64,000 bases of DNA from Branchiostoma floridae. Lineage: Eukaryota; Chordata; Leptocardii; Amphioxiformes; Branchiostomatidae. Position 1 is the first letter of the stretch; the number at the start of each line of letters is the position of its first letter. Location of the stretch: assembly GCF_000003815.2 (NCBI RefSeq), contig NC_049987.1, forward strand, positions 15,794,552-15,858,551, read 5' to 3'. The notes beneath the pieces were generated by a model that had not been told where the DNA came from, made no database searches, and saw only the letters and a program-made list of their open reading frames with translations. Positions 1-64,000 of the stretch are shown here, in pieces. The position numbers were made by a program, and so were the translations under genes.

Positions 1-2704
1 ATGAGAATTTACTTGAATTTTCAAGCTGGCCTGGTGTTGCAATTGAGCACGGGGCTCGAGGGACGTCCCTGTGGTGCCAGCCTCGGGTCACGTGGCTAGG
101 ATGCCTTGCAGAGGCCCCGTTTCGCCTGAAAGATTATCCTATCGCCTAGTATAAACAAGCCAAGCTTTCCCACAATTCCGCAATTTGGCCATGTCCGCTT
201 TCATGTCACTCTACAGTATATGGGTTTCGTATGCAGTAGACCAGCGTTTTTCTGGGGACCTGAGCTTTCAAATTCAAGTTATCTTTTGTGTGTAAATAAA
301 AAAACTACAAGTACTAGATTGATAGTCTTTGTGTCCTATGGAATAATGTATGTGATGTTATACTGGATTCAAAGCCCGCGTCTATTGCAATAAGATAAAG
401 TATAACAAAGATACAAATATGCAGCAGAAGTGTTTCATGAGCCCCAAAAGACGAAAAAAGACCCAGAGAGCCTGCTATGGAGCTATAAAAGAAACCAATG
501 ACCATTCCAGATAGATCTGTTTTGAAGTCGTGTGTCACTTCAGCGGTACTTAGCCATGTAAGGCCTGGGTCACATTTCCAAGCCGGGATGTTTTAAGAAA
601 CGAAAAATCAAATTGTATACCTAGAAAAATACACAAATTATGCCCTTGAATCTTATTTTGACATTTTGTGTATTTTGATGTCTTTCATATCAGTCTTTTC
701 ACTCGCGAAAGCTGCCCGGCCGTACCCCTGGTTTGGAAATGTGACTCAGGCCTTAGCTGGGCCCAATGAGCTACCGGCATGTAGAGTTAGGTGTCCAGCG
801 GTGGTGTTGGCGGAACAAGCAGTCATTTTTTTTTAAATTGAAAGACAGCTCTATCGCAGTGTTACGTCGATTGGGTTTCAATTTAGTATTCAAAATTCAT
901 GTTCTTTGTCGCCTAATGTGCCTTACAATGTTTTGAACGCTTTGCGATTATTTTGGAATGTGGGTTCATTAGGGGGTAGTGTATAGAACCAAAACAGTGA
1001 GTGACACTTCAATTCAATATTCAATTGTGTGTTGAGCTTTTGTATTTTTGATGAGATTGTTGTCATTACCTTTATTACATGCTATAGGAGCAATTATGTG
1101 AGTAATGTTATGTCATCTGTTACAGATTATTACAATAAGGGATATCTAGCTTTTTTTCAGACTTTTTTGTATGGTGTAATGGGACCTTATTAGGAGTTCA
1201 CGCATATGGCGACCTGCTATCAGAAAACATTGTAAGGAGCGCCACAGATGTTATGGACTTACTGTATCTGTGTTCTCACCACAATCTTATTCAGGTCCGT
1301 TATGGGACATCTTCTGATCCTTTCAAGTCAGCGAGGGACGTCTGGAAAGCTGTCTAATGGAAGAAATGAGGCAAGATCTTCACCTAGACCACAGTTAATA
1401 AAATCATGCATAGACTAGATAAAGGGTGACTTCAACATGTGCGTCGCTACCAACAAGGTCACGTTATGACCTTTGTTGATCCCGTCGTTAATAATAAAGG
1501 GACGTACACGATCCGCTAAGACAGATTACAATTCTTTCCGTACCTGCAGTTTACAGGGTAACTCATAGAATGGTCTAAGACGTATCAAGTTACTAAAGTG
1601 AGTATCAAGAAAATCGAAGAGCTGAACAAATATACACCGACTGTACACCAGAGAAAAAATTGAAATCACTTTGATTTTGGACGCCTACATTCATGTAGCA
1701 AATTCCTATTTTTCTTTCTTAGAAGATTAAGAGAAAAGACTGATCTTTTTGACTGTTTGTATGCAATGTTTCTAAGGAACATGTGTCCTACCTGCTCCAG
1801 ATCTTTTATCCGTTTGTCGAATATGCTTTTTGACCGCTTTCCTCAGCTGTCAATCTATGAATTTGAGCTCTTCTGGTATAAAAGTGGTGCACTGTTGTAT
1901 GTATATGTATGTATTTATGTGATACTATAAACATGCAATGTATGCATACACGTGTCTGTGTCTACTATCGCACTGAAGATAAAACAATATTTTCTGTCAC
2001 ACCTTAGGCTTTATCTGTGGCATGATGTGTCATTCTTCATTGTTTTCATTCATTGGCTACAGGTTGCTGCTCAGAGAATAACAACGGATTGAAAAGACGA
2101 AGGGAGGTTGTGAGCAAGGATGGTCTAGTTTCGCTCACGCTGATGGAAGAAGCAGCTGCAAGATGTAGCTAGAATTGAGAGCTTACCTTTTATGCAGAAC
2201 ACAATTTTTACTGTAAACATTAGCTTCGTGTGTTCGCCGAACATAAACTGTTTTAACATTTCCTTTGATCAGCCTCTATTCCTGGAGCGGCTGGAAAGAA
2301 AAGAAATCAGCCAAATAGACAGATAACATACCAGAGGGGGTTGTCCGTTATTGCAGTACAGTTTGCTCAGGTCAGCAGACTGTTCTCCTTTAGCGGACTA
2401 ACTCTTCTGGCATGATACTAATCCGTCTATTTGGCCGATTTCTCCTCTTTCCAGCCGCTTTTGATAGTCACAGCTTAAAATGGATCATGTATTTACTGAT
2501 AGCATCTACGAAAATTATTATCCTTTGATATTACCCAGAAGAGTAAGATGTGCATTGTCTACTTTCTATATACCGTGTCATGTATGTATATGTATGAAAG
2601 GAATATGCATACCCTGTGAAAGGTGTCGCACAAAATTGAACATCATAATCAAATCACAGGTGATCGTGTTATTATAGACATTTCAAAAAACACCCTGACT
2701 GCTA
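1..2704. other. No gene recognised
   Basis: Apart from the MITE at 559-755 I see no domain, convincing ORF or RNA gene. ORFs are under 75 codons. A weak inverted similarity (CAGCCGCTTTTGATAG / CCTGGAGCGGCTGGAAAG with ATAGACAGAT / TCTATTTGGC) spans about 2281-2462 and may be another small foldback. Confidence 0.5.
559..755. mobile_element. 197-bp MITE with GGTCACATTT-type ends
   Basis: TAAGGCCTGGGTCACATTTC at the left is mirrored at the right end by GAAATGTGACTCAGGCCTTA, with one mismatch over 20 bases. The interior is A+T rich and non-coding. Its GTCACA core resembles the ends of the larger element at 22169-23333, so the two may belong to related families. Confidence 0.55.
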
Positions 2705-3115
2705 ATGAGATTTTAGGCAGAGTATAAATACTCTTTCAGGCAGAGAATAGATACTCCTTCAGACAGAGTATAAATACTCTTTCAGGCAGAGTATAAATAC
2801 TCCTTCAGACAGAGTATAAATACTCCTTCAGGCAGAGGGTCCATCCCCCTCCATGCAGAGTATTTGTACTCTATCAGACAGAGTATGAATACTCTATCAG
2901 GCAGAGTATAAATACTCTTTCAGGCAGAGTATAAATACTCCTTCAGGCAGAGGGTCCATCCTCCTTCATGCAGAGTCAGTTAGTGTATAAATACTCAATC
3001 AGGCAGAGTATAAATACTCTTTCGGGCAGAGGTTCCATCCTCCTTCATGCAGAGTATTTATACTCTATCAGAGTATATATCGTCCTTCATGCGGAGTATA
3101 TATACTCCAACTTGC
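2705..3115. repeat. Tandem array of about 26-bp units built on GAGTATAAATACTC
   Basis: Fifteen or so units of the form CAGGCAGAGTATAAATACTC plus CTTT occur in this span, some altered to GAGGGTCCATCC. Most contain the perfect 14-bp palindrome GAGTATAAATACTC. Short ORFs through it are a by-product of the repeat. Confidence 0.75.
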
Positions 3116-3595
3116 TGGACAATACTCTATTTCATTATATATCCTCGGTTAGGCTGGATTAGTCTTGATTTGTTTGAGTATATATCCTCATCTTTTTGTG
3201 ATTATTTGAAGAAAGTTTCTTTAAAATGCAAATACCAAGTCATGAAGGCTGCATTTTGATAAAAAGAGAAGCTTAATTTTTGTGTTTTGAAGCCAAAAAA
3301 AGGGAACAAAATGGATTTTCCCTTATTATTTTGGATTCTGTTAATGCTTAAAGTTTTATAAACGTAATATTTAAATGCAATTTAAATGAGTTTTAGTAAT
3401 TATTTACAACAACTTTAAGCTGCCGAAAGGCAACTTAAAAAAACGGAAAATACGGACCTATCAGCACCTACGTAAAGACTACGTAACGCCAATCTTTACG
3501 TACTCGTATAAGAGATGTATAGATCCGTAAAGAAGGAAAATACGTCAACGTTAAGCATCATTTAAGCATGCTTAAATTCCGTTTTTCGTGCCGTG

Positions 3596-4245
3596 AATCA
3601 TCTTTCTCCATAAAGCTATCAGATGAGTGTTGACAATAGCTTGGTACATAATATATCTATCAACTTCTTGTTTCTTATACAGCTAAGTTTAGAGCTGACG
3701 GACGTTGTGGGACGGAGTTCCCAGCCCCAGGAGCAAACCCCGGCCAGTGTAACCCTGTGTCAGACAAACCCTGTTGTTCCAAGTACGGATGGTGTGGGGC
3801 AACATCAGCTCACTGCACCTGCGACGGCTGTATGGACTATCGTCCAGGTATGGTATCATTTCCGAGTCAGAATGTTGTCTTAAAAAGGTACCAGATTATG
3901 ATGTTGTCAAAACTAACGGGGTACTATCTAAAAGATAGAAAAATCTTTGTGCTGTGATGTTTTAAACATCTATNNNNNNNNNNNNNNNNNNNNNNNNNNN
4001 NNNNNNNNNNNNNNNNNNNNNNNNNNNNNNNNNNNNNNNNNNNNNNNNNNNNNNNNNNNNNNNNNNNNNNNNNGGGGTAAAAGGACATCCCACTTCTCCA
4101 TAAAACACCACTTTTTCTCCCGTTTCAGCATTTAGTGTATGAAACTGGATCTTGAAAATAATTCTCTTAGAATTCTTTAATAATTCTCTCGCTTCTTTTA
4201 CCGTGCTCTGCCACAGAGGAGTAAGGGTGTGCATCATTAATCATT
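3596..4245. repeat. Duplicate of 5417-5890 (hevein-like exon A block)
   Basis: Exon A with its upstream flank and downstream intron matches the exon C block almost base for base, up to and beyond the N gap at 3974-4073. The gap most likely holds the counterpart of 5794-5835 and onward. Confidence 0.75.
3683..3847 (+). CDS. Hevein-like (chitin-binding type 1) exon, copy A
   Basis: This is a 165-nt exon with acceptor cttatacag and donor G|GTATGG, phase 1 at both ends, encoding 54 full codons. Cysteines are arranged as in hevein-type chitin-binding domains, with the core CCSKYGWCGATSAHC followed by CTCDGC. The classical pattern has an aromatic residue before the fourth core Cys; here it is His. 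Hevein domains bind N-acetylglucosamine polymers. It is almost identical, flanks included, to copy C at 5504-5668, so the two are a recent duplication or an assembly duplicate; an N gap lies 126 bases downstream. It is probably part of a secreted protein with the kringle exon. Confidence 0.75.
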
Positions 4246-4437
4246 AACAGTTACATCGATTAAAGTTGTACGATGTTTACGTATAACAACCCACCCTACG
4301 TCCCTATGATCTTTGTCTTTATAAGTATTGAATTTAGCAACACAGGATTCGAGTGAATTTCTGTCTTTTTATGTCAAAGTTGGATAGATCAAGAGGCCAC
4401 TGCGGAGGCGAACCCGGCCACGGACCTACACCCTGTT

Positions 4438-4985
4438 GTGTTAACGGCATTTAGGGAACACGGCGGGTCACTCCATCTGCTGAAAGGACTACAGAAAATC
4501 ATAAATCATCGGATTTCTCTCATGGAATTGTCATCATTTATGTATATCAGACAATAACCCTTGTGTAGTTGCCTACAATCTGGCCTTGCACTGCATTTGT
4601 CAGCCATTAGCCAATCAGTTACCAACCAATCACGTTACCGCTTACAGTAAAGAAGTGTCGTGACTGGCTGTTTTTTCTAACCAACAGAAGAGAAGGTATC
4701 TGACGGGTCGCCAACATGAAAGGCTAGGGTTATGACTTGATATATAGAAGGCCTATATATAGGCCTAGCATAAGAGGATTTTAAATTCATTAATGTTTCG
4801 TTTGTTTACAACTTTTTATCTTTTATGTTAAAGCTGGTGTCTAGAATGCTGTCGTTCGATGATTATCACGGCTTTAGATAATCGAGTTTGATAATGAATT
4901 AGAGTTTGTTTATATCTATGGTGATTTGATAGACTTATGTTTGTAGCTTTGTTCTTATTTGTTTAATCATAATGTGTTTTTTTTT
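4438..4985. repeat. Segment duplicated at 10021-10565
   Basis: From TTAACGGCATTTAGGGAACA to TAATGTGTTT the two segments are nearly identical over about 540 bases. The first copy leads directly into hevein-like exon B; the second breaks at 10565 into other sequence. A preceding stretch (4107-4245) is likewise repeated at 8945-9095. Confidence 0.8.
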
Positions 4986-5016
4986 CTTTTCAAAGGTCCA
5001 AAGGTTTCTTATACAG

Positions 5017-5181
5017 CTAAGTGGAGAGATGATGGGCGTTGTGGAACGGATTTACCAGCCCCAGGAGCGAACCCCGGCCAGTGTGACCCTAAGTCAGATA
5101 GGCACTGTTGTTCCAATTTGGGATGGTGTGGGGCTTCAGCAGCTCACTGCACCTGCCACGGCTGTAAGGACTATCGTCCAG
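5017..5181 (+). CDS. Hevein-like (chitin-binding type 1) exon, copy B
   Basis: This is a second 165-nt phase 1-1 exon with the same acceptor (cttatacag) and donor (G|GTATGG). The core reads CCSNLGWCGASAAHC then CTCHGCKDY. It differs from copies A and C at many positions while keeping all cysteines, so it is an older duplicate under constraint. It lies between A and C on the plus strand, as expected for a tandem array of domains in one protein. Confidence 0.75.
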
Positions 5182-5503
5182 GTATGGCACTATTTCCGAG
5201 TCAGAATGTTGTCTTAAAAAGTACCAGGCTTGGATGTTGTCAAAACTAATGGTTATGATTTGTTTTGAAAATTGAATAATGTTTGAACTGCAATTTGTTA
5301 ATCACCATGACACGAGGTACCGCCCACACAAGATGCAAAAGAGGTTTATCTGGGACAATATCACATGTCACTCTCAACAAAGAACCATACTCGGAAGCCA
5401 GTCTATGGCAAACAGAAATCATCTTTCTCCATAAAGCTATCAGATGAGTGTTGACAATAGCTTGGTACATAATATATGTATCAAATTCTTGTTTCTTATA
5501 CAG

Positions 5504-5668
5504 CTAAGTTTAGAGCTGACGGACGTTGTGGGACGGAGTTCCCAGCCCCAGGAGCGAACCCCGGCCAGTGTAACCCTGTGTCAGACAAACCCTGTTGTTC
5601 CAAGTACGGATGGTGTGGGGCAACATCAGCTCACTGCACCTGCGACGGCTGTATGGACTATCGTCCAG
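5504..5668 (+). CDS. Hevein-like (chitin-binding type 1) exon, copy C
   Basis: This 165-nt phase 1-1 exon is identical or nearly identical in product to copy A. The similarity runs from about 90 bases upstream to more than 100 bases downstream of the exon (5417-5793 compared with 3596-3973). The next recognised exon on this strand is the kringle at 6382, in compatible phase. Confidence 0.75.
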
Positions 5669-5916
5669 GTATGGTATCATTTCCGAGTCAAAATGTTGTC
5701 TTAAAAAGGTACCAGATTATGATGTTGTCAAAACTAACGGGGTACTATCTAAAAGATAGAAAAATCTTTGTGCTGTGATGTTTTAAACATCTATGGCACG
5801 AGGTATTGCACCTCCACAGAGGTCTATCTGGGGTAAAAGGACATCCCACTTCTCCATAAAACACCATTTTTCTCCATTTCAGCATTTATTGTCATGTTGC
5901 AGCAGATGTGATACTC

Positions 5917-6178
5917 GCCTTAGAGATAGTATCAAAGCTGGCCAAGGAGTATAGCTGGCACCGGGCCCTACGGTGCACCGGTGCCTTAGAGATAGTATCA
6001 AAGCTGGCCAAGGAGTATAGCCAGCACAGGGCCTTACGGTGCCTTAGAGATAGCATCAAAGCTGGCCAAGGAGTATAGCCGGCACCGTAGGCACCGGGGT
6101 CGGCTGACTCCCTTTGGCCGACTATACTACTTGGCCGGCTTTGATACTATCTCTAAGGCACCGTAGGGTCAGCTTGGA
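5917..6178. repeat. Three direct and one inverted copies of a 60-65 bp unit
   Basis: The word GCCTTAGAGATAGTATCAAA starts units at 5917, 5982 and, with one change, 6041. Each is followed by GCTGGCCAAGGAGTATAGC and CCGGCACC-like sequence. The inverted copy runs 6116-6165. It lies in the intron between the hevein-like and kringle exons. Confidence 0.7.
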
Positions 6179-6381
6179 GACTATCAGTATGGCTTTACGC
6201 CTAAATGCTAATTCTAATATTTTTCCATTGTGTCAGACTATCCTTTATTATAGAAAATCTTTGTTAAACTAGCGTTAATAAGTCTACTGCATGTCATTGT
6301 GGCAACGGTTACAACATCGTGCAGTATGAAATACTACTGTATAATTATATAGAAGCTATTACCTCTTTTATCTGCTTTTAG

Positions 6382-6618
6382 ATTGCCTGATCGGAGATGG
6401 AACATCTTACCGAGGAACAGTCTCTGTGACGGAAACAGGCAGGACGTGTCAATGCTGGGACAGTCAGGCACCTCACCAACACCAAAGCACGGCCGCTAAT
6501 TATCCGTCATCCGGACTGGAGGAGAACTACTGCCGGAATCCGGACGGCGAACCCGGGGTTTGGTGCTACACCACTGATCGCGAAAAGAGGTTTGAACTGT
6601 GTGACGTACCATTATGTG
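6382..6618 (+). CDS. Kringle domain exon
   Basis: This is a single 237-nt phase 1-1 exon (acceptor ctgcttttag, donor G|GTAAGC) encoding a whole kringle. Landmarks are DCLIGDGTSYRG, the CQ-W motif, NYPSSGLEENYCRNPDGEPG, VWCYTT and CDVPLCG, supplying the six canonical cysteines. An extra Cys occurs in CQCW. Kringles are disulfide-bonded binding modules of secreted proteases, growth factors and receptors. With the upstream hevein-like exons in matching phase, the simplest reading is one modular extracellular protein. Downstream exons, if any, are in the 561-base gap or beyond; no protease domain is visible here. Confidence 0.9.
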
Positions 6619-6659
6619 GTAAGCTTTGATTCTATAACCTTAGATAAGAACTGAATGTT

Positions 6660-7445
6660 TGTTCTGTCTTAGGCCATGTTGATTTGATTATATGGATGAC
6701 ATCCTGGCTCGCATCAATTTNNNNNNNNNNNNNNNNNNNNNNNNNNNNNNNNNNNNNNNNNNNNNNNNNNNNNNNNNNNNNNNNNNNNNNNNNNNNNNNN
6801 NNNNNNNNNNNNNNNNNNNNNNNNNNNNNNNNNNNNNNNNNNNNNNNNNNNNNNNNNNNNNNNNNNNNNNNNNNNNNNNNNNNNNNNNNNNNNNNNNNNN
6901 NNNNNNNNNNNNNNNNNNNNNNNNNNNNNNNNNNNNNNNNNNNNNNNNNNNNNNNNNNNNNNNNNNNNNNNNNNNNNNNNNNNNNNNNNNNNNNNNNNNN
7001 NNNNNNNNNNNNNNNNNNNNNNNNNNNNNNNNNNNNNNNNNNNNNNNNNNNNNNNNNNNNNNNNNNNNNNNNNNNNNNNNNNNNNNNNNNNNNNNNNNNN
7101 NNNNNNNNNNNNNNNNNNNNNNNNNNNNNNNNNNNNNNNNNNNNNNNNNNNNNNNNNNNNNNNNNNNNNNNNNNNNNNNNNNNNNNNNNNNNNNNNNNNN
7201 NNNNNNNNNNNNNNNNNNNNNNNNNNNNNNNNNNNNNNNNNNNNNNNNNNNNNNNNNNNNNNNNNNNNNNNNNNNNNNNNNCCATCTTCATGTAATCAAG
7301 GCTAACTGTCTCTGTACCTTTGACTGTAGAAACTTGGTACAAATGACTATAAACTCTACTCGACTTCGCTCTTGTCTTCTTGGCCGGTAAGACCCCAGAC
7401 ATACTAGTAGTGTGTCCATTTTCTAATTGGCGAAACCCGTTCCAC
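6660..7445. mobile_element. Copy of the GGCCATGTTGATTTGATTA element, mostly within an N gap
   Basis: The left flank of the gap (from about 6672) carries the element terminus. The right flank (7282-7445) is the reverse complement of 49860-50000. The 561-base gap between is therefore probably an uncollapsed copy of this repeat, not lost gene sequence, though a hidden exon cannot be excluded. Confidence 0.5.
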
Positions 7446-7449
7446 TGAT

Positions 7450-8560
7450 TTTTTTGGCGACGCCTCAGGGGCTAGCCTAATAGTATAGTGTGCGTCCGTT
7501 TGTCAGGAATTCCAAAAACTGTACAGGCATGTCAGGAATTTATTTTCCGCGCATAAAGATAACTCCAGAACGGCTAAGTGGATTCGTTTCATACTTGGTG
7601 TGTTGGTAGGGTGTGACTAAAGCATGAAATGATTAGATTTCGGGCCCCCTAGTGGCTTCCCTTAGTACTGCAGCACAACTTCTGGGTTTGCTATCTCGTG
7701 TTCTAAACAAGCTATGGGCACCACTTTTGGGTGTTAGATAGCTCTTGTGCTCAGGAAGAAGTGACATAAGTTTGGGCCCCCTAGCGGCTAGTTTTGGGAT
7801 ATCAGGGGAATTTTTGTCAAAAACTTCTGAAGAGGATAACTCAAGAAGGGAACAACAGATTTTCATGATTTTTGGTATGTAGGTACCCTAGACAATGTTG
7901 TACAAGATGTAATACTAATTATGCAAAATAGGGTGCATTTGCATAATTGATGAGAATATTCTATAATATCAGTTTTTTTCAATGTATCTCTTGTTCCGGA
8001 CATGATGTGGTCTTGACATTTGGGTGGTAGATAGTGTTTAGCGTCATGACAAAGTGGGGCAAGTTTTAACCCCCTAACATTTAATTTTGGAACTGCAGGG
8101 GCATTTTTGTCAAGACATTCCCAAAGAAGATAACCGAAGAAAGCAATGACGGATTGCCATCATTTTAGACATACAGGCATCTTAGGAAAAAATGTTCATG
8201 ATAATATATATGTTATGCAAATGATGGCTTAATTTGCATAATTAATGAGGAAATTGTATAATTCCATTGTTTTCAATAACTGGACTTCAATAAATGTAAC
8301 ACATGTAAATTATGATAGGAGGAACATAAGCAGATATCAAATATACAAGGAACTGATTTGCATAATATATGCAAAAATTGCAAAACCGCTTAATGATTAA
8401 TGATGGGAATTTTATAGTTCTATACTATACTTGTGTATGTTAGTCAATGCTGAACATCACTGCATAGATCATCTAAATGTGTAAGTCATTTGCATAAAAT
8501 TTACAAAAGATCTAAATATTTCATGGAGGTATGAGGTCGCTAAACTCTAGTTTGTGAATG
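7450..8560. repeat. Dispersed GGCCCCCTAGCGGCT repeat family, copy 1
   Basis: This non-coding family is marked by GGCCCCCTAGCGGCT, TCATGATTTTTGGTATGTAG and by ATTATGCAAAT / ATTTGCATAATTAATGA. It recurs at 45330-46060 and 53440-54740, with short reverse pieces near 21230-21320 and 47640-47710. No ORF or terminal structure is visible. Confidence 0.6.
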
Positions 8561-9094
8561 TGAGCGTATTTCTGTTGATATCAGCCTGCCTAAAGTGTGC
8601 CCATAGCGGCCGGCCCTACAATTGCCGACCCTCTCGGGGAGGGGTAATTAATCCCAGCCAGCGAGAGATTGTGTAAACACAGGCTATGTCGATATAATCA
8701 CTGATGTTCACTTTTACATTGTATGATGAAAAAGTTAATAACTTAGCAAGCTGTGTTTGTTGTTGAATGTGATATCAAGGACACTTGCCACATACAGGAG
8801 ACCGTTTTTTCCTTGACAGCAGTGCCCTACAAACATTCATCGTGTTAAACAAACTTTATAAATACAGCAAGGCCATAGGATAGATGTACAGTTTAATACA
8901 TATAAACCGTAACTCCGTCGCCATGGCAATGCATTTTCATTGCCACACTTTTTCTCCATTTCAGCATTTAGTGTCATGTTGCAGCAGATTTGAAACTGGA
9001 TCTTGCAAATAATTCTTTGATAATTCTTCAATAATTCTCTCACTTCTTTCACCGTGCTCTGCCACAAAAGAGTTGGGGTGTGCACCATTAATCA

Positions 9095-9482
9095 TTTTTA
9101 TAAAAGTTTATTGCAAGTTCAAGCCCGTAGGCTAATTGCATGTACATGGTAGAAACAAGATAGGGGATATGCATGTAACAATTAACAGTGATAAATATTA
9201 TCATACAAAGAGACTACTAGTCTAATACTAGTCTAGATAGGTTGGGTTTGACTTCTTTTTTGGAAGCAGAGGAAAACAAAGAGTCCCACTTTTTCTATAA
9301 TTTGTGGATTTTGTGATTTTAAGAGGAAATTGGCTTTCTGTTCGTCCGTAAATGTGGGAAAGCTGGGGATATAATTGTGATTTCTTTAAACAATATGGTT
9401 CTTTCGGTGTGGTTAAATGAAGACTTGGAAATAAAATGTGTTTCGTCTTCCACTGCTTTAGATGCACAGTATTTACAAATTC
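9095..9482. mobile_element. LINE-like 3' fragment
   Basis: The segment shares words with 29850-30590 (for example CTTTTTCTATAAT and ATGTGTTTCGTCTTCCAC). The minus-strand translations of both align (YRKSGTLCFPLLPKKK with YRKGGVLRLPLSQEKL). It looks like a degraded non-LTR retrotransposon end. It is cut by the N gap at 9483. Confidence 0.35.
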
Positions 9483-9674
9483 NNNNNNNNNNNNNNNNNN
9501 NNNNNNNNNNNNNNNNNNNNNNNNNNNNNNNNNNNNNNNNNNNNNNNNNNNNNNNNNNNNNNNNNNNNNNNNNNNNNNNNNNNNNNNNNNNNNNNNNNNN
9601 NNNNNNNNNNNNNNNNNNNNNNNNNNNNNNNNNNNNNNNNNNNNNNNNNNNNNNNNNNNNNNNNNNNNNNNNNN

Positions 9675-10023
9675 ATAATTAGAAAATATTTGTTTTTATC
9701 TAATTAAAAAATTTTAATTTCTAATAACTACAGATCATTAGTAGATATCAATTTGCGCAACCGTGAGTTTGTAGCTTTCATCATTATGCACATGAAAAAC
9801 ATACTTTCATTGCAGTGGTATGTACCAAAGTGCTGTATTTTGTCATTGAAAAAATAATATTAGGGGCAATAAAACCTGATGACGTCATCCATGTGGCAAA
9901 AAAAATCAGATTTAGTCTTCTTTCATGCCCATCTATCAATATTCGTTACGGCTCCATTCTTTCTTAATTCATTAATGAAAAAACAATGGAAAGTAAAATG
10001 CCAATTTAGCCAACCCTGAAACC
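9675..10023. mobile_element. Arm of the intron-1 type inverted-repeat element
   Basis: This segment matches 50434-50750 closely in the same orientation. It follows an N gap that may hold the rest of the element. It interrupts a duplicated copy of the 4.1-5.0 kb region. Confidence 0.5.
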
Positions 10024-10565
10024 TTAACGGCATTTAGGGAACACGGCGGGTCACTCCATCTGCTGAAAGGACTACAGAAAATCATAAATCATCGAATTTC
10101 TCTCATGGAATTGTCATTATTTATGTATATTAAGCAATAACGTTAACCCTTGTGTAGTTGCCTACAATCTGGCCTTGCACTGCATTTGTCAGCCATCAGC
10201 CAATCAGTTACCAACCAATCACGTTACCGCTTACAGTAAAGAAGTGTCGTCATTGGCTGTTTTTTCTAACCAACAGAAGGGAAGGTATCTGACCGGTCGC
10301 CAACATGCAAGGCCAGGGTTATAGCTTGATATATAGAAACGAGTGGCCTAGTATAAGAGGATTTGAAAGTCATTAATGTTTCGTTTGTTTACATCCTTTT
10401 ATCTTTTATGTTAATGCTGGTGTCTAGAATGCTGTCGTTCGATGATTATCACGACTTTAGATAATCGGGTTTGATAATGAATCAGAGTTTGTCTATATCT
10501 ATGGTGATTTGATAGACTTATGTTTGTAGCTTTGTTCTTATTTGTTTACTTATAATGTGTTTGAT
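10021..10565. repeat. Partial duplicate of the 4.4-5.0 kb segment
   Basis: Second copy of the segment above. The hevein-like exon expected just downstream is absent: at about 10571 the sequence turns into AGGGTCAGTCAGAAAATAAT, which resembles a mariner terminus. Confidence 0.75.
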
Positions 10566-11308
10566 ATACAAGGGTCAGTCAGAAAATAATGCCATAAGTA
10601 TCATGACAGGTTCGTTTTTAATGAAATGTGTTGTAATTTGGCACACATGTTAAGGAACATACCTCCTTGTTTATTGAGACTGTTAGATTTATCAATTTGT
10701 TGTCCGGATTTTTATGAGCGAATGAGTTGATTTCAAGATGAATGAAGACGCCCTTACTTTCTGACTTACTTCGTATCATTTGATAATAATACGATGTTAA
10801 TGATGGGTATGAATCCGTAAGATTGCCAGATTTGGTCTACATCAATGAAAAGTTGACTGTAAGGTTTGTATCGCCTCTACCAGGCTCCGTGGTAAAATAT
10901 GATAAATATTTTCGCTCTGTCACATGTTTTAACAACTACTTCTGTCGTCTAACATGTTTGTCCGTTTTGTATTGTTGACACTTGAGGTGTATTTCCGGCG
11001 GTGGCGTTTTATGAATTTTTCGTGTTGCATTTCTGATATTTGTTTCCACAATAAAGTACAATGAATGTTGTCCTGAACTATTTGTAGGTTTCGTACATTT
11101 TACGTGGCAGAGAATCACTGCTTGATTTAGATGGTGTAGCGAGTTTCACTTCCTCTTTAAGATCTTTTCTGACTGGCATTGACCTAAAGTTACCAGAGAA
11201 CCATCATGCCTTGCCTCTTGCAGGTTGCATTGAGATACGTATTTGTAAATTTGTAATCTGTAAAAGGTAATCAATACTTTATGTGCAGATGTTTATTTGA
11301 GAGAAAGA

Positions 11309-11395
11309 GAGAGAGAGAGAGAAAGACAGACAAAAAGAGAGACAGAGAGAGGAGAGAGAGAAGGAAAGACAGAAGGAGAGAGAGCGTCAGGGCAA
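11309..11395. repeat. GA-rich simple repeat
   Basis: Interrupted GAGAGA and GACAGA runs. The 118-codon ORF overlapping it begins with an artificial Arg-Glu repeat. Confidence 0.7.
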
Positions 11396-12140
11396 ATTAC
11401 ATTGATGTATGTTACGACCGCCCAAAGAAAAGTGCATGAACAAGAGATACTTGATTTACGTATGCCCTTAAATCAACAACTAAAACAAAGCATCGTTTTA
11501 AAATGTGGCAATAAAATCATGACATCAGTTGACGATCTCACAGTCGCGCACTGCATGACGGTTTGTGTCGATACAAAGATGGCGACCTTGCAGAGGTGGG
11601 CGAGAAGACTACGTACTAGCTCGTTGTTTGTAGTTTCACCGATTTTCATGTAAGTATTTGAGCACAGACATGAAATCTGTTGGTATTACGTTCAAATATG
11701 GCATTGTAACGTTTAAGTTGACCTATACAAGCTACCCTTCTATGTACCTTCACTGCTACCAGCGAATAGGGGAGGGGGGCTTTGTATTGAATTAGCTCCA
11801 TCTCTTCTTTCTTCTGATCAATTTCTTCTTTATGTTTGTACCTACAGTAATAATACAGGATGTATCCAAGCAGATGTTTTCAAGGACGTTGAATGGAAGC
11901 TCCTTGCTATTTCGTGCCGCGAGTTAGTTTTTTTTAATGGTTATTAACAAACTGTTAAGAATACAATGTAAGAAAAATAGTACTAAATGCTGAAACAGAA
12001 GCAAAACGCTGACAATGATCCGGATGCTTACATCTGAAGCCAGGCATCCCGTCATGCAACACGCTGCTGACATAGCGTTGGTCTAATTTGATGAAGAAAG
12101 TCGTAATAACCAAGAGGCATTTTGTGGATTAAGTATTACT

Positions 12141-12250
12141 ACGTGAGTGAGTAAGTGAGTGAGTGAGTGAGCGAGTGAGTGAGCGAGTGAGCGAGTGAGC
12201 GAGTGAGTGAGTGAGTGAGTGAGTGAGTGAATGAGTGATAGTGAGAGTTA
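12141..12250. repeat. GAGT/GAGC tetranucleotide repeat
   Basis: About 22 units of GAGT with GAGC variants, ending in GATAGTGAGAG. Confidence 0.85.
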
Positions 12251-12437
12251 GTGAGATTAAAAGCAAACCACACTTACGTACGTGTCACTGTTTTTGCCGG
12301 TGCGTCAGCACCGGCTTTGAGACGGGAGAAGCGGTTCTTTCAACCATTCATTTCGTTTGCATGGATGCATGGATGTGTGGATCCGTCAATTTAACCAAAC
12401 CCTTCTAATAGCCCTTCTATTCGCATGATGCGTAATC

Positions 12438-12530
12438 GATGAAGCGTGGCCGAATGGTGTAAGGCGCTGAGTGCAGATAGCGGTTTGCTTTTGCAGCCGT
12501 AGATCGTGGGTTCGAACCCCACTTGTAACA
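12438..12530 (+). tRNA. tRNA-like sequence (type II, degenerate; possible Pol III unit)
   Basis: An A-box-like GTGGCCGAATGG and a perfect B-box GGTTCGAACCC with a paired T stem (GTGGG/CCCAC) are 60 bases apart, with a long variable region as in Leu or Ser tRNAs. A T7 run follows immediately as terminator. The acceptor stem and anticodon stem pair poorly and position 33 is not T, so it is probably a tRNA pseudogene or tRNA-derived repeat. Confidence 0.45.
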
Positions 12531-13257
12531 ATTTTTTTCTTTGTTAGACAAATCTCAAATAATTCTTTTTAATAGAAGACAGATCAATTCAGTAATTCTA
12601 TGCTTAAAAACTATTTTTCATGTGATTTTGTTTAACATCCAGGCTTTTTCCAAAATACGCACCGGCCAGCTTTTTTCAGAAGCTTTCTTGTTTAATAAGT
12701 GCTGGGTCTCGACAACATAGGCTTTTGCAAGGTGGTAAACATGTTTATTTGTCAATGTCTTATAATAAGGAAAGCGTTAAGCAGTAATTAAATGTATTCA
12801 GTAAGCATAAGTCTGCTTGAATAAGCTAGATATGACATGTTTGTTTCATCTTTTCAAAATCGTGAAAACGACAATAGTACCCCTAAGTAATTGAAATGTA
12901 CTGCAGAATCTTTTTGTATTTAATTGACAGTTGCACATGGCGAACGCAACTGATTTGTTTGTATATACATACACACTATAAAAGAAACCATACGTTATTG
13001 ATTCCTTTTTATCTTATACCTTCCTAGAAGCGACAAAAAGTTGAACCTGTACATACTAATATGTAAATTAATCTCTGTAGAAATTTTGCCTTCAATCATC
13101 GCTATGACCTGTGTTTAGCCGTCACGTGTAGCAGTTTTATAGTAAGTGTAAACTCTGGCTTGGAACTCTTGCTAAACAACTTTGATAAATTGCTTCTGTT
13201 AGGAAAGTTATTGGACTCTGGACAGACGAATTCTTGATTGCTGATTTCGTTGTTCGT

Positions 13258-14007
13258 CTAATACAGCTCATTTTTCTTCTTTTGCTCCAGCCTCAGATCG
13301 CCATTTTTCTGTTCCAGTTCCAGTTTTTGTGTCCCTTGATCATGATAAATCTGACGTACAATGCCTTCCATTTCAGAGGGTGAATAACGAGGCTTAGAGT
13401 GTTTCTCCTCGACGCGTTTGGTATTAGTGGATACCCAGCCACGCTGTTCGTGCTCTGTGGTTTTCTCCCATGTATCCGTAGCGGTGGCTATTTTTTGGAA
13501 AGCCTGAACTTGCTCACGTTTCAGTGACAGTCTCTCCTGTTCAACTTGCAGTCGGTGGCTCATTAGATCACGTTCAACAAACAATTGTTCTTTTTTTATT
13601 TCCGCATCCAAGCTTGCCATCTTCAGTTGTCGATTCTCTTGGTCACGTTCCAGAGCCAACCGTTCCTTTTCAACTTCCAGATCCTTACTTGCCACATTCA
13701 GGCGCTGGGTTTCAACATCACGGTTAGCTTCCAGTCTCTGGCCTTCTAACTTAAGCCGTTCAATTTCACGATTAGCTTCCAGTTTCTTGCCTTCTAACTT
13801 AAGGCGTTCAATTTCAAATTCATGTAGATAAAGCACAAAGCATACGCCGCCTATAACGATAGTCATGATAATGACAAAGAGAGCCAGAACGAAAAGTTGA
13901 CGGTTACTGAGATTGATGATGAAAACTATGATTGCGAGGATTAAAGCTGTATAGATGAAAGAAAAGGCACTCATTAAGTTGGTGAACATGTTATCCATTG
14001 TGTACAT
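13258..14007 (-). CDS. Unrecognised two-TM coiled-coil protein, single coding exon
   Basis: The 249-codon ORF starts MYTMDNMF and ends NELY. Two hydrophobic segments (about residues 12-34 and 38-60) are separated by a short basic loop, followed by roughly 110 residues of highly charged coiled coil rich in Glu, Arg, Leu and Gln. A 16-residue unit repeats (ERLKLEGKKLEANREI then ERLKLEGQRLEANRDV). A basic-acidic C-terminal region follows. Upstream on the same strand a strong acceptor (ttctggtttcag) lies 16 bases before the ATG. A strong donor (CTG|GTAAGT) lies near 14547, suggesting a spliced 5' UTR. Topology suggests a membrane anchor with a cytosolic rod. I do not recognise the family. Confidence 0.7.
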   Translation of the reverse strand: MYTMDNMFTNLMSAFSFIYTALILAIIVFIINLSNRQLFVLALFVIIMTIVIGGVCFVLYLHEFEIERLKLEGKKLEANREIERLKLEGQRLEANRDVETQRLNVASKDLEVEKERLALERDQENRQLKMASLDAEIKKEQLFVERDLMSHRLQVEQERLSLKREQVQAFQKIATATDTWEKTTEHEQRGWVSTNTKRVEEKHSKPRYSPSEMEGIVRQIYHDQGTQKLELEQKNGDLRLEQKKKNELY

Positions 14008-14142
14008 CTGTCTTTCCTGGAACCTGAAACCAGAAATAACAACATTGGAATGTATAATAGCTCGTAAAGCTTAAAGTTAAGTTATATGGACCTCTTTCAA
14101 CTTTCAGGAAATGATGAAACATGTACGAGTTGTACCTGCAAG

Positions 14143-14342
14143 TACTGTAAATGCATTTAAGTTCGCGGGTATTTGATTTCGAGGTAGCAGGGAAAAGGAT
14201 TGTTCGCGCTGGTTTTAAGTTCGCGGTAGCACCATGCACTGTAGTCTCTTAGTACCATGGAAAAATGCTCACGGTGGTTTTAAGTTCGTAACGCAAAAAC
14301 CGCAAACTTTAAACCACCGCGAAAATTTCTGCATTTACAGTA
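14143..14342. mobile_element. CGCGG foldback MITE, copy 1
   Basis: Perfect 12-bp terminal inverted repeats TACTGTAAATGC bound a 200-bp foldback element made of variants of AAGTTCGCGGTGGTTTT in both orientations. TA at each end may be the target duplication. Two related copies lie at 26115-26322 and 52201-52330. Confidence 0.6.
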
Positions 14343-14547
14343 CTTTCTGTAGATAAGTACAAAACGCCCTCATGCGGCCTCAAGATGCAGTACACGAAAC
14401 GATCTCACGCACAATGCAATTGGTTGGTCTTTAACAGGACGTTCGTGTACTGACCTCGTATATACCCCGGGGCACCGTGCCAGAGTAAGCACACACTAAG
14501 TGAGGTTATCCTTTGTTAAACACATCTAGCAACATGCGAAACTTACC

Positions 14548-14990
14548 AGTGGTTATAGCTATAGCTTCAAAATGCGGGGATAAAACTCCACCTTGCTGAT
14601 GTACATTAAGACTGAGAATCAATTTTGGATGATGTCAACATAGGTGTGCAGGATATAACCTGACTGAAAATGAACGACGCCGTTAGTGAGTAATATAAAG
14701 TATCAGACTTAAGTCTACTACTGACAGCAGTGCATATAACACCGGTGGAGTCAAGTACACAGTACTCTTCGATTCACTGTTAAAACGTAGAGACATGAGA
14801 AAAGTACTTGAACTACGGTTACACATAGCTTCACATTCCCAAAATATAAAGTAACGACAACGCCAACTCGCAATGATCTTCCTGGCAAAAGAATGACGAT
14901 AAAAATGTTACCTTTCTTCGCTATTTCTTTATGCGCTTCTTTCTGCGAGTCTCTCTGAGTCTGTAGATAGCGTGTGAGAGCGAATGGTGT
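14548..14990 (-). other. Possible 5' UTR exon(s) of the coiled-coil gene
   Basis: On the minus strand, candidate donors occur at about 14547 (CTG|GTAAGT) and about 14911 (AAAG|GTAACA), both upstream of the acceptor at about 14024 that precedes the coiled-coil ORF. Neither segment has an ORF joining in frame, so they would be untranslated. This rests on splice-site appearance only. Confidence 0.3.
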
Positions 14991-15951
14991 ATCCGGGCCC
15001 TCAAATACAAAAAGGCCGAGTCAGAAATGCGGAAGTGAAACTCATCTCGTCATCGAATCTGGTAGAAATCCCCTCATTCACCTAATATACATGTAACAAG
15101 TTACGCACGTCAAGCAGCATTCTGACCAGTTAGTGAACCGTCACATGAAACACCAATTATGATGAGTGAGTGACAACAGTTAATATTCTATATCATCCCT
15201 GGCATTTTAGACACGTGGTAAGAAAAGACCTGTACACATGAGAACTCGCGTAAGGGCGCCCCCTAGCATACAAGCCGTGCAATGCATCTAGCATGACGTC
15301 ACACGAGGGAGCTTGGAGCTTGACAACGACATTTGAAACAGTATGATTATCGTGTACCGAAGTATCGGCAAAGTGGATTTTTCGTAGCACTACCATTAAC
15401 GAGGGATGAGTACCATGTGAAAGTATTAGGTAGAGACTGAAGCATGGTAGTTTACCAATCATACACTTGGTTAAGATTCAACTATCTTGGTTTGAATAAT
15501 GTTTTGCGAGTCAAATGTCAAAACACACAATTATGTTACAACCAGAGTGACGTGCAACCGTTATACAACCGTTAAGGTCTATTTCATTTGGCGCTATATA
15601 TACATCGCGTTTTGAATTACTGTAAACAGCTATAACCTATCACAGTATAGAGATACATGAATATTTAGGTATGGTTTTTTATTCAGAAATTTTTATACCC
15701 CCGGGAAGTTGTGACCCACAATAAGCGTCCAACAACCGTTCAGGTGGTCCTTCACCTCTGATGGACCAGTCCATTATTACTGCGGAGGGGTCTGTACCGT
15801 CAGGATCGTCTAGTACGTCAGGGATGTTCCGACAAGTAAAGCTGACACAACGAAGACGCGTACCCCCGCACCATAGTAGTTAGTTTGTCCCATTCTTACA
15901 TAAGCCAACGACAAAGCCTGACACTTGGTAGCATAAGCAAAATCGCTTACG

Positions 15952-16772
15952 TTATACCCGCCTCACATTATATACGATCTTCGGACGTACTTCGCGATGG
16001 CAGGAAGGTCGGCTGATTTTAAGATCTTAAGATGGTCTTGCGTATTTTTCGCCCAAAATCTGTTCCCCTCACATATAAGCGAGCCTCGTGCGATCGACGG
16101 TGAATAAATCTATGATAATGACCTCCCATTACCTCTTGCACGCGGACAAAGGAACACAAAACGTTCCTCAAAAAAGGCAAGAGATCAATAAATGTTGCTT
16201 ATTTTGTTGTCGGAATCTTTTTAACCAATGAATGGAATGCGCGGGCATAATAGAAATGACACAAGAAAGGAAAGTGTGTCCCAAAGCCAGCCTACGTACT
16301 GCCACAGGGGCCACAATGTTAGAATTACCCTCACATTCCCAGAAATTCAATATTTGTAAACAATCGGAAGCCGGGTGAACGTCGCCCGAAAGTCGCCCGA
16401 CTAACGGGCGTTCGCCATCCGATTTGCGTTCGATGATTAATAACTATGTCTGTGCTCGCCTATCGGTCCTCAATCGTTGGATTGACGCAAGACTATTGAC
16501 CGATACCCTTGCAAGGTACGCACGATTTGCACGCACGATCTGCGACTCGGTAACGAGCTCTGTGATCTCGAAAATCTCCTGCGACTTGTCGCTTATGTTA
16601 AGAACATGTTTCGCTGCACCGCGACCGTCGTAAGACTCCTGAAAATTGCCGGCGATCCCTAAAAATCGCAAGATGGTCGTGAGAACACCGGACGTCTTAC
16701 TCACGAAAATGTCATTTAGAGCTCGTAAACTAGTCTTTCGATCGAATAGCACCTAATGTGAGGCGGGTATAA
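15952..16772. mobile_element. Non-autonomous DNA element with 19-bp TIRs
   Basis: TTATACCCGCCTCACATTA at 15952 onward is repeated perfectly in inverted orientation ending at 16772, defining an 821-bp element. There is no convincing transposase inside; the 102-codon minus ORF is unremarkable. It lies 220 bp upstream of the orphan signal-peptide exon. Confidence 0.55.
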
Positions 16773-16994
16773 GCACATCTTTGCAAAGACAGAGCTTTAC
16801 GTCAACATGCCTAAGTCTTGAGTTACGACTCAAGAAAGACACGTTTATGTCTTGGCAGCTCTGGTTTCTGGGTGATTATTTACTATTATGTGTTGAAAGA
16901 AAAGACTACCGCGAGATTTTGGGAGGTACATGCGACTAGAACGCCACAGACGCCAGGTTTCTTCAGGACGATAGAGACGGGAGTAACCGAGGAC

Positions 16995-17079
16995 ATGGCG
17001 GTGTCAAGCCGTCCCGACTCGGCCTTGCTGTGCTGCCTGTTTCTAGTACTTCTGCTTCTACAAGATGCGCGTGGCCAAA
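16995..17079 (+). CDS. Orphan first exon encoding a signal peptide
   Basis: The ATG at 16995 opens MAVSSRPDSALLCCLF, continues with a leucine-rich core and ends DARGQ at a good donor (CAAA|GTAAGC, phase 1). Charged N-terminus, hydrophobic core and small residues before the end are typical of a secretion signal, and phase 1 is the usual phase for joining extracellular modules. No plausible second exon was found downstream on the plus strand before the antisense polycystin gene. It may belong to a gene with a very long intron, or be a remnant. Confidence 0.5.
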
Positions 17080-17563
17080 GTAAGCAAACCATTTATTTTG
17101 TAGCTTCGTAAAAAAACATATTGAAACTGCAAATTCTAAGGGCTTAAAGGTAAAATGTTATTTGCAACGACGTTTAGATCGAAGAAAGCTCTATCTTTCT
17201 AATTGAAACATATCATATATAAATAATCATTGTATCACATACTTCACCAGTTATAAGCAAGGACAGTGCATTTATCTATTGAGAGGATATTTGGAAAAAT
17301 AACGTTGGAAATGATATCGTATGTATGCTAGTGCGGTCCAAATCTAATCAAGTCTCACGTTGGCAGTGGTCTACGGTTGGTCATGTGCACGGTTTTGTGC
17401 TAGCTTTTGCAACAAATTTAACAAAGAGTGGTATTTTCAAATCCTAAGGACTGCAATTCGTTTATTAGCATGTTTGTCAAGAAGAGCAAGGAGGAATGCA
17501 TATTTGAAGCGTCTAACGTCTAGTCCGGAAACAATTTGCTAACCTCCAAGCCATGAGCAAAAA

Positions 17564-17623
17564 TTTGCAAAGGCCCCCACTTCTTATAACTTTTAAGTTA
17601 TAAGAAGTGGGGGCTTTTGCAAA
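17564..17623. repeat. Near-perfect 29-bp-arm palindrome with 2-base loop
   Basis: The left arm TTTGCAAAGGCCCCCACTTC and onward is mirrored after TT with a single mismatch (28 of 29). Architecture matches the palindrome at 41845-41908 although the sequences are unrelated. Confidence 0.9.
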
Positions 17624-17879
17624 TTAAGGGCAAGTAATGGAACACCCGGTTCAACGTTGGATACATGAGGGATTGACGATCAGTGATTTTATACGTCCGA
17701 TCAAAGGATTCTTCAAAGGGAAGCATTATGACTGTGCTTTTACATTATAATAAACAATTCTACATCTTTCCCAAGATCAATGCTATAATCGTCATCATCA
17801 TCATCCGGTCGTGCTGGTTGCAAAAAAAACTATTCAAAAACATTATTTGTCGTAACAAAGATTCTAACTTAAAGTAAAT

Positions 17880-18501
17880 TACTCGAAAGCCGGTTTTAAA
17901 CCACTAAACGCACAACTTTCTTCATATACCTGCACCGCTTGCCTAACCTCTTCGGAAGCTAACCGAGCCGCTGGACCACCCGGTTGCATATTACCTCGGT
18001 GATTTTCATAAAATGGGACGCCGTTCCTTCTGTAAACCATCCAGCATGGTCCATAACCACTCCATCTGAAGCACCCGCCATATGTAAAGAAATGGCGCAC
18101 CTAGATCTACATCCGTGCAGAGTTTCTCCCTCATCTATCTCCAACAAGTATCGTCTGAAGGTATTACCGATCGCCGCAGAAGAAGGCTGCTCCGCTAACA
18201 TTTGCCCATCTCTAGAAGTGAATCTGAACAGGATAACTCTTTCAAGCTTAATGGACAATCGCTTAGATATACTAACATACCAGTCAATCGCCGTCACTAA
18301 ACACGTCTCTGGATCCCCTGTTTTCTCCAAAACGAAATTATTGGACCTGCCATCTCTCAACGTCTTCCCAAAAATATGATTCATCATCAAACCTTGGATG
18401 AACCATATAATAAGTCGTTTAAGAGTTACAGGAGGTAGAAAGGGCGGACCTGAATTGTACGTTTTTTTAATATTTCCATTCTCCAACTTTATTGTAGACA
18501 T
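17880..18501 (-). pseudogene. Tyrosine recombinase remnant (Crypton/DIRS-like), frameshifted
   Basis: The 180-codon minus-strand ORF resembles the catalytic half of eukaryotic tyrosine recombinases. It contains LHGCRSRCAISLHMAGAS followed by MDHAGW, i.e. the H-x-x-R and H/W boxes. The position where the catalytic Tyr is expected reads ASHFMK, apparently Phe. The tail continues in another frame from about 17990 (MQPGGPAARLASEEV and onward), indicating a small indel. It is probably a dead copy of a mobile element. Which element class it came from cannot be decided from this fragment. Confidence 0.6.
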
Positions 18502-18563
18502 ATGTACTCCTGTTCACAATTTCGTTATATATAACCACTCAACGATAAATTTTACACAAAAAG

Positions 18564-18569
18564 TTTATT
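18564..18569 (-). promoter_or_regulatory. Candidate polyadenylation signal of the polycystin-like gene
   Basis: A perfect AATAAA on the minus strand lies about 430 bases after the TAA at 18995, giving a plausible 3' UTR from 18994 to roughly 18550. The sequence between is A+T rich with no coding potential. The tyrosine-recombinase remnant begins just beyond, on the same strand. Confidence 0.35.
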
Positions 18570-18994
18570 GATAACTCCTTGAATAAATAAACACAGTATT
18601 AGGCTGGACCAACAACAAAGTTACAAGCTTACAGGGTAAGTATGTTGCCTTATATGCATACAAATCAATTCAAATTTAATGGTTAAGCCTGCCACTTAAA
18701 CAAGCATTAATTTCCAACAATGGATAACTGCTAGTAATATAATAAATACACAGTTGAACTAAAATGCCATCGAATAGTTAATAGCCCAATCATTATAATT
18801 ACTTAGAAAACTGCTTATATATAGTCCTATCAAAACATTTTATAACACAGTTCAAAACTATCTCAATGAAATTTATACAGTACGAGTTATTTTAATCACA
18901 GACATACAAATCAAATGTGCTTACAAGCTTCCAATTCAAGCCATTAAACATATTTACAGCCAGATATGAATGACGGTAGGTAAAATGACATTAT

Positions 18995-19230
18995 TTAGAC
19001 CTCTGAATCCGTATCTGATGCTGGTTCGATATGTATTGTCACTTTACACTCAGTATCAATGACTGGACAGGACTGCTTCTGAGAGGCACGTGTTTGGCAT
19101 TTTCGTGTTCTGACGTTGACACGGCCCCGGTCGTCCCGTGGAAGGATGGAGTTACAGATGTCCAAGCTTTCATCAAGTCCATCCTGAAGAAGGCGTAGGT
19201 TAGCTTGCAGCTCTTCCAGCTTCGGTTCAC
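18995..19230 (-). CDS. Exon 41: cytoplasmic coiled-coil tail and stop
   Basis: The last exon encodes about 78 residues. It begins PKLEELQANLRLLQDGLDES, a heptad-like amphipathic helix that fits the C-terminal coiled coil through which polycystins assemble. It continues through a Cys/Arg-rich stretch and ends in the acidic DTDSEV. The acceptor ttttctgcag|GT at 19231-19232 is strong. A candidate polyadenylation signal follows about 430 bases downstream. Confidence 0.85.
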
Positions 19231-22200
19231 CTGCAGAAAACAAAGCAGAGCAATTCTGATTGACGACTAGCTCTACCACCTCTAAACTGTACTTCCTGTC
19301 ACTGCAGCAAGTATGACCTTTTGTGGTCATCTACCCATTCACTGACTCTCTGCCACTCTACTGTCTGTCAGATAACTACAAACTGTCAAACACGCACACA
19401 CTCACATGGACCAAAAACTCCGTAAATGAGATTAAAACCGTTATGATTGTGACATAAATTTAGTTTCTCTAAAGCCAACAATTACCTCATACATTTACCA
19501 AATGTTTCAAGTGACTTATCATTAATGTTTTTCATGGCCGTATGCAAATAAGGTCCTCATCTGCGCTGCATACATTACATCAGCCGATCAGACACCCGGA
19601 GACGGCAGTGCAGTACTAGTATCAAAGTCGTGTCTAGGCAAAGAAGGTTGTTGTAGCATTTCGTTATAAACTTCATGTGAAGTTAACTTAATCTAAAAAT
19701 ATAAGTTTCGAAGTCCAATGCTATCACTAGCTTGCTTCGGGTAACGCAACCTGCTTTGTCCTGATTGTTTGGTGGGCTGTGGAAACCCAACATGGCATTG
19801 AAGCTCCTCCACACGTGATCGGCAAGTTCACGGTCATGGGTGACGTCAACGTCAGCGGAAATGGCGTCACAGATGATGGTCATGAGGAAGTTCATCAGGA
19901 GGATGAAGATGCAGATCATGAATGTGGAGAAGAAGATCGGCCCGGTAATGGGGTTGGAATCCAGCATTTCATTGGCAAAAAACCTACAAAACAAGAAATC
20001 ATAGATCTAATACGTCCGTGAAATATATTTTGTGTGTGTGTGTGTGGGGGGGGGGGGTATTTATCTTATTCATTATTGTGATTTTTGCGCTTATTCGGTC
20101 AATGCATTTCCCTGTCTCTCAAAATAAAGCAGGGATTAGTATATCAGGAGATTGAAGACAGGGAATACATAGCATATTCTAGGACCTTTGACCTAATGTA
20201 TGTGGAAACCAGTTACGTTTATACTATTGCATTGAAATAACTACAGACTGCTACACAATAAAAAAAGCAGACACACGGAAATCAAAATCTTCGTACATGG
20301 AAAAAAGCACACAGAAATTCACCTATCGATACCATTCTTCAGATAATGACGTAACAGAAATACTTTTGGATTTAGTCATTTAACGACAACCTTTATGCAT
20401 CATCATTTTATGCAGATACATAGATGCTTTCACAATCATATGGAAAACGTACCTGCCAAGCATCATCTCAAATAGCGCGTATGTTGTTTGGTACAGGTCC
20501 GAGTACGACTCTATGTGGCTCCCAAACACAAGGTACCCTGGAAACAACGGACGTGCCAGTACAACCACTCGTGATCAATGCTATATGTTGAATGGCCAGC
20601 AAAACATTACATGACAAGTGAATCTGCAGCTTTCAATAAGATCAAGCTGTAGCACGTATTTCCTTGGTTACTAGAATGATAATCGGATCGCTCTTAAACA
20701 CCCTGAATGTAAAATAGCACTGGCGATGTAACCGACATCAGCATACACGGGTATTTTAAAACATCCCTTTGCACATACCGGAGCTGATGAAGGCCGTGAA
20801 GGCAACTACAGCAACGACCGAGAACGACAAGATTTCCTCCTTCATGATGCCGGGTAGAGCCAGGAGTTTGCCGATCGTTTGACTGAAGCGGACGATGCGC
20901 AGTAAGGAGATGGTGTTGATGAAGACGGTGATACCCAAGACGTGTTTGAAACAAGCATCCCACCAAGCAGCGGTTGTCAGGTCCACAAACTCTTGAAATC
21001 CCAGATCTCCTGTGAAACGAAAAACACAAAAGATATATCAAAACCGGACGTTCTGTAGTAGTACTATGGAAAGCCACTAGGGGGCAGGGAGTCCAATTAT
21101 TTCTCAAATTTGCCATTACCCATCTAACATCTCATCAAGTTTAATATGAATATGGTTAAGGGCATAGTCTGTTAAGGTTTGTTTTTTCTTTATGCACTTG
21201 TATATACAATATTGTATCTACCACTCAAAAATTATGACTACAGCATGTCCAGAACTCGAGATATCAGACCCGTAATTTCCACTAGTACTACAGTACCATA
21301 ATAAGCCGCTAGGGGGCCCAACATCCGATCGTTTCATTAAGTAAGGTAATTAAGGCAGAATGTGTAAAAGCTGGACAAACCATTGCTCCTGGCCACCAAG
21401 GCGAGTGTATCAGCAGCCACGGCGTACCGCTTGATGAAGACGGAGATGGTTGTTGCCGTACAGATGAGGCTGAACCATCCAACAGCATTCCACGGAGAAG
21501 TAAAATACACCCACCCTGTATCTACCACTGACTTAACCTCCTTGAAGTGTATGACTAAGAAGAGAAGTGTGAATACGATGTGCAGAAACAGACTAGTGTA
21601 GTCATTAGCGCTTTCGTATTGAAACAATCGAAACAACGTGGTTTTTGCTTCTGGCATGAGACTGCCAATTTCAGAATGGTCTATGGCCATGTGCACAACG
21701 CTGAACAGCTTCAAATTGGGGTCGTAGAAGTTGATGTCAATTGTAAAGGACTCTGTGTATTTATCTAAATACTCGGAATCTTTCAAAGCATTAATGAACG
21801 ACATAGCGGTGCCATAGCCAAGAGGGAAGTCGAGAGAGTGAATGTTGTTGCAGTCAGATGAGTAGTTGGGGTGGTTAGAGAGGGCAGGAAAGAGGAATCG
21901 CCAACTGGTACTAGAGATGTTCCCTGGTTGAACATCCCAGCCTCGGCCAGCATGTTTCTCCTTCGCCATGGTACCTGGATTTAAAAAAAAATCACAATTG
22001 GCAAAATTGACATGTTTCTTCAGGACCTCAATTATCCGAAGAAAATCATTGAATAGATCTGAAGCCATTGACATGTCAGTACAATGTTGTACATATTGTT
22101 GAATAAAGCTACTTCGTAGGTGCATAATGCATTCATCCACGAAGAAAGCACAGTGCGAGTTTGGCATGTAAAGCCCCGGTCACAAAGCGCGTACGATTTC

Positions 22201-23649
22201 TTGCGATGGTATATTCCGCATATCGTACGATGAGCGCAGTAAATCGCAGCAAAATCGTAAGCAAAATCAGCCATCGCAACGCATCGGATGATGTTCAAAA
22301 TTTTTCCAGCGTCGTACGATTTTTCACTTGTGTCTCTTTTGAATAGCCGTCTGGCCGCTTTATGGCTTCTTTAACAAACAAAATGTGGACATAGCTGTTG
22401 AAAACCTTCCTATAATATCTTAAACTGTAAAAATAACTTTAAAAAAGACCATGACAACAAGAGTATTACAAGCAAAAGTTCAAATCAAGCGTGAGTACTG
22501 GTATGGTTATCTCGGCCTGCTTGCCGGCTCTACGTGTCAGGCTCTTTCCAAGATCGTATCATGATATGCTATCAACAAAAAGATGCCATCATACAAAAAT
22601 CATATCATAGGCATTATATCATATATATTTCCGACTCATAGAGCCTGCCTTTATGTTCGAGTTGTCCCCATGGTTATTACGATTATGGTAAAATGAACCA
22701 AGACCGACGAGAGCTGAGATTTGATCTAATTAAAAACTCATGTGCATGAAGCGATCAAACAATTGTCTGCATCACCTGTGCGGGGCGCGCTGTTCTCTGG
22801 TTGCGACTGTGGCAGTTGCGACTGATATATTTTCCCTTTTCGTCAATATCGACAATATCAGGGAAAACTGAAACCATCACAACATGCTAAAAATTCATAA
22901 ATCTATAACCTCATCAGTAGACAAAAATTGCCGTAATGAAGTCTGCTATGGAGGCAAATAAAATCTTACGACGATAGCGAAATTTTGAACATGTTCAAAA
23001 TCCATTTCAGCTCTATTTTTCGTCATACGACGCTCCCCGATTTACTATGATTTACTGCGATTGACGCGGGCACGCTCTAATGACCTCATCGCACGATGCA
23101 CTGCGCGCTTTGTGACCACGGCTTTATATATTTAAACCATTGCTTCCGATTCTCCCCCGACTTACGACGCACTGCGCTCATACTGCGCATCGGAAGGAAT
23201 CNNNNNNNNNNNNNNNNNNNNNNNNNNNNNNNNNNNNNNNNNNNNNNNNNNNNNNNNNNNNNNNNNNNNNNNNNNNNNNNNNNNNNNNNNNNNNNNNNNN
23301 NGGAATCGTACGCGCTTTGTGACCGGGGCTTTAACTGCTTATAGAAGAAAAAAGATAAACACAAGGATTTCCCAAACTTAGGTGATGAAACGGTAAGTAG
23401 AAAACTCCAGAAGATATACCTGGATGTTGTCTCATCTGTGTCAGGTGTGCAGGGCCGATGCGGAAGGCCGCGGTGTTGTAGGCGAACTGCCGGTCTAAGT
23501 ACCGCATCTTCCGCCCGTTGTACCAGGATGATGGGTGGAGGGTTGGCAACAGCACCTCCTCAAGCCAGGAGTACAACTGATCAGGTGTCCTGATCTGGAC
23601 GAGAAATAAAGTGTTATTACGGTCACCAATGTTTTCAGGAGCGTTTTCA

Positions 23650-23687
<38 letters not shown>

Positions 23688-24635
23688 AGACTGACAAAAA
23701 TCGACGATCTCTGGATGGAATATTGGTATTTAGTATGTGGGTAGGTATGGAAGAGACATTGAACTGAAAATTTCGGGTCCCCTAGCAGCTTGTTACTCTG
23801 GTCCTGTTGATGTCCATATCAAAAGCGATACAACAGTTCTCCACGAATGGTGTTTATATAATATTATGTATGTTTGTACGCATGTATGTATGTATGCGTC
23901 TGTTGGTGTGTATGTGCATATTTTCAAATGTTTGCCTGTGTGTGTCTGTATGTGTACATGTACGAGGGGCGTGCAATAAGTAATGGTCCTGACCCACTTC
24001 CAGTTGTCTGATCTAAATGAAATTTTGTATGTGTAATAATTCATATCTCTATGGGTTATGTTGCAAAAGACAGCTCTGAACTAATTGTGGTTTCTGATTT
24101 ACTGGTGTTTGAACTTAGTCAGGTGCGAAATGGACCAGGTGTGAAATGGAACCAGTTGAGTGTCGCGCAGTGATCCGGTTTTTGTATTTGAAAGGACGCA
24201 CACCAAAGAAGACTTTTGATGAAATACATGAAACTTATGGTGATGATGCCCCATCATATGACGTTGTAAAACGCTGGCATCCTGAATTCAAACGTGGCTG
24301 GAAGTCTGTGGAAACAGCTCCCAGACCTGGTCGTCCCTCTTGTGCCATTGATGAGGCATCAGTTGGAGGACCAACCTGGGGTGTCCTACAAAATCGGTGT
24401 CCAGAGCTGCATCAAACGATGGGAGAAATGCATAACTCTGGGTGATTCCTATGAAGAGAAAGACTAATAACTGTGCCAAGTTTCATTAATCTCCTGCTAT
24501 GGGAAATGGGTCAGGACCATTACTAATTGCACGCCCCTCGTATACATATGTATTTGCACGTGTCTGCACGTGTGTCTCACACTGTGCAGTGTGTGTATTG
24601 ATACGTTTCTGTGTGTGTATGTGAGTGTGTGCGGG

Positions 24636-24666
<31 letters not shown>

Positions 24667-27600
24667 GTCTGTGTGTGTGTGTGTTTGTGTGTGCGTGTGT
24701 GTGTGCTTGTGTGCGTGTGTGTAGTTTATTCTATTTGTGCAAAATGATAATAAAGGTGAGCATTCCACCCAACACGTACAATTCGTCTGAAAATGAACAC
24801 GTCATTTGTTTAGTAGCTCACCGCATCAAACTCGTTCAGAATGTTGCTGGCCAGTGTATGCCTCTCGTAGAAGGCCAGTGTGTCCTTGTCCATCTGTGCG
24901 GCGTAGAACAGGAGGGCCACGAAGGCTAACAGCAGGACAAACTCCATCAGCGTCGAGGCAGACTTCTTATCCAGCTCCTTTTTCTTCTTAGCCGACTTGA
25001 GATTTACTGTTGCAGGTCGAAGGAGTTTCTTTGGTGCTAGAAGACAGGAATGTCAAACAGGAATTATGGTTGAAGAGCCGTATTGTTGCCGACATTGTTA
25101 TGATCATGGTCGCACTTCAGGTTAGTTTAGGAAGATAAACAAGACACCACGATGACAGAATATAGATCACGTACAAGAAAAATTCAGACTCAAATTGTGA
25201 AACACATGTATAACCATTTCAGACAATTGTGATTCCCTTATGTTACTTCAATCCAGGGCTGCCTTTAGAACCTGTCTCTTTTTCACAGGACCAAAATTTG
25301 TATGTTGGGACGAAAAAGAACCCAGTGGATAGCAAGCGAAATTATTGAGCCAGCGGTCACAACGGATAATGGTACTCAGGCTAAAACGATTCACTCCATT
25401 TGTCAAAAAAAACTACCATCATGACATTAAATGGATAAAGATGTACTTTCATAACGTTAAAATGACACATATAGATAAGAAAATTAATACCATTGACGAA
25501 CGATGAAAATACTCAGTAGAATATTTAATTTATTTCCTAAACAACGAGATGATGAAATACCTTCTCTATATCTCGTCCGCAGTGCATTGTTCTAGAGATA
25601 CATCTTATACATTCATAATTAAACACAATCTTATTCAAACAACGAATCTCAAAAGTGGTTGCGTCCAAACCTGTAGTGTTCCACAGGTTGAGCTGCAAGT
25701 CGTCTTTCGGGATAGCCGGCGGCCTGGCGAGGTACGGGAGGCTAAAGATGGCAGCCAGGACCACACCAAGCACAAAGATCTGTTCAGAGAGAGTAAGATG
25801 GTACCGGTTGTATTGTCATAGAACGTCCTCAAAAAGATATTACACATATGCCATTGTAAAGATAATGCCATTATGTCGTATAAATTTTCCATGGTTTAAC
25901 AATAGAAAACAGTAACAAAAAGAAAAGAGAGATTATCATATTACTTTCACTAGAGTTGGTACAATATTGTTTTTGTCATAGTGTCGTGGTGGCGCTTTGA
26001 ATAATGTTCATTAACGTGAATCGGTACATCTATACGGCAATCTGCTGTACAGCATATATGCGAGTGTACCTAACCTTTGCTATGATGTTTTATTTCGTAA
26101 CAAGGGTTTATGGTTACTGTAAATGCATTTAAGTTCGCAGGTATTTAATTTCGCGGTAGCGGAAAAAGGACTTTTCGCGGTGGTTTTAAATTCGCGGGTG
26201 CACCATGTACTGTAGTCTCTTACTGCCAGGGAAAATGTTCGCGGTGGTTTTAAGTTCGCGGCGAAGTGACCACCGCGAAAACCGCCAACATAAAACCACC
26301 GCGAACATTTCTGCATTTACAGAATTAATCAAAATCCTCTCTATAAGACGAAACGCCATGGCTAAGGTCAGGTTACCCACACATATATGTTGCTCCTGTA
26401 ATATTAGGCATGTTAGGTATGTAAGAAAGGAGTAGAAACAGACAGAAACAAATCCTGACTCCCGGGATTCAAACCAGCGCCGAACCCGGGCCGCCAGATC
26501 ACAAATCCAGACGCTAAACCACTACGCTAAAAGGCTGACAGTCGTTTGGCATGATCAGTTACAAACCCCGTTACAAGTCCAATAAGTTACCTGAAGGGTT
26601 TCCACCACACTGATGGATCCCATGAAGGACAGGATGAAGGCCTTCATCCAGGCGTCACTCCTCTCCTTGCCCCAGTCCATACTGTACAGGATGACGAAGA
26701 ACGCGGAGCAGGTGGACACCAGGAACACGGCCATCCACGCCACGTACCTGGCCATGCGGCGCACGGACTTCTGCAGATGGCCTGGGGTCAGGAAACAGTG
26801 ATTTGGATAGCAAATTCTCTTACGTAGGAGGAGAAACTAAAACTCACAAGGCATTTAGTCTTCTTACGTGTCGACCATTAAAAATAATAATGATAATAAT
26901 AGTGTCACAGCTCAGTTAAAGACGTGCTTGATTAGTTTACATACTTTGCTTGAACGTGCCGACAGCCATCTCCGGCGTGCTCACAGTCAGTGGCGCCTCC
27001 ATGCGGAATAGTTGTACAACAATCAGATTGACCGGAAATACAGTCAGGATAGTCATGAGACTGGTGTACAGCTCCTGTGAATACATTTACATTTAGGAGG
27101 TAACACATTCTAGGAGTAACACAATGATGAGGTAACGCATTTAGCTCGTTTAGTAGTACGAATTCCTTTCTTTTGAACTGATCCGAAGAAATGCACTGAA
27201 GACGATGGTAATATAGTGGCATTAAATAGGAACGGTTCCATATCCCTACAGCGCATGGTGCAATTGAAAATGCGATCAATAGAAGTAGGCACTTCATTAC
27301 ATGTAGCCATATTGTCCAGTGACTTCGATGCTAAAATTGTAAACATGTAGGAAACTCTATACCTGTATTGTGAAACGAACAAACCCCAGGTCGAACACTC
27401 TTGTACCAGCAGTTGTGGTTTCTGCCCCGTACCACATGGCGCTGGCCAGCATCATGGTATTCAGGAGAGTAAAGCAACAGGACAGCCGATGTGCCTGGGT
27501 GAAGCTGGAACCTGGTGTAGACAAGGCCAAAAGTGCATTGGATTTGGTGAATTTACAGGGTGTAGAATATCTGTAAATTATGGTGTCGGCATTGAGACGC

Positions 27601-30600
27601 ATGGAAACAACTGGAAACGAAAACAAGATGGCGCCTGCGTGACGTCAAGTTCCAAAATGGCCGGGCCTGTGGCCTACAAAATCAATGCAAATAAAATTCT
27701 GATATTATTCAAACCTGCAAATGTAAAAAAAAAAGGATACTGACCAGGCGCTGCTACGATGGCTGACGCCCACAGCTGTTTATCATAGAACACGTCTCGG
27801 GTTGTTTCGTTGAAGACGTTTGAGAAAGATGACAACTCCTTCTCGGTGCTGGCGTGCACAACCTTCTGTACCTCACCGTCACCTTTGCGTTCTGACAACC
27901 AGTCATTACAGGTGAAGTAATGTCTGAAAATTGCACAACCAAAAAGAGTATTGTCATTTACGTCGATAAAGATTAGACACCCAGGTAATACGATATGCCA
28001 AAAAGCAGTTACTCAAGCAACTGGATATGATTTTGGAAACGGTCAGAATCCAAATTGTCTTTAGCTTGACTTTGTCTTACATGTTTTCTATTGGATCTAA
28101 AATTGTCTTCATTCATGTTTAGGGTATAAAGCACCAGTTTCTTCCAGGTCACTTCAGTGTCACTGACGAAAGATAGTGGATGCTATCTGAAACGTCTGAC
28201 CGTTTCCAAAATTGTATCCAGTTGCTTCAGTAACTGTTTTTTGGCAAGTCTTATAAATTATTAGACGTCTTCTCTCAGGCATGCCGCATTTCCTTCCATA
28301 ACAGGAATATAGAGACATTGGATGACGTAATCATAACTATCAGTCTAATGTCTTTAGGAGAAAAGTACAACGAGAGGTTGATAGATCATTTCGTTCCACA
28401 CTGAAAAGACAGCACTTTTTAAGTTTTAATGCAACCTGAAAACAGACCTTTTTTTACACAAGTAGCAGATGACATTTTCTCACACCATGCCAAGAGATAG
28501 TTCAAGCAGGGAATCACCAGTTAAGTGCCGAATGCAAATTAGCAAACCATTCAGGATTTTGGTTATGTTTTTGAAATCTTACACCACATCTTTCTCTACA
28601 TCTCTGACGACAAAATTTCCGAGGAACCACGATGACGTGTCGCCTTTCCCAGAGTTGTCATGCCAGATGTGCAACGTCATCACTTCCCCAAGTGACTCTC
28701 GCACAGGCATGACAAAATGCAAAGTACTTCCACGAACCAAAGCCTGGAATTGCCAATGATAAATGATGATAATTTCTTCGTTGCTTTCATAGTAGCGAAC
28801 TGTTTCTGGTCCTCTATTTCGTCCATTACCACACACTAGAGTACACTTCACATTGACTTTTTACCTCAAAGCATATCATTATCTTGTATATAAACTCCTA
28901 TCATCCTTAGCTTCATCTGTATAACACATTATGTTAGAAGTAGCTTTGATATATAAACAGGGAAACCCCGTCACACTCGCACACTTTCCATATGCTATAT
29001 TTGTCCATAGAATAAATTCTTTAACATATCAATTGTAAAATATATTAGTAGTTGCCAAGTGCTGACTTGGCCATAAATCATTCTACAAAGATTTAAGATA
29101 GCTATAAACTCATTGGACTGACAGAGAAGTAAAAGCATTGTATAAACTCATACCTCCCCTCCTGGGTTCAGCATCTTGACTGCAGTCTTGCCCTCTGACC
29201 CGCCCAGCTGGAAGCCGACCCGTGACGTGGTGCCTGCCCCGAACATGGACCCGGTGCTGACCGTGAGTTGATAGACGTGAGGAGCAGGCATCCTTTCCGG
29301 GGGAATCAGGCTCACTTTGGGCAGCGTCTTGCTTCGGCTGTTGGCAGCTTCTGGATGTAAGGACTTTATCTGTGCCCGACCAGTGATGCGATTATACAGG
29401 GCAGATGGTACACGACGTAAAGTCGCCTGGTGATATTGAAGACAAAAACGCATTTACGAAACTTGTCTGGACTACATCATCCAAACAAGTTTAACTAATA
29501 AAACTATTGCTCTATACAATCTCAATCAAAATTTTAAGTAACTTTCGTGTAAATTAGAAGGGGTCGTCACACATTTGCAGTCATCGTGCTTGCCCGATTT
29601 TCTGAGGTATTTTCTTAATATAGAAGATTACTGTAATTAATTTAGCATAAGTGAAGATATTTTACTGATTCCCTTTAAATATCAAGAATAATATTCATGT
29701 TAAGTTCATTGCAATTCATTTGAAACATGGTGTGTCAAACAAGAAATACAAACATAGCATTTAATTTAATAACAATGACATCAATCAATCAATAGAATAT
29801 GTCACGACCCTTAGTCCCTCTGCAGACCTCTCATGTGTGAAATATAATAATTTATTGCAAAGTCTTGCCCGAGTGCTAATTGCAGGTAACAGGAAAGAAG
29901 ACAAACAAATAGTGTAGAACAATATAGAATATGTCTACTCTAGTCTGAAAGCTAACTCTAAACTGTAACTTTTCCTGGGACAGTGGAAGGCGAAGGACCC
30001 CACCTTTTCTATAATGTGTGTGTTCTTTGATGTTAGGAGCAAGGTAGAGATCAAAATCATCTTTATTTAGTCTTTGAGAGACATACAAATACAAGATGAA
30101 AGACAGATAAAAACCTAGGTCAACCCTTTTTCTGGACTTAGTGTATCCAGAGGGAGCAAGGTAAGACACGTTAAAAAAGAATAGCCGTGTGCGTCGGACT
30201 GCTGAAGTACAAACCGTTTTAAAATTCCTTAAACATATTGCACAAGAAGATGGCAAAACTGATATATTGCACTAATTGAATATTGCACTATTTCACGTAA
30301 CGTTACAACTATAATTATCAGCAGCTTGAGAAGAATCCAAGAGGTTTTAGACAAGGTTTCTGTAAACGCGGGGAAATTTGGGGGGAATTTAGTGACGTAT
30401 TCAAAAAGCTATTTTCTTTCGTGATCGTAGAAGGAACAGTTTAAAATAAAATGCATGTGTTTCGTCTTCCACCATGTTTGACGTGCGGTATATACAAGTT
30501 CTTTTGCACGCACGTGACTTCTTGTACCGCCCTTTATCTATTTCAAGGGGGTGGGCGCTAATTCTAATATAACAACATTGCATATTTACTGAGAAACAAG

Positions 30601-33600
30601 TTTCACACTTGCCCGTATACGCTGAAAGTCCAACAGAACCAGGATGAGTATGTACAGGATGTACTCGGACACCACAGTGGAGAACACCGCGGAGTTATCG
30701 CTCAGATTGCGGAAGTTCCTGAACGCGTTGATGAAGTTGATGGAGTTGGGAACAAGGAGATCCATGGTTCCCACTGCAATCCTAGACCCAGTCACGTGAC
30801 ACTTGCACCCGACGACGACTGCATCCTCCAGGTCTACTTTAACCTGTCGATGAAGGTTAGACATCCATATATTAAGATGCGCCAAAAAGCAGTTACTCAA
30901 GCAACTGGATATGATTTTGGAAACGGCCAGACGTTTCAAACAACATCGGTTTCCGTTGTTTTTCGTCAGTGACACTGGAGACATCTTGTTGGAGGGAGTG
31001 CGAGTTTTTATATCCTAGCTGTGAATTGATATGCAAAAGAGATTTAGTTGGAGAATAGGTTTATCCTAACTATGAATTAATATTCAGAAAGAGGGGCAAT
31101 GAAATATTGGCTATATACTATATAGATGAAGAAGCAGAAGTACGCACAATGAAAATAGATAATGTCAAAGGTCTACTGTAATGTAATCTGCTTTAACCTG
31201 GTTTGGTGGGGAGATGAAGAAAATAGTAACACCGACAAGTACCAGCATTATCAGCCCGGCACTAGTGCGTTCAAAATTTCGTTTTTCCCAGGACTATTGT
31301 AGAATGGAACTAGTTGCCAGCAAGTATATAGTTGGGGCATCCTTACTGGATAGTTTGAAACAATGCTTGCAGCTAGATGTGCGAAGGTTAGGTGCGACAG
31401 GTCGTTCAGAGTAGCCAGCTGCTGCCGCGCCGCGTGCCTGCGAAACTGATGAGTTATTTACGTATACGTCGAATTGTGGTTATACAGGCTATATACTAAT
31501 ACTATATAGATGCAGAAGCAGAAGTATACACAATAAAATAGATAATGTCAAAGGTCTACTGTAATGTATCTTACAATTGTTGGGAGCACATAATGATTTT
31601 TATGGCATTTCACATATAAATACATAATTCACATAAAACATAAGGACATAGACAAAACATAATTCACAGAGCCAACGGAAAGGTAAAGGACAATGGAGGG
31701 TAGAAATTACTAACACATAATGAGTATCGAATTTGAGAAAAATAGGATGGCAATAACTTTTCGACTTACATCGCAGTCACCTAGCACCCATTGCTTCACG
31801 TTGTCTTTCCATGAGGGGCAACCTACAACTGACAGCGACAGCGCGGCTTCCTTGTCCGGGGACTGCATGAGGGACGGCCGAGAACGACCGCGGGTAGATC
31901 TCCCAGTCCCTACAATTGGCAAATGTATATATCGAATTGTTCAGGTAAATCAACCAAGTCAACGTACATAATGTCAGAATTGAAATCTAAGATCTCGTAT
32001 TTCTATGAGACATGGATGACATACAGTGTATATTGTTAGAAACCCTACCTAAACATCGATGAAAATAAGACATCCAGGTAATAAGATATACCAAAAAGCA
32101 ACTGGATATGATTTTGGAAACGGTCAGACGTTTCAGAACTTTCCGGCAGTTGGGACATAGCACACACACCCAACCAAAACATTTAGCTCCTGTAACTAAA
32201 ACAATAGGAACTAATTGACTCAATTGCATTGGCTGTGTCTTAGCTTTGTTTCGCATTGAAATCCAAAACTTCTATTGGGATCCATATTGTCTTCAGCTTG
32301 ACTCTGTCTTACAATGCCTCCTGTTGCACATCTAAAAGTGCCTTCATTTATAGTTCGGGTATAAAAGACCAGTTTCTTCCAGATCACTTCAGTGTAACTG
32401 ACGAAAGATTGTGGATACTACCTGAAACGTCTGACCGTTTCCAAAATCATATCCAGTTGCTTGAGTACTCGTAACTGCTTTTTGGCAAAACCTACCTATG
32501 TTTTCTACTCCAACATACAAACGCCCACCATGGTCAGTCGTGTTTGGAACGAAGGAGATCGAAAAGTTGGTCCCCTTGAGCCAGGTCTCATACCCGTCGA
32601 CTCTTACCACCCTTTTCTCAGCATGCTTTTCAGCTGTCGGAAGATACCCATATGCTGAGTACACGTGAAAGGTAGCTTCTGTGGCCCACCAGGTCAAATG
32701 GACAACAGGGACGACATTGTCCTCCGGCACGACAAAGGCGTGGTGCGTCATGTTTTCTCCGTTGGACACTTTGCTGTTTCCTTCCACCACACCCGGCTGT
32801 TTTGTCGCCCCGTTTAGTGGTGTTGGGTCGTTTGGCTGTCCTCTTGGTTGCGCGGGTAGGAATGGAAAGTCCAGATTTAGCCGTCGTTTTTCGGTAATGC
32901 TCTCGGCTTTATTTTCTGTCATGGTTACGAACGCCACGGGAGACGATATGTTTTGTCCTCCTGTCGATTCAGCCCACGAGTATGGGTTCTTCTGGAAAAC
33001 TGACATCTGCAACGTTAACAATAGTGCCTTTTAATTTTTATTTACAAACTCATGTTAATGTGTCTCACAGAGATATAAGTTAAACGTCAAAATGTAAAAT
33101 TTGTCTAGTCCATAGATCTATCTGCTAATTATAAGACTCAAAACCAACAATTCCAGAAAACTAAGTGACTCGTAAGTAAACGTTGTAACTTGATAACCAC
33201 ATTGCCTTGAACGGATTTACAACATGCCAGCCTGATCCGGCTACTACTTGGTTGAGGCTTACCTTTAGATCCAGCACATCGGTGGTTTGAGTTTTACTCT
33301 CTCTGCCCGGAATATTTGCGACGATTCCACCTGCGTGGACCTGGATGTCTTCATTTGCAGGTGATCTCACCACAGCCACGGCAACACGTTCTGTTTTAAA
33401 GCTTGTCTGATACTCTACATTCGCAGGCTGCAATGCCAGCAGGGTGTCGGCAACGTGGTCCAGAGATGTCACAATAGACTCTGCTGTTTCGCGTTGCTAC
33501 ATTTGACACACGCACACACAAACAAACAAGTTAGAAAATCGTGTCGTAAAACTATTTTCAGGCATTCATTTTCAAACCATGCATATTAACTGCACTTGTG

Positions 33601-36600
33601 TGATATTATGGTATCAGAAATAACCTCGCCATTATTTTATTGCTTACCGTGTTTTCCATTTCCTTCTGCTCCTTCTTTAACATCTCCACCTGCTGCTTGG
33701 GTGAAAGATTCATGCTGTTGACTTCGACGTCACGACCAAAACGACTGTTGGAGGTACTTCCGGCCAGTGGCTCCGGCAACATGTCGACAACTACCGAAGC
33801 CGTCTGAACCAAGGCTAAAAAGGACGAGAAACAGCGCATTTAGAATCAGGCCATTTTAGTCCCTAACATGGTAAATATTCACCTCAAATTTATGTCAAGT
33901 TTAGTAAGATCCATTAAGGGAAAATCTTAAGATATATTTACTTATATAATACTTGAGATATATCTCGTAAACCTGTTATGATAATAAAAAACTATATTCG
34001 TATCATTGAAGAAGCAAAATGAAGGCGATATACAAACAAATGTCTGTCCCCAATCTACTTCTGCTTAATCTGTACTTAGCCGATGTGGTAAATACGAACG
34101 ATGAATGTCTCCTTTGCTAAATACATATAATAGTTATAATAATTATAAACTAGATGTTTCTCGCCATTAGCTATAGTCTGCATGTTCTCAACCGATGCGC
34201 CCTGTGATCCTCTCGTGGCCTCGGCGAGATCCGACACGAGATCTGCTGCAAATTTCTAGGAAAAATTCATAAAATCCAAATCATAGTCAAAACACTTGAT
34301 GCGTCTGTAACGTTCAATCATAAATCAGCGTATTTTAGCTGAAAAGATGCGTCACATACTACTGTTATGTTGACTGGAAGCCACAAAGAACACAAGTTTG
34401 ACGTTGATCCTCATTATCCCAAGACCCACTCACATCTAAGATATTATCACAATTCATCCATAAGATACCATTACAATTCTTCCATAGCTTCTTCTATATA
34501 TTTTTAGCAAGGTAATGCGTAAAAAGACACACAGTGATATCTAACATCCTCGCCAACACCAAAAGCATCTCAGACTCAATTGTAGAATAACAGATTAGCA
34601 AACCAGAACTGGAGGCGGCAATGGTGAGTTGACGTCACCGCCAGCGCTGATGATGTCATAGATGTTGGACATCACTGTAAGTATGTTCTCTGGTCGCACA
34701 AGATCGGAAATGTCTATCTCCTCGACGATCTCCTGAAGCTGTTTTAAGGAATAAGGCATCACCACAATATGGGTTAAAGCTATTGATAATAGCGTTTGTT
34801 TAGTAACCAAATAGATAGATGTTCGGGTTATGTTTGCAGTAAACTTGAACTCATATTCGATGGGCATGTTGGTAATGATAGAAATGTAGTTGTTGTTGGT
34901 GTTTTAAAATAACGGCGTATGCATACACACCTTCTGTCCTGGGCTTTTAGTCGTCCGTGCCAGAGATGTTTGGTGAATTGTATGGTCTGAAACTGCAAGA
35001 TTATGATACTAGTATCTTGAACTGATCGAACATTATGTTATAATACATCAAGTCATCTGGTTGAAATATGTTTTTTGTGAGAAAAAAAATCTTCCAAAAA
35101 GAATCAAATTTCACCTGTTGCTGATATTGTTGAGCTCAGTGGAGGCTCTATTGACTTGCCTGGGACCGTAACTGTGAACGATGATAACATGAATCTTAAA
35201 TATCACGTTACCTTATGTAGAAAGGAAACAGGTAGGACATTAGTTAATGGATTTTGCTGTTTGTAAAATCGCCTTACATACTTGGTTCATGTCACGGTCC
35301 AGAAACAAACACCACAACATAACGTTATACTAAACACGATACTTGCAACATTCGTATTCTACGCACATTTTGGGATGAATTTTCTCTAAAGGTCTTGTAC
35401 AGCGAAGCCTGATCGACAGGGATTATGGCTCTGTACGTATAACATGACAAGTTTGATAACTTTTTGGACAGTCTTACCGGAGCTTGTAGTTGTCCGTGCG
35501 TCTGTTGCTGTATCATCATCAAATCCCACTTCGCTGGGCGCAATGGTTGTCTTCACTGGTCCTGTAGTTCCTATAGTGGAAGTGGTGAGATAAACATACC
35601 GTTTAGGATACACACATATAATATAAATGCAGTTTATCAAAATGAGGTCTTGCATATTGAAAATTTGTAGATTTCAAGTTTACCTTTGACTACAACGTGC
35701 CTGTTAGTAAAGTATTGAGAAAAGCAAGGAAAGGAGCTTTTCCCGATACATGTAGTAAGTTTACGTTTTGCACTTCAAGTTTTGTCCAAGACGTGGAACT
35801 TCTCAACTTCACCAGCAATGGTGAGTCATAGAAAGCTATATGAGTACGCATCTTGATAAGAAGCTTCTTGGTTTGTTATGTGTTTACCTTTGATATTCTG
35901 CTCTGCCGGCGAAGTTGACCATGTCGGCGTCGAAGTTTCTGCGTCAGGTCGCACGACATCCGTTGTAGAAGTGGTCGTGTATGAAGATCCATCGGCGGTG
36001 GCCTCGATTGGTGACATTGACCCTTTTGAGACAAAATAGATACTGTGAAATGCATAGCATTTAAAATCTAATGCAAAAAGTAAGAGTCTCGATATCACGA
36101 AGATTTGCACATAAAATACACAAATCATAATATCTATGACAAAGATTATTGAATGTGTTCGGCTTGATTCGAATTATTTATCACTAGACTTTTTTTACAT
36201 AAACGTATACCTGTTCTATGTGAATACGTCACGTCCACACTACGCCCATGCTCACCGAAGGCCGCCATCTTGATGACGTATGCAGTTTCTGGGATAAGAT
36301 TTGTGACGTTGTAGGATGTTTTGTTTCCCTGAAACCTGTTAAAAAGAAATCAAAATTCAATATATAGTTAACATGATGCATCCAAACGACGAGGATCTAC
36401 ATTCACTTGACCGAGTGAAGAAAAGGAGTCAAAATCGTTTTTTTAAAGTTAATATTCATATACGCATTCTACTCACTGTTGTTCAATTAGTTCTATGTTC
36501 GGTATAAATATTGTTCTTTACCTCAGCACTATTATTGCGCTGTCATATTCATCCGAGATGTCCAACTGGTAAGAGAGAACGTTTGCCACAGGTGGCATCC

Positions 36601-39600
36601 ATTCCAGCAACATCCAAGTTGCCTCAGCCACGGAGACTCTTAAACTCGAAGGCGCATCTGTGTCTAAAATACAAGTGTACGAGGTTATCATAAGACTGCC
36701 CTAACTGTACTTGAAATGCCTTGTAAATATTAGACAATAACGCAGATTGTCAGCAAGGTTTCCAATGATCCAACAAGAAAAACTCGTTGTATATGTATTT
36801 GTCAGATTACAATCTATGTAACTAAACATTATATGCATGTTTGTGTACGTGTGTGTTTGCGCTTTTGTGTGCATGTATATATGCATGTATGTGCGTGTTT
36901 GTATGTGTATGTGTCTGTTGTGTGTGTGTGTACATGAATGTATGTGTGTGTACATGAATGTGTGTTTGTGTGTGTGTACATGAATGTGTCTCTGTGTGTG
37001 TCTGTGTACATGAATGTGTCTCTGTGTGTGTATCTGTGTGTGTGTGTGTATCTGTGTGTGTGTGCGTATCTGTGTGTGTGTATCTCTCTGTGTGTGTGTC
37101 TAATAGTATCTGTGTGCGTGTATCTGTGTTTGTGTGTGTATACTTATATACACTCATGTCTTACAGTTTGTAGCGAACAATCAAATCGCTACAATCTGCA
37201 CGATGTATACCAACCCTGAACGTCTTTTATAGTCTCTCCTTCCCATGTGACCGCCACACCTACTAACCTGTGACAGCTGCTGTACTGACGGCGATGCTCC
37301 TCCCCAGCCTGCTCACGGCCACCACACCGATGTCATACCGAGTACCAGGGACCAGACCTGTCAACTCACATCTGTCCACGTCTCCTGACTTCTGTATGGA
37401 AGTACGCCTTCCATCGCCGGTGTAGGTTATGTTGTATGCGGTCAGCACAGCTTTTGGTGTTAGCCATGAGATGGAAATAGTGTCGGTTGTCCAGTCGTCC
37501 ACACCTAATCCTATCGGAGGGTCAGTTCCTATGATAAAAAAGAAAATATATCGTTTAGCAGAGAAAAAATAGTATTGCAGCAATGGTAAAAAAAGACAAA
37601 AGACAAGTTAAAAGATTTAAAATTTACCCGTACGCCATTACTTGAACCTTGAATTGCTATTTTCCAAGCAGAGGTTGCGTCATTAGATACGTGGAAATAG
37701 AAGTGAGCGGAATTTTTACCGGCACTACTATCTACGCGGCCCAAAATGCTACAACTGGAATCTGTAATATATAATATCACAATGAAATGCACTTGTTTGA
37801 TTTTCTCTAGTTTATGTACAAGACCCTGCTTGGAGGTGCAGTGAAACATTTCCTTACTTGTCGCAGCTGTAATTGTCACTTCCGGTCCTTCGTTGTACCT
37901 GTTGATGCTTGTGGCCGATATGACATATTCCACGGCTGGACGTAGGTCGTTGAATGTTACATCAGATGAACTGGTCGGTACGTATCGTGTCACCACGATC
38001 TCACCAGTATCCATCCGCGCGATCCATATCCTGTGGCCAATAGCGAAAGAGTCGGTCCTCTGCTTCCTCCAGGAAACCCGAACGGACGTTTCTGTGATGC
38101 TCACCACCTGGAAGTCCTCGGGTGGAGGTGTCACTGGAGCGAGTGAAATGTGAGAATGATACAGTGTTAGACACATGCAGAGTATGCAAAGAAATTAGAT
38201 TATAAACATATGAATTGGGCATACAGATGATTACTAAACAAAAGCCTACAAAGCTATTATTTGCCAGCAAATGCAAAACATTTCCCCATTTTTTTCTAAA
38301 ATGAATGGAAGCGACTTTTTTTATCATCAATTAAGCAGCGTTTGACCAAGCTTAGTTCAGCACGTATCTAATTACATCTTTAAGCGTGCCATTTTTTAAG
38401 ATAATCAAATGGGTTAATGACCATTGCACTGTCCGTTACCGAAACTGTTCTAATTGAAAGGTCTGCTTGGGAGAAAATATATATCTTAAATTTTTCAAAA
38501 CAAATCATACATAAGCATGCAACTGTGTAATCTTGGATTATACATTTCTGAAAAACAAAATAACCAGTCAACATTGTTTTACCGCTGACGCCATGTGTTC
38601 GCTTCTTCCATTTTTTTACCTGCATGAAAATGCAGGTATTGATTCTGGTAGGGATCTTTGTGATTCCGGACCGATATCTTTAGAACCTCTGGATGGATTG
38701 CGATCACGTTTGCTATGGGGATAGAATGTGTGAGCCATTGTGCTATAGCGCACATTAGAAGTTTGCTGCTGTTTTGTGGTTCGTTTAAAAAATATATTTA
38801 CACCCATTTTCTTGATATGGAGTGATCTGGCCTTCCTCTCTCTCAACCAACTTTGAGACAGCTGTGACATCTGTTTTGAGTTTTCAGTGGCATGGGAGTG
38901 TGTGGAAGGGGGTTTCCAGTGCTATATCTCCAGAACAGAATGTGCGATTGCAATGATATTTGATACATGGGTTGGGGGTGCTTGCCTGATACTCAGGATT
39001 GATTTTGGGCCTCCTTGCTTTTGAACTTGACACTGCAGGTAGCCTTTTGTGTGTTGAAGGGGTGTTTATGGCGCTATATCACCAGAACTAAACGTGTGAT
39101 CGTGATGATATTTAGTACATAGGTTAGTGGTGGTTGCCTGACACTCAAGTTTGATTTTAAGCCTCCTGATGTTTGACCTTGACACTGCAGGTAGCCTTTT
39201 GTGTGTGGAAGGGACGTTTCCGGCGCTGTATCTTCAGAACGAAACGTGCGATCGCAATGACATTTGGTACATGGGTTGGTGGTGGTTGCTTGACGCTCAA
39301 GTTTGATTTTTGTTTGAACTTGACACTTGGCGGGCCGTTTTATTTTAGTGTGTTTGGGCATGGACATGCTGTGGTCTTGATTTTTTTGGGACGCATATAC
39401 CTGTCAATGTAAGTTGGAAGCGGTATTAATTTGGGCCCCCTTGCAGCATGCCCTGGAGCTGCAGAGCCAGTTTGGTCACAATGTTCCCCACATACATCTG
39501 CTTGGTGTCCCAACAGAAAATGTAAAAGGTGAATTCGATGGCTGCACAGATCAACAACTAGTAAAAAAAGTAACTGTGACCATCCCTGTCACCTCTGTAT

Positions 39601-42600
39601 GGTGTGAACCATTATACACATTGGGATATGTGCCAAATGCAGGTATAACAATAGGAAATAAAAATGAAATGGCGAGAACACTTAGCCTAGAAAGGTGTAG
39701 TTTTGGATCTCACCGTTTACCATAGGTAGATATAAAAACAATGATGGGATAATTTTGCGTCATACCATATCAACCCCAGACACGCCGCAGGTGGATAGAG
39801 GGAGTGGCAGAGACTGTCCGTGCACATGGCCTGACTCTTCTGGAGGCTACACACCTGGCTCAAGACAGATGCCTACATCTCCCCGCGACGCCCCCCCAGG
39901 CATAAGCGGAAGGATAAAGATAAAGAAGAAAAGAAAGATGAACAAGGGATTAAAATTTACCAGTTATGCACAAAACATTGATGACGTCATCAAGACTTTC
40001 TGTTGTTCCCACGATCGCGCGAACCGTGACGTTGTACTTAGTACCGCTCTTTAAACCGTTAATGGTGACGTTCGCGTATTCGTTTCCCGATTTCCGTGAC
40101 GTCACCAAATCTATTGGCTCCACACCATCCAGCACGTCCTGATACCAAATATGGCATCCCGAAAGATGGGCGGAAGGATATTTCCAACGCAGTGAAAAGC
40201 CATCCGCCCTTTCCGAACTGCAGGTCAAGTACTTCGGTTGTCCGTTCACTGAAAAAAAATCAAACCATGTTTTACCAGATGTCAAAATGTGATAACCGAA
40301 ATGTCGAATTATTAAACATTACCGTCATGCAGAAACGTTCCTGACTAACATTCCACTACTCACAAAATAAGGCACAAATAGATAAACAAACCAACCTCGC
40401 TCACAAATGAACTTCTTTGGGCGGATACAGTTTGCATCATTCCAACGATCGGGCATATTCATGGAGTTGTGAAGCCAGTAGGAGGCACAAAATTGGTCGC
40501 CCTCGTGGTAGTTTGGTTGGTTTCCACCCCACGCGGTAAACTGTCCGATAGACGTTCCATCTGTCCATAACCACGTCCCAGTAGCGCCTAAAGAAAGAAA
40601 AAGAAGAAGTGTTACTTGCCTTAGGCGTCGCCAAAAACGAGAGTAAAAAGGACGCCCTCTTCTCTCCCTTTCTTTCTGTCTTCCTCTCGCCCATGCCACG
40701 ACATACACATTTCTAATTTGACCATATTTTCAAGCAAATCTCCTGTTATGATCAGCAAATTATATTTAATTGCATATTAATTGCGCGTCGTTATCTAATG
40801 TCAAAAGCTCAATGTCACCTAGGTCGCTCAGGCCTATCCAGAATTCCTCATCGGGGTCGACCGAATTCTTCAGCGGCACAATGAAGTTGTGTGTGTCGGC
40901 GTCCTTGACGGTGGCCAGCCGGCCCCCTTCTCGTCTGCACCTGGTGTTAGCTGTGTGCCAGCTGACGAGCTCGTCAAACGCTCTGTAGCAGACGTACCCA
41001 CTCAGGTACCACCCATAGGGACAAGTTTCTGTTGGAAGAAGTATAAGGCTTTGGTAATAATCAAAATTTTCAAAACTGTACCTACACCAACTAACATGCT
41101 GGCGTAACGGTTGGGGTGATTGGCCCAGAACCCAGTGGTCTGGGGTTGAGTCCGCTGACATGCCACCTATGTTGTGCCATTAACAAAGGTACGTTACATC
41201 ACTTTCTTTTCTCACTACATCCAGGTGTTAAAATGGGTACCTGACTTCGGTACAACGAAAAAAAGGCAATGGAATGGACTCCGCCTTCCAATACCCTACT
41301 TTGGACTGAGAGCTCGGGGTTGATAACCCACTGCTTCGATTCGTCGGACGGACTCTATTTCACTTGATTTGACTTTAGACAGCTCTATAGAAACAAAGTA
41401 GACGAATGTATCAAGAAATTAATGCCTGTGCCATTCCGTGTGACATGTTCGTAGTAGTTGGAATGTCACAATGCCACATACTTTATGTCGCACGTTACGA
41501 AAATCAAGCGAAAAGGGTAGTATTTTGTCTTAAATATTGCCATAGCACGGTATCGTTACGATATTGTGCACGTTCCTAGTATCTATTTGGTTTCCAGATA
41601 AGAGGAGACACCGTATGTACTTGTACATAGAATGCCAAGGTAGAATGTTTCTTTCCCCTCTGGAAGGTTTTAGTTTTTATATAGAATTGTCGATCTATAA
41701 TGTTCAGTGGTGCAACCAGGTTTCAAAACAACAACAGCCAGACCGTTATTGCAACCCGTTTGAGATGTTTTGTTTTGTTCTCATTTAGGTTTTCTTTTCT
41801 ATTTTTACGCGTTTAAAACAAATAGATAATATATTCACAATAAGACACCAAAATTCATGTCAGCGAGAGATATTTCTAAATATCTCTCGCTGACATGAAT
41901 TTTGGTGTTTGTTAAAACAATCATCATGACAAATAATAGCGATGTTTTTTTGTTTTTGTTTTCAAATTTAAAAACGTACCTTCACATGCTTCTCTCACTA
42001 TAGCGATCTGGTGTTCATTCAGGGAGAAGTCAAAGAGTTGTAGGCAGGATATTCGCCCTGCATACTCTTGGTACCCTGCACTAACGTCATGCTGCGTTGC
42101 TAGCTCAGCAGCCATGGTATAATTCTTGCTCCCGGCTTTAACGCTGTCGACCCAAACAGCTTGGTCCCCCGTGCTATAGTCATAACTCCCACCAACATAA
42201 TGCCAGCGATCTGTGGCAAGGGGAGGTGAAGTCGTGGATGAGGAATCTGCAGATCCCTCCCTGCGAATTACTCTGAAATGTCAGAGAAAACAACAATAAT
42301 TGGCTTTGCTTGCTGCTAGTAGTTAAGAATCAGATAGAAGCAGCACGCGAACATGCTTGGTGCGATGCGGTACGGCCTCTTGAAGTTAGGGGTCTGGCGC
42401 AGAAGGTTGATGAACTGCCCGACAGGGTGTCTCGTGCCTGGCTGCGCTTGTGCCCTCACACGGACCTGCACACAGGCTTGCCAACGGGGCCCCGCGTACA
42501 GGCTCGGTGAAGAGCCTGACTCAATCCTATGCGCCTGGCAGGGCTTTCCGATGCGCCGGTCTTGCGTACACGCTCACGGGCTTGTTGAGGAACCCTACAC

Positions 42601-45600
42601 GACCGCGCAGTCCAGGCTGCGCTTGCCGGCGATTTTGTGATGTCCTGTATAAAAAATCTGCTATGAGTTCCCACCAGATTTGGCATCATCTGACAGGTTC
42701 AAGATTTCATTATCCATGCTGGTCGACACTATTTCGTAGTCATACTTAACTCTATCCAGACCGGGGGGGGGGGGGACTAAAAGTACCTGCGCCAACTTTG
42801 ACATCCTATAACTGCCGAACGACGTTCGTTGGTTTTATTGCGAGACCAAACTTGTTTATCTATATCATTAACATCCTGCGTAAGTTTAAATTACATTTCT
42901 AATTAAATATTCATAATTTATGCTAATTTGATGACGTCATGGCTCAAAATCCAAGATGGCGGACAATGCCATTATCAACATTAAATACATGTTATTTTTA
43001 CTCAAATTCCGTCAAAATCTTTTATTTTCTTACAAAATACAATCACTTGAACCCTTTTAGTCCACTTATATTGGATTTTGGGGTTATATGTAGAAAAAAA
43101 AACGTATTTCAGAAAATTCAAGCTTGTCGATCCAAAATGGCGGACAAATGACGTGATTTTCTGACGTCATACAGGCGTCAGCGTCGTCATCGGCAACAAA
43201 AGACTTGGCAGACTTAAAACCACAGAAGTTACCGTTTATAGTCATCATTTTGTTTAATACCTTTAGGTATAGCGAAAATTCAATATTTAGACGATTTTAG
43301 CCCCAAATATGACATTATGACGTCATAATTACGTCATATTACGTCATTACGATACCAAAATTACAGAAAATATAACACTTCACTAGTACATCATCTCCTC
43401 AAAATTTGGTGATCGTATCAAATTACGAAGGGGGGGTCAAAAGGTATCCCAAAAAAGCCCGGTCTGGATAGGGTTAAGGCTTTACAGAACCCCGGGTTGT
43501 CGTGGTCGCCCACCATGGTGCTGGATCTAAGCGCCCGGCCAAGGCGCATGGGCCAGGCCAAACATCGATATAGCTGGAGGTCTCAACCTCTCGAATATCG
43601 CGATTAATAACTTTCGCAGTTGTCCAGCTGACCGTGACGTCATCACCCATACACAGGTAGACGCCTGATTACCCTGCTAAATCGGTCAGACAGTCCTACA
43701 GGCCGCGTCTTTGGTGCTAGGACGACGGAGTCCGGCGGGGATTGTCTCCTGACGGCAAACGTTGGACGCTCTGCCTATCCTGTCGCCCGTCAGCTCGAAA
43801 ATACTCTGGCCTAATACATTGTCAATGGAGACAGAGTATTTTTAAGGTTCTTAAGAGAGCGAAAAGACCACGACACTGCCTTCTCAGTCATCGCACCTTA
43901 CGCAAAGCAGGCAGATATATTACTGTAATCCTTTTTTTTAAATAGCATTTTCTATTTTCTAAAAACGATAGACTTACGCCGTGTGAATGCTATTATTCCG
44001 TTGCCATAGATACACTCCCCTATTGGAGTCCCCCTGATAGTCGTACTCGAACAGAGGTCCTGACGCTACTGTAGGGTCCGTGTAGACGTGGGCTAGTATG
44101 GTGTAGGAAAAGCGTACGTCCAAACCACCGTCGTTGAGAATGCGAATGTGCGAGGAACCGTTGAACAGGAAAGCTTGAGATTCTGGACCGCCTGGACCTT
44201 CAACCACCTGAGTTCCTGAAGCTATGCCGTCATTTCCGTTTCCGGTAACATCTCTCGCGCCATCTTGTTCGTTCAGAGGCCACCGGCCCACTGGCTCTAG
44301 TGCTGAATCTGTACAATTAAAACAAAGAGGCATTTAACACTTAATATTTAAAAAAAAAATCATTTGTCAAGGCACACATGTGACTTACGTCGACTCTAGG
44401 CCTTTTCCGCTTGCTTAGCTGTGTATGAGTAGATTTAGGGTCTGTACGTTATTAACTGGGGGGGAGGCTCTGAGGGTCAGGTAAAAAGAATTCCATGACC
44501 CTCCTGTCTGTTTAAAGTCTGTCCGGACCTGGACCTGGGCCTAAATGTTTTGCACCTGTACCCACCCTAGTCCGTAAAAAATTGAAATCCTGATCCTCCG
44601 AATCGCCATTTCCTGCATCTTGAGGGGAAAACTGTCCTGGTAGACTTGTATTTTTTACAAGAATCAAGACAACCAGAACTTTGCGCGGTATTTTTTTCAA
44701 AGGCTCTTCCCCCTTCTAAAAAAACTTCAATGGCCCTCTTCCCAAGCCGCAAATAAAATTCAATGGCCAGTGCACAAGCCCTCCCCCCTGATGAATATCG
44801 TAGGGTCCCTTACCGAAATGCAATCTGACTAGTATAATTACTTGGCTGTTATGGGAGTAGAAACTTCAATATAGCACACCATCACCAAACTACATTTTAT
44901 GCCATAATTTCGATTCACAAAGCGATTTATANNNNNNNNNNNNNNNNNNNNNNNNNNNNNNNNNNNNNNNNNNNNNNNNNNNNNNNNNNNNNNNNNNNNN
45001 NNNNNNNNNNNNNNNNNNNNNNNNNNNNNNNTAGAGACAGAGTGCACGTGGTTAAAGTGGTTCAACAAGAGAGATGAAAGACTCACGTGCAACAACTCCA
45101 GCCCGCATGCTAGGCCAGTCTCGCCATGTCAGTGGATGGAACTTGACGTAACGGGCGGTGATGGCGCCACTGTAGGACGACAGCTCATTTCTCACAGGGG
45201 TGTTTCTGTCAGTATTCCCTGGGAAGGTCTGGAGGAAGATTGAGCACAAGTCATCGAGTGACCAGAAAGAAGGGATATGATTCGTGTGTGTGTGTGGGGT
45301 GGGGGGGGGGGTGGCATTTGAAAAAAAAAAAAAAAACTACGGATGGAATGATATGAAACTTGGCATGTGCTTAGGTCATGTCCTGTCGAAGATTGTACTC
45401 TCGTTTTTCTGGAGGTTCTCCTTAGTACTGCAGCAGAATGTCCGGGTTTAATCAAACTCTTTTTTTCAATAATTTTTTGGGGCGTTTTAGTAGCATACTT
45501 TGAAACAGGAGAACTTCAAAATAGATGAATGAGATTTCTTTTCGACTCGTAGGCAACTTCGGTGAATAACAGCGAAATAATATGTTGACTATGCAAATTA

Positions 45601-47789
45601 GATGTTAGCATAGTTAATGAGATGAATTTATATTCAAATGGTGCTTAATGACAGGAACTTTCTTCTCGTCACATATGTAGCTTGGTTCGAGAGGAATATT
45701 AATTGATAGGAACCATGCATGGTCGTATTTGCATAATTTGATTACAAAAGTGTATAATTCATTAGTTGGAAATGATAACATGTTCATACTAGTGGCACAA
45801 GTAGGTTAGACAAAAGTGAATATTATCAGGCATAACTTAAGATGAAAATAATTTTGACATCATTTGTATAATCAATGAATGTGGGAATGTTACAATAACT
45901 TCCCAAAGAAAGACATATGCAACATACTAGTATGGTATTTGAAAACAAAAATGACACAATCAAGTCATATAAATTCTGTTAATAAGAGACTATCTTGCAT
46001 ATCATTTGCAATGTAATTTGACAAAAGTACTTTGCGATGGTAAGTGGTCATGGAACTCTAGTTCCGTTTATAGAACATACATGCTAAACATACAGAACTC
46101 TTTCGTTTTGTATCTAAAATAAGTGGTTGGTAATAAACCTAAGGAGATTACGTTGCAACATTATGATAATGATACTTACTACCGTCAGTCCGTCGTCATC
46201 GCTGTAGGTAACCTCGTCTCCACTGTGCTCGCCATATGTGATGCTGTACGATGTGACCATGTGGCCACTGAATTGTTCGTCTCTACCCTGGGTGATAATC
46301 GCCGTTACAAAGTACGTCTTGTGAAGATCCACCATTAGCCATTCGCGTTGATCAGGTGTTCTAGGCGCCCAACCTCCAGAAAGCGGGAAATCCAGTACAC
46401 CGTTGTCTGGACCCTCTGTGTTGTTATACTGTGACGATGCAGACATGCTCGGGGATCGAAAGGCGTCTGCATCAAAGAAAACAAAAGATATGTAGGTGTT
46501 AACGTTTCTTGAATACCGCAATGGAACAATCGCACATGATGTCACGGGTCACGTGATTTTTTTATGCCGCAGTCTTGTTGGGTGTTAAGTTTTAATTTAC
46601 CGTCTGCAGTTCCAGGTGAGATCTGGACATCATGACCAGCAAACGTCTATCAAATGACAAGATTTACGGACGCCGATCGGCGGTCCAACTGTGCCTAACA
46701 TCTAGTGACTACATAACGTAACACAATGTAGATATAGACTAATATTGAAGCGTTGTTCAGTTGTAACCTTGATATGTATGTTTCTTTCAATTTTGGTAGA
46801 TATTATAGTAAAATGTTGCTTCAGAACATTTTTCAATCTAAGGGTGCGGTCACATACGTCTTACGATCGTCTTGAGTGTAGCCATGCATGTGTGTACGTT
46901 ACAAAGTTCAACTGTCTTGCTGCACTAAAAGGCTGTGTCGGTGGTTGGTTCCGTTACAGTCTGCTTGAAAATCCTATAGCTATGGCAGAAAAATCGTACG
47001 ACGGTCGCACGACGTACGTACTTTGTAAGCTTTGACTGGCTTACCACATTGGTTGTCAGTGATTGATACGCTCCCGTGTATCGTCCACGCTTCCCTGGAC
47101 CAGTCCAACACGTTGCCTCCCTGTCCGCACTTACGCAGAGGGAGATCTGCCTCTCTCGGTGACAGCACACGATCCCACACGTTTAAGCATGACATGTCAC
47201 CGGTGTATGCCTGGATAGGATAAAACAATATTTGTATAAGAGCTGATACTGTTATGATCTCACCACCTAGTGGGAGATTGTAATTTGCTATTTGCAAGGA
47301 AACCGCAAGGGGTCGCAAGCTGGAACAACTTCCTTCTTCTGCCAATCTGACTTAGGTCAGACGTAAGATAATGAAACCCATTGTAAACATCGTGCTGTAC
47401 AACAGAAAACGTTTCAATGTGAAATTGATTTTTTAATCCTGTCATAACGTTTCGAGTAGTACTTCATCCCTTTGAAAGGACGTTAAGTAAGGGCCCCATG
47501 TTTAAGAAGAGTCACGCCTTGAGCACGATTAATAAGAACCTGCCACACTTATCGGAAAAGCTAGGTCTCCGGACCGATCTTGAACAGGCTGTAGTCACCT
47601 GTTATGTCAGTCCTTTCAAATGTGCAGTATATTCTACCAAATAAACGAGATATCAAAAACTTTAGTTTCGCTGAAGCACATTAGAACGCCGCTAGGGGGC
47701 CATTATCGAACTTGACCTTCGTTTTCCTGACCCTACCCACCTGCCAAATATCACCAGGATTCATCAAAGGCTTTTCGAGTTATGCTTAT

Positions 47790-47842
<53 letters not shown>

Positions 47843-48703
47843 AAATATAACCTTATTGGCGAAGGTAAAAAAGAGCATGTCTTCACTTGCCTGGTCGACA
47901 TCAAATAACCCTCCTGAGTCCTGCACTTGGCCAATAATCCACGCGGGGCCTGTACGGATCACGTGACCTGTGGCCAATCCAGAGCCGGCGCCGACCTGTT
48001 GTCCATCGACGTAGAACGACCATCGGCCATCCTGACTCAGCCAGGTGTAGCACACTGTGTGGCATCTGCCATCGTCAAGGTTCAGTCTTGTCTCATTGGC
48101 TGCGGCGTGTTTGTGTGCACCGTTGATCCAGAACTAAAATCGGAACAAGTGACCTTGGTTTTGTACGATATAAATTCTTATGAATCAAAAACCCTCCGAT
48201 CTTCAGCGTAGAATAATGTCTTGCCGATGTCGACATGGGCATTAATTTCAATTTTCATTCGTAATTTGGAACTATTTTCACATTATGAAAATATCAATAT
48301 TATCATCATTACATTGGTATTTGTGTTAAAGCTGTACTACGTAAGATTTGAACAAAACAAAAAATAGCTTTTCCTACTTTTTCTTTACATTGTTAGTTCA
48401 ATCAACCCTATAGCATTGAAATATAATGAACACCGAAAAAAAAAACACTCTCCGATCATGGAGGTGATAAATAGAAGAGTGGTACCCTGAATAGTCCGTA
48501 GTAGGTTAATGCAATCTGATCACCACTGAATAGCACCCCGTTTGTCGTGTTTGAGATGTGAAGTTGCACACACGTGGTCAGAGCATCCAGCCCAGGAGGC
48601 GTGGTGACGTTCAGCCAAACGTAGTTACTGGTCGATGCCGGTTCAGGGAAAGTCATCTTCTTCAAACAACAACCTGAAATGTTTCATAGCAATCAATCAA
48701 CAG

Positions 48704-48735
<32 letters not shown>

Positions 48736-51499
48736 ACAATTAACCAATTCATCTATCAGATTGTAATATATTGCATTGTGATAGCACATCGATATCACTT
48801 TGTAATGGGGTTACTCCCGGAGCAAAACGTCGAGTAAGGTTAGATAAAATGGCATTTTGACCTTCCGTTGTTTTCTCATTAATGAATTAAGAAAGAATGA
48901 AACCGTAACGAATATAGATAGATGGGCATACAAGAATTCTAAATCTAATTTTTTGGCCATATAGATGATGTCATCAGGTTTTATTGCCCCTAATACTAAT
49001 TTTTTTCTATGAGAAAATACAGCACTTTGGTGCATAATGATGAAAGCTCGAAACTCACGTTTGCACCACTTGATATCAGCTAATGATCTGTAGTTAGGCC
49101 ATGTTGATTTGATTATATGTATGACATCCTCTGGGAACTCCAAAACTGATGCGAGCGAGCGAATAAAAAAAGTTTGGCCCCCCAAAAAAAGTTGCTTTCA
49201 GGGCTGACGTCAGAGTTGCGTTGCGCGGTAGAGGGCAAAAAATGGGAAGACGATTTGGGTGTGGCTTAAAATCCTTGAAAATCCACCTTTTCCTTGAAAA
49301 TGTTTGCCCAATCTGGAGACTTTTTGAGTTAGAAGAGACATGTAGGGTCTAAGCTTTCCTGTTTGGGTCAAAATTTGTTCAGTTCAGCAGTTCAGCTGGT
49401 GTAAGGACAGGTTTTAGTTATAGGGTGCTACTGGTTGTATCAGGAGGGAAAAGGGGTCAGAGGTGAGGTTTCTTTCATAGAGCGAGCTTTTCTCGGAGAA
49501 AGAGCAGAACAACCCTCTGTTTTCTTTGAATGGTTATAAACTAGACCCAAGTGACTTTCTGGTGGAGAAGAATTTTTAAGATTGAACTATGGGTTAGTAC
49601 TTTTTTGAAGCCTTCATTTAGTGTATTTCAACATGCTTGTCAATGGGCAGCCCTAACTTCGATGTCTGACCTTCAGTGTGAAATCAAAGTGGCCAGGAAG
49701 GTTGAAAATAGGACTAAACACACATAGTATGGTATACAAACAGTTAGGTGTAGGGACCAGTACATCATACGGGTGCAAAACATTTTTTTCTTCTTGGACC
49801 AATCCGAAAAAAACAGACCTGAAAAAAAATCAGAGGAACAGGTTTCGCCAATTACAAAATGGACACACTATGTTGGCAGGCATTTGGGGTCTTACCGGGG
49901 GGCCAAGAAGACAAGTAAGAGTTTATAGTCAATTGTACCAAGTTTCTACAGTCAAAGGTACAGAGACAGTTAGCCTTTATTACATGGAGATGGGATTTTA
50001 AAATGCCCATGGGAATCCAATAATCCACCAAACAGATTCCTTTGTAGCAAATTTGATCAATTACCATTGTTTTGAGTATTGCCAGTTCTCGAGTTTCCAC
50101 AGACAATCAGGTCCAGGTTCAGGTCCGGACCTGGAAATGATCCTCTGGACCTGAATTTTCTGTACTGGTACCTCCCCCAACCAACAATAGATTTTTTTTC
50201 TTTCTGTCCTTTCACATCTTATTCTTTGACTTTAGATTTATTTTGGCATTCTATGGCTTTAGTTATCTGTTTTCTGATACTTTTTTTTTCAATCTACGGA
50301 ATATTGTGCTCATTTTATAGCTGCTTTGTACAATTTATTGTGTGGTCGAAACTTTTTTTTTGGGGGGGGGGGAAACGGCCGAAAATTGGTGCGAGCGCGG
50401 ATGTCATCCATATAATCAAATCAACATGGCCTTATTAGAAAATAATTGTTTTCATCTAATTAAAAAAGTTAATTTTCTAATAATTACAGATCATTAGCAG
50501 ATATCAAGTCGCGCCAACGTGAGTTTGTAGCTTTCATCATTATGCACCAAAGTGCTGTATTTTCTCATAGAAAAATATATTAGGGGCAATAAATCCTGAT
50601 GAAGTCATCCATACGGCCCAAAAAATCAGATTTAGAATTCTTTCATGCCCATCTATCAATATTCGTTACAGTTCCATTCTTTCTTAATCAATTAATTAAT
50701 TATAAAACAATGGAAAGTCAAAATGCCAATTTAGCCAACCTTGAAACCTTAAGAGGAGTAGCATCAGTACAAGACAGGGGCTTCACTTTGACATTATTAC
50801 CCGCAATTCTTTTCACGGCGCATGCGTACTCGGAAGTGTGAACGAGCGTATTCCAAAAGCATAAATAGCACAGATTTATTACAGTATCTTCGTGTTCAAA
50901 ATTGACTGTAAAAATGCCATGATCGTAGTTTGAGCTCTGTGAGTGATATGTATAAGGCCATGTTGATTTGATTATATGGATGACATCCTCCAGGAACTCC
51001 AAAACTGATGCGAGCGAGCGAATAAAAAAAGTTTGGCCAAAAAAGAAAGTTGCCTTCAGTATGAAATCAAAGTGGCCAGGAGGGTTGAACATAGGACTAA
51101 ACACACATAGTATGGTATACCATGATCCTCTGGACCTGAATTTTCTGTACTGGTACCTCCCCCAACCAACAATAGATTTTTTTTTTTCTTTCCGTCCTTT
51201 CACATCTTATTCTTTGACTTAAGATTCATTTTGGCATTCTATATATGGCATTAGTTATCTGTTTTCTGATGCTTTTTTTTTCAATCTACGGAATATTTGT
51301 GCTCATTTTACATTTTACAGCTGTTTTGCACAATTTATTGTGTGGTCGAAAACTTTTTTTTTTGGAAATGGCCAAAAATTGGTGCGTATCCAATTAATCA
51401 GATCAACGTGGCCTAACCTAGAAAAAAAATCTCACCGGCTTGACTAAGATGTACAAGGCTCACCAGAACGGCGAGCACCTGGAGGTACCCAACCCTCAT
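18995..51499 (-). CDS. Polycystin-1-type 11-TM protein with pentraxin/F5-8C/LamG/C-lectin/FN3 ectodomain (41 exons)
   Basis: This is a complete gene model read exon by exon on the minus strand, start codon at 51499 and TAA at 18995. The 41 exons total 8,139 nt and 2,712 residues. Splice phases agree at every junction, and all introns but two have GT-AG ends. Domain order with approximate residues: signal peptide 1-21, pentraxin 22-220, F5/8C 221-363, LamG-like 364-571, C-type lectin 572-705, FN3 706-1107 with one extra exon, Ser/Thr-rich stalk 1108-1221, REJ/GAIN-like 1222-1600, GPS 1601-1680, TM1 near 1710, PLAT 1776-1930, TM2-TM6 1931-2195, polycystin domain 2195-2400, TM7-TM11 and pore to 2600, coiled-coil tail 2634-2712. 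GPS, PLAT and 11 membrane segments place it in the polycystin-1 family, which act as surface receptors and channel partners. The ectodomain differs from human PKD1 as I know it (no LRR or PKD repeats seen). Exons are detailed in separate entries. Confidence 0.87.
19751..21009 (-). CDS. Exons 38-40: TM9-TM11 and channel pore
   Basis: Exons 20779-21009, 20453-20537 and 19751-19983. TM9 carries an S4-like stretch with spaced basic residues (NTISLLRIVRFSQTIGKLL), followed by TM10 (LSFSVVAVVAFTAFISS). The pore helix is YSDLYQTTYALFEMML, then the selectivity position reads LGR where polycystin-2 channels have LGD. TM11 is IFFSTFMICIFILLMNFLM. The Asp-to-Arg change would put positive charge at the filter, as if this subunit tunes or blocks cation flow; that is inference. 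The exon 40 donor G|GTTGCG is weak but keeps phase with exon 41. Confidence 0.9.
21381..23594 (-). CDS. Exons 36-37: polycystin (TOP) domain, TM7 and TM8
   Basis: Exons 23420-23594 and 21381-21974. The extracellular polycystin domain between TM6 and TM7 is recognised from YSWLEEVLLPTLHPSSWYNG, then FRIGPAHLTQMRQ, GWDVQPGN, DFPLGYGTAMSFINALKD and NFYDPNLKLFSVVHMAI. TM7 is SLFLHIVFTLLFLVIHF and TM8 includes SPWNAVGWFSLICTATTISV. In polycystin-2 channels this domain caps the pore and mediates subunit contacts. Intron 36 (21975-23419) contains a long TIR element and one N gap; no exon appears to be missing because phase and protein continuity hold. Confidence 0.9.
22169..23333. mobile_element. 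Long-TIR element (GGTCACAAAGCGCG family) in intron 36
   Basis: The left end TAAAGCCCCGGTCACAAAGC is matched by a perfect inverted copy ending at 23333. A second, slightly diverged inverted end lies at about 23100-23126, so this may be two nested or adjacent copies. The interior has no intact ORF, is rich in CGTACGA-like words, and contains a 100-base N gap. TA dinucleotides flank the outer ends. Confidence 0.6.
23963..24540 (+). mobile_element. Internally deleted mariner element
   Basis: Terminal inverted repeats beginning CGAGGGGCGTGCAATAAGTA are present at both ends, flanked by TA dinucleotides as expected for mariner target duplications. The length is 578 bp; full-length mariners are about 1.3 kb. 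Inside, the ORF from 24146 starts MEPVECRAVIRFLYLKGRTP and holds the N-terminal helix-turn-helix of a mariner transposase (with RPGRPS). It then jumps directly to the C-terminal motif RWEKCITLGDSYEEKD in a shifted frame. The DDE core is missing, so it is non-autonomous. It lies in intron 35 of the polycystin-like gene. Confidence 0.85.
24822..27511 (-). CDS. Exons 31-35: TM2-TM6
   Basis: Exons 27363-27511, 26945-27074, 26591-26781, 25671-25779 and 24822-25036. TM2 contains RLSCCFTLLNTMMLASAMWY, matching the conserved start of the second segment in polycystin-1 proteins. TM3 is MTILTVFPVNLIVVQLF, TM4 VAWMAVFLVSTCSAFFVILY, TM5 spans exons 33-34 (ETLQ joined to IFVLGVVLAAIFSLPYL), and TM6 in exon 35 is TLMEFVLLLAFVALLFYAA after a Lys-rich stretch. 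TM6 is equivalent to the first segment of the TRP-like channel unit shared with polycystin-2. Introns hold a CGCGG-type MITE, a tRNA-like repeat and an internally deleted mariner. Confidence 0.88.
26115..26322. mobile_element. CGCGG foldback MITE, copy 2
   Basis: Same family as the element at 14143: starts TACTGTAAATGCATTTAAG and ends in the inverted form, with internal CGCGGTGGTTTT repeats in both orientations. It lies in intron 33 of the polycystin-like gene, 330 bases downstream (on the gene strand) of exon 33. Confidence 0.6.
26455..26540 (-). repeat. tRNA-derived sequence (SINE-like) in intron 33
   Basis: On the minus strand TAGCGTAGTGG (A-box-like), a pairable anticodon arm CTGGATTTGTGATCTGG and GGTTTGAATCC (B-box-like) occur in order, but the variable region is too long and the acceptor stem does not pair. 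It lies 126 bases upstream (plus coordinates) of exon 33. Confidence 0.4.
27745..29426 (-). CDS. Exons 28-30: PLAT/LH2 domain
   Basis: Exons 29154-29426, 28583-28743 and 27745-27923. After a basic linker the PLAT domain opens with YQLTVSTGSMFGAGTTSRVG, continues FQLGGSEG, then VMTLHIWHDNSGKGDTSSWF, LGNFVVRDV, and ends YFTCNDWLSE. This intracellular beta-sandwich between TM1 and TM2 is diagnostic of the polycystin-1 group and absent from polycystin-2. It binds phospholipid and calcium in studied members. A MITE copy lies in intron 29 at about 27993-28249. Confidence 0.92.
27993..28249. mobile_element. GCCAAAAAGCAGTTACT MITE, copy 1
   Basis: Arms of about 50 bases are inverted: the left arm runs GCCAAAAAGCAGTTACTCAA into GGATATGATTTTGGAAACGG, and the right arm repeats this in reverse. 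The non-coding centre mentions no ORF. It lies in intron 29 of the polycystin-like gene; related copies are near exons 25 and 27. Confidence 0.6.
29850..30590. mobile_element. LINE-like 3' fragment in intron 27
   Basis: Related to 9095-9482 by shared words and by minus-strand translation. The 126-codon minus ORF here has no domain I recognise and is not continuous with polycystin exons 27 or 28, which splice across it in phase 0. Confidence 0.35.
30607..31909 (-). CDS. Exons 26-27: GPS autoproteolysis motif and first transmembrane segment
   Basis: Exons 31770-31909 and 30607-30843. The GPS motif is spread over the junction: CPSWKDN, then W and GDCD in exon 26, then CKCHVTG in exon 27. GPS motifs normally cleave at HL|S or HL|T; here the site reads HVT, so the catalytic His and the Thr nucleophile are kept with Val for Leu. 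TM1 follows in exon 27 (STVVSEYILYILILVLL). The exon 27 acceptor (30844-30845) lies in sequence homologous to the end of a MITE seen elsewhere in the gene. The donor is read as AGT|GTGAAA to keep phase 0. Confidence 0.85.
30847..30985. mobile_element. GCCAAAAAGCAGTTACT MITE, copy 2 (truncated, reaches exon 27 acceptor)
   Basis: One arm of the family is present from about 30881, with the homologous outer flank (TCGATGAAGGTTAGACATCC on the plus strand) extending to within two bases of the exon 27 acceptor AG at 30844-30845. The inner part is shortened. Confidence 0.55.
31100..31575. repeat. Local duplication in intron 26
   Basis: About 85 bases around 31107-31192 recur at 31487-31572 (shared AGATAATGTCAAAGGTCTAC). 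Non-coding. Confidence 0.6.
32054..32489. mobile_element. GCCAAAAAGCAGTTACT MITE, copy 3 (abuts exon 25 donor)
   Basis: Left arm near 32088-32140 and inverted right arm near 32417-32486, with a longer centre than copy 1. The right arm ends 9 bases from the 5' end of intron 25. It occupies most of intron 25 (31910-32495). Confidence 0.55.
32496..34738 (-). CDS. Exons 21-25: REJ/GAIN-like region
   Basis: Exons are 34604-34738, 34165-34255, 33648-33814, 33263-33496 and 32496-33006, encoding residues about 1222-1600. Helix-rich sequence (LQEIVEEIDISDL, FAADLVSDLAEATRG, ETAESIVTSLDHVADTLL) precedes a strand-rich part with several N-glycosylation sites (NIS, NMT, NFS, NTT). That arrangement and the GPS just after it fit the GAIN domain and the tail of a REJ module; no canonical REJ signature is obvious. 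Exon 22 appears to end ATG|GCGAGA, a non-GT donor, which is the only way I found to keep phase. The exon 25 donor (32495) lies 9 nt from the inverted repeat of a MITE. Confidence 0.7.
34931..36022 (-). CDS. Exons 17-20: Ser/Thr/Pro-rich stalk
   Basis: Four short exons, 35888-36022, 35478-35570, 35115-35171 and 34931-34986, encode about 114 residues rich in Thr, Ser and Pro (for example SYTTTSTTDVV, TSTPTWSTSP, TTSTIG-like runs, PPLSSTISAT). Such sequence usually carries O-glycans and acts as an extended stalk. All exon starts are phase 1 and the first three end in phase 1, so each could be included or skipped without breaking frame. Exon 20 ends in phase 0 and marks the switch from the phase-1 ectodomain to the membrane half. 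Confidence 0.75.
36211..40248 (-). CDS. Exons 11-16: four fibronectin type III domains plus one intervening exon
   Basis: Exons are 39961-40248 (FN3-1), 37858-38133 (FN3-2), 37642-37761 (a short unassigned exon), 37268-37528 (FN3-3), and 36522-36657 with 36211-36335 (FN3-4). FN3 hallmarks are the strand-B tryptophan (SLRWKYP, VRVSWRKQ, ISISWLTP, LLEWMPP) and the strand-F tyrosine (YNVTVRAI, YVISATSI, YDIGVVAVS, YVIKMAAFG). FN3-1 to FN3-3 are single-exon 1-1 modules; FN3-4 is split by a phase-2 intron. The 120-nt exon 13 (starts SSCSILGRVDSSAGKN) matches no domain I know. It is phase symmetric, so it could be skipped without a frameshift. Confidence 0.85.
36835..37145. repeat. Interrupted TG/CA microsatellite
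   Basis: Long TGTGTG-rich tract broken by CATGAATG and TATCTG words in intron 14. Several Cys-Val or His-Thr ORFs here are artefacts of the repeat. Confidence 0.8.
38890..39340. repeat. About 151-bp tandem repeat, three units
   Basis: Units begin near 38901, 39052 and 39203, each with GTGTGTGGAAGGG-like starts, then CCAGAAC, TGCGATCGCAATGA-like words and ACACTGCAGGTAGCC. Similarity is clear but imperfect. It lies in intron 11. Confidence 0.6.
39778..39900 (+). pseudogene. LINE reverse-transcriptase C-terminal fragment
   Basis: A short plus-strand reading frame gives TRRRWIEGVAETVRAHGLTL followed by LLEATHLAQDR. That is the typical last segment of non-LTR retrotransposon ORF2 proteins (basic RRRW, then helix, then AQDR). 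It lies in intron 11 just before exon 11's 3' side and is antisense to the gene. Confidence 0.55.
40396..41028 (-). CDS. Exons 9-10: C-type lectin domain
   Basis: Exons 40819-41028 and 40396-40587 encode residues about 572-705. The fold is clear: CPYGWYLSGYVCYRAF at the start, EFWIGLSDLG in the middle (the WIGL motif), then WLWTDGTSIGQFTAW, NQPNYHEGDQFC, WNDANC and a final FICE. The calcium-site motifs are QPN and WND, so the sugar-binding loop is a mix of the EPN (mannose) and QPD (galactose) types. WND is intact, so calcium binding is plausible; sugar preference cannot be read. C-type lectin domains are known ectodomain modules of polycystin-1 relatives. Both outer junctions are phase 1. 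Confidence 0.92.
41845..41908. repeat. Perfect 31-bp-arm palindrome with 2-base loop
   Basis: The left arm starts ACACCAAAATTCATGTCAGC and its exact reverse complement follows after two bases. It is in intron 8, 72 bases from the exon 8 donor. The sequence has no relative elsewhere in the window. Confidence 0.9.
41980..44308 (-). CDS. Exons 7-8: LamG-like (concanavalin-type) domain
   Basis: Exons 43978-44308 and 41980-42272 encode residues about 364-571. The sequence VGRWPLNEQDGARDVTGNGN, then FLFNGSSHIRI, and later DRWHYVGGSYD, ISCLQLFDFSLNEHQI is the jellyroll pattern of LamG-like/pentraxin-related domains. The N-terminal phase is 1, the internal junction phase 2, and the C-terminal phase 1. 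Intron 7 (42273-43977) carries a piggyBac-like MITE. A 64-bp perfect palindrome lies in intron 8 shortly after the exon 8 donor. Confidence 0.82.
42746..43477. mobile_element. piggyBac-like MITE with TTAA ends
   Basis: The right end read inward is TTAACCCTATCCAGACCGGG and the left end is TTAACTCTATCCAGACCGGG, one mismatch, giving a 732-bp element with TTAA at both borders. TTAA targets and a CCC-type start are characteristic of piggyBac-derived MITEs. The interior is non-coding, contains several TGACGTCA-like and ATGGCGGACAA motifs, and has a run of G near the left end. It sits in intron 7. Confidence 0.6.
45087..46466 (-). CDS. Exons 5-6: F5/8 type C (discoidin) domain
   Basis: Exons 46180-46466 and 45087-45228 encode residues about 221-363. 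The discoidin fold is seen in the opening DAFRSPSMSASSQY, then GGWAPRTPDQREWLMVDL, TAIITQGR, the strand SYSITYGEHSG, and the closing ARYVKFHPLTWRDWPSMR. Both outer boundaries are phase 1 and the internal intron is phase 0, so the domain is a 1-1 module. These domains bind carbohydrate or phospholipid head groups at the cell surface. The exon 5 donor is taken as GTA|GTAAGT, the stronger of two nearby choices and the one that keeps frame. Confidence 0.88.
45330..46060. repeat. Dispersed repeat family (CTAGCGG type), copy 2
   Basis: Diverged member in intron 5, keeping the ACTGCAGCAGAA, ATGCAAATTAGATG and TTTGCATAATTTGAT words. Non-coding. It fills most of the space between exons 5 and 6. Confidence 0.5.
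47045..48673 (-). CDS. Exons 2-4: pentraxin domain
   Basis: Exons 48486-48673, 47891-48133 and 47045-47210 encode residues about 22-220. The pentraxin fold is recognised from a KKMTFPEP start, then HTVCYTWLS followed by GRW.FYVDG, then GHVI, GQ.QD, GG.FD and the closing GDMSCLNVWDRVLS. The family signature is normally H-x-C-x-[ST]-W-x-[ST]; here the His sits one residue further from the Cys. Pentraxins bind calcium and ligands such as phosphocholine or matrix components, so this is probably the outermost ligand-binding module. Intron 3 uses a GC donor (CAG|GCAAGT at 47890). Continuing past it would add an unrelated tail, whereas splicing gives FDVDQ joined to AYTGDM exactly as the family expects. 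Confidence 0.88.
47789..47838. repeat. (CA)n microsatellite
   Basis: About 25 CA units in intron 3. Other short simple repeats are TG at 23655-23683, TA at 24635-24662, ATCA at 48700-48732, and single-base runs near 20047, 42766, 45300, 50362 and 60651. Confidence 0.9.
48835..50750. mobile_element. Nested inverted-repeat element in intron 1
   Basis: An outer pair of arms (about 48835-49096 and 50434-50750) is inverted. Each carries the words TTAGGGGCAATAAA, ATCTATCAATATTCGTTAC and CATCATTATGCACC or their complements. Between them lies an inner element (about 49097-50433) bounded by inverted AGGCCATGTTGATTTGATTA ends followed by GCGAGCGAGCG. No intact transposase ORF is present. A shortened derivative follows at 50953-51414. 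Confidence 0.55.
50953..51414. mobile_element. Internally deleted copy of the GGCCATGTTGATTTGATTA element
   Basis: Starts with the same terminus as the inner element at 49097 and ends in a diverged inverted copy near 51395-51414. The middle keeps the same segments as the longer copy (for example GTGGCCAGGAGGGTTGAA and CCCCCAACCAACAATAGATT) but lacks the remainder. It ends just 20 bases before exon 1's donor. Confidence 0.5.
51436..51499 (-). CDS. Exon 1 of polycystin-like gene: signal peptide
   Basis: This exon encodes the first 21 residues, starting MRVGYLQVLAVLVSL and ending in LSQA, a typical hydrophobic secretion signal. The donor is G|GTGAGA, phase 1, which joins to the GT of exon 2 to give glycine, probably close to the signal-peptidase site. 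The start was chosen because it is the only in-frame ATG giving a signal peptide and because the next exon opens the pentraxin fold. Intron 1 (48674-51435) is largely filled by repeated elements. Confidence 0.8.
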
Positions 51500-52200
51500 G
51501 GCTGTTTATCTCCTATTCCTAATGTAGAAGTAAAATAAACACATTAATCACTGTGGATTTCATAATCAATATACTGTTGTTAAATGGATCATTATAATTG
51601 TGATATCAATAAATAGAATCATGAAAAATTACGCAAAATATGAAAAACGCCAACACTTTTAAAATTGTGAACACCTGCATTAAATCGTGTTATGTATTTA
51701 TAACTATATTTGTGGAAATCAACTTATCACTAACATAACTAAAAATATATTGTATCTCAACAGCGTATTTCAATGACTGTTGATGCAACATGCTTTCAAC
51801 TTGTCCATGAATGATGCTGATCTGCTGGTGTATCGCCAGAGGACGCTGTTAGACTGTTTTCCGTAGTATATTACTGTATGAACTGATGCGTGATGGATGC
51901 TAAGGTAGGCATTATAAAACTTGTCTAATTGCAGCCACATAGATTTAGCTAGCTACGTACCTAGCAGCCAAAGTTTACATGCCCGGCTACTGCTTAGTTG
52001 CATATTACAGCAACTTAAGTATGGGCGGTGAGCAAAATGCCTAGTCTGCAACAGACACCTTGGGCTGCTGTAAAATGACTTACTTATGAGCCAGATAAAC
52101 TAAATAGTTTACCAGAGGAGTATAATAACCAGCCTCGGTTGGGAGTATGTGACTCTTTGGCTATGATGAATCATTCACCATATATTAATAGGGCTTGAAA

Positions 52201-52330
52201 TACTGTAAATGCATTCAAGTTCGCGAAGATTTACTTTCGCGGTAACAAAAAAATGGAGTGTTCGTGGTGGTTTTAAGTTCGCTGGCCACCGCGAAAACAA
52301 AACCACCGCGAACATTTCTGAATTTACAGC
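52201..52330. mobile_element. CGCGG foldback MITE, copy 3 (short)
   Basis: A 130-bp shortened member of the family, starting TACTGTAAATGCATTCAAG and ending AATTTACAGC. It lies about 700 bases upstream of the polycystin start codon. Confidence 0.55.
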
Positions 52331-52674
52331 ACCTTTTTTGCATACCTGCACAGGTGCAGGTAACATTGGAAATTGCCTGGACCAGACAACTTTCACCTGC
52401 ACCACTCAGAATCTAGGAAGTATTGATCATACTAAAATCTGTTCGGAAACCATTACCACTATTCTAAGTGTGGTGCAAAGACGCTCCTGACCTGGTTTCG
52501 CATTCTTGAAAGGCGACGCCTGGTCGGGAGCAGTCCACGTGACCTCACGACACACCTGAACATTCTCACCTGCTTAAGGGGGTATTTAAACGCTGAGAAT
52601 TCCCATTTATCCCATCTTTGACGCTTTGACCTTCGCGGATTTCCCGAGCGTCCAGAGGCGGCTTTGGTTGCGTC

Positions 52675-53290
52675 ATGATTCGTCATCAGCGCCCCGCTCC
52701 ACCGCCACCGCCACCCCCCGTGCCGGCTCAGGCGGCAGCTTCGCCTCAGCCGGGCCGAGTCCAGCAAGCAGCACATTCGGGGACGGGCGGCCCAGTGTTA
52801 CCCCAGCCCCAGGCTCCACCGGTCCAGGCGCTAGCGTCAGTTGTTCCTCCAGTTCCCGGCCAGCAGGCCCAGGCTCCACCGGCCCCAGTTCCGCCGGCCC
52901 AGGGTCCACCAGTCCAGGCACAAGGGGTCGGTGTTCCTCCAGTTTCCGGCCAGCAGGCCCAGGCTCCACCGGCCCCAGTTCCGCCGGCCCAGTTTCCGCC
53001 GGCCCCGGGTCCACCAGTCCAGGCACAAGCGGCCGGTGTTCCTCCAGTTCCCGGCCAGCAGGCCCAGGCTCAGTCGGCCCCAGTTCCGCAGGCCCAGTTT
53101 CCGCCGGCCCCGGGTCCACCAGTCCAGGCTCAATCGGCCGGTGTTCCTCCAGTTCCCGGCCAGCAGGCCCAGGCTCCGCCGGCCCCAGTTCCGCCGGCCC
53201 ACGTCCCGCCGGTCCCGGGCCCACCAGTCCAGGCACAAGCGGCCGGTGTTCCTCCAGTTCCTGGCCAGCAGGCCCAGGGTGGTCTCCAGG
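52675..53290 (+). CDS. Proline/alanine/glutamine-rich repeat ORF (possible first exon)
   Basis: The ATG at 52675 opens MIRHQRPAPPPPPPPV and leads into five imperfect units of about 97-108 bp, each giving VPPVPGQQAQAPPAPVPPAQ-like sequence. All three plus frames and parts of the minus strand stay open because the repeat is GC-rich, so coding status is uncertain. In this frame composition is the most protein-like and there is an ATG. A donor-like CAGGAG|GTAGGC ends the repeat at 53290. Joining to the ORF at 55888 does not keep frame from this start, so a common transcript is unproven. Confidence 0.35.
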
Positions 53291-53439
53291 AGGTAGGCGC
53301 TTTGGTATTTTTTTGTTTTGTTCGGTCAATTTGGCCGATGCGGGATTATTTTTGTAGCGTTACAGTACTTTGTTTGCTTTGGCCTGTTTCGTTTTAACTT
53401 GTGTTTTAATTACCTTTGCCAGAATGGCTAAGGTTATGT

Positions 53440-54740
53440 TTTGGGCTTGTGAGTCTGTGTGTGTGTCTGTGTGTGTGTCTGTTAACAGCATAACTCGAGA
53501 AGCCTTGGATGGATCCCGATGATATTTGGTAGGTGGGTAGGGGTCGGGAAAACGAAGGTCAAGTTCGATAATGGGCCCCCTAGCGGCTTGCTAAGGTACT
53601 GCAGTAGAACCTCAATTTTTTATATCTCGTGTTCTGGACATGCTGTGATCATGATTTTTGAGTGGTAGATAGTCCTCGAGGCAGAGAGTAAGTGCTGTGA
53701 GTTTGGGCCCCCTAGCGGCTTTTTTGGAACTGCAGGCGCCGGTTTCCTTTCAAACTTTGGACGAGAATAACTCTACAACGTGTTGACGGATCGTCATGAT
53801 TTTTGGTATGTAGATAGAATGAGTGATGACTTACATAATGGTATACTAATTATGCAAATCAACAGCTAATTTGCATAATTAATGAGGAAAATTCATAAAT
53901 CCACTGCATTCCATGATAGGACTTTCAAACTTGTCACATATGTAGCTGGGAAGGAGAGAAATGTCGATAGATATCAATTATGCAAATGATGACCTCATTT
54001 GCATAATTAATGAGAAAATATGAACATGTTGACGGATCATCATGTTTTTTGGTATGTAGGTAGCGTAAGTGAAGACCTACATAATGAGATACCAATTATG
54101 CAAATCAACAGCTAATTTGCATAATTAATGATGGTATTTTATAAATTCACTACATTCCATGATAGGACTTTAAAACTTGTCACATATGTAGCTGAGAAAG
54201 AGAGAAATGTCAATACATATTTATCATGCAAATGATGATCTCATTTGCATAATTAATGAGAAAATATGAACGTGTTGACGGATCGTCATGATTTTTGGCA
54301 TGTAGATAGCCCAAGTGAAGACTTATATAATGTGATACTTATTATGCAAAAAAACAGGTAATTTGCATAATTGATTAGGAAAAGTTAATAAATCCACTGC
54401 ATTCCATTATAGTACTTTCATCAAAGTTGTCACATATGTAACTGAGAAAGAGGGAAGAGAGTAAGAGGTGTATTTAAAGACTTTGAAAGAGAATGAATCA
54501 AAGGATCATCATGATTTTTGGTATGCTGATAGCTTAAGTAATGCTTGATACAATTTGATATCAATTAATTGTAACTTGGGATCTAATTTGCATAATGAAT
54601 GCCGAACTTTTATAAACCAACTCCAAGCATATAATTATAAAGAAAATGAAATGAGTAACGCATTTGTCTGCATACATCATTCTACATAACAAACCTGGTT
54701 TATTTGGCAAAGGTATGTGTTCGTGGAACTCTAGTTGTTA
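53440..54740. repeat. Dispersed repeat family, copy 3, with about 246-bp internal tandem units
   Basis: Units start with TGTTGACGGATCGTCATGAT near 53781, 54027 and 54273, and a diverged one near 54495. Each carries inverted pairs of the octamer ATGCAAAT/ATTTGCAT and the word AATTAATGAG. At least ten perfect octamers occur between 53.85 and 54.6 kb. Non-coding. Confidence 0.7.
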
Positions 54741-54944
54741 CTTCGTTTCTCTAAAATTTTGATCTTTTTGTTGGATATCAGGTATTGTTGTGTACGTTGA
54801 TTGCAGGAATTTTGGTTGAAACTTAGGTCCAGGTGTTTCCGCAGTTGAATTGTAATGCTTATTGACGAACACGGTGTTCGGAAATTGTTTGACTTGTAAA
54901 TGAGATGGACAGGTAACGTATTACGTTGGATGCATTTAGATGGG

Positions 54945-55700
54945 ATGTGGCGAAAGGTTTGCTCGCAAGGTCGTACTGATTTTGTGTTACATTTTGGCGA
55001 ATGGTGTGTTCGCAAAGTATGGAATTTGTTGTATTATTGTACATACTGGTGGCGTTACCCCGGAGTGGATGGATTGGGTGGCGAATGGTATGCTCGTAAC
55101 CTTCGCAGCGATGCATGTGTAAATATACGAGAGGTATTTTATTAAAATGTGGTTTTGACGCTGTAACAGGGTTAGCTATCGGGGTACTATGTGATACATT
55201 GAAGTGTTTTGGCGAATGGTTTGCTCGCAAGTTTAGCAGTGATTCCGTGTGATACGATTTGTTGATTGTATTGGTTAAACAAAACGTTTTGACACGCTCT
55301 ATAAGTGCGAAGTATCGCGTTGCCCGCATTTCGTTGGAAGTGATTTGGTGAAGGGTTTGCTCGCTAGTTTTGCAGTGATGTTGTTGATACGATTTCGTGA
55401 GTGAATGACTAGAAAAACGTAAAATATGACTAGTTATGTAAGTGCTGAGTATCGTGGTAAACTTGATACATTGGAAGTGAGTGGGCGATTGGTTTGCTCG
55501 CAAGTTCCGCGATGTGGGCTATGAAAAGTGGCGAAAGGTATCTTTCTTAAGGTGGATATGAGTTTGCAAATGTTCTGATAACTAGTTTGTCGCACACCTC
55601 TTGATACAATTGAAGTGATTTGGCGAAGATTTATTTCCGTGCAAGTTATGTGGTGATTTGTGATGTGATTTGGCGAAAGTGTACGCGGTACGGGTTAGCT
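54945..55700. repeat. Degenerate about 130-bp tandem repeat (TTTGGCGAATGGTTTGCTCG)
   Basis: The phrase TGGCGAATGGTTTGCTCGCA, variably decayed, recurs near 54948, 55078, 55208, 55340, 55485 and 55618, with an extra partial at 54990. It is often followed by GCAGTGAT and ATACGATT. Spacing is close to 130 bp except for one 145-bp step. It lies just upstream of the gag-like ORF. Confidence 0.55.
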
Positions 55701-55887
55701 ATTACATGTTTTGTGTTGAACTCACAGATGTTCGACTCGCGGATTGACTTATGACTGGGAGATGTTAGTGTAATTGTGTGTGGTATTCATGTGCAATTGT
55801 TGGAATTATTGATGATTTGCAAGCCTGCTATTGTGTGACGTATTTAAGAATGCTAATCGTTAAGCTTCCCAGCTGTTTCTTGGGACA

Positions 55888-56202
55888 GTGGGTCAAAAAT
55901 TGATTCGTGTGTTGAAACGGGAGATCTTAAGTAGAGTGCGTTATGTTCCCTCCCAGGTGGTAGATCAGTTGAAGCAGCAGCTGAGGGACATGGCGGAGGC
56001 TAAGCAGATGGAGAAAGTGGAGGAGGCGAAGTACCAGGCGCTGGAGCAGGCATGGATCCCGCACCCAATGTTTTCGGCGTCACGTTTGATCCCATCCCTG
56101 GCATACCTTGAGGAAAAGGCTCGGGCGGTGAATCACCCAGACCTACGGAAGTTCAGGGCTACACTGCGCGAATCCAGGGGTTATAAGTTTCACCAAATCT
56201 AG
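55888..56202 (+). pseudogene. Gag-like ORF, N-terminal part
   Basis: The reading frame starts MGQKLIRVLKREILSRVRYV, has a charged helical stretch and ends GYKFHQI before a stop. A possible acceptor (tttcttgggacag) precedes it. A second frame directly downstream (56208-56483) carries a zinc knuckle. Together they look like a gag-type nucleic-acid-binding protein broken by a frameshift, possibly from a retrotransposon or a domesticated relative. The family cannot be fixed from this sequence. Confidence 0.4.
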
Positions 56203-56207
56203 GGAGA

Positions 56208-56483
56208 ATGGTTTTGAGAGCGCTGGGTCCTAAGGAGGACGAGGAGGTCTCGAAAACATTTTCGTCTGCTTCCAATAAGTTTCAGCGGCAGTATTACTCA
56301 ACCACCTCTTTCTCTAGGGCTCGAGCGTTTGATCAGTCACGTGGTGGGTGCTGGAAGTGTGACGAGTATGGGCATTTGCAAGCTGACTGCCCCCTGGGCA
56401 AAGGCGGGCCGGTCCGACATCAGTGGTCTGCGACTTCTGCGCGGGGTAGAGGTCGTGGCCGCGGTCGAGGCAACGCTTTTTGA
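56208..56483 (+). pseudogene. CCHC zinc-knuckle, RG-rich ORF (gag-like C-terminus)
   Basis: The frame contains CWKCDEYGHLQADC, which is an exact C-x2-C-x4-H-x4-C zinc knuckle, followed by an RGRGRGRGRGN tail. This combination binds RNA and is typical of retroelement gag proteins and of some cellular RNA-binding proteins. No reverse transcriptase or integrase follows in the next 5 kb. The frame relation to the upstream ORF indicates a frameshift or a small missing intron. Confidence 0.5.
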
Positions 56484-56489
56484 AATTAA

Positions 56490-59400
56490 AACGCTTTTTG
56501 GCGTTTAATATTGAAGAACCGGCCCCGACTTTGCCCAGGAGGTGACTGTGTTTTTTTGCATGTGATTATTAGGATTTTTGTAATAGGCTGTAAGATACTA
56601 GCACTAAGAACAGAGTTGTGCGGATGTTATCTTTGCTTTACGTTGTTTGTTACTTGCTCTGAATTCCACACTGTTCCAGACACTGTCATGTTGTATAAGG
56701 AAGAAAAGAATTAGTAAATCATGTCGCACGTATGGACTAGTTCAGAGAGTTGGTAACGTGCAAAATTTTGATCCGAAGTCTTGTTGTTTTCTTCATTATG
56801 TTTAGGTAATGTTTGAAATTGTTATTTTACTACTCTCAGCGGTTAAGTCATGTTCAGGGACCCCCAGCATAGTGGGTGTTGGCTCCCCTAGCAACACATA
56901 GCAACCAACTTTGACCCCAATTTTCACAGATTTTCCCTGTTGTTCAATAATTGCCCCCTCTCCGCCTACTGTGAAAACTTTTCAGGTGGGGTGCTGCTGG
57001 GCCAGGTGAGAAGGTACCTGGCCCCCGGTGTAGTGTGAATGGTCATCATACAGGGCTGTCTGGGAATCCAAGCTAGGATGTGTATTGAAAGAAATTGAAC
57101 AAGAAAGGCCACATTTTCAAAGAAAATGCAGGGTGTTTCTGAAGGGAAAAGAAAATTCGTCACAGAAGAAAAAAAACATTGTCAAACGTTTGATGCCCTG
57201 TTCGCAGATGAAAGCGTTGTATGTATAAGATATAACGTTATGCTTAGAAAAGATAGAAAACTTTCGATGTGGATCTATATAACCTCCTTGCTTGTACCAG
57301 CATTACAGGATAGCGATTTTAAACAAAATAATCTGTTTAGCCTACATCACAGCACTTTTTTCTGGCTGGCGACGGAAGAAACAGAATAACACAGGCCAGT
57401 AAAAACATTAATGCTAAGTATCTTTTCCTTCAGAAACATAACGATGTGTTCAAATTCAAAAACATTTACTGTGTCTACAAACTTCTAGTGCTTTTAGTTT
57501 GTAAGTTGGGTAACGTCAGATCCACATTTTGACAATTCACACAGCATAGTTATAATAACTTCAAATTACTTCAAACATTATTGTACCAAACAGTTGGGAG
57601 ACATCTGAGTTTTCCTTGAGTTAAAAACCCATGGGAAGTTGCTCGCTTGCGCAAGATAGTCGTCTTTGATAGAACAAGCGATTCAAGACAAGACAAAAAG
57701 ATTTTCAGTGATTTCTTCGATGGACTTGCAGAGAAAAAATACCTTAGAAATTTCAGACGAATTGCCCACCAACCCCGTTGTTTCCTTTGTTAGAATTGTG
57801 GATACACATGTACATTTTGCTTAATTTTATGATCACCAAATGCATTGCTGTCATTTATTTGTATAGTTTCCTATATTGCATAGGCCTGGCCATAATTTTT
57901 TTGAAAACTAGTGTTTTACAACTGTAATTGAAAACTTGTAATAGGGTAAAGAGAATTATTTACACCACCTATGCTTGAAAACATGTTTAGCATTGTTTTT
58001 AAAAGCAACCCAAGCTGCGTCTGGAGCCAGGTAAACAAGCCGTGAACTACCCATTGTTCTTGCCAGGTGCTTTCCTACTGTGAGGGTGCTATGTCAACAA
58101 GTTAATTGGCCATATTGTTCACCAATCACAACAAGAAGGTCAGATTTCACATCTACAGATGCCAAAAGTTAAAATTTTGTAGTACTTTTTTTATAAAGTT
58201 GTGCACGCTGAAACAACATTTTTCTAACTTACAAAACATATGGGTGGAAAGGAGACAAGTTGCACAACAATCTCCTGTTGAGACCATTTTCTTAGAGGGT
58301 TCCAGTGCTAAGCTATGATTTCATGAATATTTCCAAGGGTCTGTTTTTGTCAAAATTTTGTAAATATCATTAGATATCTTTCTTCTAATTACAGTTATAG
58401 ATATGGTCTCAACAGGATGTTTTAGATTGGTCTTAGCTGCATACGTACATAGCAAATTTGTACTGAAAAAATATTTCTGTGCGATGCACAAGGTGTTTGA
58501 TGGTACCAACATTGTCAAGTGCTTATTATATAAATATTGAGATATGCATAAGGTATATGTGAAATGAATGTAGTCAGATTGCATCTAATCAATATTTAGC
58601 TTCAAAACATGTCAGCAATTCCAGACAAAAACATCAAGTAACCGTTGTACAACGCATGAAAGTAAGGGCATCAGTTAATTAGGCTGAAAGGCCGAAACAT
58701 GACTTAGGGTTACTGAGTATTTTTGCGATGTTTTTGTATCATATTGTTTATTTTTAGTACTCTATGCGTTATTTTTCGTCGGGTGCATTTTATGTTTCGG
58801 GTGCAAAATTCCATAGATTGCCTTGCATGGCGAACCAACAAAGTTGTGGGAGGGGGGGAAAGGTCCGTACTTTTGGGGGATCGTTAAGAAACTTCCGAAG
58901 CCAAAATCGTTTGCTACATGGCGGCACAAGCGGGGACAGAAGTTCGTATCAATTTGTTTATGTAACGTTAACGTTGTGCATCTAAGTTCCCAATCTTATT
59001 GAGTCCATGTTTGTGCATTTTCAGATCGCAAATTGCCGGGGAAGAAAAGACCACTAAATCGACGTCATATAGGATACAGCTTTGAAGAAAAGGCAGCGTA
59101 GATTTGAATAAAGATTTTACGCAACTAAAGCAAGAGTATTAATCATCGTGTTCTGTTTTTAGTAAACTATAACGTTACTACTAAGTGCAATAAGTATATC
59201 TTGTGAATCTCCGAGTTTCTCCAATTTCTAGTCGGTATTCTGACATGATGGTAGCGATGAATAAAGACCCCTCCTCCTCACAGTTTATTTATTTCCGCTA
59301 CGCATGCCAGTTGTTACAGCATGCGCAAAGTACGAACGGGTCTTGAAGGTTAGAATTTTTTTTAAAGATGTTCTTAAAATACATCTTATCCTTTAAGTTA

Positions 59401-62400
59401 AAAAATGAATTTTTAGATACAGGGTGTTAGTTTTAAATGATATGTCACTGTCGAATATTGCGCCAGTAAAGACAGCTATATACCACACGTCTTGTCTTGT
59501 TTACACGTATACCCCCAAATAACCCCGCAAGGGGCAACGTAGAAAGTTTTACGGCTATTGCAAGTTCTGCGCTGTTTCCACGACATTCAGCTGTCTCCAA
59601 TTCTTCAAGAACTTATTCAAAATATCACTCAAACCCAAGGTCTGAACCAAGTCATCGCCTGTCACACCATTATAGTGAATTTGTGTTACAATAGAAGGAC
59701 GCCTGTGGCAGCCTTGAATCTATGCAAAACAGGGGTAATTCATATGTCCTTGGTTTGATAAACGGTGTCTTGATTCCAAGCCAAGATCGGAACAACAAAG
59801 AATTTCAGACTACATTGGAACCTACGATACATTAGATAAAAGGCGTATACTATACAGCTACATCTGTTTTATTTGCGGCCTGGGCTCTGTGGCTTCTTTA
59901 AGTTAGTAGAATTCTTAGCACACTATAGTATTATAGTATTCTTCAAGTCTCATTTGTAACCTTTGTGACGCAGCTACCGAGAAATTATTTCCATGAGCAC
60001 TAGTATAGAGAAAGAAATCCAGGTAAGTACCACCTGTTGTTATTTCACTTTCTGACAGAGGCCATGATAAAAAGTCAAAATTGACTTTTAAATGGTATCC
60101 CCTGTCGTTTAGATTACCAGTCCCTGCATAAAATATTCTATAAGCTTTTAGAAGAATTTTTACGACGCAGCGGAATGACGTAACTATTTGAGCACAGTGG
60201 CGCTCTTTAGTGAGATATCCACTTGTACGGAAAGAAATACATCTGTCCTAATGATTCTTTAACTAAAAATTTTACCTTTTTTCTCAGTTGACCGCAGACT
60301 GACGGCACTCCACTAGAGGTATGGGACGAGTCTTATCAGTCAAACTAACCACCAACGTCATATAACGTCCTTGGTAAGAGAGACACACCTATTGTATTAA
60401 TAATTCAAACATTAATCTATGCGAAGGTCGACTACTTACTTTCAGATGCAACAACTACACAATGGGAAGCCGCGAGGCACTTTGTGTGTACCCAGGGAGC
60501 ATACACAGGACTTGTTGTGTCACGACGTTATGTTAATTGATGTTTTTCATTGGATAGATGAGGACCATGTTGCACCTCACTCAAGTTAGCAACTTATTTT
60601 AACAGAGTATGTACAGACAGAAAGTAAAGGTATTCTTTTACCCAGCAACCCCCCCCCCCCCCCCCTAAGTCAGGTACCCATTTTTACACCACACATGGGT
60701 GGAATGAGGAAGTGCGCCTTTTCCCATGGGTACAACGTCAGGGGCATGGCGAGTAGCGAACCCTGCACCTCTAGATTCCGAGTTTCGCCACACACGACGC
60801 TACAATCAATTGTTGATATAAATTTTCATACAGCTAGTATATTGATTTTACAGCCTTTCAAGGGTCTGATATAATGTTATTTTAGATCTACCGCAAAAAT
60901 TGAATGATGAAACTTATTAAATACAACGAACATGACTTGTAGATTTATTTGATGATGATTCAAATATTAAAACTTAACATCTACACAGCCGTGCAGTCAA
61001 CTGTTGGATGTCCATCGCTCTGCGATGAAGACTTCAATGGCATTAACAAGTAGGTGACTAAACGGTGCGGTAGAAAATACAATACAATAGCTGGTATCAT
61101 ACCAAATTCAGTTTACGGTAGTGTGGTTCGAACACTCTAGCAATAACATACTAGGGGACCATACTAGGGGACGAGAACGGGTAGTTTGGAAATTAACCTG
61201 GCATCATGGCTTGTGACTTCTTTGCGAAGCAAAGTGTATAGTCATTGTGATTACATACATTTGCAAAGTATGGAAACATTTTGTTTCTCTGCTTCTGAAA
61301 GGTTTTCTTTCGTGAGCCACAAAAGGCTCAGAACAGGCTGCTCTGCCTACCATGGCGCATGTGAGGGTTTGATATTCAATACTATCTGATGGGTATGTAT
61401 TTGTTGTCAATATGTATTTTTTCAGGAATATTACTGGTATTAATTGTCCTTGATTATTTTTATTTTTGTGTTATAAACACTTTCAACATATTGGACTGAC
61501 ATATGGCTTCCATATTCCTCTTAGTGTAAAGTGGGACTTTTGGCTTTCTCTGATTTGTTTGCACATTGTACAAAGTGACTGTTAGACTTTGAATGTATTG
61601 CACACTTACGTCTTAATTCTAGCATTACATATACCACTGATCTAATATGAAGATTTCATTAATTGACAAAATTGTTTACGTGCTCTGTGTATAGTCGATA
61701 ACGGATCATGTTTAAACCAGATTCGACTTTCTTCTTATGAATAAATCACTGACACTTTTATCATATAAACGGTAAATATGGTGTGACATTTTGAACAGTT
61801 TTTGTTTGGGATTGTTTGTTGTATCTGTCAATGTGCCCGGCGCTCGTCCGCGGGTTTCTGTGCCGTTTGTGCTTAGTGTTTGCTGCCTTGTTTTTGGGCT
61901 GTGCAAACGCTGAGGAGCGTCGATCGGACGGCCTCGTGGGTCAGGTTGGTACCGGTGTTTCACAAGAAAAACGGTCCGCATGCACAGCTGTTTGTTTGAG
62001 CGTGAAACACTAACTTGAGGGGTGTTGTGTGAGACATCAGGGTGTAATTGGATGCGTTACGGTAGCAAATCGACCGGCTGCAGGGACCGTCAGTGGACGG
62101 CATTACAGAAGAGATTATAGCTAGAAGCAAGGCCGTTAGCTGCTTTCGATCACCGCCGAACAGTAGCGCTGCTGGAGACGTTGGCGAACCAAGCACGTAT
62201 TCAGGGTCACGCCATGGCGGAAGAGTATGAGATCATATTACAACGAGTGTGTCCCGTGGCCAGGTCGTAGCTCCCCCTAGAACAAAAGCCTGGCAGTGTG
62301 TTATATGGCTTTAAACGCCATGTCCCAGGTATCGACCGGGAAGATCAAGAGGAGACCACCTCGTATGTTCAGGCTAAGAGGTCTAATAGGCGTGAGCCAT

Positions 62401-62690
62401 ATCGTAATCAGAGTTCAAGGACGGCCAGCGTAAAGATGTGGGCCTAGGGTTGTATCAACCCAGAGAAAAAGGTTTAATAGTGCATTCTGTGTCATGTATT
62501 TACATCCAACCACCCTTGTCTTAATACATGGCATTTAAAGCAAGGGTACGCTGATTCTTCTCCACTTCCGCCACCAGTGTCTTCCCTTCCACTACCTGAA
62601 ACTTCATCATTTCTCAATGAGAGAAGTTCATGAATCACCCTACATTTCAGATTTGACACGACGATACACGTGAAGAATCCATTGCAGATG
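56490..62690. other. No confident gene in about 6 kb
   Basis: ORFs are short and unremarkable and base composition is A+T rich. A weak candidate is an ATG at 61831 opening MCPALVRGFLCRLCLVFAAL and running to NAEERR, which resembles a signal peptide but has only a weak donor after it. A poly-C tract lies near 60651. Confidence 0.4.
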
Positions 62691-62699
62691 AGACTGTGG

Positions 62700-62985
62700 A
62701 GGGGTTGGAATTAGACGAACAGCCAGTACCTCACATCTACAAGGTGATTGAAGATGCTACAAAGAGAAAAGGAAAGCCGCTATTAAATGACGACATGGTG
62801 TGCACCTTCAATGTAGGGCGTCGGCTGCCAAGCTCTTTATACTTGCAGTGCACCGTTAGACAACCCATGTAAAGCAGCTGTAAGGCAGTATGATGACATC
62901 TTTGAACCAGCACCTCAGACACATAACCATGGCCCAAATGTAGGTGCAGCGAAAGCAGCCAAAGTTGAGAAATGTCTTAGTTGAA
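62700..62985 (+). pseudogene. FLYWCH zinc finger of a MULE-type transposase, frameshifted
   Basis: The plus-strand reading CTFNVGRRLPSSLYLQCTVR, then after a one-base shift near 62865 PCKAAVRQYDDIFEPAPQTH and HNHGPN, gives the C-C-H-H ligands of a FLYWCH finger. FLYWCH fingers precede MULE transposase domains in animal mobile elements. A further frameshift occurs after AAKVEKC. The matching transposase core appears at 63705 after an intervening LINE fragment. Confidence 0.6.
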
Positions 62986-63084
62986 CCAAGCCTGTATAAG
63001 CAAATTGTTCCCACATGTACACGTCATGAGGACAAAGTTTAGTTGAAGTTATGTTGATCAGGATAGCTCGCAAAAACTGTTCAT

Positions 63085-63660
63085 GTGTTGATACTATCAT
63101 GCGGAGATGCCAATGGTAACCCAGGTCCAATAGACTTGCAGCTGCTATGTAAGGGTCTCAATATTGGGCGTTTAAACTTAGTTGAAAGAATAACACTCAC
63201 GAGATACAAGAACTCTAAGAGAATAATAAGTTGCATATACTTGCCTTGTCAGACACACATTTGGACTCAACCACTTCCAACAGTGACTTATGTGTAGGGG
63301 GTTGGACTGTTATTCGAAAGGATCGTAACAGACATGGAGGAGGTGTGGCAATAATATTCTACAACAGTCTGCCTTGGAAACAGAGACCGGGTTTGGAAGA
63401 GGGTGATGTGGAGTTGCTATGGGTAGAAGTGACTTTACCACCGACAAAACCCACACTGATCTGCTGTACTTACCGACCTCCGGGATCATCAATATAAAGT
63501 ATAAACGACGTCATATTTCCGTTTGACAGAGCAACAGACTCAAACAATGAGGTCTTTATTCTAGGAGACTTTAACATCAACTGGTCCAACCCACTGTGTC
63601 CCCAGAGAGTTTACGTAAGACATGACCCCCACACACCCTGCATTGTTAAAAGAGGACGCC
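63085..63660 (+). pseudogene. LINE endonuclease-domain fragment
   Basis: It begins LILSCGDANGNPGP, a typical start of CR1/L2-like ORF2. In another frame it continues LALSDTHLDST, GGWTVIRKDRNRHGGGVAI, ELLWVEVTLP and ICCTYRPPG, and in a third FILGDFNINWSNP. These are motifs of the AP-endonuclease (EEP) domain of non-LTR retrotransposons. Several frameshifts and the lack of reverse transcriptase show it is a dead 5'-half fragment. Confidence 0.7.
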
Positions 63661-63704
63661 CAACTATGGGACAGCATGCACCTTACTTTTGCTACAGACT
63701 TATA

Positions 63705-63918
63705 GCTTAAACATTTTGCAGATGCCAAACAATTGTACATGGATGGGACATTCAAGTTGTGCTCCGACCCGTTTAAGCAGCTCTTTAGAATCAATGCATT
63801 TTTCCGAGAAGGAAAATATGCCAAACAAGTCCCACTTGTATCTGTCCTAATGTCTACAAGGAAGAAAGCTGACTACAAGAAAGTAACACAAAAATCCCAG
63901 ACATCTGGAAAGTCCTGA
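63705..63918 (+). pseudogene. MULE transposase core fragment
   Basis: The reading contains DGTFKLCSDPFKQLF, then VPLVSVLMSTRKKADYKK, the characteristic start of the MULE transposase domain; the first Asp is the first catalytic residue. It stops at 63918 in a Lys/Ser-rich stretch. The window ends soon after, so the remaining catalytic residues cannot be seen. Confidence 0.6.
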
Positions 63919-64000
63919 TGGATTAAGCAACCACCCCGCCATTTCAAAATTTTGTGCAGTATGTCAACAAGTAATGTATCGAAAGTACAATTCATCCTCC

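What the first reader, a model, noticed from the sequence alone, without database searches (positions are those of the whole stretch)
18995..51499. Polycystin-1-type receptor with a pentraxin-F5/8C-LamG-CTLD-FN3 ectodomain
The exon-by-exon model gives a phase-consistent 2,712-residue protein whose membrane half is a standard GPS-TM-PLAT-10TM polycystin. Its ectodomain is headed by a pentraxin and a discoidin domain, where known human family members carry LRR, PKD, SUEL or CTLD modules. A pentraxin fused to a polycystin channel would link a soluble-type pattern-recognition fold directly to a channel subunit. The fusion is within one gene because each junction has splice signals in matching phase and the signal peptide joins the pentraxin directly.
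Basis: partly seen in the sequence, partly recalled or inferred. Interest (0 to 1): 0.82.

Follow-up and report, generated by a model that had tools for sequence, protein, structure and literature searches.

The report
Pentraxin-headed polycystin-1 receptor gene family
This stretch, probably of an amphioxus genome, holds a 40-exon gene for a polycystin-1-type channel subunit whose outer part begins with a pentraxin, a fold best known from soluble blood proteins, and related copies elsewhere in the same genome argue that the combination is real and not two neighbouring genes read as one.

Summary
Pfam confirms each named module except GPS, which is degenerate.

The main doubt, two neighbouring genes read as one, is answered by relatives in the same genome. 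Four loci (three on C9, one on C3) carry 37-39 of the 40 exons in order; a more distant C18 locus carries 34. Against C3 there is no stop in 2,508 aligned codons, dN/dS is 0.45 and indels mostly keep frame. Nine of nine module-boundary introns are phase 1. One tandem copy (C9c) has a 945-base insert in exon 24.

It is a polycystin-1-family subunit with a pentraxin ectodomain that none of nine paper searches showed. Most likely it regulates a PKD2-type channel through its lectin-rich head (inferred). Transcripts remain the decisive missing test.

The parts
51436..51499 (-). exon 1: start codon and signal peptide (MRVGYLQVLAVLVSLVHLSQA)
   Evidence: found in 4 of 5 relatives incl. C18b at 62%; the C9c copy has N runs there
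47045..48673 (-). exons 2-4 (48673-48486, 48133-47891, 47210-47045): pentraxin, residues 22-220
   Evidence: Pfam PF00354 1.4e-25; PDB NPTX2 8e-24; found in 5 of 5 relatives
45087..46466 (-). exons 5-6 (46466-46180, 45228-45087): F5/8C discoidin domain
   Evidence: PF00754 1.1e-19
41980..44308 (-). exons 7-8 (44308-43978, 42272-41980): laminin-G-like domain
   Evidence: PF13385 2.7e-9 on this segment
40396..41028 (-). exons 9-10 (41028-40819, 40587-40396): C-type lectin domain with QPN and WND
   Evidence: PF00059 1.2e-20 on this segment; in the C9 and C3 copies; not found in C18b, which has an assembly gap at this point
36211..40248 (-). exons 11-15: four fibronectin type III domains
   Evidence: PF00041 5e-42, four stretches
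34931..36022 (-). exons 16-19: Ser/Thr-rich linker; the least certain exons
   Evidence: DP model plus C3 alignment; 85 aligned codons, dN/dS 0.49; not found in C18b
31770..34738 (-). exons 20-25: GAIN-like region ending in the first half of a GPS-like motif (CPSWKDNVKQWVLGDC)
   Evidence: conserved in relatives; no Pfam or PDB match
30613..30843 (-). exon 26: second half of the GPS-like motif (CKCHVTGS) and TM1
   Evidence: weak GPS match only in the C3 copy
27745..29426 (-). exons 27-29: PLAT domain and following segment
   Evidence: PF01477 1.1e-16
24822..27511 (-). exons 30-34: membrane segments TM2 to S1
   Evidence: hydropathy; alignment to polycystin-1 6a70_B
21381..23594 (-). exons 35-36: TOP (polycystin) domain and following membrane segments
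   Evidence: PF20519 3e-10
19751..21009 (-). exons 37-39: S4-S6 and pore; filter position reads LGR where PC2 has LGD
   Evidence: PF08016 5e-27; PC2 alignment; Arg also in C9a-c and C3, Ala in C18b
18995..19230 (-). exon 40: C-terminal tail and stop
   Evidence: in C3 (78%) and C18b (47%)

Best explanation
The locus is one gene for a polycystin-1-family membrane subunit with a shuffled, lectin-rich ectodomain (pentraxin, F5/8C, laminin-G-like, CTLD, FN3x4) in front of a GAIN/GPS-like region, TM1, PLAT and a ten-segment polycystin core. Shown by sequence: module order, open frame, overall purifying selection, recurrence in relatives. Inferred from polycystin biology: it assembles with PKD2-type subunits and regulates them rather than conducting well alone, since the acidic filter residue of PC2 (LGD) is replaced in every copy looked at (Arg in the window, C9a-c and C3; Ala in C18b). 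The ectodomain senses outside ligands, or glycans on the channel's own TOP domains as reported for the PC1 C-type lectin, and shifts the gate; pentraxin and F5/8C would add or tune binding. Autoproteolysis at the GPS is doubtful in this family.
For: Pfam and PDB matches. Same exon series in order at three further C9 copies, C3 and C18b. By the two half-gene searches, 8 of 10 loci with 48% or more identity over the exon-36 part of the query, the window's own included, have a same-strand pentraxin match within about 35 kb upstream; a rough chance rate, with my guess of 60 pentraxin loci, is 0.002 per locus. No stop in 2,508 aligned codons, dN/dS 0.45 (0.38-0.52), indels mostly in frame. Splice sites against C3: of 39 acceptors 36 are AG, 2 unaligned, 1 reads TG in the alignment but AG in the C3 sequence itself; of 39 donors 35 are the same, 3 unaligned, 1 is GC in the window and GT in C3. 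Module-boundary introns 9 of 9 phase 1 against 13 of 30 others, p 0.002. The PC1 N-terminus with its CTL activates PC1/PC2 and needs a TOP glycan (PMC7728438, passages).
Against: No transcript. PMC6071037 (passages) shows that novel lancelet architectures are often prediction errors, including a chordin fused to a PKD_channel, and warns that identical predictions in related species do not prove them. A pentraxin with the same three exon pieces occurs in a non-polycystin, lectin-type locus at C19:3.70 Mb, so such exons can lie in other genes. Two of the ten close loci (C19 at 0.265 and 4.87 Mb) show no pentraxin match. One copy, C9c, has exon 24 split by a 945-base insert. For the pentraxin exons alone the dN/dS interval against C3 is 0.32-1.17. 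Channel assembly and gating are untested.
Confidence: 0.85

Rival explanations
1. Two adjacent genes: a secreted or anchored pentraxin-F5/8C-lectin protein, and downstream of it a PKD1-like receptor starting at the FN3 or GAIN exons.
For: No RNA data; a pentraxin-lectin locus with the same pentraxin exon pieces and no polycystin exon within 20 kb exists at C19:3.70 Mb; lancelet fusions are often false.
Against: Pentraxin and channel exons lie in the same order and on the same strand over 23-38 kb at eight loci on four contigs, the window included, with the intervening exon series shown at six of them (and the window). Junctions are in phase with conserved splice sites. The signal-peptide exon at 51499 is conserved in C18b. 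I did not search for a second start or signal peptide before later modules: the model allowed starts only upstream of 48600.
Confidence: 0.1
2. The gene is real but the window copy is a decaying member of a tandem array, kept similar by gene conversion, with the function carried by the C3 or C18 relatives.
For: C9b is 99% identical to the window over pieces of 3-4 kb; C9c is interrupted in exon 24; the window pentraxin loop has lost a Glu and is one residue shorter than in C3; one donor is GC where C3 has GT.
Against: Open frame of 2,674 codons; in the aligned exon pieces of C9a, C9b and C9c no small indel, while 129, 71 and 123 lie elsewhere in those alignments (not in the alignments are exons 21-25 of C9a, 14, 25, 26 of C9b and 1 of C9c, and exon 40 only in part); dN/dS 0.45 overall.
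Confidence: 0.07
3. Within the one-gene reading, the ectodomain is not a sensor of outside ligands but only a self-agonist: the CTLD binds TOP glycans, and the pentraxin, F5/8C and LamG modules are spacers or adhesion parts.
For: PC1 CTL mechanism (PMC7728438, passages); the CTLD has the lowest dN of the ectodomain modules against C3 (0.036); QPN and WND kept in all five copies that have it; the window pentraxin loop is altered.
Against: C18b keeps pentraxin, F5/8C and LamG while its CTLD was not found (an assembly gap lies there, so unclear); in the first 10 kb of the C19 locus neither CTLD nor LamG was found.
Confidence: 0.35

Closest known systems
Polycystin-1 family (human PKD1, PKD1L1-3, PKDREJ; sea urchin SpREJ)
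   Same: GAIN/GPS-like region before TM1, PLAT just after TM1, 11 membrane segments, TOP and channel domains; a CTLD in the ectodomain as in PKD1, PKD1L2 and SpREJ1-3 (PMC1934368, passages)
   Different: Pentraxin, F5/8C, laminin-G-like and FN3x4 in place of LRR, WSC, PKD repeats, SUEL or EGF; no Pfam REJ or PKD repeat at E<=10; GPS degenerate
PKD1L3 and polycystin-2 channels
   Same: TOP domain and S1-S6 align
   Different: The LGD filter of PC2 reads LGR; PC2 lacks the long ectodomain, GPS-like region and PLAT (recalled)
Adhesion GPCRs with a pentraxin (ADGRG6) and amphioxus adhesion GPCRs with unusual N-termini
   Same: Pentraxin in the ectodomain of a GPS-type receptor: the window pentraxin matches ADGRG6 6v55 at 6e-7; discoidin and C-type lectin are reported in amphioxus adhesion GPCRs (PMC2246102, passages)
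   Different: Seven-TM GPCR core, not a PLAT-polycystin core
Neuronal pentraxins, PTX3, CRP, SAP
   Same: Pentraxin fold by sequence
   Different: Mostly soluble proteins without a channel (recalled)

Membership tests
Polycystin-1 family | PLAT domain after the first membrane segment | tested here: met
   PF01477 1.1e-16, residues 1740-1848, after TM1 at 1664-1682
Polycystin-1 family | Eleven membrane segments with polycystin channel domain | tested here: met
   Ten segments by hydropathy (two overlapping windows counted once) plus TM2 by alignment to polycystin-1; PKD_channel 5e-27
Polycystin-1 family | GPS motif upstream of TM1 | tested here: inconclusive
   Cys/Trp pattern in place in relatives; no Pfam GPS in the window or C18b copy, C3 copy E=0.47 under cut-off; a profile of three copies finds no solved GAIN structure at E<=10
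Polycystin-1 family | Cleavage residues HL-T/S at the GPS (recalled) | tested here: not met
   HVT in window, RVT in C9a and C9c, HMT in C3, DMA in C18b; exon 26 of C9b lies in a gap. Not treated as family-defining: SpREJ10 lacks a GPS altogether (PMC1934368, passages)
Polycystin-1 family | REJ domain | tested here: not met
   No Pfam REJ at E<=10. Not required: human PKD1L3 lacks it and is still classed in the family on TM, GPS and PLAT (PMC1934368, passages)
Pentraxin domain | PF00354 over nearly the whole profile | tested here: met
   residues 28-215, profile 3-192 of 194, 1.4e-25
Pentraxin domain | Calcium-dependent ligand binding | not testable with these tools
   Loop reads GQVQD in window, C9a and C9b, GQVED in C9c, GQEQD in C3, AQRQR in C18b
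Adhesion GPCR | Seven-TM class B2 core | tested here: not met
   Membrane half is PLAT plus polycystin channel; no 7tm match at E<=10

The most novel reading that the evidence does not exclude
A clade of polycystins in this (probably amphioxus) genome, on C9, C3, C18 and C19, turned a pentraxin-lectin recognition head directly into the agonist-sensing part of a cation channel, so that binding of a microbial, gamete or damaged-cell surface opens a calcium-permeable channel without a separate signalling chain.
Probability: 0.2. Interest if true: 0.78.

Novelty: new variant of a known kind. Interest (0 to 1): 0.52.

Why it matters
It adds an ectodomain type to the polycystin-1 family with support beyond one gene model, and gives natural variants (different pentraxin loops, GPS residues and filter residues, with and without a found CTLD) for testing how polycystin ectodomains control the channel. 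It is also a checkable case in the dispute whether novel lancelet domain combinations are real or prediction errors.

Tried and rejected
The first gene model (47 exons, 2,790 letters with the stop) contained filler exons (44612-44556, 43748-43673, 42644-42460, 39541-39452, 32189-32170) and a different start; dropped after comparison with the other copies. In the second model four places were changed by hand after reading alignments: start of exon 8 (42260 to 42272), exon 25 (in place of 32044-32025 and 31862-31770), end of exon 30 (in place of 27433 and 27362-27293), and removal of 19417-19406. The final model is therefore partly hand-set. C3 lacks exon 13 in the alignment chain used for dN/dS and indels, though protein search finds it at 90%.

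A fifth FN3 near 39.3-39.9 kb was considered and rejected: no C3 match there. GAIN recognition by PDB profile gave nothing. Absence of the CTLD from C18b was considered as a gain in C9/C3 and not claimed, because the C18b assembly has a gap at that point. The second C18 stretch (L036) is mostly N; one exon was recognisable and it was left out of the exon counts. I first took C18b to share the LGR filter; reading the split codon shows Ala. Structure prediction was not used: the tool takes sequences that the DNA gives letter for letter, and this protein is spliced. One search used a query with one residue mistyped from C18b; its result is not relied on. A genome search with exons 23-24 did not complete.

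Papers: nine searches listed, by title and start of abstract, no paper on a pentraxin-polycystin. Several that hold both words were not opened (e.g. PMC9848320, PMC7911577, PMC13197933). A figure legend in PMC3269628 (passages) names PLAT, PKD_channel and F5/8C among domains found with rhamnose-binding lectin domains; which proteins combine them I could not see. The library lacks most subscription journals, and public gene models could not be consulted.

Full report
What is there. The window lies at C9:15794552-15858551 of a 513 Mb genome in 431 contigs. No tool names the species; size and content fit an amphioxus (Branchiostoma), which is my inference. Open frames on the minus strand between 18995 and 51499 spell out pentraxin, discoidin, laminin-G-like, C-type lectin, FN3, PLAT and polycystin pieces in order. 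A dynamic-programming gene model, refined with codon and splice-site conservation against four other copies and by hand at four places, gives 40 exons, 2,674 residues and one stop. Two runs of N (44932-45031, 23202-23301) lie in introns of the model.

Domains. Pfam on the product: Pentaxin (residues 28-215), F5/8C (228-359), Laminin_G_3, Lectin_C (593-705), four fn3, PLAT (1740-1848), Polycystin_dom and PKD_channel (2338-2560), each over its cut-off. The laminin-G-like module scores 2.7e-9 on its own segment. The nearest solved structures are neuronal pentraxin-2 for the head, with ADGRG6 at 6e-7, and polycystin-1 for the membrane half. Hydropathy gives ten membrane segments and alignment to polycystin-1 an eleventh. 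In the pore, PC2's LGD reads LGR; the Arg codon is split by an intron and is Arg in C9a, C9b, C9c and C3 too, but Ala in C18b. So the acid is lost in all six copies, while Arg is not general.

Is it one gene? Separate searches with the pentraxin-F5/8C half and the channel half meet at the same places. Of ten loci with 48% or more identity over the exon-36 part of the query, eight (the window's included) have a same-strand pentraxin match within about 35 kb upstream: C9 four times, C3, C18 twice, and C19 at 4.64-4.66 Mb. Two (C19 at 0.265 and 4.87 Mb) have none; both lists are capped. Exon by exon, the ordered chains hold 39, 37, 39 and 39 of 40 exons in C9a, C9b, C9c and C3, and 34 of 40 in C18b, where identity per exon runs from 32 to 79%. 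The missing ones: exon 40 of C9a lies past the fetched end; exons 14, 25, 26 of C9b, 1 of C9c, 17 of C3 and 9-10 of C18b fall at or beside runs of N; exons 16-19 of C18b, the Ser/Thr linker, were not found and no gap explains it. Flaws in the copies: C9c has a 945-base insert in exon 24; in C18b exon 5 appears split, with a stop in the stretch read through; in C3 exon 15 is out of frame next to a gap. The C19 locus differs in detail: the second and third pentraxin pieces lie in one frame, a further F5/8C half precedes the pentraxin, an extra FN3 is present, and no LamG or CTLD was found in its first 10 kb.

Coding evidence. Against C3, 2,508 codons align, none a stop; dN 0.079, dS 0.178, ratio 0.45 (95% 0.38-0.52). 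By part the ratio runs from 0.24 (S4-S6) to 0.79 (C-terminus); for the pentraxin it is 0.60 with an interval reaching 1.17, so purifying selection on the pentraxin alone is not shown from this pair. Of 18 indels in exons, 13 are multiples of three, against 76 of 309 elsewhere (p 5e-5). Of the other five, two in exon 25 sum to 12, two lie in exon 15 next to the C3 gap, and a 25-base one at the start of exon 38 is not seen when the C3 sequence is read directly. In the aligned exon pieces of C9a, C9b and C9c there is no small indel, while 129, 71 and 123 lie elsewhere; exons 21-25 of C9a, 14, 25, 26 of C9b and 1 of C9c were not in those alignments, exon 20 of C9a and exon 40 only in part, and the C9c insert falls between alignment pieces. 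Splice sites against C3: 36 of 39 acceptors AG, 2 unaligned, 1 TG in the alignment but AG in the sequence; 35 of 39 donors the same, 3 unaligned, 1 GC against GT. The nine introns at module boundaries are all phase 1; 13 of the 30 others are (p 0.002, on phases). That is the classical mark of exon shuffling, and PMC4284660 (passages) reports exon shuffling biased to phase 1-1 exons in lancelets. The boundaries and phases come from my own model.

GPS. The Cys/Trp skeleton is there, but Pfam GPS is absent in the window and C18b copies and weak in C3 (E 0.47), and the residues at the cleavage point vary: HVT, RVT, HMT, DMA. Autoproteolysis is doubtful and probably not a shared trait of this group.

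Ectodomain function. The C-type lectin keeps QPN and WND in all five copies that have it; I recall these as calcium and sugar ligands. The window pentraxin reads GQVQD where C3 reads GQEQD, so its calcium loop may be damaged. In PC1 the N-terminal fragment with its C-type lectin is reported as necessary and sufficient to activate PC1/PC2 and to need a TOP-domain glycan on PC2 (PMC7728438, passages). I take this as the model: a PC1-like regulatory subunit with PKD2-type partners, the lectin-rich head acting on TOP glycans or on outside ligands. Assembly, ligands and gating are inferred.

Place among known things. It meets the PLAT, membrane and channel criteria of the polycystin-1 family; REJ is absent, as in PKD1L3 (PMC1934368, passages). 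Zebrafish family members (PMC5318412, passages) and sea urchin ones carry WSC, LRR, PKD repeats, lectin, SUEL or EGF domains; the word pentraxin occurs in neither main text. A pentraxin on a GPS-type receptor is known from adhesion GPCRs (ADGRG6), and amphioxus adhesion GPCRs carry discoidin and C-type lectin domains (PMC2246102, passages). So the parts are known, and the combination is a new variant as far as my nine paper searches reach. PMC6071037 (passages) is the standing warning against such claims in lancelets; recurrence across diverged loci is my answer to it, short of RNA.

A related case without a channel. At C19:3.70 Mb a pentraxin in the same three exon pieces, 55-59% identical, is followed within 20 kb by C-type lectin, SRCR-like and EGF-like frames and no polycystin exon at E<=0.01 (SRCR and EGF by eye). 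The pentraxin module thus exists in other lectin-type genes here, which fits exon shuffling as its source and also keeps the two-gene rival alive until RNA is seen.

Noticed in passing
C9:15.18-15.84 Mb (L017-L029 and window): Four copies of this gene on one strand, spaced about 175-250 kb apart; C9b is 99% identical to the window over pieces of 3-4 kb, suggesting recent duplication or gene conversion.
   Followed up: partly
C9c copy (L025-L029), at the place matching window 32576: A 945-base insert in exon 24 with inverted-repeat ends (CCCTCATCCGACCGT / ACGGTCGGATGAGGG) and TTAA at both sides, like a piggyBac-type short element (class recalled). That tandem copy is interrupted in this assembly.
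   Followed up: partly
whole genome: Very many polycystin-type loci: 158 exon-level PKD_channel matches, a capped list, among others on C19, C3, C10, C17 and C2.
   Followed up: no
C19:3680501-3700500 (L038, L039): Frames of pentraxin, C-type lectin, SRCR-like, EGF-like and again C-type lectin type, without polycystin exons, with the same pentraxin exon pieces as the window gene.
   Followed up: partly
C196:195681-196715: Unplaced contig with exons 9-11 at 97-99% identity: a further partial copy or an unmerged haplotype.
   Followed up: no
window 24119-24442 (+): Fragment of a Mos1/mariner-type transposase (HTH_48, 1.7e-10) on the opposite strand inside the intron between exons 34 and 35.
   Followed up: partly
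window 47891, 34165, 30613 (donors of exons 3, 21, 26): Three of 39 introns are GC-AG; two are GC in the C3 copy as well, one is GT there.
   Followed up: partly
window 52808-53278: Pro-rich open frames over a 105-base tandem repeat, 92% matches; no Pfam match for the longest + frame.
   Followed up: no
window 13261-14070 (-): 270-residue open frame with hydrophobic segments and a long charged, coiled-coil-like stretch; no Pfam match.
   Followed up: no
window 38898-39310 and 53777-54456: 152-base and 246-base tandem repeats, the first inside the intron between exons 11 and 12.
   Followed up: no
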